Shown here: in pieces, positions 1-64,000 of the stretch
How positions within the stretch are numbered: the first letter of the stretch is position 1
Layout: each line of letters begins with the position of its first letter
Virus record (IMG/VR): IMGVR_UViG_3300043464_001711
Coordinates: 29,998-93,997 of that record
DNA length: 64,000 nucleotides
Direction: 5' to 3' (one strand)
Source: a virus
Program-made: the position numbers and the translations under genes
The notes under the pieces: model-generated
What the model was told of the DNA's origin: nothing
Databases searched by the model: none
The model's input: only the letters and a program-made list of their open reading frames with translations

Positions 1-594
1 AGTAACTTCTAACACACCATTTTCTGTTTCTATTCTTAAAACATTTTGTATACCAGTGTTATGTATTTTACTAATAGTGTCTTTTTCTATTTCAAAAGTT
101 TCTATGTTAAAAGAATAAACAATATCGTTAATATTTAATTGATTTATAGATTTATCCCCATCAACAGTTTTAACTTTCATTTCACCACTAAAACAATCAA
201 CAGTTCCAGGTGTATTCAATACTGTTATACCATTTTTATAAGCCAACCCACTTCTAGGTCTGATTTGCATTTCGTAACCATCAGGTAATTCAAAATATAA
301 TCCTGTGCCGACTAATTTTCTTTCTAAAGGTTTTAGAGAACCACTTTCATTGGCTCTTAAATCAAAACCTGAATCACCTTCTTTTGCGTAAACAGGATTT
401 TTATTATCAGATTTATTAATATATTTAATTTGTATTTTTTCTTTTTCAATTTGACCTTTTTTCTTAGCATCATATTCTTGAACAGATTCAGCTAATTTGA
501 TTGCCATTAAAATTTCTTGTCTTGTAGTTTCAGGTAACATACCCATTTTAGAAAGTTCCTTTAATTCATCTATTTGTTGTTGAATTTCTCCCAT
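1..594 (-). CDS. dut: dUTPase N-terminal part interrupted by an intein (partial at left edge)
   Basis: The gene runs off the left edge, leaving 198 codons. Residues 1-133 are a trimeric dUTPase, which hydrolyses dUTP to dUMP and keeps uracil out of phage DNA. Motif 1 is GDSGFDLRA at about 73-81, motif 2 PRSGLA at 113-118, and motif 3 starts LNTPGTVD at 126-133. Directly after the catalytic Asp133 the family pattern (DYRGE) is broken by CFSGEMKVKTVDG, a typical intein block A with nucleophile Cys134; the following 65 residues keep the Hint-fold pattern. The rest of the intein and the C-extein lie outside the window. A helical extension of about 50 residues precedes the dUTPase domain, which is unusual. 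The start overlaps the stop of the upstream exonuclease gene (TAATG), so the genes are translationally coupled. dUTPase call is firm; intein call is strong but incomplete. Confidence 0.9.
   Translation of the reverse strand, partial: MGEIQQQIDELKELSKMGMLPETTRQEILMAIKLAESVQEYDAKKKGQIEKEKIQIKYINKSDNKNPVYAKEGDSGFDLRANESGSLKPLERKLVGTGLYFELPDGYEMQIRPRSGLAYKNGITVLNTPGTVDCFSGEMKVKTVDGDKSINQLNINDIVYSFNIETFEIEKDTISKIHNTGIQNVLRIETENGVLEVT
134..195 (-). mobile_element. Start of an intein (block A) inside the dUTPase gene
   Basis: Codon 134 (positions 195-193) is Cys, the expected intein nucleophile, followed by F-x-G-x-x-K-V and a D/E-G loop, then an I-x-x-L segment. This is the block A pattern of Hint/intein domains. 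The insertion point is immediately after the catalytic Asp of dUTPase motif 3, a highly conserved active-site position of the kind inteins favour. Only the first part is visible; whether a homing endonuclease domain is present cannot be seen. Confidence 0.8.
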
Positions 595-1307
595 TATTTT
601 AAATTATTTAATTTTGTAATTATATCAACAAGAGCTTTAACATCTCTTTCACAATATTCTTTGATTTCCTCGTGTTTACCCTCCCAATAATTAGTGGTTA
701 CGTTATCACCTTTAACATCACCATTTTTAGGTGAGTCAATATCTAAAACAGAACAAATCAAATCTAAAGAACCTAAAGACCAATTATTACCAAATTGCCA
801 TACTTCTTTAGTATCTACAACCCTTAAGTCCCAAGGTTTAGTTTCATGTGTAGGAAACAATTTAGGTGGTTTCATTCCGTTAATAAAATATCTTTTACCT
901 AAAAAAGGGATGTCAAATATTTTAATACTTTGACCACATAAATCAAAACCAAGTGGTTCAATTTTATCAAAGATTTTTCTAGTTTCAGTTAAGATATGTA
1001 TTTCATCTTCACCATAAAAAGATTCAAATTTAATCTCACCCATTTTTGTTACAAATGCCATAGAAACACAAGCCACTTTACCAAACTCAGGAAAGAATGC
1101 TGCGGTTTGTCTATAAACTTCTTGGTGCATTTCACCAATAGTCATTAATTCAGAATCAATTCTAGATTCGTCAGTAATCTTCTTACGAAAAGAATCGTAA
1201 TAAGACTCCCACATCTTTAACTTATCTTCAGGCATGTCATATAAGTCTTCATATTGACTTACACTTTCAATATCAAAAAATAATAATTTATCTATATTAA
1301 ACTTCAT
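594..1307 (-). CDS. Predicted 3'-5' exonuclease, PolB exonuclease-like (DnaQ fold)
   Basis: 237 residues. The N-terminus has the exo I motif FFDIES (Asp12 and Glu14, metal ligands). A middle segment LCGQSIKIFDIPFL matches exo II with its Asp, and near the end YCERDVKALVDI gives the exo III Y-x3-D motif. This is the stand-alone exonuclease family related to the proofreading domain of family B polymerases (PF10108 type). It probably acts in phage DNA replication or repair by removing 3' nucleotides. It sits between a glycosyltransferase gene, whose end it overlaps by 11 nt, and the dUTPase gene, whose start overlaps its stop, so the three are read as one leftward unit. Confidence 0.85.
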   Translation of the reverse strand: MKFNIDKLLFFDIESVSQYEDLYDMPEDKLKMWESYYDSFRKKITDESRIDSELMTIGEMHQEVYRQTAAFFPEFGKVACVSMAFVTKMGEIKFESFYGEDEIHILTETRKIFDKIEPLGFDLCGQSIKIFDIPFLGKRYFINGMKPPKLFPTHETKPWDLRVVDTKEVWQFGNNWSLGSLDLICSVLDIDSPKNGDVKGDNVTTNYWEGKHEEIKEYCERDVKALVDIITKLNNLK

Positions 1308-2550
1308 TAGTATGTTCTATTAATTGTTCAACTTCTTTTTGTTTATCATTTAAAATAGTCTTATAGAAAGACGCTCTAGTGTGTGTGACAGTATCTATAT
1401 GATATTTGTCTTTAACAGTTTCATATAGATTATGTGACAATAACTCAACAAGAGTAGGATTTTCTTTTAACTTTTTCAAGGCTTTATACCAGTCCTTATG
1501 ATTTTTAGAAGTGTCAATTAAAATAGCATTACCCTTTTCATTGATATTACCACCGTACTCAAATAAGTTTACACAATCAATCTGGTACGGTCCATAATTT
1601 TGTGCTATTAAAGCTTTTTTATGGAAACCCGACTCAATAACTTTTAACTGAGATTTTACTTTATTAAACATGTGTTCTTTAAGTGGTGACATCGATACAT
1701 CAAATAGATTGTAATTTGATGCATAAGTAGTAATAGGTTTAGTCCAAACCCTACGATATAATTCATTTAAATTATTATAACGTTTATCACTACTTTCATC
1801 ATATTTTTTTAATTGTTTTTGATAATCTTCTGGTAGTAAATTATATTCTTTAGTAAACATTTCTTCATATCTAGCCCATATACTTTCTTGTGGTTCTATT
1901 TTTCTTGTTCTTTGTTGACCAGTATTTCTATCTATTTCAGTTACATTACCTCTAGTATCAAAACCACACAACACCATTTGTGTGTCATTTTTATTTTCAC
2001 CTAAAAATCTACTAACACTATCACCAATAATTTTTAAATCATGAAAATGTGAAGAACCGCCTAACCAACCAAAACGTAAAGTTTTTTCTGTATTTTCTGT
2101 GTTAGGTGTAAATTGTTTTTCGGAAGGGTCAATTGCGTTTGGTAAAACAATTACATTTTTATTTAAAACACTTATTTCTTTAGCGAAAATGGGTGTAGTA
2201 GTTGTTACGTAATTAACTCTTTTAATATTTTCTTTAATTTTTTGTGGTAAATTATCATTAATAATCATCTGATGTGCCGGATGTTCTTTCCCAGGTTCCC
2301 AATAATCATCTAAATCCATTATTGTTATAATACCCATCGAATGGATTTTATCTAAAATAGAAAACATATCTTCCATATAAACTTGTCTTAACATACCGTC
2401 TTTTATCATGGGTAATGTTCTATGGAAATGGACGATATCAAATTTTTTCAAAAAACTATCATCGTAACTAAAATTATCTGTACCAGCCGTAATAATTTCG
2501 ATATAAAAATCATCATTATATAACTCCTGTAATTTCATGTGGGGTTCCAC
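1297..2550 (-). CDS. Glycosyltransferase, GT-B fold (GT4-like), N-terminus lost by frameshift
   Basis: About 414 residues from the ATG at 2538 (a GTG in frame lies at 2550). The Rossmann-like first half contains FDIVHFHRT and DLDDYW; the second half has LRFGWLGGSSHFHDL, VVLPNAIDP-like and VIESGFHKKALIAQNYG segments, as in GT4-type enzymes that move a sugar from a nucleotide-sugar donor. Likely roles are glycosylation of phage DNA, virion proteins or host surface; the substrate cannot be read from sequence. The open frame lacks the usual first strand. That strand is encoded just upstream in another frame (see 2565-2642), separated by a 5-bp tandem duplication, so the gene as it stands makes a shortened protein or is inactive. 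Confidence 0.75.
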   Translation of the reverse strand: MEPHMKLQELYNDDFYIEIITAGTDNFSYDDSFLKKFDIVHFHRTLPMIKDGMLRQVYMEDMFSILDKIHSMGIITIMDLDDYWEPGKEHPAHQMIINDNLPQKIKENIKRVNYVTTTTPIFAKEISVLNKNVIVLPNAIDPSEKQFTPNTENTEKTLRFGWLGGSSHFHDLKIIGDSVSRFLGENKNDTQMVLCGFDTRGNVTEIDRNTGQQRTRKIEPQESIWARYEEMFTKEYNLLPEDYQKQLKKYDESSDKRYNNLNELYRRVWTKPITTYASNYNLFDVSMSPLKEHMFNKVKSQLKVIESGFHKKALIAQNYGPYQIDCVNLFEYGGNINEKGNAILIDTSKNHKDWYKALKKLKENPTLVELLSHNLYETVKDKYHIDTVTHTRASFYKTILNDKQKEVEQLIEHTNEV

Positions 2551-2564
2551 TGAACGAAATTTAC

Positions 2565-2642
2565 TTAACTTACCCCCGTTCTATCTGAAGGAAAAACTAA
2601 AACGTTAATCTTCTGAACGGGGGCATTTATACTTTTTTTCAT
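2565..2642 (-). pseudogene. Displaced 5' end of the glycosyltransferase gene
   Basis: An ATG at 2642 starts a 25-codon frame whose last residues, NVLVFPSDRTGVS, are the expected first beta-strand and glycine loop of a GT4-type enzyme. It stops at TAA (2567-2565). Removing one copy of the tandem duplication TAAGT-TAAGT (2563-2572) restores one frame reading DRTGVSKFRSVEPH straight into the downstream glycosyltransferase. The stop-creating 5-bp repeat is directly visible; that it is a real mutation rather than a sequencing or assembly error is inferred. Confidence 0.7.
2573..2623. repeat. GC-rich inverted repeat between nuclease and glycosyltransferase genes
   Basis: CCCCCGTTC (2573-2581) and GAACGGGGG (2615-2623) are perfectly complementary, extended inward by GAAG/CTTC (2587-2590/2610-2613) across a small internal loop. 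Such a GC-rich stem is conspicuous in this AT-rich DNA. It overlaps the 3' end of the nuclease gene and the 5' end of the displaced glycosyltransferase frame. There is no clear U-tract on either side, so a simple terminator is unlikely; a translational attenuator or a nuclease target are alternatives. Confidence 0.6.
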
Positions 2643-2991
2643 ATTTATTTATAATTTTATAAATTATTTTATCATCAGAATTGTAATCTGATTCCCATAT
2701 TATTTCTAAATTATAATTATTTTTTTTTGCTAAGTAAACTTTATTATTATCGTATTTCCATATTTGATTAGCCGTCTTTTTTTTAACTTTATTAAAAAAA
2801 TTTTTATCGTAAATTTTTGGGTTACAGTGGAAAAAATCACCGTTAAATTCTATTAAAAGATTATACTTTGGAATTAAAATGTCATAATTTTTTTCTTCTA
2901 CTTGGGACCATCTTTCAAATTTTATATTTAAAGAATTAAGTATTACCCATATTTCTTCTTCATATTTAGAGTGTTTTAACCCAGTTAACAT
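2605..2991 (-). CDS. Small Vsr/PD-(D/E)xK-type homing endonuclease-like protein
   Basis: 128 residues from the ATG at 2991, although the frame stays open upstream for about 20 more codons without an ATG, so it may be a truncated or fused gene. The core YDILIPKYNLLIEFNGDFFH matches the Vsr-like nuclease fold seen in phage homing endonucleases (Asp, then E-F-N-G, then an aromatic-His), followed by a Lys-rich helix. The larger protein at 40215-41750 carries the same motif (LDVFIPSKKLAIEFNGLYWH). The 3' end overlaps the displaced start of the glycosyltransferase gene. It probably cuts related phage DNA to spread itself; the N-terminal DNA-binding part appears to be missing. Confidence 0.65.
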   Translation of the reverse strand: MLTGLKHSKYEEEIWVILNSLNIKFERWSQVEEKNYDILIPKYNLLIEFNGDFFHCNPKIYDKNFFNKVKKKTANQIWKYDNNKVYLAKKNNYNLEIIWESDYNSDDKIIYKIINKYEKKYKCPRSED

Positions 2992-3100
2992 TTTCCCTAA
3001 TTTATGATTTTCTTTTATTTTATCAATAACATTATTTTTATTTATAATACCTTTTTATTAGAAACATCTTTAATATCACAAGGAAAAGTATAGTAAATAA

Positions 3101-3130
3101 AAAACCCGACTTAATGTCGGGTTTATTTTT
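3101..3130 (-). terminator. Rho-independent terminator after the 77-residue gene
   Basis: CCCGAC (3105-3110), loop TTAAT, GTCGGG (3116-3121), flanked by A-run and T-run, so it can work in both directions. It is nearly identical to the hairpin at 5075-5104. Confidence 0.85.
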
Positions 3131-3141
3131 TTAGTAAAAAA

Positions 3142-3375
3142 TCAATCAATAGCCAACTCAAACTTACGTGTATAAGGATTATATACTTGTTGACTAATAA
3201 TTAAACAATCTTCTTCTTGTTTAAGTGTTGTGTGATTTTTAGTTACTAGTTCACTTTTACCTTCAATGAAAAACGTTTCTGTCACATCATCCATTTGGAT
3301 TACATTTTTTGATCCTTTAACAAAATGTCCTTCTGTGGAAGAAGGTGCTACATTTATTTTAACTTTTGTCTCCAT
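3142..3375 (-). CDS. Unrecognised 77-residue protein
   Basis: A short, mainly beta-looking protein (METKVKINVAPS..., ending ...NPYTRKFELAID) with alternating hydrophobic residues and no membrane segment or signal peptide. I do not recognise it. It is a credible gene because it is followed directly by a strong terminator (3101-3130) and lies in line with the minus-strand run. It starts 54 nt downstream of the stop of the 516-residue gene, with an A/T-rich leader and no Shine-Dalgarno sequence. Confidence 0.6.
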   Translation of the reverse strand: METKVKINVAPSSTEGHFVKGSKNVIQMDDVTETFFIEGKSELVTKNHTTLKQEEDCLIISQQVYNPYTRKFELAID

Positions 3376-3428
3376 ATTTATTTTTTATTTTAAATTTACT
3401 AAATTTTATTTAATTAAAAAAGATTTTT

Positions 3429-4979
3429 TTAATACTCATATCTCATTTTTTTGAAATATTCATCCCCTGAAATAGTCACAGTATCTTGTATATCATTTTT
3501 AGTTAATTTATTATTTTTTAACATATAAGTACCTTCATCATCAAAAACAGTACTATATCTTTCACCTTGTCTCTGAATGTATTTTATATGGTTTTTTAAT
3601 TTTTTTGGTATTCTATACAAACTCGCAATCGCGTCTTTAGCGTTTGTATATTTAGGTTCAACACCTAAAAAAAACATTCTATCCGTTGATGGACAATAAC
3701 ATCTAACAAAAGATATGTAAGTCGCATTTACAATGTCTCGTTCAAGAACTCCCATAAATAAAGTGTAAACACCTACATTGTTACTATTTGTTGTTCCTAT
3801 CATAAATTTATCTTCTTTTTTATCCACATAGGTGTCAACTTCCTTTAAAACTTTTGTGAAAAAATCATACAAATATGTATCACCATGTAAATTTCTCATT
3901 ATTGATATTAATAAAGATTTATCTTCTTCATTTTTAATATCCATGAATTCTTCAAATGTTAATGTTTTTTCTTTAATCTTTTTAATTTTTTTAAGTAATT
4001 CTAAATTCACATGTCTATTTTCTATGTAGTCACAAATAAATTTTGTTTCTTCAAATGAGTACCCCCATTCTACCGCAGGACCATGCATATTATGTAAATT
4101 ATTATTTGAATCTAGATGTATTTTTTTAGGATATTTAGAAACAATACAGAAAAGTTCTGAAACTATTGTTGAATAGATATTAGAATCAGTGTATAATTCA
4201 TCCCATAAATCTATTTTTTGATCTATTCCTGTTTTAACATTTAATTCATCTTTAATAAATTTATAAATAGAAAGTCTAGAATTAGATTCTAAATTTGAGG
4301 TATACAAATATTGAAGTTGGTCACTATATTTTTCAGATTTATTTTTTAAATCGTAAATTACTTGGTTTTCTATTTTACGTAATATATTAGAGGTTATATT
4401 ATTTTCTAGACCATTTAATAAACTACCATATAATTTTGTTGTTAAACTTTTTAATAATTTCCTATTGTAAACAGCCATGTCATTTTCAAAATGACTATTT
4501 AATTTAGAAAAAAAGAAAGAACTTAATTTATTATATAACATTTCATTAATTAGTTCAGGATAAATAACACCATCTAATTTTTCATGCATTTTAAATTTTA
4601 ACTGTGAGATTATTTTAGACTTTAAAGATATATCATAATCTGAAGTTAAACCATCAACATATTCTATTTCTTCATGACCCCACTCATATTGTTCCATATT
4701 GTTTATCATACAATAATTAAAATATAGAATGGGTAAAAAATATTTTTTATTTTTAATTATAAAATTGTACAATAATTGTGATTCATAAGGGTTTTCACAA
4801 ACTAATACTATAGGTTTTTTAAAACCAGCGGATTCATAAGTCCAATTAATTAATTTTTCAGCATTTTCTTTACTGAAATTTTTATATCTACTACCGTCTA
4901 ATGAATTTCTAACGTATTTATTGACGTAAGATTTGAATTTTGATTGGTTTTCCGATGTTAATTTGATTAAATTTTTCAT
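3429..4979 (-). CDS. Unrecognised 516-residue protein with a DUF6745-like motif
   Basis: A large soluble protein. The segment LDSNNNLHNMHGPAVEWGY around residues 285-305 resembles the G-x-LHN-x-x-GPA-hydrophobic pattern of the DUF6745 family found in phages and some bacteria; the function is unknown. The N-terminus, MKNLIKLTSENQSKFKSY, resembles the ITESQ-type N-terminal peptides of the putative internal proteins elsewhere in the window. The upstream region has a good Bacteroidota-type promoter (5009-5038), so it may be expressed early by host polymerase. It stands alone between two transcription units, with terminators at 5075-5104 and 3101-3130. Confidence 0.65.
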   Translation of the reverse strand: MKNLIKLTSENQSKFKSYVNKYVRNSLDGSRYKNFSKENAEKLINWTYESAGFKKPIVLVCENPYESQLLYNFIIKNKKYFLPILYFNYCMINNMEQYEWGHEEIEYVDGLTSDYDISLKSKIISQLKFKMHEKLDGVIYPELINEMLYNKLSSFFFSKLNSHFENDMAVYNRKLLKSLTTKLYGSLLNGLENNITSNILRKIENQVIYDLKNKSEKYSDQLQYLYTSNLESNSRLSIYKFIKDELNVKTGIDQKIDLWDELYTDSNIYSTIVSELFCIVSKYPKKIHLDSNNNLHNMHGPAVEWGYSFEETKFICDYIENRHVNLELLKKIKKIKEKTLTFEEFMDIKNEEDKSLLISIMRNLHGDTYLYDFFTKVLKEVDTYVDKKEDKFMIGTTNSNNVGVYTLFMGVLERDIVNATYISFVRCYCPSTDRMFFLGVEPKYTNAKDAIASLYRIPKKLKNHIKYIQRQGERYSTVFDDEGTYMLKNNKLTKNDIQDTVTISGDEYFKKMRYEY

Positions 4980-5008
4980 TTTAATAAGTTTAATATTTTT
5001 AACTACAA

Positions 5009-5038
5009 CAAATATAATTAAAAAATGTTATTAAACAA
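5009..5038 (-). promoter_or_regulatory. Bacteroidota-type promoter for the 516-residue gene
   Basis: On the minus strand TTG (5038-5036) is followed after 19 nt by TATATTTG (5016-5009), matching the Bacteroidota consensus TTTG-N19-TAnnTTTG except for the first T. It lies 30 nt upstream of the ATG at 4979. Confidence 0.6.
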
Positions 5039-5074
5039 CATAACAACATAACAATATAAAAAAATATAATAAAT

Positions 5075-5104
5075 AAAAAACCCGACATTAAGTCGGGTTT
5101 GATA
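5075..5104 (-). terminator. Rho-independent terminator after the 17-residue gene
   Basis: CCCGAC (5081-5086), loop ATTAA, GTCGGG (5092-5097), with flanking A- and T-runs. Terminates the leftward transcript from 7532 to 5105. Confidence 0.85.
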
Positions 5105-5158
5105 TTACTTTTTTGGTGTTCCTTTGCTACCTTTGCAGCCACATCCTTTAGTTCTCAT
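5105..5158 (-). CDS. Possible 17-residue basic Cys-rich peptide
   Basis: A complete mini-frame reads MRTKGCGCKGSKGTPKK and stops three bases before the terminator at 5075-5104. It follows the 190-residue gene by 24 nt and has an A-rich leader (TAAAACTAAA) like other genes here. The composition (CGC with many Lys and Gly) is not what random AT-rich DNA would give, and the stretch between gene end and terminator is otherwise unexplained. Function unknown; a metal- or nucleic-acid-binding peptide is one guess. Confidence 0.4.
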   Translation of the reverse strand: MRTKGCGCKGSKGTPKK

Positions 5159-5182
5159 TTTAGTTTTATTTAATTGTTGTTA

Positions 5183-5755
5183 TTATGTCCTTTTTGTTTT
5201 ATTTGTTAAAACTTTTAACATTTTGACATTTTCTTGGATCATTTTTTTATCGAAATATTTTTCTACAATACTAGGTAAAGCTTTAGCTATTTCTTCAGCA
5301 ATCATTTTTTTAATTACATGAGCATCAAAACCTTGTTGTGTTGGTCCTTTAACCATTTCAACTTTTGTATGTCTTTGTTCTGTTATAAAATCAAATTCAT
5401 CATTCTCTGAATAATAATTTTCTTTTACTGAACTACCATAAGAAGGGTTTATTTCTTTTATATCTTCCTCATCTAAAGAAAACATACCTGGAGCATCAGG
5501 CTGTGGAATAGGGTTTTCCAACATGGCTTTTTGTATTTCAGGTGGTAATTTAGATTCTTTAACTCTTTGTTTATAAGTTTCTCCACCTACGTCTACTTTT
5601 TGTATTTTTGGTGTTTGTGAAACACTTTCACTCAAACCCGCTTGTCTACCACTAACATTAGCCTCTAATAATGAGGTATCTACATTATCATATTTTTTAG
5701 CTCTTTCGTCTATCGCTTTAGCTTTTTGTAATATAGCTTTTAATCTTGGATCCAT
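5183..5755 (-). CDS. Unrecognised 190-residue protein, probable virion or assembly protein
   Basis: Hydrophilic protein with a helical N-terminus (DPRLKAILQKAKAIDERAKKY), a proline-rich middle (NPIPQPDAPGMFSLDE) and a helical C-terminus (HVIKKMIAEEIAKALPSIVEKYF) that could form a coiled coil. No catalytic motif is visible. It starts 2 nt after the stop of the WYL-like gene, in a block of five close-packed genes (5183-7532). The block begins with a late-type promoter motif, which is why I lean to a virion, scaffold or assembly role. Confidence 0.55.
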   Translation of the reverse strand: MDPRLKAILQKAKAIDERAKKYDNVDTSLLEANVSGRQAGLSESVSQTPKIQKVDVGGETYKQRVKESKLPPEIQKAMLENPIPQPDAPGMFSLDEEDIKEINPSYGSSVKENYYSENDEFDFITEQRHTKVEMVKGPTQQGFDAHVIKKMIAEEIAKALPSIVEKYFDKKMIQENVKMLKVLTNKTKRT

Positions 5756-5757
5756 AA

Positions 5758-6123
5758 TTAAAATTGTGTTATTTTATAAACTCTTTTCATACTTTTATCA
5801 CCAGTAGGGTTAAAAAGTGGTCTAGGTTGGTCAAAAGTTCCACCTAGTATCTGAAAACCTTCTATTCTATCAGCTCTAAAAGTTTTCCAACCAGGTTGTA
5901 TTGTTTTAGTATCACCCCCAACTTGATATACCCTTATTATATCATTATCAGCTAAAGATAAACCATAACAATAAATCTCAACCCACCTTTGTCCTTTACC
6001 CCCTGGGTCTTCTTCGTCATCATAACGTAAACTAACAAGTCTACGTCTATTCATTGCATTCTCTATTTCAGACTTATTTGCAGCCTCTAATATAATACCT
6101 TCTAATAGAGAGTAAAGTTTCAT
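5758..6123 (-). CDS. WYL-like domain protein, about 121 residues
   Basis: I place the start at the ATG at 6123 rather than at the upstream ATG at 6234, because the longer frame would overlap the preceding gene by over 100 nt while 6123 lies just after that gene's stop. Residues 20-110 follow the WYL-domain pattern: RRRLVSLRYDDEE, a WVEIYCYGLS strand, WKTFRADRIEGFQIL near the end. WYL domains bind nucleic acid or small ligands in regulators; the role in a phage is unknown. The N-terminus MKLYSLLEGIILEA resembles the I/L-x-E-rich N-terminal peptides of several other proteins here. Confidence 0.55.
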   Translation of the reverse strand: MKLYSLLEGIILEAANKSEIENAMNRRRLVSLRYDDEEDPGGKGQRWVEIYCYGLSLADNDIIRVYQVGGDTKTIQPGWKTFRADRIEGFQILGGTFDQPRPLFNPTGDKSMKRVYKITQF

Positions 6124-6124
6124 T

Positions 6125-6499
6125 TTACCAATATTGTTCTCCAAAAGTAAAGTTGTAATAATTACTTCCTGCGGTTCCTGGTTTGTATTTGTTACCAGAT
6201 GAATAAAGTAGTGCATTCTTTCTTTGTTCATCAATAAGGGTACCTACACCTCCACCCGGTGTAATTTCACCTCTACCATAGTCATCACCTGTATGCTGTG
6301 CATTAGGGTGTTGTGCATCATATTTTTGTCCATTAAGATTTTTATAAACATTAAAAGTAGTGTTTTGTTGTCTAGTAATTTCACCCTGAACTTTTAATGA
6401 TGGTAATTGGTTTGTGACCCCACCACCCTCTGGGTTTAGTTCTTCTACTGAATCATTATCGGTTAGAACTGGTGCGATTGATTGTGCTGGTCCTGGCAT
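6125..6499 (-). CDS. Unrecognised 124-residue Gly/Asn-rich protein
   Basis: Low-complexity, polar and probably disordered (for example NPEGGGVTNQLPS and GEITPGGGVGTL), ending in aromatic residues (YYNFTFGEQYW). No known domain recognised. The start overlaps the end of the previous gene by 37 nt. An aromatic C-terminal tail after a flexible body would suit a virion decoration or linker protein, but that is a guess. Confidence 0.5.
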   Translation of the reverse strand: MPGPAQSIAPVLTDNDSVEELNPEGGGVTNQLPSLKVQGEITRQQNTTFNVYKNLNGQKYDAQHPNAQHTGDDYGRGEITPGGGVGTLIDEQRKNALLYSSGNKYKPGTAGSNYYNFTFGEQYW

Positions 6500-6966
6500 A
6501 ATTTTTTGTTTTTATCAAAAATTGTTATTAGGTTTTCTATTAACCTCATATTATAAATACCTTCTTGTCTTAAAATTTTATTTGTATCACTATCGTGATC
6601 TTCATTATCTATTCTAACGTTAGGTAATTCTATTTTATTTGAGGCACCTATATTATCCATAGAATCTTTAGTACCTTTAATTCTTTGTCTTGCGTCTGAT
6701 AAAGTTTTTTCAACCCAGTTTTTCATTAAAGTACCACCATTCAATAAATAAGGTGTACTTTTCTTACTCCCCTGATAGTTATCAAAAAAATTTTTTATTA
6801 ATTTTAATTGTTCATAACTAATACCATCTTTATCTATTAATTTTTTAAGTCTTTGGTGACCTTCTTCATTTTTAGCACCTTTATATGCGTTAAAAATTAA
6901 ATTTAAATGGTTTTTAATTTTTTTATCAATATCAAAAGATTGTCCTTGTAATTCTGAATTAGCCAT
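6463..6966 (-). CDS. Unrecognised 167-residue helical protein
   Basis: Mostly charged helices (DKKIKNHLNLIFNAYKG, YEQLKLIKNFFDNYQG, VEKTLSDARQRIKGT) and a helical C-terminus. No catalytic motif or membrane segment. Its ATG overlaps the last base of the upstream gene's stop codon (TAATG-type coupling), showing operon translation. Function unknown; likely part of the same virion/assembly group. Confidence 0.55.
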   Translation of the reverse strand: MANSELQGQSFDIDKKIKNHLNLIFNAYKGAKNEEGHQRLKKLIDKDGISYEQLKLIKNFFDNYQGSKKSTPYLLNGGTLMKNWVEKTLSDARQRIKGTKDSMDNIGASNKIELPNVRIDNEDHDSDTNKILRQEGIYNMRLIENLITIFDKNKKLCQDQHNQSHQF

Positions 6967-7532
6967 TACATAATTTTCTTTTTAAGTTCATTTTTATATT
7001 CAACAGGTATATCAGTCACGTCCATACTTAAAAGGTAATTTAACATGATAGCTTTTTCCTCACCAGTTGCTTCACCTTTTTCTATTAAATCTTTAAGATT
7101 TTGAACTTTTCTAATTAAAATGGGGTTTGTATCCCTTATAGTATCTATTTCTGGGATAGCATTTAATCTTAAATCACTTTTGGTTTTTTGGACAAACTCT
7201 TTATCAAAATCTTTTTTAGTAAAAATATCTTCAATTAAAGAATCCATCTTGTGTCTAGACACTTCATCCAAACTTACGTTTTTTTTAATTTTATTTTTTT
7301 TCTTTTTTGGTTTTGATTTAATTTCATCACCCTCTAATTCATCGTCTTCACCTAGATATGTAACCCTACCATAATTATTATATTGGTTCCAGCCATTTTG
7401 TCTAACCATTTGTATCCTATCGTCGGTGGTATACTTTGAGGATGTCATATTATCATCTTGATTAATAGGTTCATCACCTCTAATCTTAGCACCATTTTTA
7501 CCTATAAACTCATTTAAAAATAAAATATTCAT
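6966..7532 (-). CDS. Unrecognised 188-residue protein under hairpin/late-promoter control
   Basis: Begins MNILFLNEFIGKN, a short hydrophobic peptide with an L-x-E, followed by a disordered segment, a strongly basic run (KSKPKKKKNKIKKN at about 75-88) and a helical C-terminal half. No domain recognised. Its start codon lies inside the left arm of a perfect 17-bp inverted repeat (7523-7574) with the candidate late-promoter motif in the loop. Readthrough RNA from the polymerase gene would therefore hide this ATG, while RNA started at the motif would expose it. Confidence 0.6.
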   Translation of the reverse strand: MNILFLNEFIGKNGAKIRGDEPINQDDNMTSSKYTTDDRIQMVRQNGWNQYNNYGRVTYLGEDDELEGDEIKSKPKKKKNKIKKNVSLDEVSRHKMDSLIEDIFTKKDFDKEFVQKTKSDLRLNAIPEIDTIRDTNPILIRKVQNLKDLIEKGEATGEEKAIMLNYLLSMDVTDIPVEYKNELKKKIM

Positions 7533-7574
7533 GAATTACTTTTCTTATAAATATCAGGTAATTCATGAATATTT
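7523..7574. repeat. Perfect 17-bp inverted repeat enclosing a late-promoter motif and a start codon
   Basis: Arms at 7523-7539 and 7558-7574 are exact reverse complements; the loop 7540-7557 holds TATAAATAT (7546-7554), which is ATATTTATA on the minus strand. The ATG of the gene at 6966-7532 is within the left arm. In a transcript continuing from the DNA polymerase gene the two arms would pair. Confidence 0.85.
7546..7554 (-). promoter_or_regulatory. Candidate late promoter motif ATATTTATA
   Basis: Exact match on the minus strand, 13 nt before the ATG at 7532, the same spacing as at the starts at 16298 and 18330. Confidence 0.55.
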
Positions 7575-7581
7575 AAAAGAT

Positions 7582-10464
7582 TTAGAAATATTCCTTTTCA
7601 GTTTCTTCTTCCTCAAATCTATCTTTAACCATATAATCTGAAGAAATACCTCTCATTTTCCAAAAACGAATTTCTTCATCACTCATAGTCATTAATTCCT
7701 CCAAACTATCTTGGTCCCCTTCTTCTGAAGGTATTCCAGATACCAATTCTAATTCCGTTCTAGTAAAAAATTGTTTATCCGCAGGGTCTGTAATAAGTAA
7801 ACTCTCTCTAATATGTGTATTAAATACAACTAATAACGGCTCTACTTTTTTATTAAAAGAATCTATATATTTTGGTACATTATACTCACCCTTCATATTA
7901 GGGTTTTTCTCCATCTCTTCTGAAGTAATCAAATAAGAATTAAAAACCAAAGTACCTTCAGGTGGATCATTTTTAGTTTTCTTAACTTGTATATCACCGT
8001 GTGATTTTTTATTTCCGTTATTTACGTAATAAACTTGATCCCCTAATTGTGGATCTAAACCTTCTTTAATTAAAAGTTCCATGTGTGCTTGTCTAGCCAA
8101 ATCCTTACCATTCTTATCAGTACCTCTATTTAGATACTGTTTAATAGTCTTTTTAACTTTAGCTTTATTCGCTATATCTGCTAATGGTATATCTTTATTA
8201 TAAATCTTTTCAAGGTATTCATTATAATAATCAACAAATTCTTTACCCTTACCATCTAATAACATTTTAATACCGTTATTCAAAAAAGTTTTAATGTATT
8301 TTTGAATCATTTTACCTTTAATAGTATTACCTGTTAATTTAATTTTACCATTTGGTTTTAAGGTTGCATAGTTTTTACGAGATAAATTAATTGTTGCTGG
8401 CCAAACCTCATCAATATCAAGACCCATTGCTTCATACATATATCGGTCATTATACTCCATTACATCGGCCTCAATACCTTTATATTCTTTACCCTTCTCA
8501 ACAAATCTATGATAACCTCTACCAATGTAAGTATGGTTCTCAACCTCTTCATCATATGAGAAGTTTACACCATCTGTATCTAATACCAAAGGTTCGTACC
8601 CTCTTTCCATAAAAAATCTAATCATATGTCTAAGATATTGTCTACCAGTACAAGTAATAGTCTCACCAATATCAATATCACCCCAAGGAAAAATATAAGG
8701 AGCCGAAATAGAACCAAAAGCGGAGTTATTGAAAATTTTAATCGGTAATTGTTTTTTATCAAATTTACCGGCTAACTTTTCATCACCCTCTTCTTTATAT
8801 TTGTTAGCCAAATATTTGTACTCATTACGTGTATCCAAAAGATATTTTAACATCGCTCTTAAGGCACCTGAAACATCTACTTCAGGGAAAACTTCATGTG
8901 TTAATTGTATAGAAGGGTAAAGTGAAGCGTAGTCAAATTTAGCGATATTTTTACTATACCCTAATTTCAAAAGACGAGATAATCCTCCCACAAAATCTCT
9001 TTTTGGTGATACGTCTGGTAAAGCTAAATTGTTTTCGTAAGACCATGCCATCATAAGTGTCTTCCACATTGTAGCTGTACCCATCGTAATAGACCTAATA
9101 AAGTTTGTTGGTACCAAAGCAGATGTTAAAAATCCTGCCTGAGCATAAATGTCGTCAACCTGTTCAGTTTCCCAAAGGTCATCATGAAGATATTCTTTAA
9201 TTAAAAATTGTCCGTCAACAATTTCCCAAATGTCTTCATAACCTTTTATTATTTCACCATCAATTTCTTTGGGGTTGGGTTTTTCACCATCTAATGAATA
9301 CCATTGTCCACTAGTTTTATTATAATAATATTTTTTATTTTCAGACCAAATCCTACCCAATTGGTTACCATCAACATAAACACGATTTGGTCTTTCTACT
9401 TTAGATTCTTTCGCAATATATTTCAAACCACCTTCTTGTAGATTAGAGTTCAAAGCCATGGCCTGTCTAACTCTATGGTAAGTGTCCATTACATTATAAC
9501 CCCATAATTGAGTTTGTTCGTATTCTTCAGTTTCAGCACCCAACTTCAAACTAGCCTTTTTTCTAGATGCTTTAATCATTGGATGTTTAGTTTTTATAAT
9601 GTCATCAGTACTCATACCTAAAAGTTGTGCCCGTCCAGGTATTAAAGTTTTTTTAACATCCATTTTTTTTGTTCTAGGATTTTTAAACTTTTCCTCTTCT
9701 GTTTTACCAATTAGATAAGTCCAGTCAAAGTTTTCTGAGTTATAACCTATGATTATTGTTGGTTCTAGTTCATGGATTATCTCAAAAAATTCTTTAATCA
9801 TTTCCCTTTCACCTTCCTCACTATACTTACCATCTTCACCATAAGCAGTTAAAAGTTTCTGAAAACCACGATTATCTTTAACCCCAATCATAAAAGTATG
9901 ACCTTCTGATGGGTCAAGACTTGTGGTCTCAATATCGAATGTTAACTTATGGACCTCAGTATAATCTTCATAACCCTTAAACAACCTTTTACCTGTTTGA
10001 ATCATAAATTGTTCTACAGGGGGTAGAATTTGTATTAATCTTCTATCTCTATCCCAAGGGTCAATCCCACCTCTTTTAAAGAAATTAACTAAATCTCTAT
10101 AAGTACCATTTGATTTAACCAAAAAATTAAAGCCTTCACCTAATCTTTCGTTATCACCTGTATTTAATTTATGTGTACTTATACCGTATTTTTTGGCCTC
10201 ACGTTTTATAACATCTAGGTTATCACCATAAAAACCACTACCCCGTAATGATTTGGTCCAACAAAAAGGCGTGAATTTTTGTACTTTGACTTTTTTACCC
10301 TTATTAGGGTCATCGATAATTAAATAAACTTTGTTAGTTTCATCGATTGACCAATCATCTGTTTGGTCTAACTCAATGGAGACAATATATTTTTCAGGGT
10401 CATGTCCTTCTAAAAATAATTTAATGTCTTCAGGAGTTGCTTGTTTAATAGCATCTTTACTCAT
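7582..10464 (-). CDS. polB: Family B DNA polymerase with proofreading exonuclease
   Basis: 960 residues, T4 gp43/archaeal size. Exonuclease motifs: exo I FDIETT (about 176-181), exo II YNSENFD (241-247), exo III YNVMD (323-327). Polymerase motifs: A DYASLYPS (511-518), B K-x3-NNSAFG (576-584), C DTDG (629-632). All catalytic carboxylates are present, so both activities should work. This is the replicative polymerase of the phage. The start at 10464 is the first ATG of the frame, 102 nt after the lysozyme gene. The downstream gene (7532) is separated by the hairpin at 7523-7574. Confidence 0.97.
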   Translation of the reverse strand: MSKDAIKQATPEDIKLFLEGHDPEKYIVSIELDQTDDWSIDETNKVYLIIDDPNKGKKVKVQKFTPFCWTKSLRGSGFYGDNLDVIKREAKKYGISTHKLNTGDNERLGEGFNFLVKSNGTYRDLVNFFKRGGIDPWDRDRRLIQILPPVEQFMIQTGKRLFKGYEDYTEVHKLTFDIETTSLDPSEGHTFMIGVKDNRGFQKLLTAYGEDGKYSEEGEREMIKEFFEIIHELEPTIIIGYNSENFDWTYLIGKTEEEKFKNPRTKKMDVKKTLIPGRAQLLGMSTDDIIKTKHPMIKASRKKASLKLGAETEEYEQTQLWGYNVMDTYHRVRQAMALNSNLQEGGLKYIAKESKVERPNRVYVDGNQLGRIWSENKKYYYNKTSGQWYSLDGEKPNPKEIDGEIIKGYEDIWEIVDGQFLIKEYLHDDLWETEQVDDIYAQAGFLTSALVPTNFIRSITMGTATMWKTLMMAWSYENNLALPDVSPKRDFVGGLSRLLKLGYSKNIAKFDYASLYPSIQLTHEVFPEVDVSGALRAMLKYLLDTRNEYKYLANKYKEEGDEKLAGKFDKKQLPIKIFNNSAFGSISAPYIFPWGDIDIGETITCTGRQYLRHMIRFFMERGYEPLVLDTDGVNFSYDEEVENHTYIGRGYHRFVEKGKEYKGIEADVMEYNDRYMYEAMGLDIDEVWPATINLSRKNYATLKPNGKIKLTGNTIKGKMIQKYIKTFLNNGIKMLLDGKGKEFVDYYNEYLEKIYNKDIPLADIANKAKVKKTIKQYLNRGTDKNGKDLARQAHMELLIKEGLDPQLGDQVYYVNNGNKKSHGDIQVKKTKNDPPEGTLVFNSYLITSEEMEKNPNMKGEYNVPKYIDSFNKKVEPLLVVFNTHIRESLLITDPADKQFFTRTELELVSGIPSEEGDQDSLEELMTMSDEEIRFWKMRGISSDYMVKDRFEEEETEKEYF

Positions 10465-10522
10465 AATATATTTTTTGATTTTTGGTACGGGATAAATCTT
10501 AACCTCTCGTTATTATTAATAA

Positions 10523-10538
10523 TGATTAATTATAATCA
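10523..10538. promoter_or_regulatory. Short palindrome upstream of the polymerase gene
   Basis: TGATTA-ATTA-TAATCA lies in the 101-nt gap between the lysozyme stop and the polymerase start. It could be an operator; it could equally be a chance feature of AT-rich DNA. Confidence 0.3.
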
Positions 10539-10565
10539 CTATTATTTAAAAATTAAATAAGCCTT

Positions 10566-11576
10566 TTAGAATTCTTTCGGTAATTTAAACATTTTAGATT
10601 CTTCTTCTCTTCTTTTCTTTAACCCAGGATATTCATCAAATAGATTACTTGAAATATTTTTAATTTCTTCCTTAGCCTTTTCAAGTTCACCCCTTTTAAC
10701 ATATTGTATGAAATCACTCATTCGTAAATTATTAACACCATAATTATAGGCTATTGAAGCCATAGCATTATACATACCTTGTGTTATTCTAGGTTTTATA
10801 TCTTCTAGTTCCCAGTCATCTAATATTTTATTAACACCTTTTGAGGCCTTTAACATATCATCATATAATAATTTTTCAGCTTGAGCACTTGTTATTGTAG
10901 TATGTTCTTTTTCGGGGTTATCTTTATCAAAAAGTATTATATCTTCATAATTAGGTACAAATGAATAATCACCACCAGTACTACCTTTTTTTGAGTTTGA
11001 GAAAACAGCGTGACCATAACCTGTTGTATATGCTCCATCACCTATGTCATAAAAATATAAAACAGGTTTGCCTTTTATACCTTCTTTCTTTTTTAAATGA
11101 GTAAAAAGTTCTTCACTTGGTTTTCTTATTTTTTCAACAACATCTTTTTTTATTTTTTCTGTTTTTTCTATTGGTGTTGTTTTTTCTATTTCAGAAGAAA
11201 AATTATTGTATAAATAATTTATTTCAGATAATGAAAGTATACCGATAAAAGAATAAAAAATATATTTTACAACTCTTTTTTTAAAATTAGAGGGTAAATC
11301 TTTTATTTCTTCCAATAAAGTTTTTATGTATTTTATAACATCATCTTTTGTTTTAACCCATCTCCTAGATTTTTTTAAATCTTCTTTTACTTTTTGAGTT
11401 AAATCCCAATGATAAGTAGGACTTGGTTCATCCTTAGTCCATTCACTTTCATCTTCATTTTCGTTGATTAATAAAAGATTATTAACAACTTTTTTTAAAT
11501 AATATTTTGTTTCTAAAATATTATCATAGTGAATAGATTTATTAATCTCTTCTTTTATTATTAGTTTGATATCCAT
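10566..11576 (-). CDS. GH24 (T4-type) lysozyme with N-terminal peptide and transmembrane segment
   Basis: 336 residues, about twice the size of T4 lysozyme. The C-terminal domain (about 153-336) has the catalytic Glu165 in KKKEG, the beta-hairpin aspartates around 177-180, and TTGYGH (184-189), the GH24 signature. It cleaves the glycan of peptidoglycan. The N-terminal 150 residues hold a short IKEE-containing peptide (MDIKLIIKEEIN), charged helices and one hydrophobic segment (about 102-122). The enzyme may be membrane-tethered (SAR-endolysin-like) or a virion enzyme rather than a simple cytoplasmic endolysin. The start overlaps the last base of the DHH gene stop (TAATG). Confidence 0.88.
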   Translation of the reverse strand: MDIKLIIKEEINKSIHYDNILETKYYLKKVVNNLLLINENEDESEWTKDEPSPTYHWDLTQKVKEDLKKSRRWVKTKDDVIKYIKTLLEEIKDLPSNFKKRVVKYIFYSFIGILSLSEINYLYNNFSSEIEKTTPIEKTEKIKKDVVEKIRKPSEELFTHLKKKEGIKGKPVLYFYDIGDGAYTTGYGHAVFSNSKKGSTGGDYSFVPNYEDIILFDKDNPEKEHTTITSAQAEKLLYDDMLKASKGVNKILDDWELEDIKPRITQGMYNAMASIAYNYGVNNLRMSDFIQYVKRGELEKAKEEIKNISSNLFDEYPGLKKRREEESKMFKLPKEF

Positions 11577-13438
11577 TACTTACTAGAATCTATTTTAGAC
11601 TTTAGTTGGTTAATAAACTCCTCAGAGAATTTCTTTAAGAAAGAAACACCATCTTTCCCGAAATACATCAAACCTGATATGTTAGTGATACATTTATGAC
11701 CACCAGAATTTGATTTAATCATATCCCACCCAGTAATAGTTATTGTTTTAAGAGCCTTTATTTCTCTTTGGTTTAATTCTGAATATGGTTTATCTAACAC
11801 TTTCTTTAAAGCTTTTACCCATCTATTAACAGTATAACCTTCAGGAGAACCTTTAGGTGTAGTAGTTAAGCCATTAATACCGCCAAAAAAGTTTTTACCA
11901 TTTATATCTGTTTTAGATAAAAAATTTAAAAAGTTATTTTTTAATTCAAAAAATTTATTTTTTCTTAATGTATGAACTTCTTCACTATTTTTTTCTTTAC
12001 CGTATAACAGTATCTCATTAAAATTAATGGTATACAAAATTAATTTTGTTAAAAAATTTAAATCATCATATGTTTTTTTTGTTATAACTGATTTAATTTT
12101 ATTGATAGCTAAATCATAATCACCTTTTTCATAATAGTCTGAAATTACTTTATATTTTTTACTAAGTTCTTCATCTGTCGTTGTAGTAGTAAGATCTAAA
12201 TATTTTTTATTAAATAATTTAGAAATAGAGTTTTTTGTAAAATTAATTTGATCGTCTAAAGCTCTTGAAGCCCGATTAAAATTATTATCGTCTTCATAGT
12301 CTAACATATCATTAAATGCTATATCTGAATCAGTACCATAAATAGAAAGTAAGGCGTTATAATCAAAACCAACAGAGTCTTCGGTAAAATCTTTATTTTT
12401 TTCAGCAAAATATTTTATCGTATCAAAAGTCAGTATTTTATTATACAATTCATTTTTAAACTTATCTAAAACAACATCTTTCATTTTACCTAAATCAACA
12501 CCTTTTAATTCTCTATTAGCCTTAAAAGGGTTACAGGAAGCTTGTAGTAAACCTAAAGGCCATGCTATAACAAAAAAGTTAGCATCAGGATATAATTTAA
12601 AAGGTACATATCTATCATAAGAACCTGGTTTAAACATTGAACCCCCACCATATTGAGATATTATCCCATATTCCTCATCATATTCTACATTACTATTTTC
12701 AGATTGTTTTTGAATATAATCTTCTAAATTTTGTTTCATTTCTACAGCTGAAGCATAACCCTCTTCTTTAGCTAATTTAACAATATTTAAATAAATGTTT
12801 AAAAGTGATGGGGTGGAATTTAAAACAAGTCTTTCTAAAAATTTTGGTTTATTTTTGTAGGCTAATAACAATTTATTTGTTACTAATGCCATAGCTATTT
12901 TATTATTAACAAACTCTTTTGTTTTATCTAATTTAAAAATGTAATTCATTACATCATCAGGTGTAATACCTAATCTTGCGTAGTCAGCACTATCTACTGT
13001 AGATATCATCATAATATCACTTGAAGGGAAAACATCTTGTGGTGATAATATTTGTGAAATAGTTTCTACATTTGAACGAGAATGTCTAAAAGATGTTGAT
13101 GTACCCTTATCAACCCCCACCTGTGAATCATGGTGGTCTGTATGTATAACAAACATTGGTTTACCATGAGCAAAGTCAACCAACACCGGCATTATATCAC
13201 CACTAGCATCAGGTTTTTTAATAGAAAATTCTTTATCTCCATATTGAATTATTTCCGCATCAACCGTTTTAATACCGTACTTTTCAAGGTAAGCTTTCAT
13301 TGCTATAGCGGTGGTAACACCATCTAAATCTTGGTGAAAATAAATTTTAGCCTTTTTATATCTTTTAGCTAATTTATTTATATTTTGTATACCACTTTCT
13401 GATATAATTTGTTTAATAGAGTTTTCAGTAATAATCAT
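11576..13438 (-). CDS. DHH-family phosphoesterase with an N-terminal internal-protein-like peptide
   Basis: 620 residues. FHQDLDG (34-40) is DHH motif I, VDFAHG (87-92) aligns with motif II, and HTDHHDSQ (99-106) contains the DHH triad at 101-103; together they bind two metals for hydrolysis of nucleic acid or nucleotide phosphodiesters (RecJ, NrnA and GdpP relatives). SNSGGHKCITN near the C-terminus resembles the DHHA1 GGH motif, which supports a substrate-binding lobe. The N-terminus MIITENSIKQIISESG resembles that of the HAD-like protein at 33291 and is unlike ordinary DHH enzymes. A late-promoter motif lies 14 nt upstream. The substrate could be cyclic dinucleotides, nanoRNA or ssDNA. Confidence 0.8.
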   Translation of the reverse strand: MIITENSIKQIISESGIQNINKLAKRYKKAKIYFHQDLDGVTTAIAMKAYLEKYGIKTVDAEIIQYGDKEFSIKKPDASGDIMPVLVDFAHGKPMFVIHTDHHDSQVGVDKGTSTSFRHSRSNVETISQILSPQDVFPSSDIMMISTVDSADYARLGITPDDVMNYIFKLDKTKEFVNNKIAMALVTNKLLLAYKNKPKFLERLVLNSTPSLLNIYLNIVKLAKEEGYASAVEMKQNLEDYIQKQSENSNVEYDEEYGIISQYGGGSMFKPGSYDRYVPFKLYPDANFFVIAWPLGLLQASCNPFKANRELKGVDLGKMKDVVLDKFKNELYNKILTFDTIKYFAEKNKDFTEDSVGFDYNALLSIYGTDSDIAFNDMLDYEDDNNFNRASRALDDQINFTKNSISKLFNKKYLDLTTTTTDEELSKKYKVISDYYEKGDYDLAINKIKSVITKKTYDDLNFLTKLILYTINFNEILLYGKEKNSEEVHTLRKNKFFELKNNFLNFLSKTDINGKNFFGGINGLTTTPKGSPEGYTVNRWVKALKKVLDKPYSELNQREIKALKTITITGWDMIKSNSGGHKCITNISGLMYFGKDGVSFLKKFSEEFINQLKSKIDSSK

Positions 13439-13452
13439 TTTACTTATTTTCC

Positions 13453-13461
13453 AATAAATAT
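13453..13461 (-). promoter_or_regulatory. Candidate late promoter motif ATATTTATT
   Basis: Minus-strand ATATTTATT, 14 nt before the ATG of the DHH phosphoesterase gene; one base from the ATATTTATA consensus. Confidence 0.45.
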
Positions 13462-13739
13462 CACTGATTTTGATTCAATTTAGATTTAAGTTGATTAATG
13501 TGATGATTTAAATACCAAGAGGCCTTATTTAAATCCTCCAATTCTTTATTAGGGTCTTTTTTTCCTGCTCTTGAAATGTACTTTACCGTGTTTCCCAAAG
13601 AAAACCCCAGTCCCCACGCATCAATAACTTTTATCGCTTCATATAAATTGTCTTCACCCCCATAATGTGTAGGATGGTTAACCTGTTCTTTTCTTGGTGG
13701 CGGTGGTGTATTTTTATAGTTCAAATCATTATTCTCCAT
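13461..13739 (-). CDS. DUF3310 (SaV-like) phage protein
   Basis: 92 residues. After a disordered proline-rich start it shows VNHPTHYGG, YEAIKVIDAWGLGFSLGNTVKYISRAGKK and EDLNKASWYLNHHI, the conserved pattern of DUF3310. These small proteins are common in phage replication regions, often near nucleotide-metabolism genes, and have been suggested to bind nucleotides, but no activity is established. It is divergently oriented from the 203-residue gene at 13793, with 53 bp between the two start codons. Confidence 0.85.
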   Translation of the reverse strand: MENNDLNYKNTPPPPRKEQVNHPTHYGGEDNLYEAIKVIDAWGLGFSLGNTVKYISRAGKKDPNKELEDLNKASWYLNHHINQLKSKLNQNQ

Positions 13740-13743
13740 TACT

Positions 13744-13773
13744 TTTGTTTTTAATTAAAAATACTTATATTTG
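13744..13773 (+). promoter_or_regulatory. Bacteroidota-type promoter for the gene at 13793
   Basis: TTTG (13744-13747), 18-nt spacer, TATATTTG (13766-13773). It matches the Bacteroidota consensus TTTG-N19-TAnnTTTG with one base less in the spacer, and ends 19 nt before the ATG at 13793. Confidence 0.65.
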
Positions 13774-13792
13774 TGGTAATAAAAAAGAGTGT

Positions 13793-14401
13793 ATGAAACT
13801 AGAAAAAAATAAAAAATTAAATATCCTTGAAAAAATATCTCTTTGGTGGAGATTTGAGGGTAGGTATTACCATAGAGATTTTAAAAATGGTATTAAAAAC
13901 CTTTGGAAGTGGTTTCCTGTTATATGGAAAGACCGTGACTGGGATGACCATTATATTTTTGAAGTTTTAAAGTTTAAACTTAATAAACAGGCAGATTATA
14001 CTGGTGGTAGAGGGAATCACGTTAGTGCTAAAAGAGATGCTGAAATTATGCGTCTTGTTACTAAATTAATTAAATTACAACAAGATGAATTCTACGGTAT
14101 GGAATATATGGATTACCATAACACTGATTATGACTTTGTTCCAACTGACTATAAAATTGATGGTAAAAAGTGTTTTGAAATGAAATCAACCCTAGTTAGT
14201 GAAGATTTTGATTCTTACTTTAAAAAATACCCAAGACAATACAAAAGAGTTTTGTCTGGTGATATTAGTAGATACAAAAAACCTATAGAAAAATTGACAA
14301 AAGAATTAATTGCGATGGAAATTGCACACGAAAACCAAGACAGATGTAACAAACTTATCTTTAAACTTCTTGAGGGGAATATTCAAAAATGGTGGAATTA
14401 A
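13793..14401 (+). CDS. Unrecognised 202-residue soluble phage protein
   Basis: I use the ATG at 13793 because it follows a promoter ending at 13773; a longer frame opens at 13694 but would run into the divergent DUF3310 gene. Aromatic- and charge-rich, with NGIKNLWKWFPVIWKDRDWDD near the start, a central helical region and a C-terminal helix ending NIQKWWN. I recognise the NLWKW-FPVIWKDRDWDD type of sequence as a recurrent phage hypothetical but know no function. The Asp-rich RDWDDHY segment and conserved His/Asp residues could bind metal. The 3' end overlaps the convergent helicase gene by 4 nt. Confidence 0.65.
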   Translation: MKLEKNKKLNILEKISLWWRFEGRYYHRDFKNGIKNLWKWFPVIWKDRDWDDHYIFEVLKFKLNKQADYTGGRGNHVSAKRDAEIMRLVTKLIKLQQDEFYGMEYMDYHNTDYDFVPTDYKIDGKKCFEMKSTLVSEDFDSYFKKYPRQYKRVLSGDISRYKKPIEKLTKELIAMEIAHENQDRCNKLIFKLLEGNIQKWWN

Positions 14402-16221
14402 AAATACCCCCGTATAAATTGGTTAAATAAATCTTCTTCTATATTCATAGACACATGTTCATCACCGATTACAGTGTCTATGATTTTTCTTTTCTTTTCC
14501 AAAATATTAAACATCATCTCATCTATTGTACCGACGGCTATTGGATAATATACATTTGTTGTCGACTGACTACCTATTCTATGTGCTCTATCTTCAGCCT
14601 GTGCATGGTTAGCTGGTACAAAATCTAAATCATTCATAATAACAACTTCCGCTTCTGTGAGTGTAATTGCTGTACCTGCTGAAACTAAATTACCAACAAA
14701 AACCATAATATTTTTGTTACTTTGGAATTGGTCTACCGAATTTTGTTTTTGTGTGCTATTCATTTTACCATTATGACCTACAGCAATTTTACCAAAATGG
14801 TTCATTAAAGCATCAAATGAGTGTGTGAAATTGGTAAATATTATAACTTTCTGACCATTCTCTATTGCTTGTTCAGCTAATTCAATCGTTTGTTTTGTTT
14901 TTTCTAAAGCCAAATATTTTCTAAGAACAACTAACTCAACCATATGTCTACCAGCACCCAATCTTTTACCTTCAGATTTTGCCCATTCTAAATATTCTTC
15001 AAAAACATTGCCATACTCTTTCATATCATCTATCTCAATGTAGTAAGGAGCTACTATTTTTGGTGGTAAATTTAGGTGGTCTTCTTTTTTTCTTCTTAGT
15101 ATTAGATTTTTAGTCCTTTCATGTAACTCTTCTAGGTTAGAAGCACCATCAGTCAACCAAATATCTTTATATGTACCGTTTTTTAATTTTTTCTTAAACT
15201 TTTTACCATCACAATATCTAAAAGCGTATTGTTTCCAACTAGCCGTAACAGGTGAATCACATATCTTTAATAAATTAAAAAAGTCCATGGGTCTGTTAGC
15301 TAAAGGAGTACCCGTTAACAACCATCTTCTTTTTATGTTTTTACTTATTTGATTTATTATTTTAGCTCTGTTACTTGACGGGTTTTTAACCATATGTGCC
15401 TCATCTAATATGATTAACTCAAAACCCTCGTTATCTAGATGTCTATATATTTCATGTTCTTTATATACTTTTCTACCATCTATTATGGTATGAAAATTTT
15501 TCAATATATCATAATTTATTATAGTATATTTTTTGGGATTCCAATGACCAGATTTAATAATAGAGATGTCTTCTTCTGGTATATAGGCATTTATCTCCCT
15601 AAACCAATTTATTTTTGCGTTAGCCGGACAAACGATTAATATTTTTTCTGAACCAGATTCTATTGAAGCTATGGTTGACATTAAAGTTTTACCTAAACCC
15701 ATGTCATCACCCAAAACCCTATTATTTTTAGATAAAAGAAATTTTATCCCCTCCTCCTGATGTGGGAAAACTCTCCAACCACGTTTATCCATTTTAGCAT
15801 ACTTTTCGAAGTCAACGTCAACCTCTTTTTCAATATCATAAAGATTTTCGGATACTTGTGTTTTGGGTACATAAAAAAGTGGTGAGTATTTTTGATTTTT
15901 AAATACTTTCCCTTTTACGTGATAACTTTTTTCAGTTTCACCTAAAACAGTCTCAACTAAAATTTTTTCAGGAATATGATTTAAATCAAATTTTTCTTGT
16001 AATTGTTTACCTAAAAAATCGGTTATAGTAATAACCTTATTAACTTCCAAAGGTTCCCTATCAAAATTAATATCAACGTATTCAGCTAAACTGGGTGATA
16101 TTGGAAAAGGACCTTCTTTTTCCAATCTTTTCTTTAAAGAAATTAAGTACTCATTTGTACCCTCATATTCCTCTAATTTAAGTAAAGCTTTTCTATTTTT
16201 TAGACTATTGATATCGAGCAT
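14398..16221 (-). CDS. SNF2-family DNA helicase/translocase
   Basis: 607 residues. Walker A is GDDMGLGKT (171-179), the Walker B/DEAH box is ILDEAH (about 271-276), motif III is LLTGTPLANRP (301-311), and the second RecA lobe ends with AEDRAHRIGSQ (about 550), the SNF2 motif VI with its arginine finger. These enzymes move along duplex DNA using ATP and remodel protein-DNA or branched structures. A role in phage recombination or replication restart (as UvsW does in T4, which belongs to another subfamily) is inferred. It is preceded by a late-type motif at 16227-16235. Confidence 0.92.
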   Translation of the reverse strand: MLDINSLKNRKALLKLEEYEGTNEYLISLKKRLEKEGPFPISPSLAEYVDINFDREPLEVNKVITITDFLGKQLQEKFDLNHIPEKILVETVLGETEKSYHVKGKVFKNQKYSPLFYVPKTQVSENLYDIEKEVDVDFEKYAKMDKRGWRVFPHQEEGIKFLLSKNNRVLGDDMGLGKTLMSTIASIESGSEKILIVCPANAKINWFREINAYIPEEDISIIKSGHWNPKKYTIINYDILKNFHTIIDGRKVYKEHEIYRHLDNEGFELIILDEAHMVKNPSSNRAKIINQISKNIKRRWLLTGTPLANRPMDFFNLLKICDSPVTASWKQYAFRYCDGKKFKKKLKNGTYKDIWLTDGASNLEELHERTKNLILRRKKEDHLNLPPKIVAPYYIEIDDMKEYGNVFEEYLEWAKSEGKRLGAGRHMVELVVLRKYLALEKTKQTIELAEQAIENGQKVIIFTNFTHSFDALMNHFGKIAVGHNGKMNSTQKQNSVDQFQSNKNIMVFVGNLVSAGTAITLTEAEVVIMNDLDFVPANHAQAEDRAHRIGSQSTTNVYYPIAVGTIDEMMFNILEKKRKIIDTVIGDEHVSMNIEEDLFNQFIRGYF

Positions 16222-16226
16222 AGATA

Positions 16227-16235
16227 AATAAATAT
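16227..16235 (-). promoter_or_regulatory. Candidate late promoter motif ATATTTATT
   Basis: Minus-strand ATATTTATT 5 nt before the helicase ATG; closer than the usual 11-19 nt, so weaker support. Confidence 0.35.
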
Positions 16236-16275
16236 AAAAAGAATTAAAAAAAAATAAACTAAATGGGATGAGTAA

Positions 16276-16284
16276 ATATTTATA
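16276..16284 (+). promoter_or_regulatory. Candidate late promoter motif ATATTTATA
   Basis: Exact match 13 nt before the ATG at 16298, which opens the structural block on the plus strand. Confidence 0.55.
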
Positions 16285-16297
16285 GATAAAACTTTAT

Positions 16298-16816
16298 ATG
16301 GCAACTAATAAAAGACCCATAAATCGCTTGCATAAATTTTATGATAACACAGACTTCAATTTAGAAAATGAAATGTCTCGTGAATTTATTGAGGGTGATT
16401 TAAATTTTACTGTTGTCCTATTTAAAGTGGATAGGATAAAGAGTCAAACTGATGATGTTTATGGTGAAGCAAGTGCTAATGAAATAATATTTTACCCACC
16501 AAAAGAATTAAAAGTTAGACCTCTTTTAAATGAACCAGAGTCTAAAACTTATTCTGAGGGTTATGGTAGATACCAAGACTATGGTAACTTTAATTTCACT
16601 GTTTTTGTAGACCATCTTAATGAATTGAATACTGATATTGATTATGGTGATTACATTGGTTATCCGGATTTTGAGGATAATATAAAATATTTTACCGTAG
16701 TAGATGATGGTAAAATATTTTCAGACAATGCACATACAAGACTTGGTTATAAAGGGTATTATAGAACAATTAAATGTGTAGTTGCTGATACAAATGAATT
16801 TAACCCTAATTATTAA
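16298..16816 (+). CDS. Probable neck/head-completion structural protein (172 residues)
   Basis: A soluble alpha/beta protein with a beta-rich second half (DYGDYIGYPDFEDNIKYFTVVDD, RTIKCVVADTNEF). The size, the position at the head of a structural transcription unit and the strand-rich end that reads like phage neck proteins (T4 gp14-like) suggest a head-tail connector, but I have no diagnostic motif. It is preceded by a late-promoter motif and followed after 7 nt by another probable structural gene, then the fibre cluster. Confidence 0.5.
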   Translation: MATNKRPINRLHKFYDNTDFNLENEMSREFIEGDLNFTVVLFKVDRIKSQTDDVYGEASANEIIFYPPKELKVRPLLNEPESKTYSEGYGRYQDYGNFNFTVFVDHLNELNTDIDYGDYIGYPDFEDNIKYFTVVDDGKIFSDNAHTRLGYKGYYRTIKCVVADTNEFNPNY

Positions 16817-16823
16817 AGAATAA

Positions 16824-17864
16824 ATGGCTTTACCAAAAAAGAGAAAAACTAATATCCAAATAAAGAGTATTGACCCCCAAGGAGGTCCTGCTCATTGGGT
16901 TGACCAATTTATAGATAAAAACAAACAATTTCTGCCTAGGTCAGTTGATTTAACTGATTTAGACGAAGGTTTTGTAGAATTTGTTAAAGCTGATTTAGGT
17001 GTTGTAATTGAGGGTGAAAAAGTACCTGTTAATTTTTTAACATTACAAAGGTGGAATGAATTTGCTAAAACTTGGCAAAATACAGATAAATATAAAAACT
17101 TAAAAATACCTTTTATATCAGTAGTTAGAAGACCTAACCCTGAAACTGGTACAAATCCAGCTGATTTTAAAATACCTGTAAGAAAAAAATTTCCATATAT
17201 GCAAATACCAATATGGGATGGTAATCGTAAAGGAATGGATATCTATAGTATACCTAATCCTGTTGGTGTAGACATGGTTTATACTGTACGTCTTTTTAGT
17301 TATAAAATGCGTGAGTTAAATAAGTTACACCAAAAAGTATTACAAACATTCGCGTCGGCTCAGGCATATGTTAATATTAAAGGTCATTATTTCCCTATTT
17401 TATTAGAGAGTATGGGTGATGAAAGTCAAATAGATGATTTAGAAGGTAAAAGATTTTATGTCCAAACATACGAAATGAAACTACAAGGTTATATTGTTGA
17501 TAGTGAAGAATTTGATGTTAAACCAGCTGTCACTAGAGCTTTTGTTTCTTTTGAGGTTGGGGACAAAAAACCTAAACCAATCTTTAAAATTATTAAAGAT
17601 GAGACAGAGAATGATAAAACTTTAAAAGTAATTGTTCAATTCTTACCCGGTTCTTTCACTGAAATCACGTTGAGTTTGGATTCATCGTCACAAATAACTT
17701 CTATTCAACCAGAAAATGTTATAACATACACAATATTAAAAAACGGTTCCCCTGTTACGTTGCCTTTCACAGCAAACGAAAACGATTCCATATTTATTAG
17801 TATCGTTAAAGATGATACTACAAAATTTAGTGAAATAATACTTAGAGGATTAGTGATAGTATAA
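16824..17864 (+). CDS. Probable structural protein, tail-completion or neck (346 residues)
   Basis: Residues 1-250 form a compact domain (VDQFIDKNKQFLPRSVDLTDLDEGF, PYMQIPIWDGNRKGMDIYSIPNPVGVDMVYTVRLF, LQGYIVDSEEFDVKPAVTRAFVSFEV) with alternating strands typical of tail-tube-end or sheath-end proteins. Residues about 255-346 look like a separate Ig-like beta-sandwich (VIVQFLPGSFTEITLSLDSS...TYTILKNGSPVTLPFTANENDSI), as often appended to virion surface proteins. Function is inferred only from context: it lies between a probable neck protein and the fibres. Its stop overlaps the next ATG (TATAATGG). Confidence 0.5.
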   Translation: MALPKKRKTNIQIKSIDPQGGPAHWVDQFIDKNKQFLPRSVDLTDLDEGFVEFVKADLGVVIEGEKVPVNFLTLQRWNEFAKTWQNTDKYKNLKIPFISVVRRPNPETGTNPADFKIPVRKKFPYMQIPIWDGNRKGMDIYSIPNPVGVDMVYTVRLFSYKMRELNKLHQKVLQTFASAQAYVNIKGHYFPILLESMGDESQIDDLEGKRFYVQTYEMKLQGYIVDSEEFDVKPAVTRAFVSFEVGDKKPKPIFKIIKDETENDKTLKVIVQFLPGSFTEITLSLDSSSQITSIQPENVITYTILKNGSPVTLPFTANENDSIFISIVKDDTTKFSEIILRGLVIV

Positions 17865-18298
17865 TGGGTGGAAACGGATGTAATTCTGAAATAGTAAAAT
17901 ACTATGTAGTACAACCACCTAGTGGTGGTGGTGGTTTTACAGGGACTACTGGTGATTTTACCATAGGTGGTGATTTATATGTTTGTACAACAGGATCAAC
18001 AATTTATACCAATTCTATAGATCCTTGTGATACAGGTGTAACAATCTCAAACATAATAACAATTAATACTAATGGTACTATTATACCAACAAGTGATAAT
18101 TTTGTTGATTTAGGGTCACCAATAAACAGATTCAGAGATATAAATACAGTTAGTGGGACATCCACTGTATGGACATCAACAAATCAAGTAATAACACCAA
18201 ATTTAAATCTAGGTTTAGATGGATTAGGTGAACAAAGAACAATAAACGCTAATAACTCTATCATACAAGATGATACATTATTAGGTGGAAGTTATTGA
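17864..18298 (+). CDS. Small fibre-like protein (144 residues) ending in GGSY
   Basis: Rich in Gly, Thr, Ser and Asn, with short strands (FTIGGDLYVCTTG, ITINTNGTIIPTSDNFVDLGS) typical of trimeric phage fibre shafts. The C-terminus DTLLGGSY nearly matches that of the 994-residue fibre (DTLDGGSY). It probably is an adaptor or short fibre, or a relict of a larger fibre gene. Its ATG overlaps the previous stop. Two Cys residues (CTTGSTIYTNSIDPCDTG) may form a disulphide or bind metal. Confidence 0.6.
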   Translation: MGGNGCNSEIVKYYVVQPPSGGGGFTGTTGDFTIGGDLYVCTTGSTIYTNSIDPCDTGVTISNIITINTNGTIIPTSDNFVDLGSPINRFRDINTVSGTSTVWTSTNQVITPNLNLGLDGLGEQRTINANNSIIQDDTLLGGSY

Positions 18299-18307
18299 CA
18301 ATAACAA

Positions 18308-18316
18308 ATATTTATA
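18308..18316 (+). promoter_or_regulatory. Candidate late promoter motif ATATTTATA
   Basis: Exact match 13 nt before the ATG of the long fibre gene at 18330. Confidence 0.55.
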
Positions 18317-18329
18317 AAATAAAAAAAAA

Positions 18330-21314
18330 ATGGCAATTAGAAACACAAGACTTATATTAAAAAATTCTGATATTGTTAATAGGCCACTACCCTCTAGTTT
18401 ATTAAAGGGTGAGGCTATTGTTAACACTGCTGATGGTATAGTATTATTTTCGGGAGTTACTACATCTACGGCTGAATGGACACCGGCTGGAACAGGTACA
18501 ACAGCTAATTTCTTTGAGGTTGGTTCTAACCTTTATGATTTAAAGATTAGAAATCAAATCACATCGTATAATAATTTAACAAATCTTTCTGGTAAATTTC
18601 TTTCTGGAACAACTAATGGTTTTGTTTTAGCTGATATAGCTGATATAGCTAACACATCTGATAGTTATGTTACTGGGGCAACATGGTCACCTAACACTTT
18701 AACATTAAAACATAACTTAAATAGACCAGATGTCACTGTAACCATTAATGACTTTAATAACGTTTCTTTATACGGTACAACAAATGTTAATGGTGATTTA
18801 ACTGTCACTGGAACAACAACGTTAAATGGTCCAGCTTATTATAACAATACTGCATCAGTTTCAAATGAAATTGTTAATTATGGTTTATTAACAGCGTTTT
18901 CACAAACAAACGATGTTTATGTAACAGGTAATACATTAACAGCGGCTAATGATAATACAGCAACACAATCAGCTCAATTAGAATATCATGGTGTCCCTGT
19001 TGGTGGACCTTATTTCATAACAACTGAAAACACATTCACAACAGGTGGTACATGGAACTCAGGTTCAACCTCAATTGATTTCACAAGAAACGATGGGGTT
19101 ACTTATAGCGTTAATTTATCTAACATTGATGTTAATGATACTTACGTGACAGGTGGTACGGTAACTTCATTAGGTGATTTAGATTTATTTAGAAATGATG
19201 GTGTAACTGTAACAGTACCAAAAGTTACCTATTGGACATCAGGTTCTACAGGTAGTTTTTCAATTAAAGCTATTAATGGTTCTGGTCTTGATTCCACAGG
19301 AGATAGATCGGTATCGTGGGGTAATCAAACGTTAGCTTCAGGTCAAGACTCAACGGCTTGGGGTGTTCAGACATCAGCGACAACTTTAGGAAGTACCGCT
19401 AGTGGTTATCAAACATTAGCAAGTGGAAATTATTCACACGCAGAAGGTTATACTACAACAGCATCTGGTTCATTTTCACACGCAGAAGGTGCTACTACAA
19501 CAGCTAGTGGGAATGGTTCACACGCTGAAGGTCAAAATACAACCGCATCTGGAGATTATTCACACGCCGAAGGTGGTACTACAATAGCCTCCGGTTCATA
19601 TTCACACGCTGAAGGTGCTACTACAACAGCTAGTGGTGATGCTTCACATGCTGAGGGTGGTGGTACATTGGCTAGTGCTATTGCTTCACATGCCGAAGGT
19701 TTAGAAACAACAGCTAGTGGTTATGCATCACATTCTGAAGGTTATCAAACAACAGCTAGTGGCATTTATTGTCACGCTGAAGGTTGGTTGACCTCAGCAA
19801 CGACTGTTGGTTCTCACGCTGAAGGTTATATAACTTTAGCTAATGGTGATGGTTCTCACGCTGAAGGTGGTCAAACAATTGCTTCTGGTCAATACTCACA
19901 CGCTGAAGGTCAATTAACTTTGTCCGTTGGTAATTACTCACACGCTGAAGGTGGTAGTACAACTTCTTCTGGTGGTTACTCACATGCTGAAGGTTATGGA
20001 ACATCAGCAACAACAACAGGTTCCCATGCTGAAGGTTATCAAACATTAACTAGTGGTGATTATTCTCACGCAGAAGGACATCAGACAACGGCTTTAAGTA
20101 ATTATTCTCACGCAGAAGGTTATTTAACAACAGCTTCAAATATAGGAGCACATGCTGAAGGTAGAAATACAACAGCCAGTGGATTGTATTCTCACGCTGA
20201 GGGTGCTAATACACTAACAAATGTGTATGGATCACACGCTGAAGGTTTTAGTACAACAACAAATGGATTGTATTCTCACGCAGAAGGTAGTAACACAACA
20301 GCTAATGGTTCTTTTTCACATTCACAAGGTTCTGGAACAACTGCTTCAGGAATAGCTTCTTTCGCTTCAGGTGTTAAATCTATAGCACAAAGTGATTATT
20401 CATTCATACATTCAGAAAATTCAGTAGTTAATGGACAAAGAAGTGTTGTGTTAGGGGGTCAAAATATTACAGGATCAACAAACGATACGGTTTATGTTCC
20501 TTACTTGAATTTAAACCTTACACCAACACTTAATAACTCAAATACAGAAATATTAAGTAGAAACACAGGAACAGGTCAAGTTGAATATACTCCGTTAAGT
20601 GCTTTCACATCACTCGACACATTTGTAACAGGTTTCACTTACAACCCTAATAATAACACATTTACAATTTCTCAAAACCAAGGTCAACCTAATTTAACAG
20701 CATCAATTGATACAGTATCAGGATTAACTATTTCAAACTTAACAGCTGGTAGAGTTGTTTATGTTGGGTCAGGTGGTTTATTAACAGATGAGGCTGGATT
20801 TGAATATAATGATGGTACAAACTTATTAACAGTTGGTAATATCAATGTTACAAACGCATCAGGAACAACAGCTACAATAGGACAAGGTGGATTAGTAATT
20901 GGTTCAGGTGGTTCTTTTTCGGTACCTGGTGTTGGTAGTTTAACAGTTCACGGTGATTTAACTGTTTTTGGTGATACTACAACAATATCTACTAGTGAAC
21001 TTTACGTTGAGGACCCACAAATCACTTTGAACTATAACCCAACCGGTAATACTTCAATAACTTCAATAGCTTCAGGTTTAAGAATCCAAGATGGTGACGG
21101 TTTAGGGAACGATGTTCTTTATACTGTAGCACAAATGAACACCTTTACAGGTGGTTCAGTAGCAGAATACACAGGAGCCGACGGATACACGAATAGAGCT
21201 TTCTTAACTCAATTAAATGATATTGTTATTAGAAATACAAATAGTAACAATGGAGCACCTGACGGAGTAAGAGTACTGGCCGAATTTGATACGTTAGATG
21301 GGGGATCTTATTAA
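18330..21314 (+). CDS. Tail fibre with about 22 SHAEG (YadA head-like) repeats
   Basis: 994 residues. An N-terminal attachment region (MAIRNTRLILKNSDIVNRPLP...GEAIVNTADG) resembles that of the fibre at 22292. Residues about 370-680 are a run of roughly 22 copies of a 14-residue unit (SHAEG-x-x-TTASG-x-x), the left-handed beta-roll repeat of YadA/Hia head domains. Such domains form trimers and bind surfaces. The C-terminal part returns to shaft-like repeats (SLTVHGDLTVFGDTTTI) and ends DTLDGGSY. It probably binds the host surface at the tail. A terminator follows directly. The repeated DNA (42-bp units) is prone to length change by recombination. Confidence 0.88.
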   Translation: MAIRNTRLILKNSDIVNRPLPSSLLKGEAIVNTADGIVLFSGVTTSTAEWTPAGTGTTANFFEVGSNLYDLKIRNQITSYNNLTNLSGKFLSGTTNGFVLADIADIANTSDSYVTGATWSPNTLTLKHNLNRPDVTVTINDFNNVSLYGTTNVNGDLTVTGTTTLNGPAYYNNTASVSNEIVNYGLLTAFSQTNDVYVTGNTLTAANDNTATQSAQLEYHGVPVGGPYFITTENTFTTGGTWNSGSTSIDFTRNDGVTYSVNLSNIDVNDTYVTGGTVTSLGDLDLFRNDGVTVTVPKVTYWTSGSTGSFSIKAINGSGLDSTGDRSVSWGNQTLASGQDSTAWGVQTSATTLGSTASGYQTLASGNYSHAEGYTTTASGSFSHAEGATTTASGNGSHAEGQNTTASGDYSHAEGGTTIASGSYSHAEGATTTASGDASHAEGGGTLASAIASHAEGLETTASGYASHSEGYQTTASGIYCHAEGWLTSATTVGSHAEGYITLANGDGSHAEGGQTIASGQYSHAEGQLTLSVGNYSHAEGGSTTSSGGYSHAEGYGTSATTTGSHAEGYQTLTSGDYSHAEGHQTTALSNYSHAEGYLTTASNIGAHAEGRNTTASGLYSHAEGANTLTNVYGSHAEGFSTTTNGLYSHAEGSNTTANGSFSHSQGSGTTASGIASFASGVKSIAQSDYSFIHSENSVVNGQRSVVLGGQNITGSTNDTVYVPYLNLNLTPTLNNSNTEILSRNTGTGQVEYTPLSAFTSLDTFVTGFTYNPNNNTFTISQNQGQPNLTASIDTVSGLTISNLTAGRVVYVGSGGLLTDEAGFEYNDGTNLLTVGNINVTNASGTTATIGQGGLVIGSGGSFSVPGVGSLTVHGDLTVFGDTTTISTSELYVEDPQITLNYNPTGNTSITSIASGLRIQDGDGLGNDVLYTVAQMNTFTGGSVAEYTGADGYTNRAFLTQLNDIVIRNTNSNNGAPDGVRVLAEFDTLDGGSY
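19430..20380 (+). repeat. Imperfect 42-bp tandem repeats encoding SHAEG units
   Basis: About 22 in-frame copies of a 42-bp unit with a core close to TCACACGCTGAAGGT. Individual units differ at many synonymous positions, so the array is old or under selection at the protein level. Confidence 0.88.
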
Positions 21315-21338
21315 GAGTTTAAAACTAAAATAAAAATT

Positions 21339-21365
21339 AAAGGAGGGGAAACCCTCCTTTTTTTG
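21339..21365 (+). terminator. Rho-independent terminator after the SHAEG fibre gene
   Basis: AAAGGAGGG (21339-21347), short loop, CCCTCCTTT (21352-21360) followed by a T-run. Confidence 0.9.
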
Positions 21366-21403
21366 TTATTCACATTTTTGTATTTGTAAATATTTTTAGG
21401 TTT

Positions 21404-22219
21404 ATGGTACAAAAAATATTCTTTCAAAGCTCACTGCCTAGAGCAGGTTCAACTTTATTACAAAATATAATAGGTCAAAATCCCGAATTTTATGTCACAC
21501 CCACTTCTGGTGTTTTAGAATTACTTTATGCGTCAAGAAGTAATTATACAAATTCACCAGAATTTAAAGCTCAAGATACCCAATTAATGAGTCAAGGTTT
21601 TACCTCTTATTGTAGAAGTGGTTTAGAAGGTTTTTTTAATGGTATAACAGATAAACCTTATGTCCTAGATAAAAGTCGTGGGTGGGGGATTCATTACCAT
21701 TTTTTAAACTCTTTCTATCCTGACCCAAAAGTCATTTGTATGGTTAGGGATTTAAGAGGAGTATTTTCCTCAATGGAAAAAAATTTTAGAAAAAATCAAG
21801 ATAAAGATTCAGGAATTGTTAATCATTCACAAATGAAAGGTACAACCACAGAAAAAAGAGTAGACATTTGGGCAAACACACAGCCCGTAGGTCTTGCAAT
21901 AGAAAGAATCTACCAAATGATTAGAGAAGGTATTGATCAAAAAATACTTTTTATAAAATTTGAGTATTTCTGTTCAAACCCAAAACAAGAAATGGTAAAA
22001 ATATATGATTTTTTAGAATTACCTTATTATGATCACGATTTTAACAATGTAGAACAAATAACACAAGAAGATGATTCTGTTTATGGTATTTATGGTGATC
22101 ATACGATAAAAAAAGAAATTAAACCATTAAAGGATGATTATAAAGAAGTATTAGGTCCGGGTATTTGTAATGGTATTAAAGAAAAATATAAATGGTATTA
22201 CGAATTTTTTAATTACTAA
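21404..22219 (+). CDS. Sulfotransferase-family protein
   Basis: 271 residues. SSLPRAGSTLL (9-19) is the 5'-phosphosulfate binding loop that grips PAPS, DKSRGWG (89-95) fits the substrate/catalytic segment, and MVRDLRGVFSSM (113-124) is the 3'-phosphate binding motif (R-D-x-R...S). The family transfers sulfate from PAPS to hydroxyl or amino groups of carbohydrates, tyrosine or small molecules. The gene stands alone between two large fibre genes, with a terminator upstream and about 70 bp free downstream. I infer that it sulfates fibre residues, a fibre-linked glycan or the host surface glycan. It has no signal peptide, so it acts in the cytoplasm. Confidence 0.85.
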   Translation: MVQKIFFQSSLPRAGSTLLQNIIGQNPEFYVTPTSGVLELLYASRSNYTNSPEFKAQDTQLMSQGFTSYCRSGLEGFFNGITDKPYVLDKSRGWGIHYHFLNSFYPDPKVICMVRDLRGVFSSMEKNFRKNQDKDSGIVNHSQMKGTTTEKRVDIWANTQPVGLAIERIYQMIREGIDQKILFIKFEYFCSNPKQEMVKIYDFLELPYYDHDFNNVEQITQEDDSVYGIYGDHTIKKEIKPLKDDYKEVLGPGICNGIKEKYKWYYEFFNY

Positions 22220-22291
22220 TACTATTTATTATTTAAAGGTTCATATAACCATAAATAACACCTTAAATAAGGTTACATAATAGTCATAAAT
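22220..22291 (+). promoter_or_regulatory. Intergenic leader with two small inverted repeats
   Basis: Contains GGTT-CATAT-AACC (about 22239-22251) and ACCTTA-AA-TAAGGT (about 22260-22273) before the fibre ATG at 22292. Possible processing or control site; no late motif is visible. Confidence 0.35.
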
Positions 22292-25200
22292 ATGGCAAAA
22301 AGACAAAATACATTCCTTTTAAAAAGGTCTAATGTACCTGGAAAAATACCATCTCCCGGTGATTTACAATTAGGTGAATTAGCATTAAATACGGCAGATG
22401 TTATTTTATATGCATCAGGAACAACATCCAATCAAATATTACCAATCGGATGGGACAGGTTATCAATCTTATCAGGTGGTACTGTCAATGGTAATGTTAA
22501 TATAAATGGATCAATTTCAGCAACAACATATTTAAATTTACCTTCATTTTCTGGTGATTATTTACCATTAAGTGGTGGTACAGTTTATGGTGAAACATTT
22601 TTTACAAGTGGGATAACTTCCAATGCCATATATACTGATTATATTGACTTTAATACAAACCCAATAGTTCCATTAGTGACAGGTGGAACATTATATTTTG
22701 ATTCAAATGAAAATGCGTTATCATATAAACCAATAACAAATCAAAATGATGTTACGGTTAACTTGGGTCAAGAAAGTTTAATTAGGATTTATAATGATTT
22801 ACCAACAACAATACTTAACGGACAGGTTTTACATATAACTGGTGCAACTAGTGGGGTACCTACAGTTGCATTAGCTAACGCATCAAAATTAGGGACATCA
22901 TTTTTAAATAGTTTAGCCCAAAGTTCTGGTGTTGCGACTCATGACATACCAAGTGGTGAATATGGTTTTATGACCAATTTTGGTATTGTTAGAGATTTAA
23001 ATACGAGTGCGTTTACTGTGGGTCAAGAAGTATTTTTATCTGATACAATTGATGGTGGTTTAACTAATGACCCTGACTCTATTGAATTCTCGTCAAGGAT
23101 ATCAACTGTTGGTTATTGTTTGGAGTCACATCCAACAACAGGTAAAATTTTAGTGGTAATATCTAATGAAAACTCACTACAAAGTTTAACACAACAAGAA
23201 ATAAATGTATTACTAGGGAATGTCATTTCGACAGGTGTATATGATTATACGGGAATGACTAAGGCCTCTTCAACAACAGTAAATGTTGCTCCAATGAGAG
23301 GGTGGATTGTTTTTAATACGGATGAAAGGGCGACTGATCCATTAGTATTAAATGTCTATTATAGTGGTGGAACAAATATTCCTGTAACAAACATTAACTC
23401 ATCTTTAGATACTTACTTTTTGGTAAATAGTGGTGGAACTTTATTCCAGCAAACAACTTTTCCAACACCAGTAGAAAGAAGAGATAATATATTTTTAGGT
23501 AGAGCAGTTCACCCAAATAAAACTGATATACTTAACGTAGAACAAAGTGTTGATTATGATGTATCCCCATTATCATCATTAAGGGATTTATGGACACCAA
23601 TTAGATTAATTAATCAAGGTGTTATTATTTCAAATAATGGTGCTAATTTAACATTTAAAACCTCATCAGGTACTTTTTGGGGTAATGGTATTGGTTGGGA
23701 CACAAATCAAAAAAATCCTAACTCAATAACAGTTCCAGCTCAAATACCTGCAGTATTTTATTATACAACACAAACAGGTGGAACATTCACAACAACGGCA
23801 TCAACTATAGATACCACAAGTTATGACGTTAATGGTATAATAACACCAATACCGGGGTCTGGTAACTATTCAACTCAAAGAATTTATATGTCCCAAAGTG
23901 GTGTTATAAGAATACAATACGGACAAGTGGTTTATCCAACTTTAGCAAAGGCTATTGCTGCACTACCAAGTGAACTTTTTGTTGAAAACGCGGATAATGC
24001 GATAGATTGTATTTTAATTGGTACATTAACTGTGAAAGATGGTGCTGGTGATTTAAGTAATACTGATGATGCGGTATTTTCACTTGTTTCTAAATTTGGT
24101 GAAGTTCTTGGTGGTACTGCCGGTATATCAACAACAACATTACAACAAGCATATAATAATTCAGTTAATCCTGAAATCACAACAAACACCACTTTAGGTA
24201 GTGTTCAGTTTAGAGGTGGGACCGGAAGTAACACAGATAAAAATATATCAATTGAAAATAATTCTGGTATAGAAACAGCATTTATTAGAGCAGATGGTTA
24301 TGGTAAATTTACAACTTTATCAGCAACAACAATTGGTGCTTCAGGAAACTGTGTGACTGATTTATATATATCAAATATACGTTCTTGTTCACCATTAAAC
24401 GTCCAACCAAATAATGAGGGTAATGTTTATTTTGGGTCTACAAGTGCGGTTACCATTGATTTAGCAAATAATAGATTAGGGGTTGGGATTGCAAATCCAA
24501 CAGCAAAACTACACGTTAACAATACAGGTTCTGGTAACTCATTCTTAGTAGAAGATGATACGAATCCAGATTCAACACCATTTGTAATTGATTCTATAGG
24601 ACGTGTTGGTATTGGTACAACAAACCCAGGTGAAAAAGTATCCATAGTAGATGGTAGTCAATTTATATGGGGGTCAGGTAATACTAATACCGGTTTAAGA
24701 TTACAATATGGGTTAGGTACATCTTTTTGGGTTAATACTCCTTCTGGTGGTACTATGTCAATAGGAGGTATTGGAACGTCTGCACCATCATCTGGTGTAA
24801 TAAATATCACTAGTACAGGTAACGTTGGTATCGGTATACCTACCCCAACCGAAAAATTACATGTCGCTGGTAACGCTTTAATAACAGGAACAACATTCAC
24901 AGGAAACTTAATAGTTACTGGTGGAACTGGTATTAACTGGATAAGTGGATCAACTTCCACTGATATTTTAAGAATTACACAAACAGGTAATGGTAACGCT
25001 CTTGTTGTGGAGGATTCAACAAATCCTGACTCATCACCGTTTGTAGTAGATGCCGCTGGTAATGTTGCTGTAGGTTCTGGTTCTGCATCTAACAAATTTA
25101 TTGTTAGTAACGGTACAAATGATGTGTTCACAGTTAATACTGTTAATAGTACAGTATGGGCAAGGGGTGCTGGAAATGTATCTTCTAATACTTCTTTTGG

Positions 25201-25846
25201 AGAGAATGCACTGGATTCAAATACAACAGGAACAAGTAACACCGCTTTTGGTCAGAATGCATTAACAACTGTAACAACTGGGTCTAATAATAGTGCATTC
25301 GGAAGGGCGGCATTACAATCCTCAAATGGCAATGAGAACGGTGGCTTTGGAATATCATCTTTAATTTTTCTTTCATCTGGCAATAGTAATGTTGGTTTAG
25401 GTTTTCAATCTGGAATTTACATTACTGATGGTGTGACACAATTAACAAACGCAGGTTCTTCTATTTTTATAGGCGCAAACACTAAAGCACTAGACAATAA
25501 CCAAACTAATCAAATAGTAATTGGTCACAACACTACAGGTAACGGATCAAATTCAGTGACACTTGGTAATGATTCAATCACAAAAACAATCCTACAAGGT
25601 AACGTTGGGATTAACACAACAACACCATCAGAAAAATTACAAGTATCTGGTAATACAATAGTATCAGGAACAATAAGTGGTGGGACTATGGTGATAACAA
25701 CACAACCAACAAGTGGTTACACATCAACACAAATATTGATGAGAAACTCTACTTCAGGGGAAGTTGAAATAACTGATAGCACTTCTCCATCAATATATAA
25801 CTACGGTATGACATATGTAATGTCAACATTTAACTATTTAACATAA
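22292..25846 (+). CDS. Large tail fibre (1184 residues)
   Basis: N-terminal attachment region (LLKRSNVPGKIPSPGDLQLGELALNTADV) common to many fibres and shared with the 18330 protein. The central part is a mixed beta-shaft with GG-T-x-x-G-N-V repeats. Two related units lie at about 735-790 and 890-945 (SFLVEDDTNPDSTPFVIDS and ALVVEDSTNPDSSPFVVDA, each followed by a G-x-V-x-G segment), and the protein then shows SNTAFGQNAL-type beta-roll repeats like those of YadA heads. No peptidase S74 chaperone motif is seen at the end. It is probably the main long fibre. No late motif found directly upstream. Confidence 0.85.
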   Translation: MAKRQNTFLLKRSNVPGKIPSPGDLQLGELALNTADVILYASGTTSNQILPIGWDRLSILSGGTVNGNVNINGSISATTYLNLPSFSGDYLPLSGGTVYGETFFTSGITSNAIYTDYIDFNTNPIVPLVTGGTLYFDSNENALSYKPITNQNDVTVNLGQESLIRIYNDLPTTILNGQVLHITGATSGVPTVALANASKLGTSFLNSLAQSSGVATHDIPSGEYGFMTNFGIVRDLNTSAFTVGQEVFLSDTIDGGLTNDPDSIEFSSRISTVGYCLESHPTTGKILVVISNENSLQSLTQQEINVLLGNVISTGVYDYTGMTKASSTTVNVAPMRGWIVFNTDERATDPLVLNVYYSGGTNIPVTNINSSLDTYFLVNSGGTLFQQTTFPTPVERRDNIFLGRAVHPNKTDILNVEQSVDYDVSPLSSLRDLWTPIRLINQGVIISNNGANLTFKTSSGTFWGNGIGWDTNQKNPNSITVPAQIPAVFYYTTQTGGTFTTTASTIDTTSYDVNGIITPIPGSGNYSTQRIYMSQSGVIRIQYGQVVYPTLAKAIAALPSELFVENADNAIDCILIGTLTVKDGAGDLSNTDDAVFSLVSKFGEVLGGTAGISTTTLQQAYNNSVNPEITTNTTLGSVQFRGGTGSNTDKNISIENNSGIETAFIRADGYGKFTTLSATTIGASGNCVTDLYISNIRSCSPLNVQPNNEGNVYFGSTSAVTIDLANNRLGVGIANPTAKLHVNNTGSGNSFLVEDDTNPDSTPFVIDSIGRVGIGTTNPGEKVSIVDGSQFIWGSGNTNTGLRLQYGLGTSFWVNTPSGGTMSIGGIGTSAPSSGVINITSTGNVGIGIPTPTEKLHVAGNALITGTTFTGNLIVTGGTGINWISGSTSTDILRITQTGNGNALVVEDSTNPDSSPFVVDAAGNVAVGSGSASNKFIVSNGTNDVFTVNTVNSTVWARGAGNVSSNTSFGENALDSNTTGTSNTAFGQNALTTVTTGSNNSAFGRAALQSSNGNENGGFGISSLIFLSSGNSNVGLGFQSGIYITDGVTQLTNAGSSIFIGANTKALDNNQTNQIVIGHNTTGNGSNSVTLGNDSITKTILQGNVGINTTTPSEKLQVSGNTIVSGTISGGTMVITTQPTSGYTSTQILMRNSTSGEVEITDSTSPSIYNYGMTYVMSTFNYLT

Positions 25847-25871
25847 CAATAAATTTAATATATTTTAAAAA

Positions 25872-26297
25872 ATGCCAGCAAATAACCAACCAATTTTTAC
25901 AAGGACACCGGATATTCAGTGGACGGTATCCGCAATGACTGTAGCTAACACAACTACAGATTTAACAGCAGGAACCATTTATTTGGCTTTCACAGCCGAT
26001 GCAACTAATGGTGGATATGTACAGAGAATACGTTTTAGAACTTTGGGGACTAATACAAATGCAACAGTTGCTCGTGTATGGGTTAATAATGGATTAACAA
26101 CCGCAACTGCGGCAAATAACACATTAATAGATGAAATAACATTGCCAAATACAATAGTATCACAAGTTGCTGCACAGGCGAATTATGAACTACCATTAAA
26201 CTTTGCGTTACCAGCGGGTTATAGAATTTATATAACATTAGGTACTGCACCTACATCTGCCGGATGGGAAGCGACAGTAATCGGAGGAAAATATTAA
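25872..26297 (+). CDS. Fibre-tip or adhesin-like protein (141 residues)
   Basis: A compact beta-sandwich-like sequence (IQWTVSAMTVANTTTDLTAGTIYLAFTA, RIRFRTLGTNTNATVARVWVNN, YRIYITLGTAP) ending VIGGKY. Small proteins of this type occur at the end of fibre operons in phages and act as receptor-binding tips or chaperones. The GGKY end recalls the GGSY ends of two neighbours. It starts 25 nt after the large fibre gene. Function inferred from position and fold-like pattern only. Confidence 0.6.
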   Translation: MPANNQPIFTRTPDIQWTVSAMTVANTTTDLTAGTIYLAFTADATNGGYVQRIRFRTLGTNTNATVARVWVNNGLTTATAANNTLIDEITLPNTIVSQVAAQANYELPLNFALPAGYRIYITLGTAPTSAGWEATVIGGKY

Positions 26298-26301
26298 CGT
26301 T

Positions 26302-26481
26302 ATGAAATATAGTTTATGTGAGTTTGAATATGGATATGATGGTCAGTTTTATCAAGAAAGTGATCAAAATGGACTAGTTAGATTTATGGATTTAAATTGT
26401 AACACTTTGGAATTAATACCTCCATATGGGTATTATGTCGTTGACGATAGCATACCAACACCTGATTGTATAATAGATTAA
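26302..26481 (+). CDS. Small 59-residue acidic/aromatic protein
   Basis: Begins MKYSLCEFEYGYDG and ends PTPDCIID. It lies 4 nt after the preceding gene and 5 nt before the next start, filling the gap exactly, so translation in series is likely. No family recognised; probably an accessory fibre or fibre-assembly protein. Confidence 0.55.
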   Translation: MKYSLCEFEYGYDGQFYQESDQNGLVRFMDLNCNTLELIPPYGYYVVDDSIPTPDCIID

Positions 26482-26486
26482 TATGT

Positions 26487-27422
26487 ATGATAGATTATTC
26501 AAATATACCATCAATAACTAACCATCAAACTTTTTTTGCTTTAGGTTCAACTACTTGGCAAACTTGGCAAAAACCAAGAAACTGTAAGTTTGTTTATATT
26601 ACAGTTATTGGAGGAGGGGGTGGGGGTGGTTCATCTTCAAATGTCGCCGGAAATGGTGGTGGAGGAGGTGGGGGTGGTTCATCCGCAATTACTAATATAT
26701 TAATACCTTCAGTATTACTACCAGATACCTTATACGTACAAGTTGGACTTGGAGGTGCTGGTGGTACATCTGGTGGTGATGGTGGTTTTGGTGGTCAATC
26801 TTTTGTTTCAATTAGCCCCTCAACGACCGCTATTGATGTTATTATTAGGACATCTACTACCGCAGCTCTTGGTGGTTTTGGGGGTGACTCTGGTGCTGGT
26901 GGTATTGGTGGTAATGGGGGTACACCTTTTACTCAAACCGCTGGATTTTTATCATCACTTGGTATTTGGAATAGTAGAGTTGGTGATGCTGGTGCTACTG
27001 GTGGTTTTGGTTCTTCTGGTGCTGGAGGTTCTAAAACAGCTTTAGCTAATTTTCCACTTTGTGGAGGTGCTGGTGGGGGTGGAAAAACATCTACTACTAA
27101 TTTTGCTGGTGGTTCTATATTGGCAGGTGGTGTTTTAGGTAGAGTTGCCGGAGGTACCGGTGGGGGTGGTGCTGCTAGTGCTGGTTCTAAAGGATTAATA
27201 ACAATAACCCCAAATTTATTAACTTATTCATCAACTGAATTTCCATTTGCAACAACAGGTGGTTCAGGTGGTGGAAGTAATGTTACCATTAGTGGTGGTG
27301 GTGGAAATGGAGGTGCTGGTGAAATAGGTTCTGGTGGCGGGGGTTCTGGAGCTATAGATGGTGGTACTGGTAGAGTTGGGGGTAGAGGTGGTGATGGAAT
27401 TGTATTTATAACAACATTTTAA
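26487..27422 (+). CDS. Glycine-rich tail-fibre adhesin, copy 1
   Basis: I choose the ATG at 26487 because the frame from there (MIDYSNIPSITNHQTFFALGSTTW) aligns with the neighbouring paralogue. A small N-terminal strand domain (W-Q-x-W-x-K-P-x-NCKF) is followed by blocks of Gly runs separated by short hydrophobic strands. This architecture is like glycine-rich adhesins of T-even phages (gp38-like polyglycine helix domains) and other glycine-rich fibre tips that set host range. It ends GGRGGDGIVFITTF. The neighbouring copy has the same start and end but different loops, as expected for receptor-binding diversity. Confidence 0.75.
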   Translation: MIDYSNIPSITNHQTFFALGSTTWQTWQKPRNCKFVYITVIGGGGGGGSSSNVAGNGGGGGGGGSSAITNILIPSVLLPDTLYVQVGLGGAGGTSGGDGGFGGQSFVSISPSTTAIDVIIRTSTTAALGGFGGDSGAGGIGGNGGTPFTQTAGFLSSLGIWNSRVGDAGATGGFGSSGAGGSKTALANFPLCGGAGGGGKTSTTNFAGGSILAGGVLGRVAGGTGGGGAASAGSKGLITITPNLLTYSSTEFPFATTGGSGGGSNVTISGGGGNGGAGEIGSGGGGSGAIDGGTGRVGGRGGDGIVFITTF

Positions 27423-27434
27423 AATTTTTAATAT

Positions 27435-28397
27435 ATGATAGATGTTTTTAACATACCTAATATTGATACAAATGTACAAGTATTTTACACAAAAGGTTCA
27501 GGTGTTTGGCAAAATTGGGTGAAACCTAAAAACTGTAAATTTATAAACATTACCACGATAGGTGGTGGTTCTGGTGGAGGTGGTGGAAGAGGTTCCAACA
27601 GTAGTGCGGCCATCGGTGGTGGAGGTGGTGCGTCTTCATCGGTAACGACTGGTATTTTTCAGGCAAATTTATTGCCAGATACTTTATATATTCTTGTGGG
27701 TCCTGGTGGTACCGGTGGAACATCAGGTCCTGCAGGGTTTAGTGGTGGTACAGGTGGGGTGGGATCAATTTCATATGTATCAGTTTTACCATCAACCGCA
27801 TCAACATCAAATATTATTTTAGCAAGTGGTGCTGTAGCGGCCACTGGTGGTGCTGGTGGTGCAATAGGACCTGGTACTGCAAATGGAGGAACTGCTGGTA
27901 CAATATTTACGTCTACCAACGGTATTTTATCATCTTTAGGTATTGTAAATTCAATTGCAGGACAAAATGGTGCATTAGGTCGAAATATTACATTTGGTGA
28001 TAATATAGCGGTAATTAATATCGTAACTGGTGGAGCTGGTGGAGGAGGATCATCAAGTTCATTATCTTCTTATTCTGGAGGTTCAATTACTACTTCAGGA
28101 TTTATACCCCAACTTAATGGTGGTGCATTAGGTTTTGTTGCTAACGCTGGTGTTGGTAATTCCGGTTTTATTAGTTTGAATCCGTCATCTTTAACAACTT
28201 CAAGAACCCCATTTTTAACTACAGGCGGAGCTGGTGGTGGTGGAGCAACAAACAACGCTTCAGGTACATTCACAGGTGGAGACGGAGGTAATGGTGGATA
28301 TGGTTCAGGTGGTGCCGGTGGTGGAGGTTCGTATAATGGTGCAGGAGGTACTGGAGGTCGTGGTGGTGACGGTATAGTTATTATCACTTGTTGGTAA
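27435..28397 (+). CDS. Glycine-rich tail-fibre adhesin, copy 2
   Basis: 320 residues, paralogue of the preceding gene. The start (MIDVFNIPNIDTNVQVFYTKGSGVWQNW) and the end (GGRGGDGIVIITCW) match closely while the central loops differ. The ordered Gly-run blocks suggest a bundle of polyglycine helices presenting variable loops to receptors. The stop codon abuts the stop of the convergent small gene at 28398. A tandem pair suggests duplication followed by divergence, possibly allowing alternative tips. Confidence 0.75.
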   Translation: MIDVFNIPNIDTNVQVFYTKGSGVWQNWVKPKNCKFINITTIGGGSGGGGGRGSNSSAAIGGGGGASSSVTTGIFQANLLPDTLYILVGPGGTGGTSGPAGFSGGTGGVGSISYVSVLPSTASTSNIILASGAVAATGGAGGAIGPGTANGGTAGTIFTSTNGILSSLGIVNSIAGQNGALGRNITFGDNIAVINIVTGGAGGGGSSSSLSSYSGGSITTSGFIPQLNGGALGFVANAGVGNSGFISLNPSSLTTSRTPFLTTGGAGGGGATNNASGTFTGGDGGNGGYGSGGAGGGGSYNGAGGTGGRGGDGIVIITCW

Positions 28398-28547
28398 TTA
28401 TTCTCCGTAAATATCTACTTTAGTTTTACAAGCATCCTTAATTAATTTCTCAACAAAAGCAAACATTTTAAGACCGTTATTTTCACAATACTCTTTTAAT
28501 AGTTTATGTGTTTGTGGTGTTATTTTTAAATTTTTGTCCCTTTTCAT
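28398..28547 (-). CDS. Small ribbon-helix-helix-like regulator (49 residues)
   Basis: Reads MKRDKNLKITPQTHKLLKEY, then a second helix ending FVEKLIKDACKTK. The short strand LKITPQTH followed by two helices is the pattern of small MetJ/Arc-type ribbon-helix-helix proteins of phages, which bind DNA as dimers. It is antisense to the flanking structural genes. Its promoter region carries an exact 9-bp inverted repeat (28562-28583) overlapping a late-type motif, a natural place for an autoregulatory operator. It is too short to be certain. Confidence 0.6.
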   Translation of the reverse strand: MKRDKNLKITPQTHKLLKEYCENNGLKMFAFVEKLIKDACKTKVDIYGE

Positions 28548-28558
28548 GGTTTTTTAAC

Positions 28559-28567
28559 TATAAATAT
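28559..28567 (-). promoter_or_regulatory. Candidate late promoter motif ATATTTATA
   Basis: Exact match on the minus strand, 11 nt before the ATG of the ribbon-helix-helix-like gene, overlapping the operator-like palindrome. Confidence 0.45.
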
Positions 28568-28583
28568 GATAAAAATCATATTT
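28562..28583. promoter_or_regulatory. Operator-like inverted repeat between regulator and sheath genes
   Basis: AAATATGAT-AAAA-ATCATATTT, perfect 9-bp arms. It lies 15 bp from the start of the small regulator gene and about 100 bp upstream of the tail sheath gene, so a dimeric repressor bound here could act on both. Confidence 0.6.
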
Positions 28584-28640
28584 GTGTCATACTATTTTTT
28601 GTTGTAGAATAACAAAAAAAATCTTTTGATAATTTCAACA

Positions 28641-28649
28641 ATATTTATT
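28641..28649 (+). promoter_or_regulatory. Candidate late promoter motif ATATTTATT
   Basis: One base from consensus, 37 nt before the sheath ATG. The leader between them is A-rich and resembles the leader of the tail tube gene. Confidence 0.5.
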
Positions 28650-28686
28650 TATAAAATAACGAAATAAAAAAAATAAAAAATTAAAA

Positions 28687-31488
28687 ATGGCATCAGACAA
28701 AATATTCGTATCACCAGGTGTGTTTACATCTGAAAAAGATTTAAGTTTTGTAGCACAACAAGTTGGTGTAACCACTTTAGGTGTTGTCGGAGAAACAACC
28801 AAAGGTCCTGCTTTTGAACCAATCTTCATTACAAATTATGAAGAGTTTACGGCAATATTTGGTGGTCTTAACCCTAAAAGATTTGGGGGTGAATCTAGAA
28901 AACCTAAATTTGAATTACCTTATATAGCGAAAAGTTATCTACAACAATCAAACCAAATGTTTGTAACAAGAATTCTTGGTTTAACTGGTTATGATGCTGG
29001 TGACGCTTGGTTACTAACGGCTAGTGCTAACTACGACCCATCAACAATTGGTGTTTCTGTAGCGGCTCAAGATTTTACTTGTAACTTTACAGGTGGGACC
29101 GAGTACTTTAATTTTGCAGGACCAGGAGCTACTGAGGCTGAAGTGTTATTTGATGCAGCATTATTCCCTAATGGGCCAACAAATACTACTGCAACCCCAG
29201 TACCAAATGATACTGTTACATACCCTGAAGGTATCTATTTTGAAAAAGTAGGAACTTCTTTCGTTGGTTATAGTGCTAGTATTGTACAAACAGGTGTTGT
29301 TGGTACAAGTGGTACGTCATCGGGTACTGTAATAACATATTCAGCATCTTCTTACTCAGAATATGAAGGAATGGTATTAGCTATGTTAAGGTCAAGAGGT
29401 GATTATGGTGACGTTAATAATGTTACAGATACTCTTACATATAGAACTTTACAGTCACAATCTGGACTTGTTATGAACCCATTAAATACTGGTACAAACT
29501 CTGAAGCTGATTTTGTATTATCTGCGACAAACAATACTACAAGTGCTATTACTAGATATGATGTTTCTTTAGATACAACTTCTAGAAATTATTTACCTAG
29601 AGTACTTGGTACAGATTTCTTTGATAGAGATGCTTTAGTATTTGTTGAAGAACTTTATCCTAATAAACTAAATGAATTAATTGAAAATGGTTATATTCTT
29701 GGATTAAACACAGGCTTAACCTATACAAATAATTTTGAAAATTACCAACAACAATGGCAAACACCTGAGACACCTTGGGTTGTTTCTGAATTACGTGGTA
29801 ACATTGTACAAAAATTATTTAAGTTTGTATCTATATCTGATGGTACTATGGCAAACAAAGAAATTAAAATTTCAATAGCTAACATTAAACCTGATACAAA
29901 AGAGTTTGACATTATAGTTAGAGATTTTTATGATAATGATACAAGACCTTCAATTATTGAGTCTTTCCGTAAAGTTGTTATGGACCCTTCTAGTAGTAAT
30001 TTTATTGGTAGAAGAATAGGTACAGCCGATGGTGAATTCTCTTTAAGAAGTAGATATATCATGATGGTAACTAACCCTGAATCCCCAATTGACGCATTCC
30101 CAGCGGGTTATGAAGGTTATATCGTTAGAGATTACCCAACAGGAGTTTTAGCACCACAATTAAATTTTAAAACTCAATATGATATTGTAAACGATAATAT
30201 CAGAAAAGTATATTTAGGTTTATCCGATACTGTTGGTATTGATCAAAACATGTTTAACTGGAAAGGTTATACAAATGGAGTTACACCAGCTCAGTGGACA
30301 GCTAGAACAGAAGGATATCACATGGATAGTGGAGCTACAGTAGCTGGTAATTTTGTTGTAGGATGTTGTCCATTTAGAACACTTTCTGGTCTTGAAGGTA
30401 CTTCTTACGAATCTATTCAATCCAGAAAATTCACATTAGCACCTTATTTAGGTTTTGATGGTTGGAACTCTTACAGAACAACTAGAACAAATGAAGATAG
30501 GTATAAAGTTGGTAGAGCCGGATTTGAAAATGGTTTAAATGAAGAAGAATTTAAAATTGTGGGTACTAATGAAGGAACTTCTGACTATTACGCATACTTA
30601 CAAGGTATCCGTACTTTTAGAAATCCTGAAGCGGTTAATATTAACGTATTAGCTACACCTGGTATTGATTATAGTGACAACTCAGAATTAGTTGGTATAA
30701 CAATTGACATGGTTGAAGAAGAAAGGGCAGATTCAGTTTATATCTTAACTTCACCTGAAGGTGTTACTTATAATAGTGTCACACAATTGACTAGTTTAGG
30801 ATTCTCAACGGTAGATGTACCTTCAGCTGACGACATGGTAGGTTTACTTGAAGCAGCCGACATTGATTCTAACTACACAGCCACTTACTGGCCATGGATT
30901 CAATCATTAGATAATGAAAACAATGTTAATGTTTGGTTACCACCTACATATGAAGTAGTACGTAACATCGCTTTAACTGATAACGTATCATTCCCATGGT
31001 TCGCTTCGGCTGGTTATACAAGAGGTCTTACTTCAGCTATCCAAGCTAGAGTTAAATTGACTGAATCAGATAGAGACACTCTTTATGAAGGAAGAATTAA
31101 TCCAATGGCTACATTCTCTGATCAAGGAGTTGTAATTTGGGGTAATAAAAATTTACAAATTAAAGATTCAGCTCTTGATAGATTGAACATTAGAAGATTG
31201 TTACTACAAACAAGAAAATTAATTTCAGCGGTAGCAGTAAGATTGTTATTCGAACAAAACGACCAAATTGTGAGAAACCAATTCTTATCACTTGTTAATC
31301 CAATCTTGGAAAACATTAAGAGAGAAAGAGGTTTGGCTGACTTTAGAGTTGTTCTTTCTAATGACCCTGAAGAAATCGATAGAAATGAATTAAGAGGTAA
31401 AATATTTATCAAACCTGTACCATCACTAGAATTCATAATCTTAGAATTCAATGTAACATCTACAGGAGCTTCTTTCGATAACCTATAA
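28687..31488 (+). CDS. Contractile tail sheath protein
   Basis: 933 residues, longer than T4 gp18 (659). The N-terminus KIFVSPGVFTSEKDLSFV and VGVTTLGVVGETTKGPAFEP, and the C-terminal domain (LLFEQNDQIVRNQFLSLVNPIL, RGLADFRVVLSND, LRGKIFIKPVPSLEFIILEFNV), are classic sheath features: the C-terminal domain forms the inner helical mesh and N- and C-terminal arms link neighbours. The extra length sits in the middle (about 140-270, STIGVSVAAQDFTCNFTGG...), probably an outward-facing decoration. The gene has its own late motif, a long A-rich leader and a terminator, consistent with very high late expression. Confidence 0.93.
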   Translation: MASDKIFVSPGVFTSEKDLSFVAQQVGVTTLGVVGETTKGPAFEPIFITNYEEFTAIFGGLNPKRFGGESRKPKFELPYIAKSYLQQSNQMFVTRILGLTGYDAGDAWLLTASANYDPSTIGVSVAAQDFTCNFTGGTEYFNFAGPGATEAEVLFDAALFPNGPTNTTATPVPNDTVTYPEGIYFEKVGTSFVGYSASIVQTGVVGTSGTSSGTVITYSASSYSEYEGMVLAMLRSRGDYGDVNNVTDTLTYRTLQSQSGLVMNPLNTGTNSEADFVLSATNNTTSAITRYDVSLDTTSRNYLPRVLGTDFFDRDALVFVEELYPNKLNELIENGYILGLNTGLTYTNNFENYQQQWQTPETPWVVSELRGNIVQKLFKFVSISDGTMANKEIKISIANIKPDTKEFDIIVRDFYDNDTRPSIIESFRKVVMDPSSSNFIGRRIGTADGEFSLRSRYIMMVTNPESPIDAFPAGYEGYIVRDYPTGVLAPQLNFKTQYDIVNDNIRKVYLGLSDTVGIDQNMFNWKGYTNGVTPAQWTARTEGYHMDSGATVAGNFVVGCCPFRTLSGLEGTSYESIQSRKFTLAPYLGFDGWNSYRTTRTNEDRYKVGRAGFENGLNEEEFKIVGTNEGTSDYYAYLQGIRTFRNPEAVNINVLATPGIDYSDNSELVGITIDMVEEERADSVYILTSPEGVTYNSVTQLTSLGFSTVDVPSADDMVGLLEAADIDSNYTATYWPWIQSLDNENNVNVWLPPTYEVVRNIALTDNVSFPWFASAGYTRGLTSAIQARVKLTESDRDTLYEGRINPMATFSDQGVVIWGNKNLQIKDSALDRLNIRRLLLQTRKLISAVAVRLLFEQNDQIVRNQFLSLVNPILENIKRERGLADFRVVLSNDPEEIDRNELRGKIFIKPVPSLEFIILEFNVTSTGASFDNL

Positions 31489-31506
31489 GAATAAATAAAT
31501 AACTAA

Positions 31507-31538
31507 AAGGCTCACTAGTAAAGTGGGCCTTTTTTTTA
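31507..31538 (+). terminator. Terminator after the sheath gene
   Basis: AGGCTCAC (31508-31515), 7-nt loop, GTGGGCCT (31523-31530) with one G-T pair, then T8. Confidence 0.88.
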
Positions 31539-31566
31539 TCAAAAATAACTTTTTCTTAAAAGAAAG

Positions 31567-31575
31567 ATATTTATA
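31567..31575 (+). promoter_or_regulatory. Candidate late promoter motif ATATTTATA
   Basis: Exact match 14 nt before the ATG at 31590. Confidence 0.55.
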
Positions 31576-31589
31576 ATAAAAAAGAAATT

Positions 31590-32147
31590 ATGTCAAAAAT
31601 TATTAATAAAAAACAATTGGACGTTCTTATTGAATCAACACTTAAAGAATGGAATTATAATATGGATTCTCATGGTATGAGTCAGGCAACGGGTGGCTTT
31701 TGTGAAGGAAAATGGGGTGATCCTGAATGTATGAAATATTGGTTAAATACTGGGCATATACATAAAAAAGAATATGATGACTGGGAAGAAAATTATTCAC
31801 AAAAAACGTCTGAAATAAAAGAAGGCAAAGGTACCATGTGTGAATGTGGTGGTATGGTGTATGAAGGAGAATGTAATGAGTGTGGAACTTCATATATGAA
31901 AAAAGGTAAAAAAGAAGAGAAAATAAAAAATCCTGGTAAATATATAAATGGGCCTAGAACAGAAGCCGGAATTGATGATGACGGTGATGGTGTCCCTAAT
32001 CGTGCAGATAAAAAACCTAAAGATGGTAATGTGACAGAAGCTTCAGTTAAAGATTTAGCTGAATCAGTTACAAAAACATTTGACGCATCATTCTTAACAG
32101 AGAATATGGATAACTTTAAAAAGTTAATTAATTACAGAAACAAATAA
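31590..32147 (+). CDS. Putative internal virion protein with Zn-ribbon-like and Ca-binding-like motifs
   Basis: 185 residues. The N-terminus MSKIINKKQLDVLIESTLKEW carries LIE and LKE, matching the (L/I)-x-E rule of T4-type prohead protease sites. The middle has CECGG-x8-CNECG, a possible four-Cys zinc knuckle, and DDDGDGVPNRADKKPKDG resembles thrombospondin type 3 calcium repeats. A second helical peptide (FDASFLTENMDNFKKLINY) closes the protein. No enzymatic domain. It stands between sheath and tube genes next to other proteins with similar N-termini; I infer an internal head (core) protein. Confidence 0.55.
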   Translation: MSKIINKKQLDVLIESTLKEWNYNMDSHGMSQATGGFCEGKWGDPECMKYWLNTGHIHKKEYDDWEENYSQKTSEIKEGKGTMCECGGMVYEGECNECGTSYMKKGKKEEKIKNPGKYINGPRTEAGIDDDGDGVPNRADKKPKDGNVTEASVKDLAESVTKTFDASFLTENMDNFKKLINYRNK

Positions 32148-32158
32148 AAACTAATAAA

Positions 32159-32815
32159 ATGACAAAAGTAAGATATAAAATCAGAAAAGAACAACTAGAA
32201 AGAGTTGTTGAAAATTTTGTAATGGAATCAGCGATGATTGAAAAGAACGCTGCTAAAAAACACAAAATGTCGATGGGTGCTGAACAAGCTGACGATATGG
32301 GTGAAGGAATGGAAAAAGCTAAAGAAGTTAAAAAAGCTAAAATGAAACAAGCTCCTGAAGTTAAAAAACACATCCACGGAAAAGTTAACGAATCTAGAGT
32401 GTTAAGAGAAAATTCTGAAGAAGAGGCGATGGAATTTTTAAATGATTTAAAAGAAAATGACCCTGAAGCATACGCAAAATTAGAACAATCAGCAAAAAGT
32501 ATTCAAGCAAAATTAGAATCTGGAATGCAAGAAGAAGGATTACGTGATACTTTTAATAGGATAAAGGGTAAAATAGGTGGTGTACTATCTACTATTGGTA
32601 TTGGTGGTTTAGGTGTTTTTGGTAGTAGCCTTGAACAAGCGGCTAAAATGGGTAATTACGCAGTAGATTTGACAGACCCTTTATTTGTTACATCTGTGAT
32701 AGCTCTTTTAACTGGTGGTGGTCTTGTAGCCTCAAAAATACACCAAACAACAAAAGCACAAGAAAAAGAAAGAATGGAAAGAGCTAAGGCTAAATTAAAA
32801 AATAGAAATATATAA
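32159..32815 (+). CDS. Putative internal/membrane-interacting protein (218 residues)
   Basis: The basic N-terminus MTKVRYKIRKEQLERVVENF is followed by highly charged helices (residues 30-120), then two hydrophobic segments (about 141-158 IGGVLSTIGIGGLGVFG and about 178-195 VTSVIALLTGGGLVASKI) and a basic C-terminal helix. Starts 11 nt after the previous gene, in one transcript. A protein that is soluble in the capsid but can insert in a membrane would fit DNA-ejection or pore roles; inferred. Confidence 0.5.
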   Translation: MTKVRYKIRKEQLERVVENFVMESAMIEKNAAKKHKMSMGAEQADDMGEGMEKAKEVKKAKMKQAPEVKKHIHGKVNESRVLRENSEEEAMEFLNDLKENDPEAYAKLEQSAKSIQAKLESGMQEEGLRDTFNRIKGKIGGVLSTIGIGGLGVFGSSLEQAAKMGNYAVDLTDPLFVTSVIALLTGGGLVASKIHQTTKAQEKERMERAKAKLKNRNI

Positions 32816-32835
32816 ATTTTTTATTTAAAATAAAT

Positions 32836-32860
32836 AAACCCCGTTTAATCGGGGTTTTTT
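32836..32860. terminator. Bidirectional terminator between convergent genes
   Basis: AACCCCG / CGGGGTT hairpin with A-run before and T-run after. The stop codon of the minus-strand gene (32845) lies in the hairpin. Confidence 0.85.
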
Positions 32861-33204
32861 GTTTTATCTAATTTTCTACTTTTTAAAACTATATCACATT
32901 TTTCTTTTGTTATAAGAGCTGATTCTCTAATTTCCTCGGTATAGTTAAAGGCTTTTTTTAAGTAAAAAAACCAGAAAAAAAAGTGTCCAACAAAGGAGGG
33001 GAATAATATTAGTTTAGCAAAAGTTGGTGCTCCAAATAAAAAACAAACAATAGACGGAGACATAAAAATTAAAAAGAAAAGAATAAACATATAGTTTTCG
33101 TTTGAATAAAAAAGAATTCTTTTACACTCTTTTTTAGTTTCCACAATTTCTTCAGTTGAAACATCTTTCCACTTTTCAATAATCATATGTTCTTTATAAT
33201 CCAT
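32845..33204 (-). CDS. Small membrane protein with two transmembrane helices (119 residues)
   Basis: Two hydrophobic stretches, FILFFLIFMSPSIVCFLFG (about 41-59) and LILFPSFVGHFFFWFFYL (about 66-83), flanked by charged N- and C-terminal regions. It has no signal peptide or lipobox and no recognised family. The opposite strand to its neighbours and the lone position suggest an accessory function such as superinfection exclusion or a holin-like role (the lysozyme gene lies far away at 10566). Confidence 0.5.
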   Translation of the reverse strand: MDYKEHMIIEKWKDVSTEEIVETKKECKRILFYSNENYMFILFFLIFMSPSIVCFLFGAPTFAKLILFPSFVGHFFFWFFYLKKAFNYTEEIRESALITKEKCDIVLKSRKLDKTKNPD

Positions 33205-33253
33205 TTTATAATGTATTTAATCAGATTAATATTCTCTTTTTATAAAGATAACA

Positions 33254-33262
33254 ATATTTATC
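33254..33262 (+). promoter_or_regulatory. Candidate late promoter motif ATATTTATC
   Basis: One base from consensus, 28 nt before the ATG at 33291. A reverse copy (TATAAATAT, 33271-33279) lies in the same divergent gap and could serve the minus-strand membrane protein gene. Confidence 0.45.
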
Positions 33263-33290
33263 TATATAACTATAAATATTTTAAAAAAAA

Positions 33291-34202
33291 ATGAAAAAAA
33301 TTATCATAACTGAATCACAAGCAAAGTTTTTAAAACAATATCTTAACGAAGAAAGAGATTTAAGATTATACTCATTTGATTGGGATGATAACATATTAAA
33401 CATGCCAACTGAAATTTATCTTAAAGATAATATGGGAAATGTTGTTGGGATGTCCACACATGAATTTGCTGAATACAGACATTTAATAGGTAAAGAACCT
33501 TTTAAATATAAAGGTAAAATGGTTGTGGGTTATGATGAAGACCCTTATAGAGATTTTAAAGATCCAAATGCATTTATTAGAGATGCTAAAATAGCTATAG
33601 AAAATGAAGATTTTGCGCCAAGTATCGGTAAATTTATTGAAGCTTTAATTTACGCTAATCCACTTTCAATTAATACGGCTAGGGGGCACGACCCAAAAGT
33701 TCTTAAAAAAGGTCTTAGATTTTTTATCGATAAAGTTCTTACAGAAGATGAAAAAGAAGAAATGGTTGAAAATATAAAAGACGCTTACCAATACGAAGGT
33801 AATTATCCACAAGACTTTTTAAATAAAATAAATAACCTTAATACCAATCAGTTAATAGATTTTTATTTAGATAGTAGGGTTAAATATTATCCTGTTTCTT
33901 CTGATAAATTTGGTGAGAAGTCTGGGTTACCAGTTACAGGTGGGGCAGCAAACCCTGAATATGCAAAACAAGTAGCTTTATCACATTTCTTACAAACTAA
34001 TTTTGAAGATGTTAAAGATTTAATTAAAGGTGGTAAATATAATAAAATATCTTTAGGTTTTTCGGATGATGACCTTAAAAATGTTAACGCAATGGTAAAT
34101 TTTATTGATAGAGAATTATCAAAAGTATACCCTGAAGTTCACTTTGTTGTTTATGATACATCTGAGGGTGGTAAGAAAAAAATTGTTATTGAAAAAGATT
34201 AA
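33291..34202 (+). CDS. HAD-like phosphatase with ITESQ N-terminal peptide
   Basis: 303 residues. After the peptide MKKIIITESQAKFLKQYLNEE, the HAD motif I is FDWDDN (Asp30 nucleophile, Asp32 acid/base), motif II SINTAR around 126-131 (Thr129), and motif IV GFSDDD (256-261) supplies acidic metal ligands. HAD enzymes remove phosphate from sugars, nucleotides or proteins; substrate not deducible. The N-terminal peptide ends in L-N-E-E, matching a possible prohead protease site, so it may be packaged and injected. The neighbours at 34304 and 34801 carry similar peptides. Confidence 0.75.
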   Translation: MKKIIITESQAKFLKQYLNEERDLRLYSFDWDDNILNMPTEIYLKDNMGNVVGMSTHEFAEYRHLIGKEPFKYKGKMVVGYDEDPYRDFKDPNAFIRDAKIAIENEDFAPSIGKFIEALIYANPLSINTARGHDPKVLKKGLRFFIDKVLTEDEKEEMVENIKDAYQYEGNYPQDFLNKINNLNTNQLIDFYLDSRVKYYPVSSDKFGEKSGLPVTGGAANPEYAKQVALSHFLQTNFEDVKDLIKGGKYNKISLGFSDDDLKNVNAMVNFIDRELSKVYPEVHFVVYDTSEGGKKKIVIEKD

Positions 34203-34203
34203 T

Positions 34204-34323
34204 ATGAAAATAGTTGTACTTATTGTTTTAAGCTTTATTTTATTAGGGTGTAAAACTTCATCTGGTAATCATTGTGACGCTTACGGTAAATTAGAAAACA
34301 AAAATGAAAGAAAAAATTCGTAA
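34204..34323 (+). CDS. Small lipoprotein (39 residues)
   Basis: The ATG at 34204 lies 1 nt after the HAD gene stop. MKIVVLIVLSFILLGC is a compact signal peptide with a lipobox ending in Cys16, followed by a short polar tail (KTSSGNHCDAYGKLENKNE). The tail is too short for an enzyme. Small phage lipoproteins act as Rz1-type spanins or block superinfection at the membrane; either is possible. The end overlaps the next gene by 20 nt. Confidence 0.7.
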   Translation: MKIVVLIVLSFILLGCKTSSGNHCDAYGKLENKNERKNS

Positions 34324-34804
34324 AATATTAAAGGAAGAATCTGAAGAGTTTGATTGGACTAATCAAATAGACCCATTACAATCGTTTGAAGATTATTTTT
34401 ATGGTAAAAGTGGTTACAATACTAGAGATGTTCCAGGTATTTATATTAAGCGTGATAATGGGTGGTGGTCCAATTGGATTCATGAAGTTGAAATGGCTCA
34501 TGCCAGTTTTTTAGATGATGTTAATGAATTAAATGATATGGTACATGACTTGGTTAACCCAACAGACGGTTCAGAAAAATATAAAATGTTAGCTGACGAT
34601 GTTTATTCTTATCTAACCCCATCAAGAAATTTAGGTGGTAGGAGTTATTTATTGGATTTAGCTCTTGAAATTAAAATGGCTTATGACTATTTAGGCCCAT
34701 TTGCTGAAAAAAATAATCTAACTATTTTAGAGACATTAGATATTTTTAAACAGTGGTTGGGTAAAATGAAAAAAGAAGGTAAACCTTTACATGAAAAATT
34801 ATGA
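34304..34804 (+). CDS. Putative internal protein with ILKEE N-terminal peptide (166 residues)
   Basis: Starts MKEKIRKILKEESEEFDWTN. The next protein starts with nearly the same peptide (MKNLIKKILKEDFDW), although the bodies differ. A helical body with SYLLDLALEIKMAYDYLG and a C-terminal helix. No known domain. The shared N-terminus with an L-K-E site suggests common targeting. Overlaps the lipoprotein gene and the following ATG (4 nt), so expression is coupled. Confidence 0.55.
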   Translation: MKEKIRKILKEESEEFDWTNQIDPLQSFEDYFYGKSGYNTRDVPGIYIKRDNGWWSNWIHEVEMAHASFLDDVNELNDMVHDLVNPTDGSEKYKMLADDVYSYLTPSRNLGGRSYLLDLALEIKMAYDYLGPFAEKNNLTILETLDIFKQWLGKMKKEGKPLHEKL

Positions 34805-35349
34805 AAAATTTAATTAAAAAAATATTAAAAGAGGATTTTGATTGGATAACTGATATACCACCATTTATTGAGATTACTGAACCCGTATCACAAAAAAACC
34901 CAAGAGATGTTTTTAGATTACATTGGGCCAATGGTCATGGTGAAGATAGCGGTACTTGGTCCGATAGTTGGTACAACTTTACAAATGATTCTAATGGAAG
35001 TGAACAATTAATCAGATATGTTAAAATTTTACAAAATGGATTTAACTCTTCTGGTTATTTCAGCCTTGAAAAATTAATAGATTTATATTTAGATGGTGGT
35101 CATGATTATATTGTAACTAATTGGATGAGGGGTGAGTTATCTAAAATACCTACAAATGGTTTTGGTGAAGATACTATATATAATGAAAAAAGAGATTCCT
35201 TAGATGAAATGTTAAAAGATGACCTATATGATATGGGTATTTTATCTTACGATTCTTATAGTGGTGATTATGCAACAGTAGAAAGGTGGTGGATTACTTA
35301 TTTTGATGAGTATGGGGTTGAATTTGAAACAAAAATTAATAGAATATAA
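34801..35349 (+). CDS. Putative internal protein with ILKE N-terminal peptide (182 residues)
   Basis: MKNLIKKILKEDFDWITDIPP at the start; the body is rich in aromatic and acidic residues (WANGHGEDSGTWSDSWYNF, YATVERWWITYFDEYG). No known motif. The last gene of the 33291-35349 unit, followed by a terminator. Grouped with the internal-protein candidates by its N-terminus; function unknown. Confidence 0.55.
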   Translation: MKNLIKKILKEDFDWITDIPPFIEITEPVSQKNPRDVFRLHWANGHGEDSGTWSDSWYNFTNDSNGSEQLIRYVKILQNGFNSSGYFSLEKLIDLYLDGGHDYIVTNWMRGELSKIPTNGFGEDTIYNEKRDSLDEMLKDDLYDMGILSYDSYSGDYATVERWWITYFDEYGVEFETKINRI

Positions 35350-35380
35350 AAAAAAGGGAGTCTTAAACTCCCTTTTTATT
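35347..35380. terminator. Bidirectional terminator
   Basis: AAAAAGGGAGT (35351-35361), loop CTTAA, ACTCCCTTTTT (35367-35377). Serves the plus-strand unit and, in the other direction, the vestigial ClpP end. Confidence 0.88.
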
Positions 35381-35425
35381 TTTATCAGGTTTACCAATAA
35401 CCTCATCAATAATACCGTAATTTTT
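35363..35425 (-). pseudogene. Vestigial C-terminus of a second ClpP gene
   Basis: The minus strand encodes KNYGIIDEVIGKPDKNKKGV followed by a stop, next to the terminator at 35347. The GIIDEVI sequence is the conserved end of ClpP proteases and resembles, but is not the same as, FGLIDEVL in the intact gene at 36357. No start codon or catalytic residues precede it: the frame closes at once, and one A missing in a six-A run may add a shift. It is a relict cut off beside the homing endonuclease gene. Confidence 0.6.
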
Positions 35426-35458
35426 TCAATACCACCAGGATTTTAACTGGTTTTAATA

Positions 35459-35467
35459 ATATTTATA
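35459..35467 (+). promoter_or_regulatory. Candidate late promoter motif ATATTTATA
   Basis: Exact match 12 nt before the ATG of the GIY-YIG endonuclease gene. Confidence 0.5.
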
Positions 35468-35479
35468 TTAAAAAAGAAT

Positions 35480-36367
35480 ATGGATGGTAAAACTTTTATA
35501 TATGGTTTATATAATATAAATGACGTAAAAAAAGAAATAAGATATATAGGTAAAGCTGATAACCCTGAATATCGTTTAAAAAGACACAAAAACAATACTT
35601 TATACAATAAAAAAATAAATAAGAAATTAACCCATAAAGAAAATTGGATAATTGATTGTGATTACAATATAGATTATATCATTATCAGTGAGTGTAGTAT
35701 CACTGATTGGGTTGAATTAGAAAAAAATCTAATAAAAAATTATCCAAATTTAACAAACACTGCTAATGGTGGTGAAGGTGGTTCAGGTATAAAATATAAA
35801 ATAACCTACGAAGAATGTAAAAAATGGGTAAAAGAAAATGTTAAAGTTAAATCTAAAACGGATTGGTCTAACAAATTAAAATTATTACCAGATTACATAC
35901 CAAAAAACCCTAACCAAAGGTATAAAAATGATGGTTGGGTTAGTTGGGGTGACTTTTTAGGTACCAATACAGTTAGTGATAACTATGTTAATTATTTAAA
36001 CTATGATGAAGCTAAAAAAACAATAAATTTATTGAATATTAAAAAAGTTATAGATTATAAAATTTTAGCTAAAGAAGGTAAAATACCACACAATATACCA
36101 AATAGACCTAATAGGTATTATGAAAATCGTGGTTGGTTGGGGTGGTCAGACTTTTTAGGGTGTGATATTATTGCTAATCAAAATAAGAAATTTTTTAATT
36201 TAGAAGAATTCAAAATAAATATTAAAAAATTAAACATTAAAAAAATGTCTGAATATAAAAAATATTGTTTAAGTGGTAGTAGGGATGGGAGAATGCCAAC
36301 TAACCCTCTTACAGTCTACCGTAGAGAAGATAAGAAAGTTAGTTGGCTAGATATTATTACCCCTTAA
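35480..36367 (+). CDS. GIY-YIG homing endonuclease with phage-integrase-type repeats
   Basis: 295 residues. The catalytic domain has GLY (9-11) and YIG (22-24) with the following Arg at about 32 and a Glu in WVELEKNLI. The C-terminal half holds three related DNA-binding repeats with the pattern I-P-x-x-P-x-x-x-Y-x-x-x-GW-x-x-W-x-D-F-L-G (about 137-161, 203-229 and a shorter one at the end). It should make a targeted DNA break in related phages to copy itself. It lies between a vestigial ClpP end (35363) and the intact ClpP gene, whose end it overlaps by 11 nt. Confidence 0.85.
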   Translation: MDGKTFIYGLYNINDVKKEIRYIGKADNPEYRLKRHKNNTLYNKKINKKLTHKENWIIDCDYNIDYIIISECSITDWVELEKNLIKNYPNLTNTANGGEGGSGIKYKITYEECKKWVKENVKVKSKTDWSNKLKLLPDYIPKNPNQRYKNDGWVSWGDFLGTNTVSDNYVNYLNYDEAKKTINLLNIKKVIDYKILAKEGKIPHNIPNRPNRYYENRGWLGWSDFLGCDIIANQNKKFFNLEEFKINIKKLNIKKMSEYKKYCLSGSRDGRMPTNPLTVYRREDKKVSWLDIITP

Positions 36368-37109
36368 TTATTTTTTGGTAATATTTATCAAACCCTGTTA
36401 AATATTTATCCATACCATTTTTAACTTTATTATCTGAATATAAAACTTCGTCAATTAATCCGAATTTTAATATTTCTTCAGCGTTAAACCATTTATCACG
36501 ATGTGCTGTAGAAATAACCTCATCAAAAGATTTACCACAATATTCAGCTAACATATTAAAAAGAACATAATTATATTTTTCACTTTCAAGATGATTGATT
36601 CTATTATCAGCCACATGCCCTCTAGTTCCAGAAGACACTTGATGTATCATTACTCTTGAAAAGGGAAGAGAACTTCTCATACCTTTTGTTCCGGCCCCTA
36701 ATAAAACTGAACCCATTGATGCCGCCATCCCTGTGTTAATTGTTTGAATTGGGTTGGGGATATAATTCATAACATCAATAATAGATAGACCACTAGAAAC
36801 ACTTCCGCCAGGTGTGTCTACATGCAAAGTAATAGTTTTCTTAGGGTCTTGTTGGGATAAGAAAAGAAGTTGTGCCTGTACAACAACAGCCATTCTATCA
36901 TTCACAGGTCCAGCACACCAAATAATACGATCCATCATCAATCTATCAAATACACTCATAATAGCAACATTTAGTTGTCTTTCTTCAATAATTGAAGGTG
37001 TGATTGATGATTCAATGTTTGGAACAATAGATTGGAAATTTTGGTATCCGTGTAGGGTATGTGAACCAATACCCATGTGCTTTACAGCGTACTTATCAAA
37101 TTCGGTCAT
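36357..37109 (-). CDS. clpP: ClpP-type serine protease with N-terminal extension
   Basis: I start at the ATG at 37109 (MTEFDKYAVKHMG); the longer frame to 37172 would overlap the next gene's leader. The catalytic triad is complete: Ser131 in GMAASMG, His156 in RVMIHQ, Asp205 in AHRDKW. The oligomerisation helix region and FGLIDEVL near the end are ClpP-like, and an extension of about 45 residues precedes the core. In phages such proteins may mature the capsid or replace or modify host ClpP. No ClpX/ClpA partner is visible. The very host-like core suggests acquisition from a bacterium. Confidence 0.88.
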   Translation of the reverse strand: MTEFDKYAVKHMGIGSHTLHGYQNFQSIVPNIESSITPSIIEERQLNVAIMSVFDRLMMDRIIWCAGPVNDRMAVVVQAQLLFLSQQDPKKTITLHVDTPGGSVSSGLSIIDVMNYIPNPIQTINTGMAASMGSVLLGAGTKGMRSSLPFSRVMIHQVSSGTRGHVADNRINHLESEKYNYVLFNMLAEYCGKSFDEVISTAHRDKWFNAEEILKFGLIDEVLYSDNKVKNGMDKYLTGFDKYYQKIIKG

Positions 37110-37172
37110 GTTTAAAATTTTTAATGTTTTTTTTCTTAAAACAAGAATATTTATAATAAAACAATTTGTCAA
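37110..37172. promoter_or_regulatory. Divergent promoter region of clpP and the 799-residue gene
   Basis: 63 bp. Plus strand: ATATTTATA at 37147-37155, 17 nt before the ATG at 37173. Minus strand: TTTG, 20 nt, TATTCTTG, a near match to the Bacteroidota promoter. This would give early clpP and late structural transcription from one gap. Confidence 0.45.
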
Positions 37173-39572
37173 ATGAAAAAAATAAATTACGACAACGCTT
37201 TAACTAGTTTATTTGAAGAAAAGGAATTAACTACTAATATACTATCTCTTGAAGGTGAGGATTTATATAAAGAAATAGCTTATGTTTTAACAGAACTTTC
37301 TCTTATTGATAAAGGTACTGGTAAAAAAATAATCTCAGAAAACGAAAGATTATTATTGGAAGCCAGTTTCATGGAAAAAATAAGAAATGCTTGGAATAAC
37401 CTTTGGGGTCAAGCAAATCAACAAGCACAACAAAACGCTAATCAAAATTTAGGTCCACAACAAGCACAGGCAGTACAACAAGCACAAAAGGATATTGCAG
37501 AAGTATCTAAAAATTGTGCTGAAAGAGCAGAAGGTCACTGGAGTATAAAATATGAACCTGGTGATCCTAGATATACAGAAGAAAATAAAAAGAAATATAT
37601 TGAGGGTCATATCAAACATTGTATTGAAGAGACCATGAATAGTTCTGGTGGTAAGTCTATTATAGGTAAGTTAAGTAATTTTTTAAATAACACAGTATCA
37701 GGTAGAGTTCTAACAGGAATGGTAGCTATTGGAGCTATGTTCTATGTTACTGGTTTATTGGGTACACATTCCACAACAGTTAAAAAGAATGTTGATGACG
37801 GTAATCTACATGTTGCTAAGGTAGTAAACAAACACACACAAAACGATTCTTTAAACCATTCTTCACATGTTAAAGTAAATAAAGATGGTAGTTTAACTAA
37901 AGTTGATATTGGTAAAGATGGTAAGACTGTTGGTGTTATAGAACGTGATTTTGCTAAAACTGATTTAAATGATAGTCAGGTACAACAGGCTGCACAAAAT
38001 ATTGTTAATTTAGTTAAGGATATTAATAAAGATCCTGATTTAGGTGGTAAACCTGTTAAATCTATAACTTTAAAATTCCATTCAAATTATTCAAATACTG
38101 ATGGTGGTGTTGATTCTGATGGTGATGGTATACCTGATAGTAACGATTGTCAAGGTGGACCATGTGCTGAAACACACAACCAAAAATCCATTGATGCTGT
38201 TTTAAAAATAGTTAAACAAGAATTAGCTAAAGACGGTATACCTACCAAAGTTAAAGTTAAATCTGAAATTGGTGGTTTGGCAAAAGATGTTGTAAAAGCT
38301 AAATCATCATCAGCTGATGCTGAACAAAACACAACAATAACTGTTGATGGGATAGACGCTCCAATAAAAAAACAAACAGATACAAAGATTCAACCTGGAC
38401 CATATGGGCCACTTGTTGATACGCCACCAGCACCAAAAGTACCAATTTGTGATATAAACATAAACGGTAAGACAATTAAAGTAGAAAGGGGTAACCGTAT
38501 AAGTATATATGCTAATGTAGATTACCTTGAAGAAGATGGTCAAAAATTTGATGGTATTTTAACACCTGTTGATAATGGTCCTTTATTACATTTAGAAATT
38601 TTAGGTGGTTTTACTGATGAAAAGAATGGGGTAACATATTTTGTTGTACAACCAGAAGATAAAACAACCGTACCTGAAGGATATGAACAAATACTAAAAG
38701 ATGGTATGTATATAGTTCCTTGTGGTAAAAAAATGAAAGGTGAGGATAAACGTGAAGATGATGATATAAATAGAAAAGATGAATACGAAGACGACATAGT
38801 AGTACCAGTACCAAAAAAAGAATTCCTAAAAGGTAATAGAAATATGCAATTGGCTTATTTAGCTAAAAATTTCTTACCAGGGGGAGAAAGTTTATGGAAT
38901 GGTTTAGGTATAAAAGAAGGGACAGTTTTACCTTCAGGGTTTTTTGACGCAGCTTTAAATCAAGGAAAATATGACCCACAAAACTATTTAAGCAAATATT
39001 ATGATTATTTAGTGAATAATAATGCTTTTACTAACAAAATTAATAAACAAGCATGGTTAGCTAGGGTACGTAGTAATAAAAATTTAGCTTTAATATCTTG
39101 GATTAGAAACACTAGAAAAAACATTGGTGGATTTTTCAAAAAATTAAACAATGAATATGGATTAGGTTTGGGTGAAAGAGCTAGAGCATTCACAGCAAAA
39201 CCTGGTGAAACAGGGAAAGCTATGGGTACGATAGGTGATTCAGTTCTTAAAAAAGATAATTTAATTATTGAAGCTTCAACCACTTTTGGTGATTCAATTA
39301 AAAAGGCTGGTTTTAGAGAAGACTTATTAATGAAAAATTTACCACAATTTATGGAAATGTTAACAACAATGTATTTCGGTATTAAAGGTAAGAAAATAGG
39401 TTATGATAAAAATGCTGTTATGAATTTATGTAAAGAATATGGTTGTAAAGTCGATACTGGTAAAAAATTCAAAAGAAGTGTATCTAAAGATTACGCTATA
39501 ATGGATAGTGTTGAACCTAAAGATGAAATTTTAAAAGAAGAAATAAATAGAATAAAAAATTTGATGAAATAA
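37173..39572 (+). CDS. Large putative internal virion protein with one membrane segment and OmpA-like/Ca motifs
   Basis: 799 residues. The N-terminal helical region (with LFEEKEL and LLLEASFMEKI) is followed by a Gln/Ala-rich linker (QANQQAQQNANQ), then one transmembrane-like helix (VLTGMVAIGAMFYVTGLLG, about 178-196). Residues about 300-370 resemble an OmpA-like fold (ITLKFHSNYS...KSIDAVLKIVKQELAKDGI) interrupted by DSDGDGIPDSNDC, a thrombospondin type 3-like Ca-binding loop. The C-terminus EILKEEINRIKNLMK is a tag-like helix with L-K-E. An ejected protein spanning periplasm and membrane would fit; the function is inferred. Confidence 0.55.
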   Translation: MKKINYDNALTSLFEEKELTTNILSLEGEDLYKEIAYVLTELSLIDKGTGKKIISENERLLLEASFMEKIRNAWNNLWGQANQQAQQNANQNLGPQQAQAVQQAQKDIAEVSKNCAERAEGHWSIKYEPGDPRYTEENKKKYIEGHIKHCIEETMNSSGGKSIIGKLSNFLNNTVSGRVLTGMVAIGAMFYVTGLLGTHSTTVKKNVDDGNLHVAKVVNKHTQNDSLNHSSHVKVNKDGSLTKVDIGKDGKTVGVIERDFAKTDLNDSQVQQAAQNIVNLVKDINKDPDLGGKPVKSITLKFHSNYSNTDGGVDSDGDGIPDSNDCQGGPCAETHNQKSIDAVLKIVKQELAKDGIPTKVKVKSEIGGLAKDVVKAKSSSADAEQNTTITVDGIDAPIKKQTDTKIQPGPYGPLVDTPPAPKVPICDININGKTIKVERGNRISIYANVDYLEEDGQKFDGILTPVDNGPLLHLEILGGFTDEKNGVTYFVVQPEDKTTVPEGYEQILKDGMYIVPCGKKMKGEDKREDDDINRKDEYEDDIVVPVPKKEFLKGNRNMQLAYLAKNFLPGGESLWNGLGIKEGTVLPSGFFDAALNQGKYDPQNYLSKYYDYLVNNNAFTNKINKQAWLARVRSNKNLALISWIRNTRKNIGGFFKKLNNEYGLGLGERARAFTAKPGETGKAMGTIGDSVLKKDNLIIEASTTFGDSIKKAGFREDLLMKNLPQFMEMLTTMYFGIKGKKIGYDKNAVMNLCKEYGCKVDTGKKFKRSVSKDYAIMDSVEPKDEILKEEINRIKNLMK

Positions 39573-39592
39573 AAATAAAATATTTTATCAGC

Positions 39593-39601
39593 ATATTTAT
39601 A
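39593..39601 (+). promoter_or_regulatory. Candidate late promoter motif ATATTTATA
   Basis: Exact match 36 nt before the tail tube ATG; spacing and leader resemble those of the sheath gene. Confidence 0.55.
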
Positions 39602-39637
39602 ATTAAAGATAACAAAAAAAAATTAAAAAATTAAACT

Positions 39638-40126
39638 ATGGCAGATTTGTTAATGAGAATGCCTGTTCCTTACGAACCAAAGAAAAAGAATAGGTTTATA
39701 TTTAGATTCCCTACACCATTGGGTATCCAAGAATGGTTCGTATCAACAGGTGCTAGACCGACTTATACAGCGGAAGAAACTGAGATTCAATTCTTAAATA
39801 CTTCTACTTTTGTAATTGGTAGATTTACTTGGGAAACAATCGACGTTACTTTCCGTGACCCAATCGGTCCTTCAGCTACTCAAGCTCTTATGGAATGGAT
39901 TCGTCTTCACTCTGAGTCTGTAACAGGTAGACAAGGTTACGCTGCTGGTTATAAGAAAGATATAGAATTAGAAATGTTAGACCCAACAGGAGTTGTTATT
40001 GAAAAATGGATTCTTCAAGGTACTATGATTACTTCAGCTAATTTCGGTGATTTGGATTACTCTTCTTCTGATATAGCTGACATTTCAGTTACACTTAGAT
40101 TTGATAGAGCAATCTCAGTATTCTGA
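39638..40126 (+). CDS. Tail tube protein (T4 gp19-like)
   Basis: 162 residues, the size of T4 gp19. The beta-barrel signature runs RFIFRFPTPLGIQEWFV, ...FTWETIDVTFRDPIGPSATQALMEWIRLHS, IELEMLDPTGVVIEKWILQGTMITSANFGDLDYSSSDIADISVTLRFDRA. These hexameric rings stack into the tube inside the sheath and guide DNA during ejection. It is far from the sheath gene (about 8 kb away), unlike the adjacent sheath-tube order of many phages. Downstream is a homing endonuclease gene, a position typical for such genes next to conserved structural genes. Confidence 0.92.
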   Translation: MADLLMRMPVPYEPKKKNRFIFRFPTPLGIQEWFVSTGARPTYTAEETEIQFLNTSTFVIGRFTWETIDVTFRDPIGPSATQALMEWIRLHSESVTGRQGYAAGYKKDIELEMLDPTGVVIEKWILQGTMITSANFGDLDYSSSDIADISVTLRFDRAISVF

Positions 40127-40189
40127 TTTAAATATTTACGAAAAATAAACATAATTGTCATACCCTTGACAACCAAATTAAAAGTCTGT

Positions 40190-40198
40190 ATATTTATA
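40190..40198 (+). promoter_or_regulatory. Candidate late promoter motif ATATTTATA
   Basis: Exact match 16 nt before the endonuclease start at 40215. Confidence 0.5.
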
Positions 40199-40214
40199 TT
40201 AAAAATATAAATGT

Positions 40215-41750
40215 ATGGACTTTTCTTTTTTTACAACAAACAACAAATCGGGTCATAAAACCAAAGAGTCTTGGTTTTCCAAAAATTACCCCGAAGAATA
40301 CTTAAAAATAATTGACCATACCTCAAGATTCGGTTTAAAAACATTTAAAGAAAAAATATGGTTTTTCTACCATAATTTAAAATCAATACCAAAATGTCCT
40401 TGTGGTAATCAATCAAAATTTAGTGAAAGGTTTGACAGGGGTTATCAATCCTTTTGTTCCTTAGAATGTGCTAACAACAATAAAGAAGAATTAATAAAAA
40501 GACAAAAAAAAAGTATAAATAAAAAATGGGGTGTAGATTTCTATACACAACACAAAGATTTCATAAAAAAACAAAAAGAAACAAAGAAAAAACGTTATGG
40601 TAATGAAAGTTATAATAACGTTGAAAAAATGAAAAATACTAAAAAGTTGTTATATGGCAAGTCTGGTTACAATAATTCAGATAAGAATAAAATAACAAGA
40701 CGTGATAGTTTTATTAAACTAGTTAAAGAAAAAACAAAAGATGTTTTTGTTTCATATGAATTAGATTCGGATAATATCACATTAAATTGTTCTATATGTA
40801 ATCAAAATTATCTAATATATAATAATTTATTTAATTATAGAACAAAACAAAAATCAACATTATGTACTTTATGTAACCCAACAGACAACAAACAAGTTTC
40901 GGGACTTGAGTTGGACCTAATAAATTTTATATCTAAAATAATTAAGGTTGAGACTAAAAACAGGTCTGTTTTAGGTGGTAAGGAATTGGATGTGTTTATC
41001 CCATCAAAAAAATTAGCTATAGAGTTTAATGGGTTGTATTGGCATTCAGACATATATAAAGACAAAAATTACCATTTAAATAAAACTATTGAATGTAACA
41101 AAAAAAATATAAATTTATTACATGTTTTTGAGGATGAATGGTTAGAGAAATCCGATATCGTTAAATCAATAATTAAAAACAAGTTAGGTGTTTGGGATAA
41201 AAAAGTTTATGCTAGAAATTGTGAGATAAGGGTTGTTAATAAATCTGAAGAAAAATTGTTTTTAAATTTAAACCATATTCAAGGGTTTGTTGGGTCAAAT
41301 ATTTCCTATGGTCTTTATTATTGTGATGAATTAATTTCCATAATGACTTTTGGTGGTTTAAGGAAATCTTTAGGATATAACTCAAAAGAGGGGTCTTATG
41401 AGATGTTAAGATTTTGTAATAAATTAAATTATAACATTATCGGTGGAGCATCAAAATTATTTAAGCATTTTGTTAAAATGAATAACCCAAAACAAATTAT
41501 ATCGTATTCTGACAATCGTTATTTTGATGGTTTTTTATATAAAAATTTGGGCTTTGCGTTTATTGGTGAGACCAAACCAAATTATTTTTATGTTATTAAT
41601 CATAACAGAGAAAATAGGTTTAAATATAGAAAAGATGTTTTAATTAAGGAGGGTTTTGTTAAATCACTAACAGAAAAAGAAATTATGAAATCTAGGGGGT
41701 ATAATAGAATATGGGATTGTGGTAATAAAAAATGGGTTATAAATTTATAA
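40215..41750 (+). CDS. Hef-like/PD-(D/E)xK homing endonuclease (511 residues)
   Basis: The N-terminal half has a Cys cluster (CPCG-x15-FCSLECAN, about 56-80) that should bind zinc, KKRYG-type repeats (WGVDFYTQ, RYGNESYNN, LYGKSGYNN) for DNA recognition, and a second Cys cluster (CSICN, CTLCNP). The nuclease core at about 235-290 has LDVFIPSKKLAIEFNGLYWH, the PD-(D/E)xK/Vsr-like motif of phage homing nucleases. The C-terminal domain contains ISYSDNRYFDGFLYKNLGF. It sits between tail tube and peptidase genes. It should spread by breaking and repairing related phage DNA. Confidence 0.82.
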   Translation: MDFSFFTTNNKSGHKTKESWFSKNYPEEYLKIIDHTSRFGLKTFKEKIWFFYHNLKSIPKCPCGNQSKFSERFDRGYQSFCSLECANNNKEELIKRQKKSINKKWGVDFYTQHKDFIKKQKETKKKRYGNESYNNVEKMKNTKKLLYGKSGYNNSDKNKITRRDSFIKLVKEKTKDVFVSYELDSDNITLNCSICNQNYLIYNNLFNYRTKQKSTLCTLCNPTDNKQVSGLELDLINFISKIIKVETKNRSVLGGKELDVFIPSKKLAIEFNGLYWHSDIYKDKNYHLNKTIECNKKNINLLHVFEDEWLEKSDIVKSIIKNKLGVWDKKVYARNCEIRVVNKSEEKLFLNLNHIQGFVGSNISYGLYYCDELISIMTFGGLRKSLGYNSKEGSYEMLRFCNKLNYNIIGGASKLFKHFVKMNNPKQIISYSDNRYFDGFLYKNLGFAFIGETKPNYFYVINHNRENRFKYRKDVLIKEGFVKSLTEKEIMKSRGYNRIWDCGNKKWVINL

Positions 41751-41766
41751 CCCATAATTATTTTTT

Positions 41767-42834
41767 CTACCAATCGTAATCAACTTCGTCGTCATACTTT
41801 CTAATACTATAACCTCCATTGAATTCTTTATAATCAAATAGGTCCTCAAAACCTCTATCAGTTATTTTTTCACTTTTATAGTAAGCATTTACTCTATTAA
41901 AGTCTTCCCATTCATCATGCCATTCAGCAAAAAAGTCATCATCATCCTCTTCGTCCTCATCAAAAAACAATTCTTCTTTTAAAAGTGTTTTAGATGATTC
42001 AGATTTTTGTGTTGTAGAACTAGACCAATAAGAATCATTTCCGTAATTTGTTACAGGTTCTTCTACTCTTTCGTAAAAATTTTCACCTAAAATTTCATGT
42101 AGTCTAAGTCCTAATTGAAATCCGTTCTCAACTTCATCAACAACTACATATTCATTAGCTGTATGATAACTATGATAACCTGCCGCCAAATTCAAACAAG
42201 AGAAACCAAATTTTTCCATTAATGGCCAAATATCTGTGTAAGGGTGTCTTTCCCAACTATCAATACCATGTTCAAGAATAAGGTTACCAACTTTATTACC
42301 AAATTCGGATTTTTCGTTAAAAAGTTTTTTACCCATAAGAGTTAAACTCATTGAATTACCTTCAGGTGAATCATACTGAATTGCGTAACCAACGTTTTTA
42401 AAGAACTCAGGGTCAGCCTGTCTAGAACCAACACAACCAATTTCTTCCGAAACAAAAAATGCCGCTTTAACATTGTCCAATGTATCCAACATTTCCAAAC
42501 AAAGAAAGACACCACACTTATCATCACCACCAATACCGGATGGTTTCATAGTTTCTTTATCAATACCTGTTAGGATTGTTTTTCCGTTTTCTTCTAGTTG
42601 AACCACTTTAAGATTCAAATTAACTGAGTGTACTGTATCTGTATGTGAAACAAAACAAGGATACCATTCAGCCTTTCCTTTAGTCACATAAATATTACCG
42701 ATTGCATCAGTATAATGTTCAAACCCTTTTTCGGTTAAAACATTCTGTAAATAAGAAACCATTAGTTTCTCGTTTCTAGAATGTGTAGGGATTGATAACA
42801 CTTCTTTCAATCTCTGTAGTTTTCTATCTTCCAT
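41767..42834 (-). CDS. M20-family zinc metallopeptidase (peptidase T-like)
   Basis: 355 residues. Likely metal ligands are all present: His64 and Asp66 (SHTDTVH), Asp104/105 (GIGGDDKCG), Glu130/131 (VSEEIG, general base), Asp155 (QYDSPEG) and His221/His224 (GYHSYHTANEY). These enzymes use two zinc ions to cleave small peptides. The dimerisation domain between about 165 and 200 looks shortened relative to bacterial peptidase T. The C-terminal 90 residues form an extra acidic segment with an EDEEDDDDFF run. It has its own Bacteroidota-type promoter and is antisense to the structural genes, so it is probably expressed early. A peptidase of this kind is unusual in phages. Confidence 0.85.
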   Translation of the reverse strand: MEDRKLQRLKEVLSIPTHSRNEKLMVSYLQNVLTEKGFEHYTDAIGNIYVTKGKAEWYPCFVSHTDTVHSVNLNLKVVQLEENGKTILTGIDKETMKPSGIGGDDKCGVFLCLEMLDTLDNVKAAFFVSEEIGCVGSRQADPEFFKNVGYAIQYDSPEGNSMSLTLMGKKLFNEKSEFGNKVGNLILEHGIDSWERHPYTDIWPLMEKFGFSCLNLAAGYHSYHTANEYVVVDEVENGFQLGLRLHEILGENFYERVEEPVTNYGNDSYWSSSTTQKSESSKTLLKEELFFDEDEEDDDDFFAEWHDEWEDFNRVNAYYKSEKITDRGFEDLFDYKEFNGGYSIRKYDDEVDYDW

Positions 42835-42853
42835 TTTTTTTATTTATATAATA

Positions 42854-42884
42854 CAAATATAGTTAAGGTTTTTAATATGGCAAA
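42854..42884 (-). promoter_or_regulatory. Bacteroidota-type promoter, exact consensus, for the peptidase gene
   Basis: Minus strand TTTG (42884-42881), 19-nt spacer, TATATTTG (42861-42854): an exact match to TTTG-N19-TAnnTTTG, 19 nt before the ATG at 42834. Confidence 0.75.
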
Positions 42885-43007
42885 GTTTTTTTTAACAAAA
42901 AATTTAGAATAATTCTATTTATATAATAAAAACAGAATCTTTACTTTGTCAAAAAAGGTTTTAAGATTATAATAAAATAATAGTAAACATAAAAAAAAGT
43001 TTTTACA

Positions 43008-43769
43008 ATGTCAAATCAAGAAAACGATTTTAATTTTGAAGCACCGTTTGATGTGCTTGAATTACCTTCAAAAGGGTTATTATACCCTGGTAGACCTGCC
43101 ACAGTTAAAGTGGAGTATCTTACAGCAGCAGACGAAAATATTCTTACATCTCCTAACTTAATTAGAAGTGGTAAGGTATTGGATGTTCTTTTACAGAAAA
43201 AAATTAAAAGTTCTGAAATCCCTATGGAACAAATGTTAGTGGGTGATAGAAATGCTATTATGATTTGGTTAAGAGCTACAGGTTATGGTGAAATGTACCC
43301 TGTAAAAATGCTTGACCCTGAAACGGCTGAAGAATTTGAAACTGAAATTGATTTATCCAATCTAGGTACAAAAGAATTAACAGCACAACCAGATGAAAAT
43401 GGTGAATTCGATTTCTTATTACCTAGAAGTAAAAAGAAAATTAAATTTAGATTATTAACTGTAGCTGACGAAACCTCAATTACTAAAAAAACAGAACAAA
43501 GAAATAAGGCCACAAAATCACCCATTAGTAACGCTTTAACTTATAGACTACAGGCACAAATTAAAGAAATTGAGGGTAATAGAGACCCATCTATGATTGC
43601 TAAATTTATTGAAATTATGCCGGCTTTTGATTCTTTAAAGTTTAGAGAATATTCAGATGAAATAGAACCTGGTATTGACCTAGAAGTGGACGTGGAGGGC
43701 CCATCAGGTACCTTTCGTAGCCCCTTTACAATTGGACTCAACTTTTTTTGGCCTAACGCTAGAGTATAG
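43008..43769 (+). CDS. T4 gp26-like baseplate/tail-assembly protein (PF12322 type)
   Basis: 253 residues. LELPSKGLLYPGRPATVKVEYLTAADENIL is the LPS-x-G-x-x-Y start of the T4 base-plate protein family (gp26-like), followed by a helical region and a small domain ending FRSPFTIGLNFFW. The 3' end has the run TTTTTTT (43743-43749), and the next gene overlaps in another frame, as for tail-assembly chaperone pairs (lambda G/GT). It may serve as chaperone of the tape measure protein encoded two genes downstream rather than, or as well as, a baseplate part. Confidence 0.75.
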   Translation: MSNQENDFNFEAPFDVLELPSKGLLYPGRPATVKVEYLTAADENILTSPNLIRSGKVLDVLLQKKIKSSEIPMEQMLVGDRNAIMIWLRATGYGEMYPVKMLDPETAEEFETEIDLSNLGTKELTAQPDENGEFDFLLPRSKKKIKFRLLTVADETSITKKTEQRNKATKSPISNALTYRLQAQIKEIEGNRDPSMIAKFIEIMPAFDSLKFREYSDEIEPGIDLEVDVEGPSGTFRSPFTIGLNFFWPNARV

Positions 43770-43944
43770 AAGACATTTAATAGAAATTGTCTATTACATG
43801 GTTAAACATTTAAGATTTAGTTATACAGATGTTTTAAAAATGCCTGTTTGGGAGAGAGCTCTTTATATTGACCTTTGGCAAAAAGAAATGGAAGAACAAC
43901 AAAAACAATATAAAAAGGCTCAATCTAAAGGTAAGAGTAGATAA
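43732..43944 (+). CDS. Overlapping 70-codon frame, C-terminal part of a tail-assembly chaperone fusion
   Basis: The frame begins with a TTG and no ribosome signal; a first ATG at 43798 would give only 48 residues. The sequence EYRRHLIEIVYYMVKHLRFSYTDVLKMPVWER is helical and ends in a charged Gln/Lys tail. The F-S-Y-x-D-V-x-x-MP-x-x-ER pattern is common in the short C-terminal parts of tail-chaperone fusions. Conserved-looking sequence upstream of the only ATG suggests translation by frameshifting from the 43008 gene. Confidence 0.6.
   Translation: MDSTFFGLTLEYRRHLIEIVYYMVKHLRFSYTDVLKMPVWERALYIDLWQKEMEEQQKQYKKAQSKGKSR
43743..43749 (+). promoter_or_regulatory. Candidate ribosomal frameshift site (T7 run)
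   Basis: TTTTTTT read as TTT-TTT-TGG in the gp26-like frame. A shift of +1 (or -2) gives TTT-TTT-GGC and continues into the 70-residue frame, producing a fusion of about 311-312 residues. A -1 shift would stop at once. Confidence 0.55.
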
Positions 43945-43958
43945 AACAAAATTAAGGC

Positions 43959-43967
43959 ATATTTATC
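43959..43967 (+). promoter_or_regulatory. Candidate late promoter motif ATATTTATC
   Basis: One base from consensus, 19 nt before the ATG at 43987. Confidence 0.45.
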
Positions 43968-43986
43968 AATAAAAAAGAATCTAAAA

Positions 43987-45792
43987 ATGCCTAAAAATAT
44001 CAGAGAAATATTAAAAGAGTATGATCAAAAGTTAGAGGAATCTCTAACTTTTGGTGCTTCTATGAATGAAGATGCTTTAAATAATTTATTAAACCCACAG
44101 GCAAATCCATCAAAAACAAAAGCACCAGGTTTAGATCCCAAGGACGACCCTTCAGGAGCAAAAAGTGGTGGTAGAGCTTCTTTTTTATTACAAAACGTAA
44201 AAAATAATTTACGTTCAGTGGGTTTTACTCTTGATGATTTAGAAAAACAAAAAACTATCGCACAATTAATTCCAGCTCCTTTTGGTTTTAAATTTTCACT
44301 TTTATGGCCAAAAGAAAATGAGTGGGGTGAAAAAAAATATGTAACCCTAAAAATTGGGGACCAAGAGATAGAATGTGATAGAGTTGATACTAGAGCACAA
44401 GTAAGAAACCCTAATTTAAAAGGTAGATTGGTTTTATCAACAAAATTAGGTCCAGATATTATTTTTATTGACCCTGTTGAATTAACTAGAACTTTTGGTG
44501 GTGATGCGGGTAAGTTACCTCCAGGTAAAAAAGGTGAAAATTATAAAAGATTATTAGAAGAAGGTGTTACATATAAAGTACAGGTAGATTCAGATGTACT
44601 TGTTGGTGGTGAAAGTGATGATGAAAAAGAAGAAGAACCAATTAAAGAAGTACCAATACCTGAAGAAATAACTTCAGGAAAAAATAGGAATGAAATTTTT
44701 AGACTTCTACTAAGAGGTTTTGGTAAATACAATGGATTAGTTGTATTTGGTGACGGTTTTAATAATATAGATGATGCTAGGGAATACGCTAGACTACAAA
44801 GAGGTTTAAAATCAGGTAAAACTACAAAAGAAGAATTAGCTGATTTTAGGGAAAAAGCTGAACGTGATGCTTATAGTATGATGATAGCCAATTTAAGAAA
44901 ATCTTATCCAACTAACTTCTTTAAAGGTTTATCAAAAGCCTTCCCCGAATTTAACATACAGTATGCTAAACAATCAATGGATGAGGATTATAACCTTTCT
45001 GAGGATGTAGATAACGATGATAAATATAAAAGGTGGAATCTTGTCTTTCCTGGTAAAGTTATTGGTACTAAAACAATAGATAACCTAGATAAAAATATCA
45101 GGGAATTTATGATAGCCGTTAAAAAATGGTTTGCTGTACCTGTTGCTGGTATTGATGGTAAAAAAAGAAGTTACACTATTAATTACGATGAAGATAAAGT
45201 TAATCAATATTGGGAAACTTTTTATGGTAATAAAAAAAATGAATCAAAATTATCTTTATCTAACATTTTAAAAGAAATGTTAAATGAAGAGCAGATAATA
45301 AATAATAAGACACCTAAGTTTCCACAATATTTTCTCCTTAAGATTGAAAATGGTGGTTTACAAACCATAGATGAATCACAATCTGATGTTGAATCTAGGG
45401 TTCAAAAGGCTACTGGCCAAAAACAATCTGGATTTTTTGACGCCATTTTATTTAAAACTTCATACTCACTTGATAAAGATGGGGGTGATATTTCTGAATC
45501 TTCGGCTGATTTATTACTAGGATACGCTAATATTAAAAATGCTCCATCCGATGGAAAAGCTAAGATTGATATGGATTACGACTCAAATGGTGTGGTCGGA
45601 TCAAATAGTATTGTAGAAATAGTGGGTGATCCAGAAGGAGTTAATTCAAAATTAAAAAATCAAATCATTAGTAGAGGAAAAATGAGGATTAAAAAATCTA
45701 TAAAAAAACCGGGTTATTTAATGCTTTATTACCCATCATTAGAATTGGGTGGTCAGAAAAACTACAAATGGGATGAAATATCAAATACATAA
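43987..45792 (+). CDS. Putative virion protein with N-terminal and internal ILKE peptides (601 residues)
   Basis: Starts MPKNIREILKEYDQKLEESL and repeats a similar peptide at about residue 422 (LSLSNILKEMLNEEQI). This divides the protein into a disordered front, a central domain (LIPAPFGFKFSLLWPKENEWGEKKYVTLKIGD; LLLRGFGKYNGLVVFGDGFNNIDDA), and a C-terminal domain (FPQYFLLKIENGGLQTIDES). It reads as two modules each preceded by a targeting/cleavage peptide. No enzymatic signature. The position between tail chaperone and tape measure suggests tail-associated or internal role; uncertain. Confidence 0.55.
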   Translation: MPKNIREILKEYDQKLEESLTFGASMNEDALNNLLNPQANPSKTKAPGLDPKDDPSGAKSGGRASFLLQNVKNNLRSVGFTLDDLEKQKTIAQLIPAPFGFKFSLLWPKENEWGEKKYVTLKIGDQEIECDRVDTRAQVRNPNLKGRLVLSTKLGPDIIFIDPVELTRTFGGDAGKLPPGKKGENYKRLLEEGVTYKVQVDSDVLVGGESDDEKEEEPIKEVPIPEEITSGKNRNEIFRLLLRGFGKYNGLVVFGDGFNNIDDAREYARLQRGLKSGKTTKEELADFREKAERDAYSMMIANLRKSYPTNFFKGLSKAFPEFNIQYAKQSMDEDYNLSEDVDNDDKYKRWNLVFPGKVIGTKTIDNLDKNIREFMIAVKKWFAVPVAGIDGKKRSYTINYDEDKVNQYWETFYGNKKNESKLSLSNILKEMLNEEQIINNKTPKFPQYFLLKIENGGLQTIDESQSDVESRVQKATGQKQSGFFDAILFKTSYSLDKDGGDISESSADLLLGYANIKNAPSDGKAKIDMDYDSNGVVGSNSIVEIVGDPEGVNSKLKNQIISRGKMRIKKSIKKPGYLMLYYPSLELGGQKNYKWDEISNT

Positions 45793-45799
45793 GTTTTAA

Positions 45800-48592
45800 A
45801 TGGCTGACGAAAATTTTAAACAGAACAAAAAAGATGCTGAGGATTACTACAAAACCCAGCTCAATATAGCCAAAGTTATTAAAGAAATAACTAGTGACTA
45901 TACTACTTATGGTGCGGCTGTAAAAAAGGCAAAAGAAAACGCTCAAGCTATTAGAGAGGCTGAGAAAGAAATTCTTAGGTTATCACAAATTAAAACAAAA
46001 GAAGCTCAAGCTTTACTTGAAAAGGAAAAAACTAATCTTGAATATCTAAAAACATATAATAAAGAATTACTTAAAACTAGTAATTTATTAAAATCAGGCT
46101 TTAGTTCAATTACAAAGTCTATTGGTGGTGCTTTATCACAAGGGTTTACTAAAATTCTTCAGAATTACAATGAAATGGACAAGTATGCTAGACAATCTAC
46201 TATACAAGTAGGTATGTCAGTTACTAGAATGAACCAATTCAGAAAAACCGCACAACAATCAGCTGCTGAACTAGCTAACCTCGGTATGGAGGCTGGTGCA
46301 GCTGGTAAAATGCAACAAGCCTTTGCTGACCAAACAGGTAGACAATTGATGTTAACTCAAAAGTCTATAGAGTCTATGGCTGCTCTAGCTAATACAACAG
46401 GTATGTCAGCGGAACAAATGGCTGGTATGGTTGGTAGTATGGATGCCGTAGGTAAAAGTTCAGGTTCTGCTGTTCAAGTAATAGATGAAATAGTAAAAAG
46501 AACAAATTCGTTAGGTTTAAATACTAGCAACGTAATGGAAAAAGTAGAGAAAAACATTGGGTTGCTTAATAAACTTAGTTTTAAAAGTGGTGTTAGAGGT
46601 TTAGCACAAATGGCTAGATATTCTGAAAAATATAAATTGTCAATGGAGGCCGCGGCAGGTTTCGCCGAAAAGGTAATGAGACCTGAAGGTGCGATTGATG
46701 CTGCAGCAAATTTACAAGTTTTAGGTGGTAGTTTAGCACAAATGGGTGACGCTTTTCAATTAATGGGTCAGGCTAGAAATAACCCTGAAGAATTTATGAA
46801 AAGTATTACTAAAGCCGCATCAGAAACAGCTAAATGGGATCAAGCAACTAAAGAATTTAAAGTTAGTGCTTACCAAATGGATAGATTAAGGGAAGCTTCT
46901 GAAGCTACTGGTATATCGGTAGATGAGTTGGTTCAAACAGCTAAACAAACAGCCAAAATTAATATGTTTGGTGACCTAGTAAAAATAAAAGGTGATGATA
47001 AAGAATTCCTAACCAGTGTAATGGAAATGGATAGTAAAGGTCAGGCTTTTGTTTTTGATGAAAAGGGGTCTAAACAATATCTAAAAAATATGACCGCCAC
47101 TGAACAACAAAATTTAGCCACTACTTTAAAGGCTGAAGAAGATTCGGCACGCGAAAGAGCTATCACAATGCAAACAACACAAGAACGTGTCTTTAATAAC
47201 TTAGATAGATTATTAGCTGATTTTTTCCCTGAAATTGGTAAGTTTGATGATTCAATAAGAGGTACTATTGAAGGTTTCTTTGATAAAGCTTTTGAATGGT
47301 TAAAACAACTTAAAGGTTCCTTCAGTTGGGTAGGTAAACTAATAGTAGGTTTAATGGCTTTTGCGGCCGCAGCACCGATACTTGGTACCATATTGGGACC
47401 AATATGGTCGTTCGCGATGGGAAAATGGTTTGCAAAAGGTATTACTTCTGGAATGGCACAAGGAAAATTAACACAACAATTAATGGGTGGTGGAAATGAT
47501 TCAAATATGGTACGGTCCAAAAGTGGTAAAATGTATGATGCTAATAGTCCACAAGGAAAAATGATTAGAACTAAGGGTGGTACACAACCGCTAAGTGGAG
47601 GACAATCTGGAGTAGCTCAAGGTGCTTCACAAACAGGTGATTCAGCTGGTAAGTCAGCTACTAATATGTTAAAAGGAGCTGCCGCTATTTTAATTTTATC
47701 AGCAGCTTTATTTGTATTCGCTAAAGCTTTACAGGAATTTGATAAACTACAAAATGGTTGGTCTACATTAGCTTTAGCCGCGGCTAGTCTACTTGTTTTA
47801 TCTGGTGCTTTATTTGTGGTAGGTAAAGTGGTTGGTCAGTCAGCTACTCAAATGTTATTAGGTTCTGTCGCTATTGCCGCTTTAGGAGTGGCTTTAATAC
47901 CTTTTGCTTACGCTATGTCTTTACTTGGTGGTGTAGGTGTGGGTACTATGTTAGGAGCCGCACTTGCTTTAGGTGCTTTTGCGTTAGCGGCGTTTTTAAT
48001 GGGTGGAGCTCTTGTACCAATTTTATTGGGTTCAGTAGCGATTATTGCTTTGAGTGGGGCTTTAATGTTGTTTGGTTTAGCTCTACAAATAGTAGCTCCT
48101 GGAATGGAGATGTTCTTGTCCTCACTATCAAAATTACCTTCTTTGATTGGACCGTCATTAATGTTTGGTCCGGCATTATTAATGATGTCTGGTGGTATTT
48201 TTGCTTTATCAGCCTCTTTATTAGCTTTAGGTGCTGCTTGGTGGATTGGGGGTAGTGCTTTCACTAGTTTAACTTCTAGTTTAGCCTCAATACAAAAAAT
48301 AGATAGTAAAGGTATATACTCAGCTGTTAATAGTATTAATAGACTAAATACAGAAAAAGTTGAAGCCCTTAAAGAATTAGCTTCGTCACTTTCATGGGCA
48401 TCAATGTTCGGTGGTGGAATAAAAGTGGAGTTCGATGATGTAGAAGTTAGTGGAACAATTAACCTTAAAGATAGTGGTGGTAACGTTAAGAAAACTATTT
48501 TGGATGACTCACAATTTATTACTGAACTTAAGAGAAAAGTTTTTGGAGCCGCTTCAAAAGACAAAACTTCTAAATATCCAAAGCCAAAATAG
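45800..48592 (+). CDS. Tape measure protein
   Basis: 930 residues. Long Lys/Gln/Ala-rich coiled coil at the start (about 1-100), then a Met/Ala-rich helical body (MEAGAAGKMQQAFADQTGRQLMLTQ, TTGMSAEQMAGMVGSMDAVGKSS, ATGISVDELVQTAKQ), and several long hydrophobic stretches in the second half (VGKLIVGLMAFAAAAPILGTI; ILILSAALFVFAKAL; further segments to about 870). This is the usual structure of contractile-tail tape measures, which fix tail length and are ejected to help DNA cross the membrane. It starts 7 nt after the preceding gene and ends with TAG. Confidence 0.88.
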   Translation: MADENFKQNKKDAEDYYKTQLNIAKVIKEITSDYTTYGAAVKKAKENAQAIREAEKEILRLSQIKTKEAQALLEKEKTNLEYLKTYNKELLKTSNLLKSGFSSITKSIGGALSQGFTKILQNYNEMDKYARQSTIQVGMSVTRMNQFRKTAQQSAAELANLGMEAGAAGKMQQAFADQTGRQLMLTQKSIESMAALANTTGMSAEQMAGMVGSMDAVGKSSGSAVQVIDEIVKRTNSLGLNTSNVMEKVEKNIGLLNKLSFKSGVRGLAQMARYSEKYKLSMEAAAGFAEKVMRPEGAIDAAANLQVLGGSLAQMGDAFQLMGQARNNPEEFMKSITKAASETAKWDQATKEFKVSAYQMDRLREASEATGISVDELVQTAKQTAKINMFGDLVKIKGDDKEFLTSVMEMDSKGQAFVFDEKGSKQYLKNMTATEQQNLATTLKAEEDSARERAITMQTTQERVFNNLDRLLADFFPEIGKFDDSIRGTIEGFFDKAFEWLKQLKGSFSWVGKLIVGLMAFAAAAPILGTILGPIWSFAMGKWFAKGITSGMAQGKLTQQLMGGGNDSNMVRSKSGKMYDANSPQGKMIRTKGGTQPLSGGQSGVAQGASQTGDSAGKSATNMLKGAAAILILSAALFVFAKALQEFDKLQNGWSTLALAAASLLVLSGALFVVGKVVGQSATQMLLGSVAIAALGVALIPFAYAMSLLGGVGVGTMLGAALALGAFALAAFLMGGALVPILLGSVAIIALSGALMLFGLALQIVAPGMEMFLSSLSKLPSLIGPSLMFGPALLMMSGGIFALSASLLALGAAWWIGGSAFTSLTSSLASIQKIDSKGIYSAVNSINRLNTEKVEALKELASSLSWASMFGGGIKVEFDDVEVSGTINLKDSGGNVKKTILDDSQFITELKRKVFGAASKDKTSKYPKPK

Positions 48593-48718
48593 GCAAATAA
48601 TATAATAATAATATTTAATTATATATTAATTTATTTATCTATTAATAGTAGCTTCTAAGCGCAAAATTGATAAGTAAATTTGAATATGTAAATATTTATA
48701 TAAAAAATATTAGAAAAT
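48593..48718 (+). promoter_or_regulatory. Gap before the hub protein gene, with late motif
   Basis: 126 bp of AT-rich DNA without an open frame. It contains ATATTTATA at 48692-48700, 18 nt before the ATG at 48719. No terminator hairpin was identified after the tape measure gene. Confidence 0.45.
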
Positions 48719-51700
48719 ATGCCTAATGATATAAACCCAAATGATTATAATATAGATTTCTTCTCTACCCAAAGTCTAGGTGTCACTACGGCAACTAATT
48801 TTAGGGATTATCTTTTAAATAAAAATCTAACAGAAATACCTGAAGAATTGGTTAATGGTGCTGCAGGTAATTTTAGTAGTAAATATGCAGAAAAGGGGGC
48901 AGAGAAGTCTATTAACTATACTCAGATATCTGACCCTGGTAATGTTGATGAGTGGATACTAGAGGGTAACTATAGTGTTAGTTCACATGAGGTGAGAGAT
49001 ATTGGCATGTTAAAAGGAAATCAATATGGACCACCTTCAATTCAAGCATATTCGTATAATAACCCTGAATTAATAGATGAAAGTACTGGGTTTTTACAAT
49101 ACCCAACTTCAACTGGAGGAGATGATTTTAAACAAGTTTTATTAAGTGACCAATTAATAGGTTTAGGACCTGGTGTTTCAATTAATTTTCCCTCAGATTT
49201 AAATGATATCGCAAAAGAAAGAAGAAAAGAAGAGGCTATTAATAGGGTAAAACTTAAAGCCGAAAATAATATTTTAGGTAAATTAAATTTAGACCCATTC
49301 GGTTTATTAGCTGGACAAGATTTAATTTTAAAAGATTATAAAATTACAACTAACCCAACCATTGGGGGTAAAATATTAGAGTTTTTTACTGATGCTGTTG
49401 ATATAAATATTCCTGTTAGTCCAATACCAACAAATGCTTTTGGTAAATATGGTGATACAGATGGTCCTGAGGCTTATTCAGATATAATGAAATCTACTGG
49501 TTCAGGTACAAAAGCTTTAATATACAACTCTGTTTCAGTTAATAAATACGGACCGACTTTAAGTGAACCTAAAGGTTTGTTAGCTAATGTTTTTGGTGCA
49601 GGTCAAGCTTCACAAAAAAACACGTATTTGACTCCACCTACTGAATTAATAAATAATGATTTATTTAATCTACCTATTGTAGATAAAATTAACAGAGCTG
49701 TAGGTAAAGCCGTTGACGCTATAACAAAAACACAAATAGAGAATGATAGTACAATTCTTCTACCAACTGAAAATCTCAATCCTTCGATAACATTAGATGG
49801 TATCCAACAAAATGCTCAAGCTGGTTTTGATACACTACCTAGTTCGGGTCTTATCGACACTTGGAATTTAACAGGTCCTACTAAAAAAATAGAAATACCT
49901 GGGGTTCCATTTTCAATACCTATACCTGATGACGGACCTGACGGACCTATTGGTACTAAAATACCTTTAGATGTAAGTGAAGATTTTTATCCTGGTAACG
50001 CCGCTAGTAACGGTTCTAAAAACAATGGTGTATCTTATGATAGAGGTATGTATTGGGGTAATCAAACTAGTAATCCATTTAGAAAAGGTATATTAAAATA
50101 CACACAAGACTTAATTAATAATTCTAGAAATACTAAAGATTATAAAGATAAGGCTAGATATATTGGGGCTTCTAATGATGCTTCTAATTTTGACAGTACA
50201 ACAGGGAGACATAAAAATTATTCAATGGGTAACACTGTTACTGACGCTGAAAATAAATTTTATTGTCGTTCTTGGTCAGTTAGAAACCCTTATAGAAAAG
50301 TTAGTGATTTAGTTAGACATGGTGGTGGTACTGAAGCAAATAGAAGAAGTTTAACAAGAGAAGATTTAAATTTAAGTGTTTTAGCCGATAATGGTTTTGT
50401 TAAAGTAGCTCCTTATTATAATGCTGGTATGGCTAAAGATATAATAGAGGGTAATATTAAATCTAATTTAGAGGGTGAAACATTAAACCTAGGTAACCCA
50501 TCTGTACAAAAATATATGTTGTCTATTGAAAATTTAGCTTGGCAAAATACAGAACATATATTACACGTACCACCTTGTGAGGTTGGACCTAATGGGGGTA
50601 GAATAATGTGGTTCCCACCATATAATATTAGTTTTACAGATAACTCAAGCGTTAACTGGGAAGCAACTTCTTTTATTGGTAGAGGTGAACCTGTTTATAC
50701 TTATAATAATACAGAAAGAACTGGTACTCTTACATTTACCTTAATAATTGACCATTCTATGGCAATGACAGAAATAAAAGAAAAGGGTGAATACGCTTTA
50801 TTTAGATATTTTGCTGGTTGTGAAGATCCTTTAGAAGTTTTTACTGCTATGGTACCAAAAGCCGTTAATGAGGAAGTAAAAGTACAACAACAAGTACAAG
50901 AAGACGTACCCAACCCAAATTCAACAGTAAAAGAAGAAGAATTTAAAGTTACAAAACCAACACCACCACCAACAGATAAAATACAATTTTATTTTAGAAA
51001 TGCTCGTAGTTTTGAAAAAGATACTATTGGTACTAATTTAGAAACAGAATTAGGACCTAATGCTAATGAACAACCACCTAATTATAAAGCAGAATATACT
51101 AGATTATGGCCTAATGGTTATTTAAGATCTAATGCGAATAATGTACCGGCTACTATAATTTCTGATGGTACAACAATACCTAACCCAGCTTATACTGCAA
51201 CAACAACAAGTCAATTAGATTCTTTAAATGAGGTAGCTTATCAAGATATGTCTAAGTTAATAGATTTTTTATTAACACCTGATGGTAAAAGATATAAAAT
51301 TAAAATTATTGGTAAAACAAGTGACGCTGGACCAACAACAGGGCAAAAAAGTAACCAAAAATTGGCACAAGCTAGGGCTAATTCTACAAAAAATTATTTA
51401 TTAAAAAATATTTTAGAAATTGAGGGTAACTTAACCGATCCAAAATTTAAAGCAACTAATTTAGGTTCAGAAAGTACATACCCAACAGAGTCGGAATGGA
51501 AAGACAGTACTCTAAGATGGGAAGTTTTAGCGGTAGGTGAAAACGATGCAAGTTTATCGGTATCTTACGATGAAGGTACAGGACAAAAGAAAGAATCGAA
51601 AGATGATAATAGAAAATTTGGTGATACGCAAACAAGTGTACCTGCGGCAATAAGAAACAGAACTACTTTAATTATATTAGAATATAATAAAGAAATTGAT

Positions 51701-53167
51701 GATTCAATTATAGGACCGGCACAACAAACAGACCCTAATGCTGGTGCAAGTTCTGAAGAAAACATAAAAACAATACCCGAAGTAACAGTAACACCTAAAA
51801 ATAATAATAAAAATCAAAATACTGAAACACAACCTTCAGCTGAAGAAAAACTACAAAAACAAAGACAAGAAGAATTAGCCAAAGCTTTAGCCGCTAAAGC
51901 TAGTAGATATATGGCTTGGGAATGTTCTTATTTCAATAAAATGCAACAAGAAGATTCTTTTATTTATGAATCTTTACAAGAAAAATTAAAATATTTTCAC
52001 CCAGCATTTCATTCAATGACACCTGAAGGATTTAATGCTAGATTAACATTTTTAAAACAATGCACTAGACAAGGACCTAATATTGCTGTAGGTGAACCTA
52101 GTAATTTGGCTTTTGGTAAACCACCAATTTGTGTGTTAAGAGTAGGTGATTTTTACCATACTAAAATAGTGATAGATTCTGTTAGTTTTTCTTTTGATCC
52201 ATTACAATGGGATTTAAATCCTGAAGGTATAGGTGTACAACCTATGTTATGTAATGTTGATTTAAGTTTCAAATTTATTGGTGGTTCTTCATTAGGTGGA
52301 CCTATAACACAACTACAAAATGCAGTATCATTTAACTTCTTTGCTAATACAGCTTTATATAACCCAAGAGTGATTTATCAGTCGGCTGGAGACTATGTAA
52401 CTAAGAGACGTGACCCATTAACAGATCAAATAACTGAAACTAAAGTTAGTACAACCAATACTAAAGGTAAGAATTTTGAATATGGAGCTTATATGACACC
52501 TACACAGTCATTTAAAATAGAATCAGCTAATAACTCAACGTCTGAACAATCAGGTAAAGATAGTATTAATTCTACTGGTGACCTATCACAAGCACAAACA
52601 GCTAAACAACAAAATGATCAAGGAATTGTTGGTAAAGACGCTACACCATCAGAAGAAAATAAAACTAGAATTGAAGACGCTGTTAGTGAAGACCAAAAAG
52701 TGAATGAGAATACAGATAATAAAGGTGTGGGTGATGCTAATAAGGGTGGTAATGAAAACAAAACAATAAAAGGTTTTGATAAGAAAAAAGGTGTATATAC
52801 GGTACAATACGCACAAGTATTAACATTTAAACCTTTTGGTGATAAGAAAACACAAAGTGATACTAGTTATGAAAAACTGAAAATACCAGTAGGAACAACA
52901 GTCACTATTTTGGATTTAACTGGTGATGGAGTAAAAGAAGTTGTTATATCACAAACCATAAACACAAAAACCAGCAAAACTTTCTACAATAAATTTAGTT
53001 TAAATTGTGGTGGTAATAATGGTCTAGATTTCTTATCAAACAGTTATAATGGTTATGAGGGACTTACTGATGGTGGTTATTATTCTAATAGTACATTAGC
53101 TAATGTATTAAGACCTATTTTTTGTAAAGGTAATGTCCCAAAAACAAAAAAAGAATTAACTACTTAA
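48719..53167 (+). CDS. Large baseplate hub/tube-initiation-like protein with inserted OmpA-like domain
   Basis: 1482 residues. Two separate tail-tube-like strand regions are seen: about 610-705 (HVPPCEVGPNGGRIMWFPPYNISF, then ERTGTLTFTLIID) and about 1070-1220 (NARLTFLKQCTRQ; ICVLRVGDFYHTKIVIDSVSFSFDP). These are typical of LysM-partnered hub/tube-end proteins. Between them lies a segment (about 835-990) like an OmpA peptidoglycan-binding domain (DFLLTPDGKRYKIKIIGKTSDAG, NQKLAQARANSTKNYLL, RNRTTLIILEYN). Low-complexity linkers flank it, suggesting insertion. The OmpA-like part could grip host peptidoglycan during ejection. The next gene encodes the LysM protein. Confidence 0.65.
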   Translation: MPNDINPNDYNIDFFSTQSLGVTTATNFRDYLLNKNLTEIPEELVNGAAGNFSSKYAEKGAEKSINYTQISDPGNVDEWILEGNYSVSSHEVRDIGMLKGNQYGPPSIQAYSYNNPELIDESTGFLQYPTSTGGDDFKQVLLSDQLIGLGPGVSINFPSDLNDIAKERRKEEAINRVKLKAENNILGKLNLDPFGLLAGQDLILKDYKITTNPTIGGKILEFFTDAVDINIPVSPIPTNAFGKYGDTDGPEAYSDIMKSTGSGTKALIYNSVSVNKYGPTLSEPKGLLANVFGAGQASQKNTYLTPPTELINNDLFNLPIVDKINRAVGKAVDAITKTQIENDSTILLPTENLNPSITLDGIQQNAQAGFDTLPSSGLIDTWNLTGPTKKIEIPGVPFSIPIPDDGPDGPIGTKIPLDVSEDFYPGNAASNGSKNNGVSYDRGMYWGNQTSNPFRKGILKYTQDLINNSRNTKDYKDKARYIGASNDASNFDSTTGRHKNYSMGNTVTDAENKFYCRSWSVRNPYRKVSDLVRHGGGTEANRRSLTREDLNLSVLADNGFVKVAPYYNAGMAKDIIEGNIKSNLEGETLNLGNPSVQKYMLSIENLAWQNTEHILHVPPCEVGPNGGRIMWFPPYNISFTDNSSVNWEATSFIGRGEPVYTYNNTERTGTLTFTLIIDHSMAMTEIKEKGEYALFRYFAGCEDPLEVFTAMVPKAVNEEVKVQQQVQEDVPNPNSTVKEEEFKVTKPTPPPTDKIQFYFRNARSFEKDTIGTNLETELGPNANEQPPNYKAEYTRLWPNGYLRSNANNVPATIISDGTTIPNPAYTATTTSQLDSLNEVAYQDMSKLIDFLLTPDGKRYKIKIIGKTSDAGPTTGQKSNQKLAQARANSTKNYLLKNILEIEGNLTDPKFKATNLGSESTYPTESEWKDSTLRWEVLAVGENDASLSVSYDEGTGQKKESKDDNRKFGDTQTSVPAAIRNRTTLIILEYNKEIDDSIIGPAQQTDPNAGASSEENIKTIPEVTVTPKNNNKNQNTETQPSAEEKLQKQRQEELAKALAAKASRYMAWECSYFNKMQQEDSFIYESLQEKLKYFHPAFHSMTPEGFNARLTFLKQCTRQGPNIAVGEPSNLAFGKPPICVLRVGDFYHTKIVIDSVSFSFDPLQWDLNPEGIGVQPMLCNVDLSFKFIGGSSLGGPITQLQNAVSFNFFANTALYNPRVIYQSAGDYVTKRRDPLTDQITETKVSTTNTKGKNFEYGAYMTPTQSFKIESANNSTSEQSGKDSINSTGDLSQAQTAKQQNDQGIVGKDATPSEENKTRIEDAVSEDQKVNENTDNKGVGDANKGGNENKTIKGFDKKKGVYTVQYAQVLTFKPFGDKKTQSDTSYEKLKIPVGTTVTILDLTGDGVKEVVISQTINTKTSKTFYNKFSLNCGGNNGLDFLSNSYNGYEGLTDGGYYSNSTLANVLRPIFCKGNVPKTKKELTT

Positions 53168-53179
53168 TAAAAAAATAAT

Positions 53180-53494
53180 ATGGCAGTATATTACGATAGA
53201 TATAGAGATTTTAGAATAGACGGACAAGTATCCACTCTACCTTTTATAAAATTACCCATAAAAGGTTCAGATAAAAAAATTGTTACTGATAAAAAAACAA
53301 GGTTTGATAAAATAAGTCAACAATATTATGGCAACCCTTATCATGGTTGGGTTATTTTACAGGCTAATCCAGAATTCGGTGGACTAGAGTTTGACATTCC
53401 TGAAAATACAATTATAATAGTACCATTCCCTCTTAGTAAATCACTTGAGGATTATCAATCACAAGTTGATAGATATAAAAGATTATACGGATAA
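53180..53494 (+). CDS. LysM-type baseplate protein (gp53/tail protein X-like)
   Basis: 104 residues. KKTRFDKISQQYYGNPYHGWVILQANPEFGGLEFDIPENTIIIVP follows the LysM pattern (D-x-I-x-x-x-Y-Y-G-x-x-x-x-W-x-x-I-x-x-x-N and P-x-x-x-I-x-I-P). Small LysM proteins of this kind sit around the baseplate hub of contractile tails (T4 gp53, P2 gpX). It starts 12 nt after the hub gene and is followed after 14 nt by the next baseplate gene. Confidence 0.75.
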   Translation: MAVYYDRYRDFRIDGQVSTLPFIKLPIKGSDKKIVTDKKTRFDKISQQYYGNPYHGWVILQANPEFGGLEFDIPENTIIIVPFPLSKSLEDYQSQVDRYKRLYG

Positions 53495-53508
53495 ATAATA
53501 AGTTTTTT

Positions 53509-56500
53509 ATGGCATTTAATCAAGGACCACAACCTGAAATAGTTTTAAATGAAAACGGGGTTAGGTATGTTGACCCAAATCCAACAGACGAGATAGTTAA
53601 TCACGAAGACCTAGTAATGTATGTTAAATTGGTTGCTAGAGCTAAAGGAAGGAGTATTTTAACATACGACCAAGCCACAGAACAACAAACTGTTATCGTT
53701 GAACAAAAAAATGTTCAATCAGAAACTAATTTCACATATCAAACAGGTAAAGAGTATTTAGATACTAGTTGGACTAATATAGGTGGTGGTAATATAAATT
53801 TTGGTGAAGATTTAGGTTCATTTGGTATTACTAATATCGGTATAGAATTTAAATCTAGTTTTATGCCACAAATAGTAATTGATTTTGTGGATGTACGTGG
53901 GGCGGCTTTATTTGAACAAGGACCTTGTTCACCTTACGCCATATTTTTTCATCTACCGTACCCTGTTTTTGAATTAACAGTTAAAGGTTATTATGGTAGA
54001 CCTGTAACATACACATTAGCTTTAATTAAATTTAATACTAAGTTCAATTCTGAAACAGGTAATTTTGAGTCAAAAGCCGAATTTGTTGGTTATACCTATG
54101 CTTTCTTAGCGGACATCCCAATGGGTTATGTTATGGCAGCAAATTTTATGACTAAACCACACGATGGTAAAACTATATTGGCTGAAAAATGGAAACAACT
54201 TATAGAAAAGAAAATACTAGATAATAGTTTTACAAATGAAAACGAACCTTTAAGTGTTTATGATTTAATTAAAAAATCAAAACAATTAGAACAAAGAACA
54301 CAAGAATTAAAAGGTTTGGCTTCTGTTAAACAGTTAGGGCAAATAAACAGCACTAAAAATCAATTAGACAGTTTAAGAAACATTGTTTCTGAATTCGAAG
54401 GTAAATTAAGAAGTTCAATATCAAAATCAATTAATAGTGGGTTTGATAAAAATAAAGTTTTTTTTATAAAATTACCAAACACCCCAGACACCCAACAAAG
54501 TGCTATTTTAACAGATGTTAAAGCTATTATAAATGAATATTTAGGTGATGGTAATAACTTAGGTGGTAAAATAGGTACTGAAGTAAGTACAGTGAATACC
54601 TATTATAAAACAAACTCAATTGGGGATTCACCTAATATAAATTTTACAAATATTACAAATAACACTAAAGGTTTTTTAAATCAGTCTGTAGGTCAAGAAG
54701 ACGGATTATTAAAATATTCAATAGATTTTGAAGAAAGTTTTTATAAACCATTAAACATTGCCTCTAAAAGTTTAAGTAAACAACAAATTACTAAAAAAGA
54801 TGAAGTTAAAAATACTTTAAATGCTGAGGTAATAAAAACTTTAGGATTTTTACCAACAATAAGTAACGTCTTTGCTATTATTTTAACTAACGTTGAAGTA
54901 TTTTTAGAACTACTATTAAGGACATCTAGAGATGCTGAAAAGTATCACGAAGAAAATGATGTAACCAGTGTTTTAGATGGTACTACACAAAATTTATTAG
55001 AATTAAGAAATAAACCAACAGTTGGAGCACAATTATCGGATGAAGCCTCCACCAATAAACCAATTAAAGTTTATCCTTGGCCAACTTATTATGTACAGAA
55101 AGCACCCGCTAGTGAAACTAACCCCGATAGTAACGTATCAAGTAATAGTTCAGAGGTAGGTACTAAAGAAGCTTATCCTGGTGAAAACCCAGAATTTACT
55201 TCTTGGCCTGAAGTTGTTTTTGTTGAAAACTTTATTAAGGCTTTAACTAGATTAAAAACAGAATTACAAGTTTTAGAATTAGAAAAAGAAAATTTACCGG
55301 GTTACGATAATTTTGCTCCAATAACAGCATATGAAACACATGCTTTTGGTAACGCCAACGCACCAAATAGATGGTATAGATTGCAACAAGATCCTAGTTT
55401 TGAAAACATAATTTATAAAATAATGGGTGAAAACGCTTTTATCCTAGGTGACTATACCATGATTAATACTTTAAGTTTGTGGAAATCACAATTAGGTTTT
55501 ACAAATGGTTGGGGTGTATCATCACTAACAAACTATCAGGGTTCCGGAAATGGTTATATACCAGCCTCAAGTAATGGATTTAATGTTGGGCCACAAAGAT
55601 TGGTTAATAACCCATTGGTTATATCAAATTTAAATCAACCAGAATTAAATAGATACCCAAATATATCTAATAAAGGTTTTAATTATCTATCTTATGGTAG
55701 TGATGCTAAAGATAGAGAAGTGGAATCTTTCAGAAAAAAAATAATCCCAACTACTAGAGCTAGAATGAAAAAATGGGGTTACATAGATGCTTTAAATCTA
55801 ATGACTACAATGAAATTAGATGGTGGTGAAACTACTGTATTAAGTTTTTTAAAAAGCAGTATGACTGTTGAAAATAAAGAAAAAATTAAAAAAGAAATTA
55901 AAGAAAGATTAAGTGAAAGACTTAAAACACAAACTTGGGATGAATGGAAAGTTTCTGCAACACAAGAAATAAGTGGAACCACTGCTTTAATAGATAACCA
56001 AAATAGTATTTGGAGTGGACATTTTGGTTATGTTAAAAAGAAACCAGTATTATCCTATAAAGGACCGATAATATTAAATAGTCAAATAGACGAAGGTAAA
56101 AATATAGAAATACACGCTAACCCACATTTAAATGAGGGTCAAGGGGCAATTTTAACAACAGCTGATGCTTTAGCTGGTAGAGAAATAGATTTTAGTTCTG
56201 AATCTTTAACTGATAATATTAAAAAGAAATATACAGAATATTTTGCTGATGTCTCAACAAACGAAAGTAAAATAAATGAAGATGTGGCCACACCTAATTC
56301 TCTCGCTTATACCACATTAAAATATAGACCAAAACCCTCTACGATAAAATCTAAAACATCTTATGATAATTATAGTTTAGAAAGATCTAATATTAATTTA
56401 ATTAGGGATAAAAATACTAACCTACTATCTTTAGGTGAAAATTTTTATCCAAACTTTTTCCACAAATATGAAGATAATGAGGGATTGGAAAGTAGTAAAA

Positions 56501-58590
56501 TTATATTAGATTTATCTTCTTCTAGAAGATACATTTCTCAAAAAAATGGTAATACTACCGAGAAATGGGCTAGATTTATGGGAGCACCAGAGACAGATGA
56601 TTTAGGTTTTGCTAATTCAATTATTAACACACCATTATGGACACTTAATTATCCACTATACAAAAATGCTTGGAATTGGTCAAAAGCCGGTGGTAATTCC
56701 TATATAGGGTTAGATGAAACAATTAAAACCTCAGATCTAGATTTACCAGAGTCTTACAACAACAATATTTATAAAAATACAAAAAGAAATTGGGGTACAT
56801 GGTGGGGTATTAATCAGTGGGGTGTTGATAACAATACAGATTATTATAAACCTCTAGCTTATATAGCTGTAATGTCTTTTGGCTTTAGAAATCAAAATAC
56901 TAATTATAGGTCCGGTCATTTTTTACCTTGGGATGGTAAGGGTGATTACGATTTATCTTCTTTTTCTAATTTTACACATACAGCTATAGTAGCTAATTTA
57001 CCTAAATCTTATGTTTTATTAATAGGTGCTCTTTTATGGAGAATGAAAGAATCTGGTTTATTAAGATGGGACGATATAAAACCAAAAAGAAACACTATAG
57101 ACGCTAATAACAAGGGTTGGAATACTTTTGATAAGTCTTATTTAGGTGCTGAAGGTGCAGGTAATGTTGGTATTGATGATTTAAATGATCCTGTTTGGTT
57201 CTTCCATACGTCGACTTCAAGACCTTTATACGGTGGTGGTTCTGTTTATGCAAATAATGATGGCTTTGATATAAAACAATCACCATTTACTGACGGTAAA
57301 GGAAAATACCAAAGAGAATGGCTTGGTAGAACGAAGGGTATTGATAATTGGACAAATGGCGGTGGTAGTATAAATAGTTCATTATCTTTAGATGCACCAG
57401 TTACCATCACTAGTTGGACAAAAGGTCAGTTTGTATTTGGTGATGAAAAAAGTGAGTTTAAAAATAGAGCAAGAGGATTTTATGATTTGTGTAGACCCGA
57501 CCAGATTCCTTTTTTAATTTCTAGTGGTGATGATTTTAAAACACCTAATACTTTAGCCATAGTAGAAAAAACTGAAAAAGATAAAAACCCACCATCTAAT
57601 GTGAATACCTCCCTATCTAGACTACCTAATTTAAAATTTGATAATGGTACAGGTTCCACCTCTTACATTAAAACAACTTACCCTGTATTAAAAGAAGAGT
57701 GTAAAGAATTAATGTTTATACCTAAATCACTAAAAGAACAATTTATTCAAGCTTTTGAAAATTGGGCAACAAACGATACAAAATGGTTGGCAACAATTGA
57801 CCCATTAAATTGGACGGATGATGGTAAACTAGAAAATTTTACCACTACCACAAATGGAAATGTAAACACCGCTTACAAAGTAAGTGGTTATAGAGGTTTC
57901 TTAAACCAAGAAACTTATAGTAAATCTAGAAATTTCGGTAAAGTCATCAATGACGAAAAAAAAGATTTCGGATTTTCTAAATTTGATTTTGAGGATAATA
58001 ATAATATTGGATCTAATCAAAAAAAGACTAAAAAAACTAATAAAAATAATAACAGCAGCGAAGAAAATATACCTAGTGGGGGTGGTTCTGAAGGAATCGA
58101 ACAAGCTGGTGGTATAGGTAATTCTTTTTGTTTTGTTGCAGGAACAAAAATTAAATTAGTTGACGGGTCTAGTGTGAATATTGAAGATTTAAATATAGAT
58201 AAAAAATTATTAACATATAACTTAGACACCAAAGAATTTGAAGAAGGTGATATTGGTGAAATACAGGTTGAATACAAAGAAAATTTGGTAACTTATTATT
58301 TTGATAATGGTAATAAAATAAATTGTACTGAAGATCACCCTATTTGGGTAATCGGAAAAGGTTGGTCTTCTTATAGAGCTTATAACTTTACTGAAGATAA
58401 CACACACAATATAAATACAAAAGAAATTATAATAGGTGATGAATGTTTATATTATTCTGATGGGAAGTTCAACAAAGTAAAATTGAATAAAATTATCAGA
58501 AAAAATAATAGACCAACAAGAGTTTGGAGAATTAAAAACCTTAATGTTAATAAAAACTTTATTGCTGGTAATGTTTTAGTCTATAATTAA
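53509..58590 (+). CDS. Giant baseplate-region protein ending in a Hint (intein-like) domain (1693 residues)
   Basis: The N-terminal 210 residues form a strand-rich domain (VYELTVKGYYGRP-like, FELTVKGYYGRPVTYTLALIKFN) found at the start of large virion proteins. A long helical and mixed body follows; I recognise no enzyme in it. After a basic, Asn/Ser- and Gly-rich linker (about 1500-1540), residues 1541-1693 are a Hint domain: Cys1541 in CFVAGTKIKLVDG, CTEDHPIW (T-x-x-H block B) and the end NFIAGNVLVYN. The protein stops exactly at the terminal Asn with no C-extein and with Tyr in place of the usual penultimate His. The Hint domain can be expected to cut or modify the linker. The next gene starts 3 nt later. 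Confidence 0.75.
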   Translation: MAFNQGPQPEIVLNENGVRYVDPNPTDEIVNHEDLVMYVKLVARAKGRSILTYDQATEQQTVIVEQKNVQSETNFTYQTGKEYLDTSWTNIGGGNINFGEDLGSFGITNIGIEFKSSFMPQIVIDFVDVRGAALFEQGPCSPYAIFFHLPYPVFELTVKGYYGRPVTYTLALIKFNTKFNSETGNFESKAEFVGYTYAFLADIPMGYVMAANFMTKPHDGKTILAEKWKQLIEKKILDNSFTNENEPLSVYDLIKKSKQLEQRTQELKGLASVKQLGQINSTKNQLDSLRNIVSEFEGKLRSSISKSINSGFDKNKVFFIKLPNTPDTQQSAILTDVKAIINEYLGDGNNLGGKIGTEVSTVNTYYKTNSIGDSPNINFTNITNNTKGFLNQSVGQEDGLLKYSIDFEESFYKPLNIASKSLSKQQITKKDEVKNTLNAEVIKTLGFLPTISNVFAIILTNVEVFLELLLRTSRDAEKYHEENDVTSVLDGTTQNLLELRNKPTVGAQLSDEASTNKPIKVYPWPTYYVQKAPASETNPDSNVSSNSSEVGTKEAYPGENPEFTSWPEVVFVENFIKALTRLKTELQVLELEKENLPGYDNFAPITAYETHAFGNANAPNRWYRLQQDPSFENIIYKIMGENAFILGDYTMINTLSLWKSQLGFTNGWGVSSLTNYQGSGNGYIPASSNGFNVGPQRLVNNPLVISNLNQPELNRYPNISNKGFNYLSYGSDAKDREVESFRKKIIPTTRARMKKWGYIDALNLMTTMKLDGGETTVLSFLKSSMTVENKEKIKKEIKERLSERLKTQTWDEWKVSATQEISGTTALIDNQNSIWSGHFGYVKKKPVLSYKGPIILNSQIDEGKNIEIHANPHLNEGQGAILTTADALAGREIDFSSESLTDNIKKKYTEYFADVSTNESKINEDVATPNSLAYTTLKYRPKPSTIKSKTSYDNYSLERSNINLIRDKNTNLLSLGENFYPNFFHKYEDNEGLESSKIILDLSSSRRYISQKNGNTTEKWARFMGAPETDDLGFANSIINTPLWTLNYPLYKNAWNWSKAGGNSYIGLDETIKTSDLDLPESYNNNIYKNTKRNWGTWWGINQWGVDNNTDYYKPLAYIAVMSFGFRNQNTNYRSGHFLPWDGKGDYDLSSFSNFTHTAIVANLPKSYVLLIGALLWRMKESGLLRWDDIKPKRNTIDANNKGWNTFDKSYLGAEGAGNVGIDDLNDPVWFFHTSTSRPLYGGGSVYANNDGFDIKQSPFTDGKGKYQREWLGRTKGIDNWTNGGGSINSSLSLDAPVTITSWTKGQFVFGDEKSEFKNRARGFYDLCRPDQIPFLISSGDDFKTPNTLAIVEKTEKDKNPPSNVNTSLSRLPNLKFDNGTGSTSYIKTTYPVLKEECKELMFIPKSLKEQFIQAFENWATNDTKWLATIDPLNWTDDGKLENFTTTTNGNVNTAYKVSGYRGFLNQETYSKSRNFGKVINDEKKDFGFSKFDFEDNNNIGSNQKKTKKTNKNNNSSEENIPSGGGSEGIEQAGGIGNSFCFVAGTKIKLVDGSSVNIEDLNIDKKLLTYNLDTKEFEEGDIGEIQVEYKENLVTYYFDNGNKINCTEDHPIWVIGKGWSSYRAYNFTEDNTHNINTKEIIIGDECLYYSDGKFNKVKLNKIIRKNNRPTRVWRIKNLNVNKNFIAGNVLVYN
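58129..58590 (+). other. C-terminal Hint domain of the baseplate protein
   Basis: Codons 1541-1693 of the preceding gene. It shows Cys1, T-x-x-H and the terminal N-F-x-A-x-x-V-L-V-x-N block. It has no space for a homing endonuclease (153 residues), so it is a mini-intein or bacterial intein-like domain rather than a mobile intein. Confidence 0.8.
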
Positions 58591-58593
58591 AAT

Positions 58594-60543
58594 ATGTCTG
58601 AAAGAATAATAGGGTTAAAGAAGGAAGAATCAGGCAATCAAAATAAAGTGCTTTATGATGAATTGTTTGTTAAAGATTCTGGATATAGGTTAGTCTCTTC
58701 TACACCTAAAGTTTTTTCTGCAATACATCCTGATGATTTTGGTGAAAATTTTTATATTTCTGAGGAAGAATTAGATTTTTACATTGAAGGTTTTATTTCC
58801 GCTGTTTCAGAAAATGTTGACGATATATCACAGAATATAGTAAAAGAAGAATCTAATAATAATGATTTAGAATCTGGTTTAGATGATTTAGATACTAAAC
58901 TATCCTTATATAGGTCATTTAGATCATTGTATGATAAATGGATTGCTAGTTCTAATATAGACGGTGAAACATCTAGTGGATATTTCTTCAATAATTATGG
59001 TCAAAGTGAAGTTAATGGTGAGGATGATAAAAGATTATTATTTGAACACTTTTCTTTTGTAAATAGAACAAATTCTAATATAGGTAATAGAGCAGTTATA
59101 GACTTCTCATACCTATCAAATTTAGCTAACTCTAAAAATGGACAAGGACCAACACAATCTTTATACGAATCAATAACTAATCTACTAACTGAAAATAAAT
59201 TTGAGTTTTTCGCAATGCCTAGTTTAATAGGTTATTCAGATTCAGATTCAAAAGATTTGATAGATATATTTAGAACGATAGATGGACCAATAAATAGAAT
59301 ACCAGCTAAACCTGGTTTTATATGTATGTTTATTGGTGGTAATTCTAGAACATTAGATATCCCACAATCTTATTGTGGTATTAATCGTGTTGGTTTTGAT
59401 TTTGTAAACGACTCATTTGATATAGACGATCCAACCACATATCCACAAGATTTTACTGATAATGGGGGTATTACCGCATTTAAAGTTAAATACGGACAAC
59501 AAACCCAAAATCATTTTAAAAGTATAGAATTAGACCAATCGGAATTCAAAGAAACCCAAGAATCTTTAATAGTAATAGATTCTTTAACAAACCCCTCTAG
59601 TGGTTCAGATCCAGTAAAAATTGGTAAGGGTAATAATGTCTACGATGTTAATTTAACAAGGGGTTATTCTTGTACCGTCACAATGTTGGGTGATATGCAA
59701 ATACAGCCAATGATGATCTTTAAATTAGAGAATGTCCCTATGTTTAGGGGAACATATTTAATAACATCTGTTTCACATAATATTAAACCACACAATGTAG
59801 AAACAACATTTAAGGGTGTGAGACAACCAATAGTAACAGTACCTATTGTAACTGAGGCATTAAGTTTATTGGATTTAGCTTTAGCGGAAGTAGTACAAGG
59901 AGACCAAGCTTTACAAAGTAATAATGGTACTATATCATCACAATCATTATTTGGTGATGTTGGTAGTAGTGATGTAACACCACCTGAAATAGACTTAACT
60001 GTTTATGGTGATAATTCAGATAAAACATGTCCTAAAGACCCATTAATTTCTGATGGTGGTGTGGGTGATGCTTACATCAAAGGTAAATTATATAAAATTA
60101 GATTGTGTAAAGTTAAAGGTACCGATGGTAACACAGCTAAAGTTAACGTTGAAATGGCTTTAAATTTAGCTAACATGATTAGAAAGGCACAACAAGATGG
60201 TGTTAAATTAACCCTCGGTAGTAACTTTAGAACAATGCAAAGCCAAGTAAATACCGCTAGAAGTAATGGATGTTACAAATCTGGTAATTTTAATAGATCT
60301 GATTGTAATGTGGCTACCGCACAACCAGGTTATTCTAATCACCAAAGTGGTTCAGCTATAGATTTTGGTTGTAACGGTAAAACCATATGTTACAGTAATA
60401 GTTCAGCTTGGTGTGAAAAAAATGGTTCACAATTAAGGCCAAATGAATATCCTTGTTTTGAATGGATGGTTAGAAACGCTAATAGTTATGGTTTTTATAA
60501 TTATAAAAAAGAAGCTTGGCACTGGTCAATAAATGGTGCGTAA
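58594..60543 (+). CDS. Baseplate hub paralogue 1 with VanY-type D,D-carboxypeptidase domain
   Basis: 649 residues. Residues 1-430 are a shared scaffold found in the next two genes, starting ERIIGLKKEESGNQNKVLYD and ending MFRGTYLITSVSHNIKPHN, the G-x-Y-x-I-x-x-V-x-H pattern of gp27/gpD-like hub proteins. The C-terminal 170 residues contain TLGSNFRT, SNHQSGSAIDFGC and EAWHWS, the zinc/His-x6-Asp...His-x-His-like set of peptidase M15 (VanY/LAS) enzymes, which cut peptide stems of peptidoglycan. Four or more Cys around this domain suggest disulphides. It probably pierces the cell wall during infection. Confidence 0.82.
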   Translation: MSERIIGLKKEESGNQNKVLYDELFVKDSGYRLVSSTPKVFSAIHPDDFGENFYISEEELDFYIEGFISAVSENVDDISQNIVKEESNNNDLESGLDDLDTKLSLYRSFRSLYDKWIASSNIDGETSSGYFFNNYGQSEVNGEDDKRLLFEHFSFVNRTNSNIGNRAVIDFSYLSNLANSKNGQGPTQSLYESITNLLTENKFEFFAMPSLIGYSDSDSKDLIDIFRTIDGPINRIPAKPGFICMFIGGNSRTLDIPQSYCGINRVGFDFVNDSFDIDDPTTYPQDFTDNGGITAFKVKYGQQTQNHFKSIELDQSEFKETQESLIVIDSLTNPSSGSDPVKIGKGNNVYDVNLTRGYSCTVTMLGDMQIQPMMIFKLENVPMFRGTYLITSVSHNIKPHNVETTFKGVRQPIVTVPIVTEALSLLDLALAEVVQGDQALQSNNGTISSQSLFGDVGSSDVTPPEIDLTVYGDNSDKTCPKDPLISDGGVGDAYIKGKLYKIRLCKVKGTDGNTAKVNVEMALNLANMIRKAQQDGVKLTLGSNFRTMQSQVNTARSNGCYKSGNFNRSDCNVATAQPGYSNHQSGSAIDFGCNGKTICYSNSSAWCEKNGSQLRPNEYPCFEWMVRNANSYGFYNYKKEAWHWSINGA

Positions 60544-60546
60544 TAT

Positions 60547-62466
60547 ATGTCTAACGAAAGAATAATAGGATTAAAGAAAGAAGAATCGGGCAATCAAAAT
60601 AAAGTGCTTTATGATGAATTGTTTGTTAAAGATTCGGGCTACAGACTAGTGTCATCAAGTCCAAAAGTTTTTTCTGCAATACATCCTGATGATTTCGGTG
60701 ATAATTTTTACATCTCAGAAGAAGAATTAGATTTTTATATTGATGGGTTTATTTCTGCTATATCAGATAACGTCGATGATGTTATAGATAATTTAGTAAA
60801 AGAAGAAGCAAATCAAATTAATGATTTAGAATCTGGTTTAGATGATTTAGATACTAAACTATCCTTATATAGATCTTTTAAATCTTTAAATGATAAATGG
60901 ATAATCAGTTCAAATTATAATGAAGGTAGTAAAACTAGATATTTTTATGATAACAATAAATTTGTTAGTGGTGATACAAAATTATTATACGAATATTTTT
61001 CTTTTGTAAATAGATGCGGAACCTCAATTGGTAGTAAGGCTGTTATAGATTTTTCATATCTTTCTAATTTAGGTAGTGTACAAAATGGCCAAGGGCCAAC
61101 AAAATCTCTTTATGAATCACTAACTGGTCTTTTAACTGAAAATAATTTTATATTCCACCCTTTACCAGCATTTGTTACTTATTCAGATAAAGATTTAACA
61201 CCTTTAACCGATATGTTTAGAACAATAGACGGTCCATTAAATAATTTATCGGCTGAACCTAATTTTGTTTGTATGTTTATTGGTGGTAGTTCTAGAGCTT
61301 TAGATATACCAACCTCATATTGTGGTTTAGGGGGGACTAATTTTCAATATACTAACGACTCTTTCGATGTTAACGACCCAACAACTTACCCAGAAGATTT
61401 TAGGTCAGGTGGTGCGATAAATGCGTTTAAAGTTAGGTATGGACAAGAAGCACAAAATCATTTTAGTAGAATAGAGCTGGACCAAGCAGAATTTAAAGAA
61501 ACACAAGATTCTTTATTGGTAATAGACGCTTTAGTTAATCCGTCTAGTGGTTCAAACCCAACAAAAATCGGTAAAGGAAATAATATCTATGATGTTAATT
61601 TGACTAGGTCTTATACCTGTACAGTAGAAACTTTAGGTAATATGCAAATACAACCAATGATGTTCTTTAAATTGGAAAATGTACCAATGTTTAGAGGCAC
61701 TTATTTAATTACTGATGTTAGTCATACAATAAAACCACATAATGTTATAACTTCTTTCAAGGGAGTTAGACAACCAATAATGACTGTACCAATCGTAACT
61801 GAGGCATTAAGTTTATTAGATTTATCTTTAGTTGAAGTAGTAGAAAATAATAACAACCAAAATACATTAGGTTCATCACAAACTAGTGATTTGGGTAATG
61901 ATAGTTTTGCCTCCATAAATTTAGTACCATTAGAATCTATTGGTGATAATGTAAAAGATGCTTTAATTTATTTTATAAAAACAGTGAAGTTACCACCTTA
62001 TAAAGCTATAGGTATTATAGCGGCTATAATGGGTGAATCTGGTACAAAATTAAATCCAAAAGCGTTAAATAGTAGTTCAGGTGCTTTTGGTATTGCTCAG
62101 TGGTTAGGTAATAGGTTACAAGGTTTAAAACAACTAACTAATTTTGAATCATTATCAACCCAATTACAGTATTTATGGAGTGAATTAGATCCTAATAGTA
62201 AAAATGTTGATACAATAGCTAAACCTTATATATCTAAAGCCACCTCTAAAGAAGAAACATTAGCGGCAATGGCTTTATTTGAAAGATGGGAATACCCAGT
62301 TAAATTATTTAAAAGTAATGGTAACTCATATAAAAACGTATACCCGATATTAGTAGCTGAAGTAATAAATAAAAGTACACCAGATAAATCTTTAAGGGAT
62401 AGAATAGGTTATTTAGTTAGAGTTGAAGAAGTTTATAACAGTTTAAAATCCCAAGGATTAGTTTAA
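60547..62466 (+). CDS. Baseplate hub paralogue 2 with phage tail lysozyme domain
   Basis: 639 residues. Same scaffold as the previous gene for about 440 residues; the first 75 residues are nearly identical by eye. The C-terminal module (about 465-610) reads YKAIGIIAAIMGESGTKLNPKALN, SSGAFGIAQWLGNRLQGL, LQYLWSELD, the pattern of the phage tail lysozyme family (PF18013, lysozyme-like fold, catalytic Glu in MGESG). It cleaves peptidoglycan glycan. It starts 3 nt after paralogue 1. The linker between scaffold and enzyme is Asn/Ser-rich. Confidence 0.82.
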   Translation: MSNERIIGLKKEESGNQNKVLYDELFVKDSGYRLVSSSPKVFSAIHPDDFGDNFYISEEELDFYIDGFISAISDNVDDVIDNLVKEEANQINDLESGLDDLDTKLSLYRSFKSLNDKWIISSNYNEGSKTRYFYDNNKFVSGDTKLLYEYFSFVNRCGTSIGSKAVIDFSYLSNLGSVQNGQGPTKSLYESLTGLLTENNFIFHPLPAFVTYSDKDLTPLTDMFRTIDGPLNNLSAEPNFVCMFIGGSSRALDIPTSYCGLGGTNFQYTNDSFDVNDPTTYPEDFRSGGAINAFKVRYGQEAQNHFSRIELDQAEFKETQDSLLVIDALVNPSSGSNPTKIGKGNNIYDVNLTRSYTCTVETLGNMQIQPMMFFKLENVPMFRGTYLITDVSHTIKPHNVITSFKGVRQPIMTVPIVTEALSLLDLSLVEVVENNNNQNTLGSSQTSDLGNDSFASINLVPLESIGDNVKDALIYFIKTVKLPPYKAIGIIAAIMGESGTKLNPKALNSSSGAFGIAQWLGNRLQGLKQLTNFESLSTQLQYLWSELDPNSKNVDTIAKPYISKATSKEETLAAMALFERWEYPVKLFKSNGNSYKNVYPILVAEVINKSTPDKSLRDRIGYLVRVEEVYNSLKSQGLV

Positions 62467-62477
62467 TATTAAATAAA

Positions 62478-64000
62478 ATGTCTAACGAAAGAATAATAGG
62501 GTTAAAGAAAGAAGAGAGTGGAAACCAAAATAAGGTTTTATATGATGAATTATTCGTTAAAGATTCTGGGTACAGACTTGTTTCTTCCACACCTAAAGTT
62601 TTTTCTGCTATTCACCCCGATGATTTTGGTGAAAATTTTTATATTTCTGAGGAAGAGTTAGATTTTTACATTGAAGGCTTTATTCAGGCTGTTTCAGATA
62701 ATGTGGGTGATGTTATAGATAATTTAGTAAAAGAAGATTCAGCTAAACTTGATGATATAGAATCTGGTTTAGATGATTTGGATATTAAACTATCTCTTTA
62801 TAGATCATTTAAATCACTTTATGATAAATGGATTTCTAATTCAATATCACCTAATGGTGTAACAAATGGTTATTTTTATAATAATTATGGTGGTGATGAT
62901 GATAGAATGTTATATGAACATTTTAAATTTGTTAATAGAGCAAATCAAAATATAGGTGACAAAGCTGTTATAGATTTTTCTTATTTATCAAATTTAGCTA
63001 ACACACAAAACGGACAAGGACCGACACAATCACTTTATGAATCTTTGACCGGTTTGTTAAGTGAAAACAAATTTGATTTTTGGCCTTTACCAGCAAACAT
63101 ATCATTAACACAAGATAGTTTAAGTAATGAAGATGTTAAAGATATATTTAGGACACTAACTCTTGTTACTGATTTAAAACCAGGACCAACCTTTGTTTGT
63201 GTTTATATTGGAGGCAGTTCAAGAACCTTAGCTGATTTACAAAGTAGTGGTGATGCTTGTGTTAATAATAATGGTTCTTTTTATTATACCGACGATTCTT
63301 TTGATATAACAAAAGTTGAAGATTGGCCGGCTGAATATGCTGCTAGTAATGAAGGTGTTGTTGTTTTTAAAGTTAGATATGGACAAGAAGCACAAAACCA
63401 CTTTGATTCTATTGAGTTAGACCAAACAGAATTTAAGGAAACACAAGAATCTTTACAGATTATAGATGCTTTAACTAACCCTAATAGTGGTTCTAATCCA
63501 TCAAAAACAGGTAAAGGTAATAATATGTATGACGTTTACTTAACTAGGTCTTATAATTGTACCGTTTCAGGTTTGGGTAATATGTCTATACAACCATTAA
63601 TGCATTTTAAATTAGAAAATGTACCTATGTTTAGGGGTACTTATTTAATTACAGGTGTTAAACACACAATAACACCACACAACATAAAAACTGAATTCAC
63701 AGGTATGAGACAACCTAAAATTACAATTCCAGTTGTGACTGAAGCGTTAAGTTTAATTGATTTAGCTTTAGCTGAAACAATTACACAAGGTACCGTACAA
63801 AATGATAGTTCGTCAGACGTTTCAAATTTTAGTAGTAGTGATATAGAAAACTTTAGTGGTGTAGACACTAATTCTAAAGGTTGTGAAATAGCTAGAAAAT
63901 TAAGTAATGATTTAAGTATTTCATTAGAACAGGCTTCTGGTATAGTCGGTAATTTAGTAGCTGAAAGTGGATTAATACCTAATAGAATACAAGGTGGGGG
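62478..64000 (+). CDS. Baseplate hub paralogue 3, tail-lysozyme type (partial at right edge)
   Basis: The ATG at 62478 opens a frame that runs off the window (507 codons). The scaffold repeats for about 440 residues, starting ERIIGLKKEESGNQNKVLYD as in the other two. The C-terminal module starts at about 466 with CEIARKLSNDLSISLEQASGIVGNLVAESGLIPN, again the helix plus Glu pattern of the tail lysozyme family, but clearly different in sequence from paralogue 2. It starts 11 nt after paralogue 2. More copies may follow outside the window. Confidence 0.8.
   Translation, partial: MSNERIIGLKKEESGNQNKVLYDELFVKDSGYRLVSSTPKVFSAIHPDDFGENFYISEEELDFYIEGFIQAVSDNVGDVIDNLVKEDSAKLDDIESGLDDLDIKLSLYRSFKSLYDKWISNSISPNGVTNGYFYNNYGGDDDRMLYEHFKFVNRANQNIGDKAVIDFSYLSNLANTQNGQGPTQSLYESLTGLLSENKFDFWPLPANISLTQDSLSNEDVKDIFRTLTLVTDLKPGPTFVCVYIGGSSRTLADLQSSGDACVNNNGSFYYTDDSFDITKVEDWPAEYAASNEGVVVFKVRYGQEAQNHFDSIELDQTEFKETQESLQIIDALTNPNSGSNPSKTGKGNNMYDVYLTRSYNCTVSGLGNMSIQPLMHFKLENVPMFRGTYLITGVKHTITPHNIKTEFTGMRQPKITIPVVTEALSLIDLALAETITQGTVQNDSSSDVSNFSSSDIENFSGVDTNSKGCEIARKLSNDLSISLEQASGIVGNLVAESGLIPNRIQGG

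Follow-up and report, generated by a model that had tools for sequence, protein, structure and literature searches.

Short peptides at the starts of otherwise unrelated proteins in the window (a 64,000-nucleotide stretch of a 94-kb viral contig) very probably serve a T4-like head assembly system as capsid-targeting propeptides that the prohead protease cuts off. This T4-like reading, first advanced in a first-pass annotation of the window, is borne out at the level of sequence by enrichment of the peptides, their exchange at a fixed boundary, a matching site in the capsid protein, a protease in relatives and T4-type leaders on homologs. In the proposed mechanism, the amphipathic leader would bind a gp22-like scaffold core during prohead assembly, which would enclose the fused protein. 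A gp21-type S77 serine protease would cut after [IL]xE, and the leader would disappear along with the digested core. The mature protein would remain with the DNA in the head, from which it could be ejected into the next host. We infer packaging, cutting and injection of the tagged proteins from these patterns; scaffold binding by the leaders is proposed by analogy, because the targeting half of most leader classes is unlike the T4 capsid-targeting sequence (CTS).

Leaders and putative cargo genes in the window

The leaders and leader-like segments are listed below, with a slash at the predicted cut where residues on both sides are given.

6085..6123, minus strand: leader MKLYSLLEGIILE; homologs carry MKLYSLLENIILEE (L088) and MKLYSLFKDLILE (L186)
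11460..11576, minus strand: putative propeptide of the lysozyme (10566-11576), MDIKLIIKE and then a second conserved site, LLLINE/N
13397..13438, minus strand: leader MIITENSIKQIISE of the DHH phosphoesterase-like protein (11576-13438), predicted cut IISE/SG
31590..31634, plus strand: leader MSKIINKKQLDVLIE of a 185-residue protein (31590-32147); its G006 homolog starts MSKIVTKKQLDLVMEN
32159..32227, plus strand: leader-like MTKVRYKIRKEQLERVVENFVME of a 218-residue protein (32159-32815), by form only
33291..33350, plus strand: leader MKKIIITESQAKFLKQYLNE of the HAD-like protein (33291-34202), predicted cut after LNE
34304..34336, plus strand: leader MKEKIRKILKE of a 166-residue protein (34304-34804); class B hold-out profile, E=2.9e-5
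34801..34833, plus strand: leader MKNLIKKILKE of a 182-residue protein (34801-35349); class B hold-out profile, E=1.2e-6
39525..39569, plus strand: C-terminal copy EILKEEINRIKNLMK in a 799-residue protein (37173-39572), resembling class F (NEEINRIKQIMG in G006)
43987..44019, plus strand: N-terminal leader MPKNIREILKE of a 601-residue protein (43987-45792); homolog L550 starts MPRSIKEILEDY
45250..45288, plus strand: internal copy LSLSNILKEMLNE in the 601-residue protein; homolog L550 carries LTLSNILMEMLKE

Every N-terminus quoted in the first-pass annotation is present in the sequence. The observation is borne out and reaches well past the window: homologs support the leaders of the DHH, HAD-like and lysozyme proteins, of those at 6123 and 31590, and of the 601-residue protein, but in MKNLIKLTSENQ (3429-4979) no [IL]xE follows the peptide, and that example falls away. 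The second, internal copy that it had placed in the 601-residue protein recurs with the N-terminal site in L550, and for the 799-residue protein the C-terminal resemblance to class F stands but the N-terminus is weak. The gene carrying MKLYSLLEGIILE has its true start inside ORF 5758-6234, and the 218-residue protein contains hydrophobic, glycine-rich stretches. Genes with leaders or leader-like starts that the earlier list lacks occur at 32159 in the window and, on the part of the contig outside it (L001), at 1385, 8402 and 8812.

Three enzyme-like bodies had been put forward as effectors, a label that fits only in part: the DHH and lysozyme folds are supported, the HAD assignment is one of motifs, and functions are known for few cargoes. 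Among DHH homologs, 34 of 35 distinct leaders end in [IL]xE exactly at the start of the body, with lengths of mostly 7-20 residues, and residues 1-18 of the window protein have pLDDT <50 in the predicted structure. H99-T100-D101-H102-H103 is invariant, and Foldseek with the model, which is of moderate confidence, matched PAP phosphatase and RecJ (E 2e-4 to 7e-4). The Pfam DHH match of the protein lies under Pfam's cut-off; its assignment as DHH phosphoesterase-like with a RecJ-like fold is supported by the model. Cellular homologs, sought in genome_contigs for comparison of N-termini, were not found there.

The HAD-like protein has homologs of which 28/33 distinct ones carry [ILVM]xE no more than 20 residues before the core (background 20%), and its own leader is matched by the hold-out profiles of classes A and D. 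AlphaFold places a helix at residues 8-19 at lower confidence, followed by a core with pLDDT ~90. The DWDD, TAR and SDDD motifs, which suggest the HAD identity, are invariant; searches of the protein gave no Pfam match, no PDB sequence match and no significant Foldseek match. The lysozyme has a PF00959 domain at residues 176-326, and its homologs keep the LINE site, some of them bearing class C leaders.

Enrichment of the leaders and their exchange among relatives

The peptide is enriched over AT-rich gene starts, a point on which the first-pass annotation had made its reading depend. The step [ILV][ILV]xE occurs within residues 4-26 in 12/78 genes of the 94-kb contig, against 4.1% of internal stretches (p=6e-4), with about 3 of the 12 expected by chance; a looser leader form gives 17/78 against 8.0% (p=7e-4). 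The AT-rich control phages P-SSM2, HTVC008M, CP220 and phi14:2 have the leader step in 1/42, 0/44, 1/44 and 2/48 genes, and under stricter leader forms these phages and random AT-rich viral genes yield almost no matches. By itself, [ILVMF]xE turns up in every phage tested, at 26-55% of N-termini, and since [IL]xE alone is common, single short leaders (those of the 601- and 799-residue proteins, 31590 and 32159) are individually weak. Building a profile from N-termini had also been suggested. Profiles built without the contig and its near relatives, those of class B with the following FDW stretch added because alone they are too short for useful E-values, match five contig genes at E<1e-3 (33291, 34304 and 34801 in the window; 8402 and 8812 in L001) and, among 521 control genes, none at that level.

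In relatives, the same protein bodies carry differing leaders that all stop at one point. At least six leader classes can be told apart, most without resemblance to those of T4, and 103 protein families bear leaders; the bodies include SprT, PAP2, GNAT, P-loop kinases and peptidoglycan-binding domains. A sigma-factor match among leader-bearing proteins, not tied to one protein, may be a false member. In IMG/VR, class A alone spans 55 body clusters; 77 of its 82 copies are N-terminal, and [ILVM]xE, a step absent from the search pattern, follows in 78/82 against a background of 11/82. C-terminal copies of class A occur in L065, L037 and L045. Internal leader copies retain their Met, and the conserved peptide is encoded with freely varying synonymous codons. 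Cargo bodies differ from phage to phage, many lying in runs distant from head genes, and the number of profile-supported cargoes is 41 in the 380-kb G006 but only 7 in G001. Upstream of leader genes, the T4 late-promoter motif TATAAATA shows no enrichment in the contig, G006, G001 or G008.

One homolog of the window HAD-like protein, L526, begins MKTYNHFLNE, where T4 IPIII has MKTYQEFIAE. It keeps Y4, F7, a hydrophobic residue 8 and E10; positions 4, 7, 8 and 10 of IPIII have been mapped for targeting and processing (PMC9026906). The targeting residues at T4 CTS positions 4 and 7 are present in L526, the aromatic spacing is similar in L529 and L534, and the other classes lack them. A literature search, sparse for subscription journals and preprints, found no description of the leaders and no virion proteomics of this phage group.

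Head genes and competing explanations

In the group's major capsid proteins, LINE/T, LLTE/A or LLNE/S stands where T4 gp23, compared by eye, has its proven cut FLTE/A. A cultured relative, Flavobacterium phage immuto (MW353175), also has leader-like N-termini, and the predicted cut of its capsid protein is QIVSE/A. A gp21-like protease, which the first-pass annotation had proposed to seek outside the window, is found in relatives: a gp21-type S77 protease lies next to the scaffold and capsid genes in 14/15 large relatives, and in the nearest relative, L003, it stands upstream of the capsid gene and shares residues with T4 gp21. Contigs picked by leader DNA motif only encode the protease in 15/21 cases (14/15 of those >130 kb), against 1/16 controls chosen with a random 14-mer, a comparison that is not size-matched, as the controls are smaller on average. 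PF03420 gave no match in G011 and G026 (both >150 kb). On the incomplete 94-kb contig, which starts ~1.95 kb before the scaffold gene, no protease gene was found, and a search for PF04586 (S78) gave no match. The ClpP-like protein (36357-37172) matches PHROG head-maturation-protease families, but it is not favoured as the processing protease because the S77 protease adjoins scaffold and capsid in relatives.

The gp22-like protein of the contig has 15 [IL]xE sites where 8.6 are expected (p=0.014), an N-terminal site is kept in 51/59 members of its family, and small leader proteins adjoin gp21 and gp22. These observations would suit a reading in which the protease does process the leaders, yet the tagged proteins would mostly be core or scaffold parts of the assembly stage, digested or resident in the head, and not injected effectors. 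We regard this as unlikely, though it deserves more weight than the other alternatives, given that enzymes or cell-wall proteins make up many of the bodies (DHH, lysozyme, SprT, PAP2, GNAT, P-loop kinases), and that the bodies vary between phages and often sit away from the head genes.

A tag with no role in the head (a membrane anchor, a degradation signal or a signal for transport to a phage compartment), with [IL]xE incidental, seems improbable. Amphipathic helices of this kind can serve as general tags, and leader cutting is a prediction, but the unlike leader classes have only the [IL]xE end at a fixed boundary in common, the same step marks the capsid cut site, contigs with the leader motif encode the S77 protease, and HAD-like homologs bear a T4-type CTS. 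Selection on DNA or RNA at gene starts, through translation initiation or a promoter cassette, could produce similar N-termini and would fit the mostly gene-start position of the peptides; the varying synonymous codons and the in-frame copies inside proteins and at C-termini make it very hard to credit. Chance, arising from the frequency of K, I, L and E at AT-rich gene starts, draws on the commonness of [ILVMF]xE and has equally little to commend it, since stricter forms nearly vanish from control phages and random AT-rich genes: it is refuted for the whole family and possible for single weak cases.

Significance and comparison with known systems

T4 provides the standard example of a capsid-targeting sequence, one with few cargoes; in this group the principle appears as a widespread code on ~100 protein families. 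In these little-studied large T4-like phages, short swappable tags are probably cut off and very likely load proteins into the head for delivery, so that packaged cargo could be read by sequence alone. This would allow sequence-only prediction of the proteins that a phage brings into its host, suggest when and where many genes of unknown function are likely to act, and offer a candidate tag set for loading proteins into phage heads. We lean towards a broader proposal, that a large, mostly uncultured T4-like group, perhaps including the largest phage genomes, uses a modular packaging code with several classes of exchangeable leaders, some also set between fused domains or at C-termini, to load tens of different enzymes per particle; in that case, the proteins that thousands of phages inject could be read from DNA.

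Encapsulin cargo-loading peptides are also short tags that bring enzymes into a shell, but they are mostly C-terminal and kept uncut, whereas the present leaders are mostly N-terminal and predicted to be cut. In phiKZ and SPN3US, a prohead protease trims inner head proteins, and many proteins are packaged and ejected (PMC5694885). Trimming of head propeptides by a prohead protease is the likeness, predicted here from sequence; the phiKZ and SPN3US propeptides are mostly long (often >100 residues) with other cut motifs, in contrast to the short, exchangeable leaders described here. T4 itself cuts after L/I-X-E and cuts Alt at both ends (PMC9026906). As in its CTS (IPI, IPII, IPIII, Alt), a short N-terminal peptide ending in L/I-x-E precedes otherwise unrelated proteins; further features in common are the S77 gp21 protease, the same site in the gp22 scaffold and the gp23 capsid, a T4-type leader on HAD homologs, and, as Alt has, tags at either end. 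Unlike T4, this group, known chiefly through metagenomes, has at least six leader classes, mostly dissimilar to those of T4, and polyprotein-like internal copies, and some of its genomes encode tens of cargoes with profile support.

The phage and its head maturation

The virus record is 93,997 bases long, and the window covers its final 64 kb. The window's translations include tail sheath-, tube-, tape measure- and baseplate-like proteins, and two head genes lie in the preceding part of the contig (L001), within the first 30 kb of the record:

L001:1951-3183, gp22-like scaffold gene
L001:3212-5020, gp23-like major capsid gene (PHROG 138, E=5e-63)

The phage is a T4-like myovirus. Its capsid protein links it to two cultured phages, Flavobacterium phage immuto and Microcystis phage Mel-JY01 (~42% identity); the capsid scan also yielded many relatives that are uncultured, on contigs as long as 345 kb, and a scan with the DHH protein gave contigs as long as 380 kb. 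Sequence L002 has a long glycosyltransferase-, nucleotide-sugar- and methyltransferase-like gene block (565-12853) and a dUTPase-like gene (13696-15177) that Hint-like pieces seem to split; 13991-14878 is an endonuclease-like ORF. In the baseplate region of the window, a 1693-residue protein (53509-58590) has a C-terminal Hint/intein-like domain (CFVAGTKIKL ... HPIW ... VYN) and no obvious extein downstream of it.

T4 gp21 cleaves after L/I-X-E (PMC9026906, section 2.5), and the T4 record has such steps in IPII and IPIII (FIAE|A), gp24 (LLRE|S), gp22 (LIAE|A) and gp23 (FLTE|A). At the gp23 position the group's capsid proteins carry [LI][NTS]E|[ASTG], that of this phage reading SVLINE|TTDTAGG, and 51 of 59 gp22-like proteins have an N-terminal site. 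The first-pass annotation had suggested looking for a gp21-like gene outside the window. The gp21-type protease (PF03420) is present in 14 of 15 large relatives and, upstream of the capsid gene, in the nearest relative, L003 (88% capsid identity), but none is found on the contig, which begins ~1.95 kb before the scaffold gene; this starting point would explain the missing gene. Aligned homologs share ELNHP and SSRG regions with T4 gp21. The window also encodes a ClpP-like protease (36357-37172, minus strand) that matches PHROG families of head maturation proteases strongly, in a group with an S77 protease already present among its clustered head genes.

Leader classes and their enrichment

The leaders, short N-terminal peptides ending in [IL]xE, fall into classes A-F:

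Class A, MKKVIKLTESDLxRIVKRVIxE
Class B, MKxLIKKILKEE and MNIKKIIKEE
Class C, MRKFIISEEEKRRILNLHE...LNEQ
Class D, MKIIITESQxxxLxxxLKE
Class E, MRRQDKxxxxxxANxxLExxYLxE
Class F, NEELxRMKYLFGYxRGVxISEQ

The peptides quoted in the first-pass annotation all occur as given. Sequence by itself does not prove any one short leader. The motif [ILV][ILV][KRNSTQAD]E falls within residues 4-26 in 12 of 78 contig genes, versus 4.1% of internal stretches (p=6e-4), so ~9 of the 12 are above chance; the large relative G006 (49/333, p=1.5e-9) and immuto (13/93, p=2.5e-5) agree, and control phages give 1/42 (P-SSM2), 0/44 (HTVC008M), 1/44 (CP220) and 2/48 (phi14:2). Hold-out profiles, trained without the contig and its near relatives, matched 5 contig genes and 0/521 control genes at E<1e-3. 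The enrichment over random gene starts on which the earlier claim depended is thus borne out. Among proteins clustered by body (the part after the leader), 84 of 383 families have [IVL][IVL]xE near the N-terminus, versus ~26-34 for other stretches. Simple ORF calling was used in the leader scan, so some start sites are wrong.

For class A, an IMG/VR DNA search with KLTESDLxxIV, a pattern silent on downstream residues, gave 82 usable distinct proteins in 55 body clusters. The motif is N-terminal in 77, and [ILVM]xE follows within 9 residues in 78 (background 11/82). Synonymous codons vary freely, so selection acts on the peptide, not the DNA. PF03420 protease occurs in 15 of 21 contigs picked solely by the class A DNA motif (14 of 15 among those >130 kb) and in 1 of 16 random 14-mer controls, which are few, smaller and not size-matched. 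A FDWV.(D/E)I motif, common to otherwise different proteins, often stands a few residues after class B leaders:

Window 34304-35349
G006 93203-95869
G006 328534-333102

Leader exchange at a fixed boundary

DHH bodies begin SG[IL]RNI...YKKAKIYFHQDLDG, and their leaders vary in class and length (for example MKKLIKE, MKIIITESQYKQLIKE, MIITENSIKQIISE, MNILLKKGLLLE); [IL]xE directly precedes the body in 34 of 35 distinct leaders, the exception looking like a truncated start. Such exchange fixes the predicted leader/body boundary. In the HAD-like family (window 33291-34202), [ILVM]xE lies in the 20 residues before the core in 28 of 33 distinct members (background 20%), and a third family (RYMFFSNLEQ) bears both class A leaders and shorter ones resembling class B. 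In AlphaFold models of the DHH and HAD-like proteins, the leader is a helix of lower confidence, followed by a core that is better defined.

Proposed cargoes and likeness to T4

Leader-bearing bodies include phage lysozyme, DHH/RecJ-like, SprT-like metalloprotease, PAP2 phosphatase, GNAT acetyltransferase, P-loop kinases, and peptidoglycan-binding and leucine-rich domains; the majority belong to no known family. Counted by profile match or short-B pattern, leader genes number 41/333 in G006, where they form runs of consecutive genes, and 20/264 and 7/381 in genomes G008 and G001. The T4 late promoter motif is not enriched upstream of them in the contig, G006, G001 or G008.

The first-pass annotation had proposed a T4-like code loading effectors into the capsid. 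The sequence patterns make it very probable that the leaders are head-targeting propeptides. By analogy with T4, the leader would bind the scaffold, the tagged protein would be enclosed in the head, the leader would be cut and the cargo injected; that many of these proteins are delivered into the host seems fairly likely. We found no virion proteomics of this phage group in the literature.

HAD-like homologs L526 (MKTYNHFLNE), L529 (MIKKFNHFISE) and L534 (MIKRFESFIEE) carry T4-type leaders, the IPIII counterpart being MKTYQEFIAE. In T4, targeting depends on residues 4 and 7, processing on residues 8 and 10 (PMC9026906, section 2.6); in L526, Y4, F7 and E10 are retained and residue 8 is hydrophobic. 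Two more such homologs, with MDILRFDQFIRE|S (642 kb) and MKKLSNIKNFELFLNE|N (735 kb), come from genomes among the largest phage genomes known:

L557, LR756501 (735 kb)
L558, LR756502 (642 kb)

Leader enrichment is weak or absent within the 40-kb stretches read of these two, so one protein, the HAD-like one, carries the extension of the leaders to these phages.

Leaders also occur away from the N-terminus. In L081, L078, L049 and L074, a class A leader that keeps its Met separates two domains (NENMKRRIITLTEDDLTRIVKRVLNEE), L065, L037 and L045 have a C-terminal class A copy, and the internal copy first seen in the 601-residue protein (43987-45792) is kept in a homolog. These copies may be compared with T4 Alt, which is processed at both ends (PMC9026906).

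What the first reader, a model, noticed from the sequence alone, without database searches (positions are those of the whole stretch)
58594..64000. Three tandem hub paralogues with the same scaffold and different wall-cutting modules
Three consecutive genes share a nearly identical start and a gp27/gpD-like scaffold of about 440 residues, then end in a VanY-type peptidase, a tail lysozyme, and a second, diverged tail lysozyme. Contractile-tail hubs are normally homotrimers with one enzyme. Three different paralogues could form a heterotrimer carrying peptidase and glycosidase activities together, or be alternative tips for different hosts.
Basis: partly seen in the sequence, partly recalled or inferred. 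Interest (0 to 1): 0.8.

Follow-up and report, generated by a model that had tools for sequence, protein, structure and literature searches.

The report
Triplicated phage tail hub, divided enzymes
In a small group of uncultivated contractile-tailed phages, the hub of the tail tip has been cut loose from its giant parent protein and copied into two or three sister genes, each usually carrying a different cell-wall-cutting enzyme, which suggests one tip built from unlike subunits instead of three identical ones.

Summary
Three adjacent genes (58594-60543, 60547-62466, 62478 to the contig end) share a ~435-residue scaffold and end in VanY, Phage_lysozyme2 and a second lysozyme2. An overlapping contig completes gene 3 (829 aa), shows an added SGNH-like domain and shows that the array stops at three. 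Four 163-226 kb contigs carry the same three-gene array; two other lineages have two copies. In 97 of 98 more distant loci the scaffold is a single ORF, fused near the C-terminus of a 1.4-2.6 kaa baseplate protein, so splitting plus duplication is the derived, rare state.

Trees split the scaffold. The first ~115 residues group by genome (85-98% identical between sisters); residues 195-410 group by position. Codon divergence shows the N-terminal identity is kept by protein-level selection and is not fresh copying. A fused relative (L033) carries lysozyme2 and VanY on one chain. Together this favours all copies docking in the same tip of one particle (a mixed hub trimer) over alternative tips; stoichiometry is untested.

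A Hint (intein-like) domain ends the split-off baseplate protein exactly where relatives run on into the hub, only in this clade. New variant of a known kind.

The parts
53509..58590 (+). Split-off baseplate protein (1693 aa); its homologues in fused relatives continue into the hub scaffold as one 1.4-2.65 kaa chain
   Evidence: ORF; fused homologues in L026, L028, L029, L033 and L046-L143
58129..58587 (+). Hint (intein-like) domain at the C-terminus of that protein: Cys1, TEDH block, terminal VYN with nothing after it
   Evidence: Pfam AXH 6e-11 and Intein_splicing 2e-3 in the window; Intein_splicing 1.4e-6 and Hint 2.9e-5 in the L004 homologue; own HMM finds it only in lineages W, X, Y
58594..60543 (+). 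Hub 1: scaffold + VanY (M15) peptidase, 649 aa
58594..58938 (+). Hub 1 homogenised N-terminal segment (residues 1-115)
59176..59823 (+). Hub 1 position-specific part of the scaffold (residues 195-410), gp27-like part
60139..60528 (+). VanY domain (residues 516-645); metal-ligand motifs SNHQSGSAIDF and EAWHW present
   Evidence: Pfam PF02557 5.7e-15; motifs read from the sequence
60547..62466 (+). Hub 2: scaffold + Phage_lysozyme2, 639 aa
60547..60897 (+). Hub 2 homogenised N-terminal segment
61948..62298 (+). Phage_lysozyme2 domain of hub 2 (residues 468-584)
   Evidence: Pfam PF18013 4.8e-12
62478..64000 (+). Hub 3, cut by the contig end; complete in L008:1743-4232 (829 aa)
62478..62828 (+). 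Hub 3 homogenised N-terminal segment
63897..64000 (+). Start of Phage_lysozyme2 in hub 3; whole domain and SGNH-like domain lie beyond the window in L008
53180..53494 (+). Baseplate wedge-like small protein directly upstream, same neighbourhood in relatives
   Evidence: phrog_7145 1.5e-4
28687..31488 (+). Tail sheath protein: shows that the tail is contractile
   Evidence: phrog_23 5.9e-57

Best explanation
The three genes encode the hub of a contractile tail. The hub scaffold, normally one domain near the C-terminal end of a giant baseplate protein present as identical chains, has been split off and triplicated. Each copy keeps the same N-terminal docking segment, so any of them can fill each of the (presumably three) sites left by the old covalent link to the baseplate protein. 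The middle of the scaffold has become position-specific, and each C-terminus carries a different wall-cutting module: VanY peptidase; lysozyme; lysozyme plus SGNH-like esterase. Most likely the three are made together and assemble in one tip, probably as a mixed trimer, so that one particle delivers peptide-bond, glycan-strand and possibly ester cleavage at the injection site. Shown: the array, the domains, the fused single-copy state of relatives, N-terminal homogenisation, position-specific middles, and the same enzymes on one chain in a fused relative. Inferred: presence of all three in one virion, trimer stoichiometry, enzyme activities.
For: Orthologous three-gene array in the same order in four 163-226 kb contigs, identical to each other across the stretches compared, whose hubs are 58-68% identical to the window's by tblastn; no other copies in those records. 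Two-copy arrays in L010 and L016. N-terminal residues 1-115: sisters 85-98% identical within a genome, 47-63% between genomes; tree groups by genome and the position clades tried are rejected (AU p <= 1.2e-7). Residues 195-410: tree groups by position (copy-3 type of five lineages 100/99.8) and genome clades are rejected (p <= 2.6e-4). Same-amino-acid codons in the N-terminal segment are only 62-85% identical between sisters, close to the middle part, so the identity is held at protein level. L033 carries lysozyme2 and VanY after one scaffold (41-48% and 41-43% identical to the window-clade modules), and its next gene carries the domain found on hub 2 of the L004 lineage. L049 has lysozyme2 + SGNH after one scaffold, as hub 3 does. 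Some hub copies have lost or lack an enzyme but are kept as bare scaffolds (L016 copy 1; L015 last copy), as expected if the copies have a structural role. V. [quoted passage not shown]
Against: No proteomics, structure or isolate. The hub fold match is weak over the full length and the multimer could not be modelled. Lineages with two copies exclude an obligatory 1:1:1 rule across the clade. N-terminal homogenisation would also occur if each paralogue formed its own homotrimer on the same docking site. The SGNH-like domain of hub 3 has GSS where the classical motif has GDS, so its activity is doubtful.
Confidence: 0.55

Rival explanations
1. Alternative tips: each particle (or each phage in a population) uses one paralogue as a homotrimer, giving different wall specificities for different hosts.
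For: Modules differ between copies and swap between lineages: position 2 is lysozyme2 in the window and an unrelated domain in L004; position 1 is VanY, Amidase_2 or nothing. A shared docking segment would fit this too.
Against: No switch: only short inverted arms of ~75% complementarity, no template/variable repeat pattern. Copies lie 3-11 bases apart, as in co-translated genes. Copy-3 scaffold lineage is preserved in all five lineages. The same enzymes sit on one chain in L033.
Confidence: 0.15
2. Separate homotrimers or rings of each paralogue within one tail tip (stacked or concentric), not a mixed trimer.
For: Position-specific middles could reflect different places in the tip; copy number varies from two to three.
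Against: The same N-terminal segment and one ancestral fusion point suggest one kind of docking site.
Confidence: 0.2
3. Random mixing: paralogues fill the hub sites stochastically, so particles differ in their enzyme set; the duplications are a neutral or mildly useful way to hold several enzymes.
For: Shared docking segment; two- and three-copy lineages; bare-scaffold copies.
Against: Conserved order and position-specific middles over long divergence suggest defined roles.
Confidence: 0.1

Closest known systems
T4 gp27-gp5 hub and the gp27/gpD/Mu gp44/VgrG hub fold
   Same: Foldseek PDB hits of the scaffold model are almost all this kind of hub (7aef, PVC, 3d37, P1, pyocin R2, VgrG1, Mu, T4 gp27); position in the baseplate operon of a contractile tail.
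   Different: T4 has one gp27 gene as a homotrimer with the lysozyme on gp5 (general knowledge); here there are three paralogues, each with its own enzyme.
Anabaena phage A-1(L) hub gp15 (PMC10966104)
   Same: A contractile-tail hub that carries several wall enzymes (lysozyme, endoglucanase, peptidase).
   Different: A-1(L) puts all on one chain of a homotrimer; here they are divided over three sister chains.
V. cholerae VgrG-1/VgrG-2/VgrG-3 (PMC3166118)
   Same: Paralogous hub/spike proteins with a common core and different C-terminal extensions, which interact, with a homo- or heterotrimer proposed.
   Different: Type VI secretion system, VgrG genes at separate loci, one nearly without extension; no tandem array, no fusion to a giant baseplate protein.
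Fused hub family of uncultivated large myophages (L026-L143 here)
   Same: Same scaffold (roughly 24-41% identical to hub 1), same neighbours in the nearer members, overlapping set of enzyme modules.
   Different: Single scaffold copy near the C-terminus of a 1.4-2.65 kaa baseplate protein; no Hint domain.

Membership tests
gp27/gpD/VgrG-type hub | Hub fold with tube-like beta domains | tested here: inconclusive
   PDB fold hits are almost all hubs (probability above 0.9 for most of the top 20), but E >= 2e-3 and alignments of about 60-300 columns on a model with mean pLDDT 61; the best-modelled part is residues 355-410. Sequence profile search of PDB finds no hub.
gp27/gpD/VgrG-type hub | Lies in the baseplate gene cluster of a contractile tail | tested here: met
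   Tail sheath, tube, T4_baseplate-family hub protein, tape measure, wedge-like gene upstream.
gp27/gpD/VgrG-type hub | Forms a trimer | not testable with these tools
   Only single chains could be folded; inferred from the family.
Mixed (heterotrimeric) hub, VgrG-like | Several paralogues with a shared core and different extensions in one genome | tested here: met
Mixed (heterotrimeric) hub, VgrG-like | Unlike chains in one trimer | not testable with these tools
   Needs co-purification, native mass spectrometry or cryo-EM.
VanY / M15 peptidase (hub 1) | Domain above the curated cut-off, with metal-ligand motifs | tested here: met
   55.7 bits vs cut-off 25; SNHQSGSAIDF and EAWHW in the sequence.
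Phage_lysozyme2 (hubs 2 and 3) | Domain above the curated cut-off | tested here: met
   46.7 bits for hub 2 and 73.7 for complete hub 3, cut-off 28.2.
SGNH/GDSL hydrolase (end of hub 3) | GDS nucleophile block, GxND block, DxxH block | tested here: inconclusive
   Pfam GDSL_2 only E 0.067, below cut-off; homologous to the L049 tail, which has an intact IIGDSLS; hub 3 has GSSS, GTND and a histidine block.
Intein | Splicing: complete Hint with a C-extein whose first residue is C, S or T | tested here: not met
   The protein ends at the terminal Asn in the window, and two residues after HN in L004: there is no C-extein. So a Hint domain, not a splicing intein.
Switchable (alternative) tail tips | Invertible repeats, or a retroelement with template and variable repeats | tested here: not met
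   Only short inverted arms of ~75% complementarity in 53500-64000; no recombinase or reverse transcriptase among the window genes that were scanned (not every gene was scanned).

The most novel reading that the evidence does not exclude
A phage tail hub that is an ordered heterotrimer of three dedicated paralogues, one carrying a peptidase, one a lysozyme and one a lysozyme plus esterase. Its N-termini are coupled to three identical copies of the baseplate protein, and the baseplate protein's C-terminal Hint domain cleaves itself off, perhaps passing its thioester to the hub N-terminus and so remaking the peptide bond that the gene fission broke.
Probability: 0.12. Interest if true: 0.85.

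Novelty: new variant of a known kind. Interest (0 to 1): 0.62.

Why it matters
Contractile-tail hubs are textbook homotrimers. A natural clade that has moved from one fused hub to two or three sister hubs, with the fused form still present in large numbers of relatives, lets one test how a homomeric machine becomes heteromeric: which surfaces stay identical, which specialise, and how several enzymes are divided among subunits. It would also show how one particle can bring several wall enzymes to the injection site.

Tried and rejected
Alternative-tip switching: no invertible repeats or template/variable repeats. Recent gene conversion as the sole cause of identical starts: codon identity in the N-terminal segment is not clearly raised against the middle part, so older conversion plus selection. 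Further copies elsewhere: none in the 94 kb record or in related records. Isolate relatives: four tblastn searches of 50,697 phage records found none. First AlphaFold run with 8 close relatives failed (pLDDT 31). Sequence profile against PDB gave only chance hits. Species genomes gave only four distant hits on contigs assigned to mixed taxa, so no host call. Papers on heterotrimeric phage hubs: those opened refer to wedges, tube-end rings or accessory proteins, not the hub. Hint domain as a splicing intein: rejected, no C-extein. Sites that separate the copy-3 type from the others were listed but could not be placed on a trimer interface.

Full report
WHAT IS THERE. The window is bases 29998-93997 of a 93,997-base virus record and ends with it. 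Three ORFs lie head to tail: hub 1 58594-60543 (649 aa), hub 2 60547-62466 (639 aa), hub 3 62478 to the end (507 aa seen). They follow a 1693-aa gene (53509-58590) with gaps of 3, 3 and 11 bases. Hub 1 ends in VanY (E 5.7e-15), hub 2 in Phage_lysozyme2 (E 4.8e-12), and hub 3 begins a Phage_lysozyme2 at the very end. Contig L008 overlaps the window by 3265 bases with 3 mismatches and gives the full hub 3: 829 aa, Phage_lysozyme2 E 2.2e-20, then ~200 residues with SGNH-like blocks (GSSSVGTL, GIGTND, DTSTKAH). The GDSL match is below cut-off (E 0.067), but the tail is homologous to that of L049, which has lysozyme2 plus an intact IIGDSLS. After hub 3 come unrelated genes, so the array has three members; a profile of the whole family finds exactly three in the record.

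CONTEXT. The tail is contractile: sheath (phrog_23, 5.9e-57), tube, T4_baseplate-family hub protein, tape measure, wedge-like protein. Neighbours to the right in L008 read as single-strand binding, recombination, helicase and ribonucleotide reductase type genes of a T4-like replication set (my reading of the ORFs, not tested).

RELATIVES. I call the window lineage W. Lineage X (L004-L007, four contigs of 163-226 kb, identical to each other over the 21 kb held) has the same three-gene array: VanY; an unrelated domain; lysozyme2 + SGNH-like; and no other copies. Lineage Y (L010) has two copies, Amidase_2 and lysozyme2. Lineage Z (L016) has two: a bare scaffold of 463 aa, then a separate 313-aa ORF resembling the end of a 'baseplate hub subunit and tail lysozyme' family (phrog_1259, 4.1e-8), then a scaffold with a phrog_90 endolysin-like tail. 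Lineage V (L015) holds only the end of the array; its last copy is a scaffold whose enzyme tail is missing. Widening the search gave a large family: at least 567 stretches in viral contigs. In 97 of 98 more distant loci (L046-L143) there is one scaffold ORF, and where the gene is complete the scaffold sits near the C-terminus of a 1.4-2.6 kaa protein; the remaining locus (L062) is one copy split over two ORFs. The same holds for the nearer fused relatives L026, L028, L029 and L033. Sixteen records in all, up to 321 kb, were searched whole: three copies in W and X, two in Y and Z, one in every fused record tested. So the fused single copy is the common state and the split, multiplied hub is confined to W, X, Y, Z and (as far as its fragment shows) V.

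THE SPLIT LEAVES A MARK. The 1693-aa protein corresponds to the N-terminal part of the fused proteins. Where the fused chains run on into the hub, the W protein ends in a Hint domain (residues 1541-1693; window 58129-58587). The same is seen in X and, degenerate at its end, in Y; it is absent from Z and from all fused loci. The domain has Cys1, a TEDH block and a terminal Asn, with no residue after it in W and two after HN in X. It cannot splice, but could cleave itself off (inference from the Hint family; not tested).

CONCERTED START, DIVERGED MIDDLE. Between sisters of one genome, scaffold residues 1-115 are 85-98% identical; between genomes 47-63%. In residues 195-410 it is the other way round: same-position copies of W and X are 73-76% identical, sisters 57-70%. 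Trees agree. On residues 1-115 the rows group as W123, X123, Y13, Z13, and every position clade tried is rejected (AU p <= 1.2e-7). On residues 195-410 the copy-3 type of W, X, V, Y and Z forms one clade (100/99.8), W1+X1 and W2+X2 pair, and every genome clade is rejected (p <= 2.6e-4). One duplication therefore precedes the W/X/Y/Z split and a second precedes the W/X split, while the start has been homogenised separately in each lineage. Same-amino-acid codons in the start are only 62-85% identical between sisters, much as in the middle, so the identity is old and held by selection on the protein. My reading: the start docks each copy onto one common partner, most simply the baseplate protein to which it was once joined. 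The partner is an inference.

SAME ENZYMES, DIFFERENT PACKING. L033, a fused single-hub relative, carries lysozyme2 (41-48% identical to the copy-3 tails) and VanY (43% identical to hub 1) one after the other on one chain; its next gene holds the domain found on hub 2 of X (49%). L049 has lysozyme2 + SGNH on one chain as hub 3 does. L026 and L028 have an amidase or a peptidase-like tail on the hub plus a next gene of several modules (endolysin-like by PHROGs; esterase and peptidase parts are my motif reading). Modules that are joined in relatives are thus divided among paralogues here, which argues that they act in the same particle.

FOLD. AlphaFold with 71 relatives gave mean pLDDT 61, pTM 0.53, best in residues 355-410. 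The top PDB matches are almost all hubs or spikes of contractile systems, T4 gp27, VgrG1, pyocin R2, Mu, P1, PVC and AlgoCIS among them, with E 2e-3 to 0.2 and mostly short alignments. Viral predicted structures give two strong near-full-length relatives, one named 'Lysozyme' (E 1.2e-25). The gp27-like label is therefore supported but partial.

MECHANISM. Most likely the three hubs are made together, share one docking segment and fill the hub positions of one tip as a mixed trimer, so one injection brings peptidase, lysozyme and perhaps esterase activity. Not shown: virion content, stoichiometry, catalysis. Two-copy lineages mean that a strict 1:1:1 cannot be general. Alternative tips are less likely: no inversion or template/variable repeats were found. 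Homotrimers at separate places, or random mixing, remain open.

KNOWN GROUND. Multi-enzyme hubs exist: A-1(L) gp15 has lysozyme, endoglucanase and peptidase domains in one homotrimeric chain (PMC10966104). [quoted passage not shown] I found no paper describing tandem hub paralogues in a phage, within a library limited to open-licence papers. I class it as a new variant of a known kind.

Noticed in passing
58129-58587: Hint (intein-like) domain at the C-terminus of the baseplate protein, present only in lineages where the hub is split off and located at the former fusion point. Possibly a self-cleaving end.
   Followed up: partly
48719-53167: 1482-aa baseplate-region protein with an OmpA-type domain at residues 835-897 (E 9.7e-7), i.e. 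a possible peptidoglycan-binding module inside a tail protein.
   Followed up: no
L016:16112-17212: Replicative-helicase-like ORF that appears to be interrupted by an intein after GVGK (AQPISSKILTPSGWVTMGDINVGDEI...); seen by eye.
   Followed up: no
18330-21314: 994-aa protein with five matches to phrog_25468 (unknown function), i.e. a repeat protein near the tail genes.
   Followed up: no
35480-36367 and 40215-41750: GIY-YIG homing-endonuclease-like gene and a second homing endonuclease gene (phrog_3339, 2.7e-113) inside the tail gene cluster.
   Followed up: no
L046-L143: Very large family (at least 567 stretches in viral contigs) of fused giant baseplate-hub proteins; two members tried had no match in 50,697 phage records by tblastn.
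   Followed up: partly
L004:13259-13951 and L033:11626-13149: Unnamed domain (DALHSFxxRxSDxFGGYMF) that is the C-terminus of hub 2 in lineage X and part of a separate gene in L033; no confident Pfam or PHROG match for the L004 copy.
   Followed up: partly
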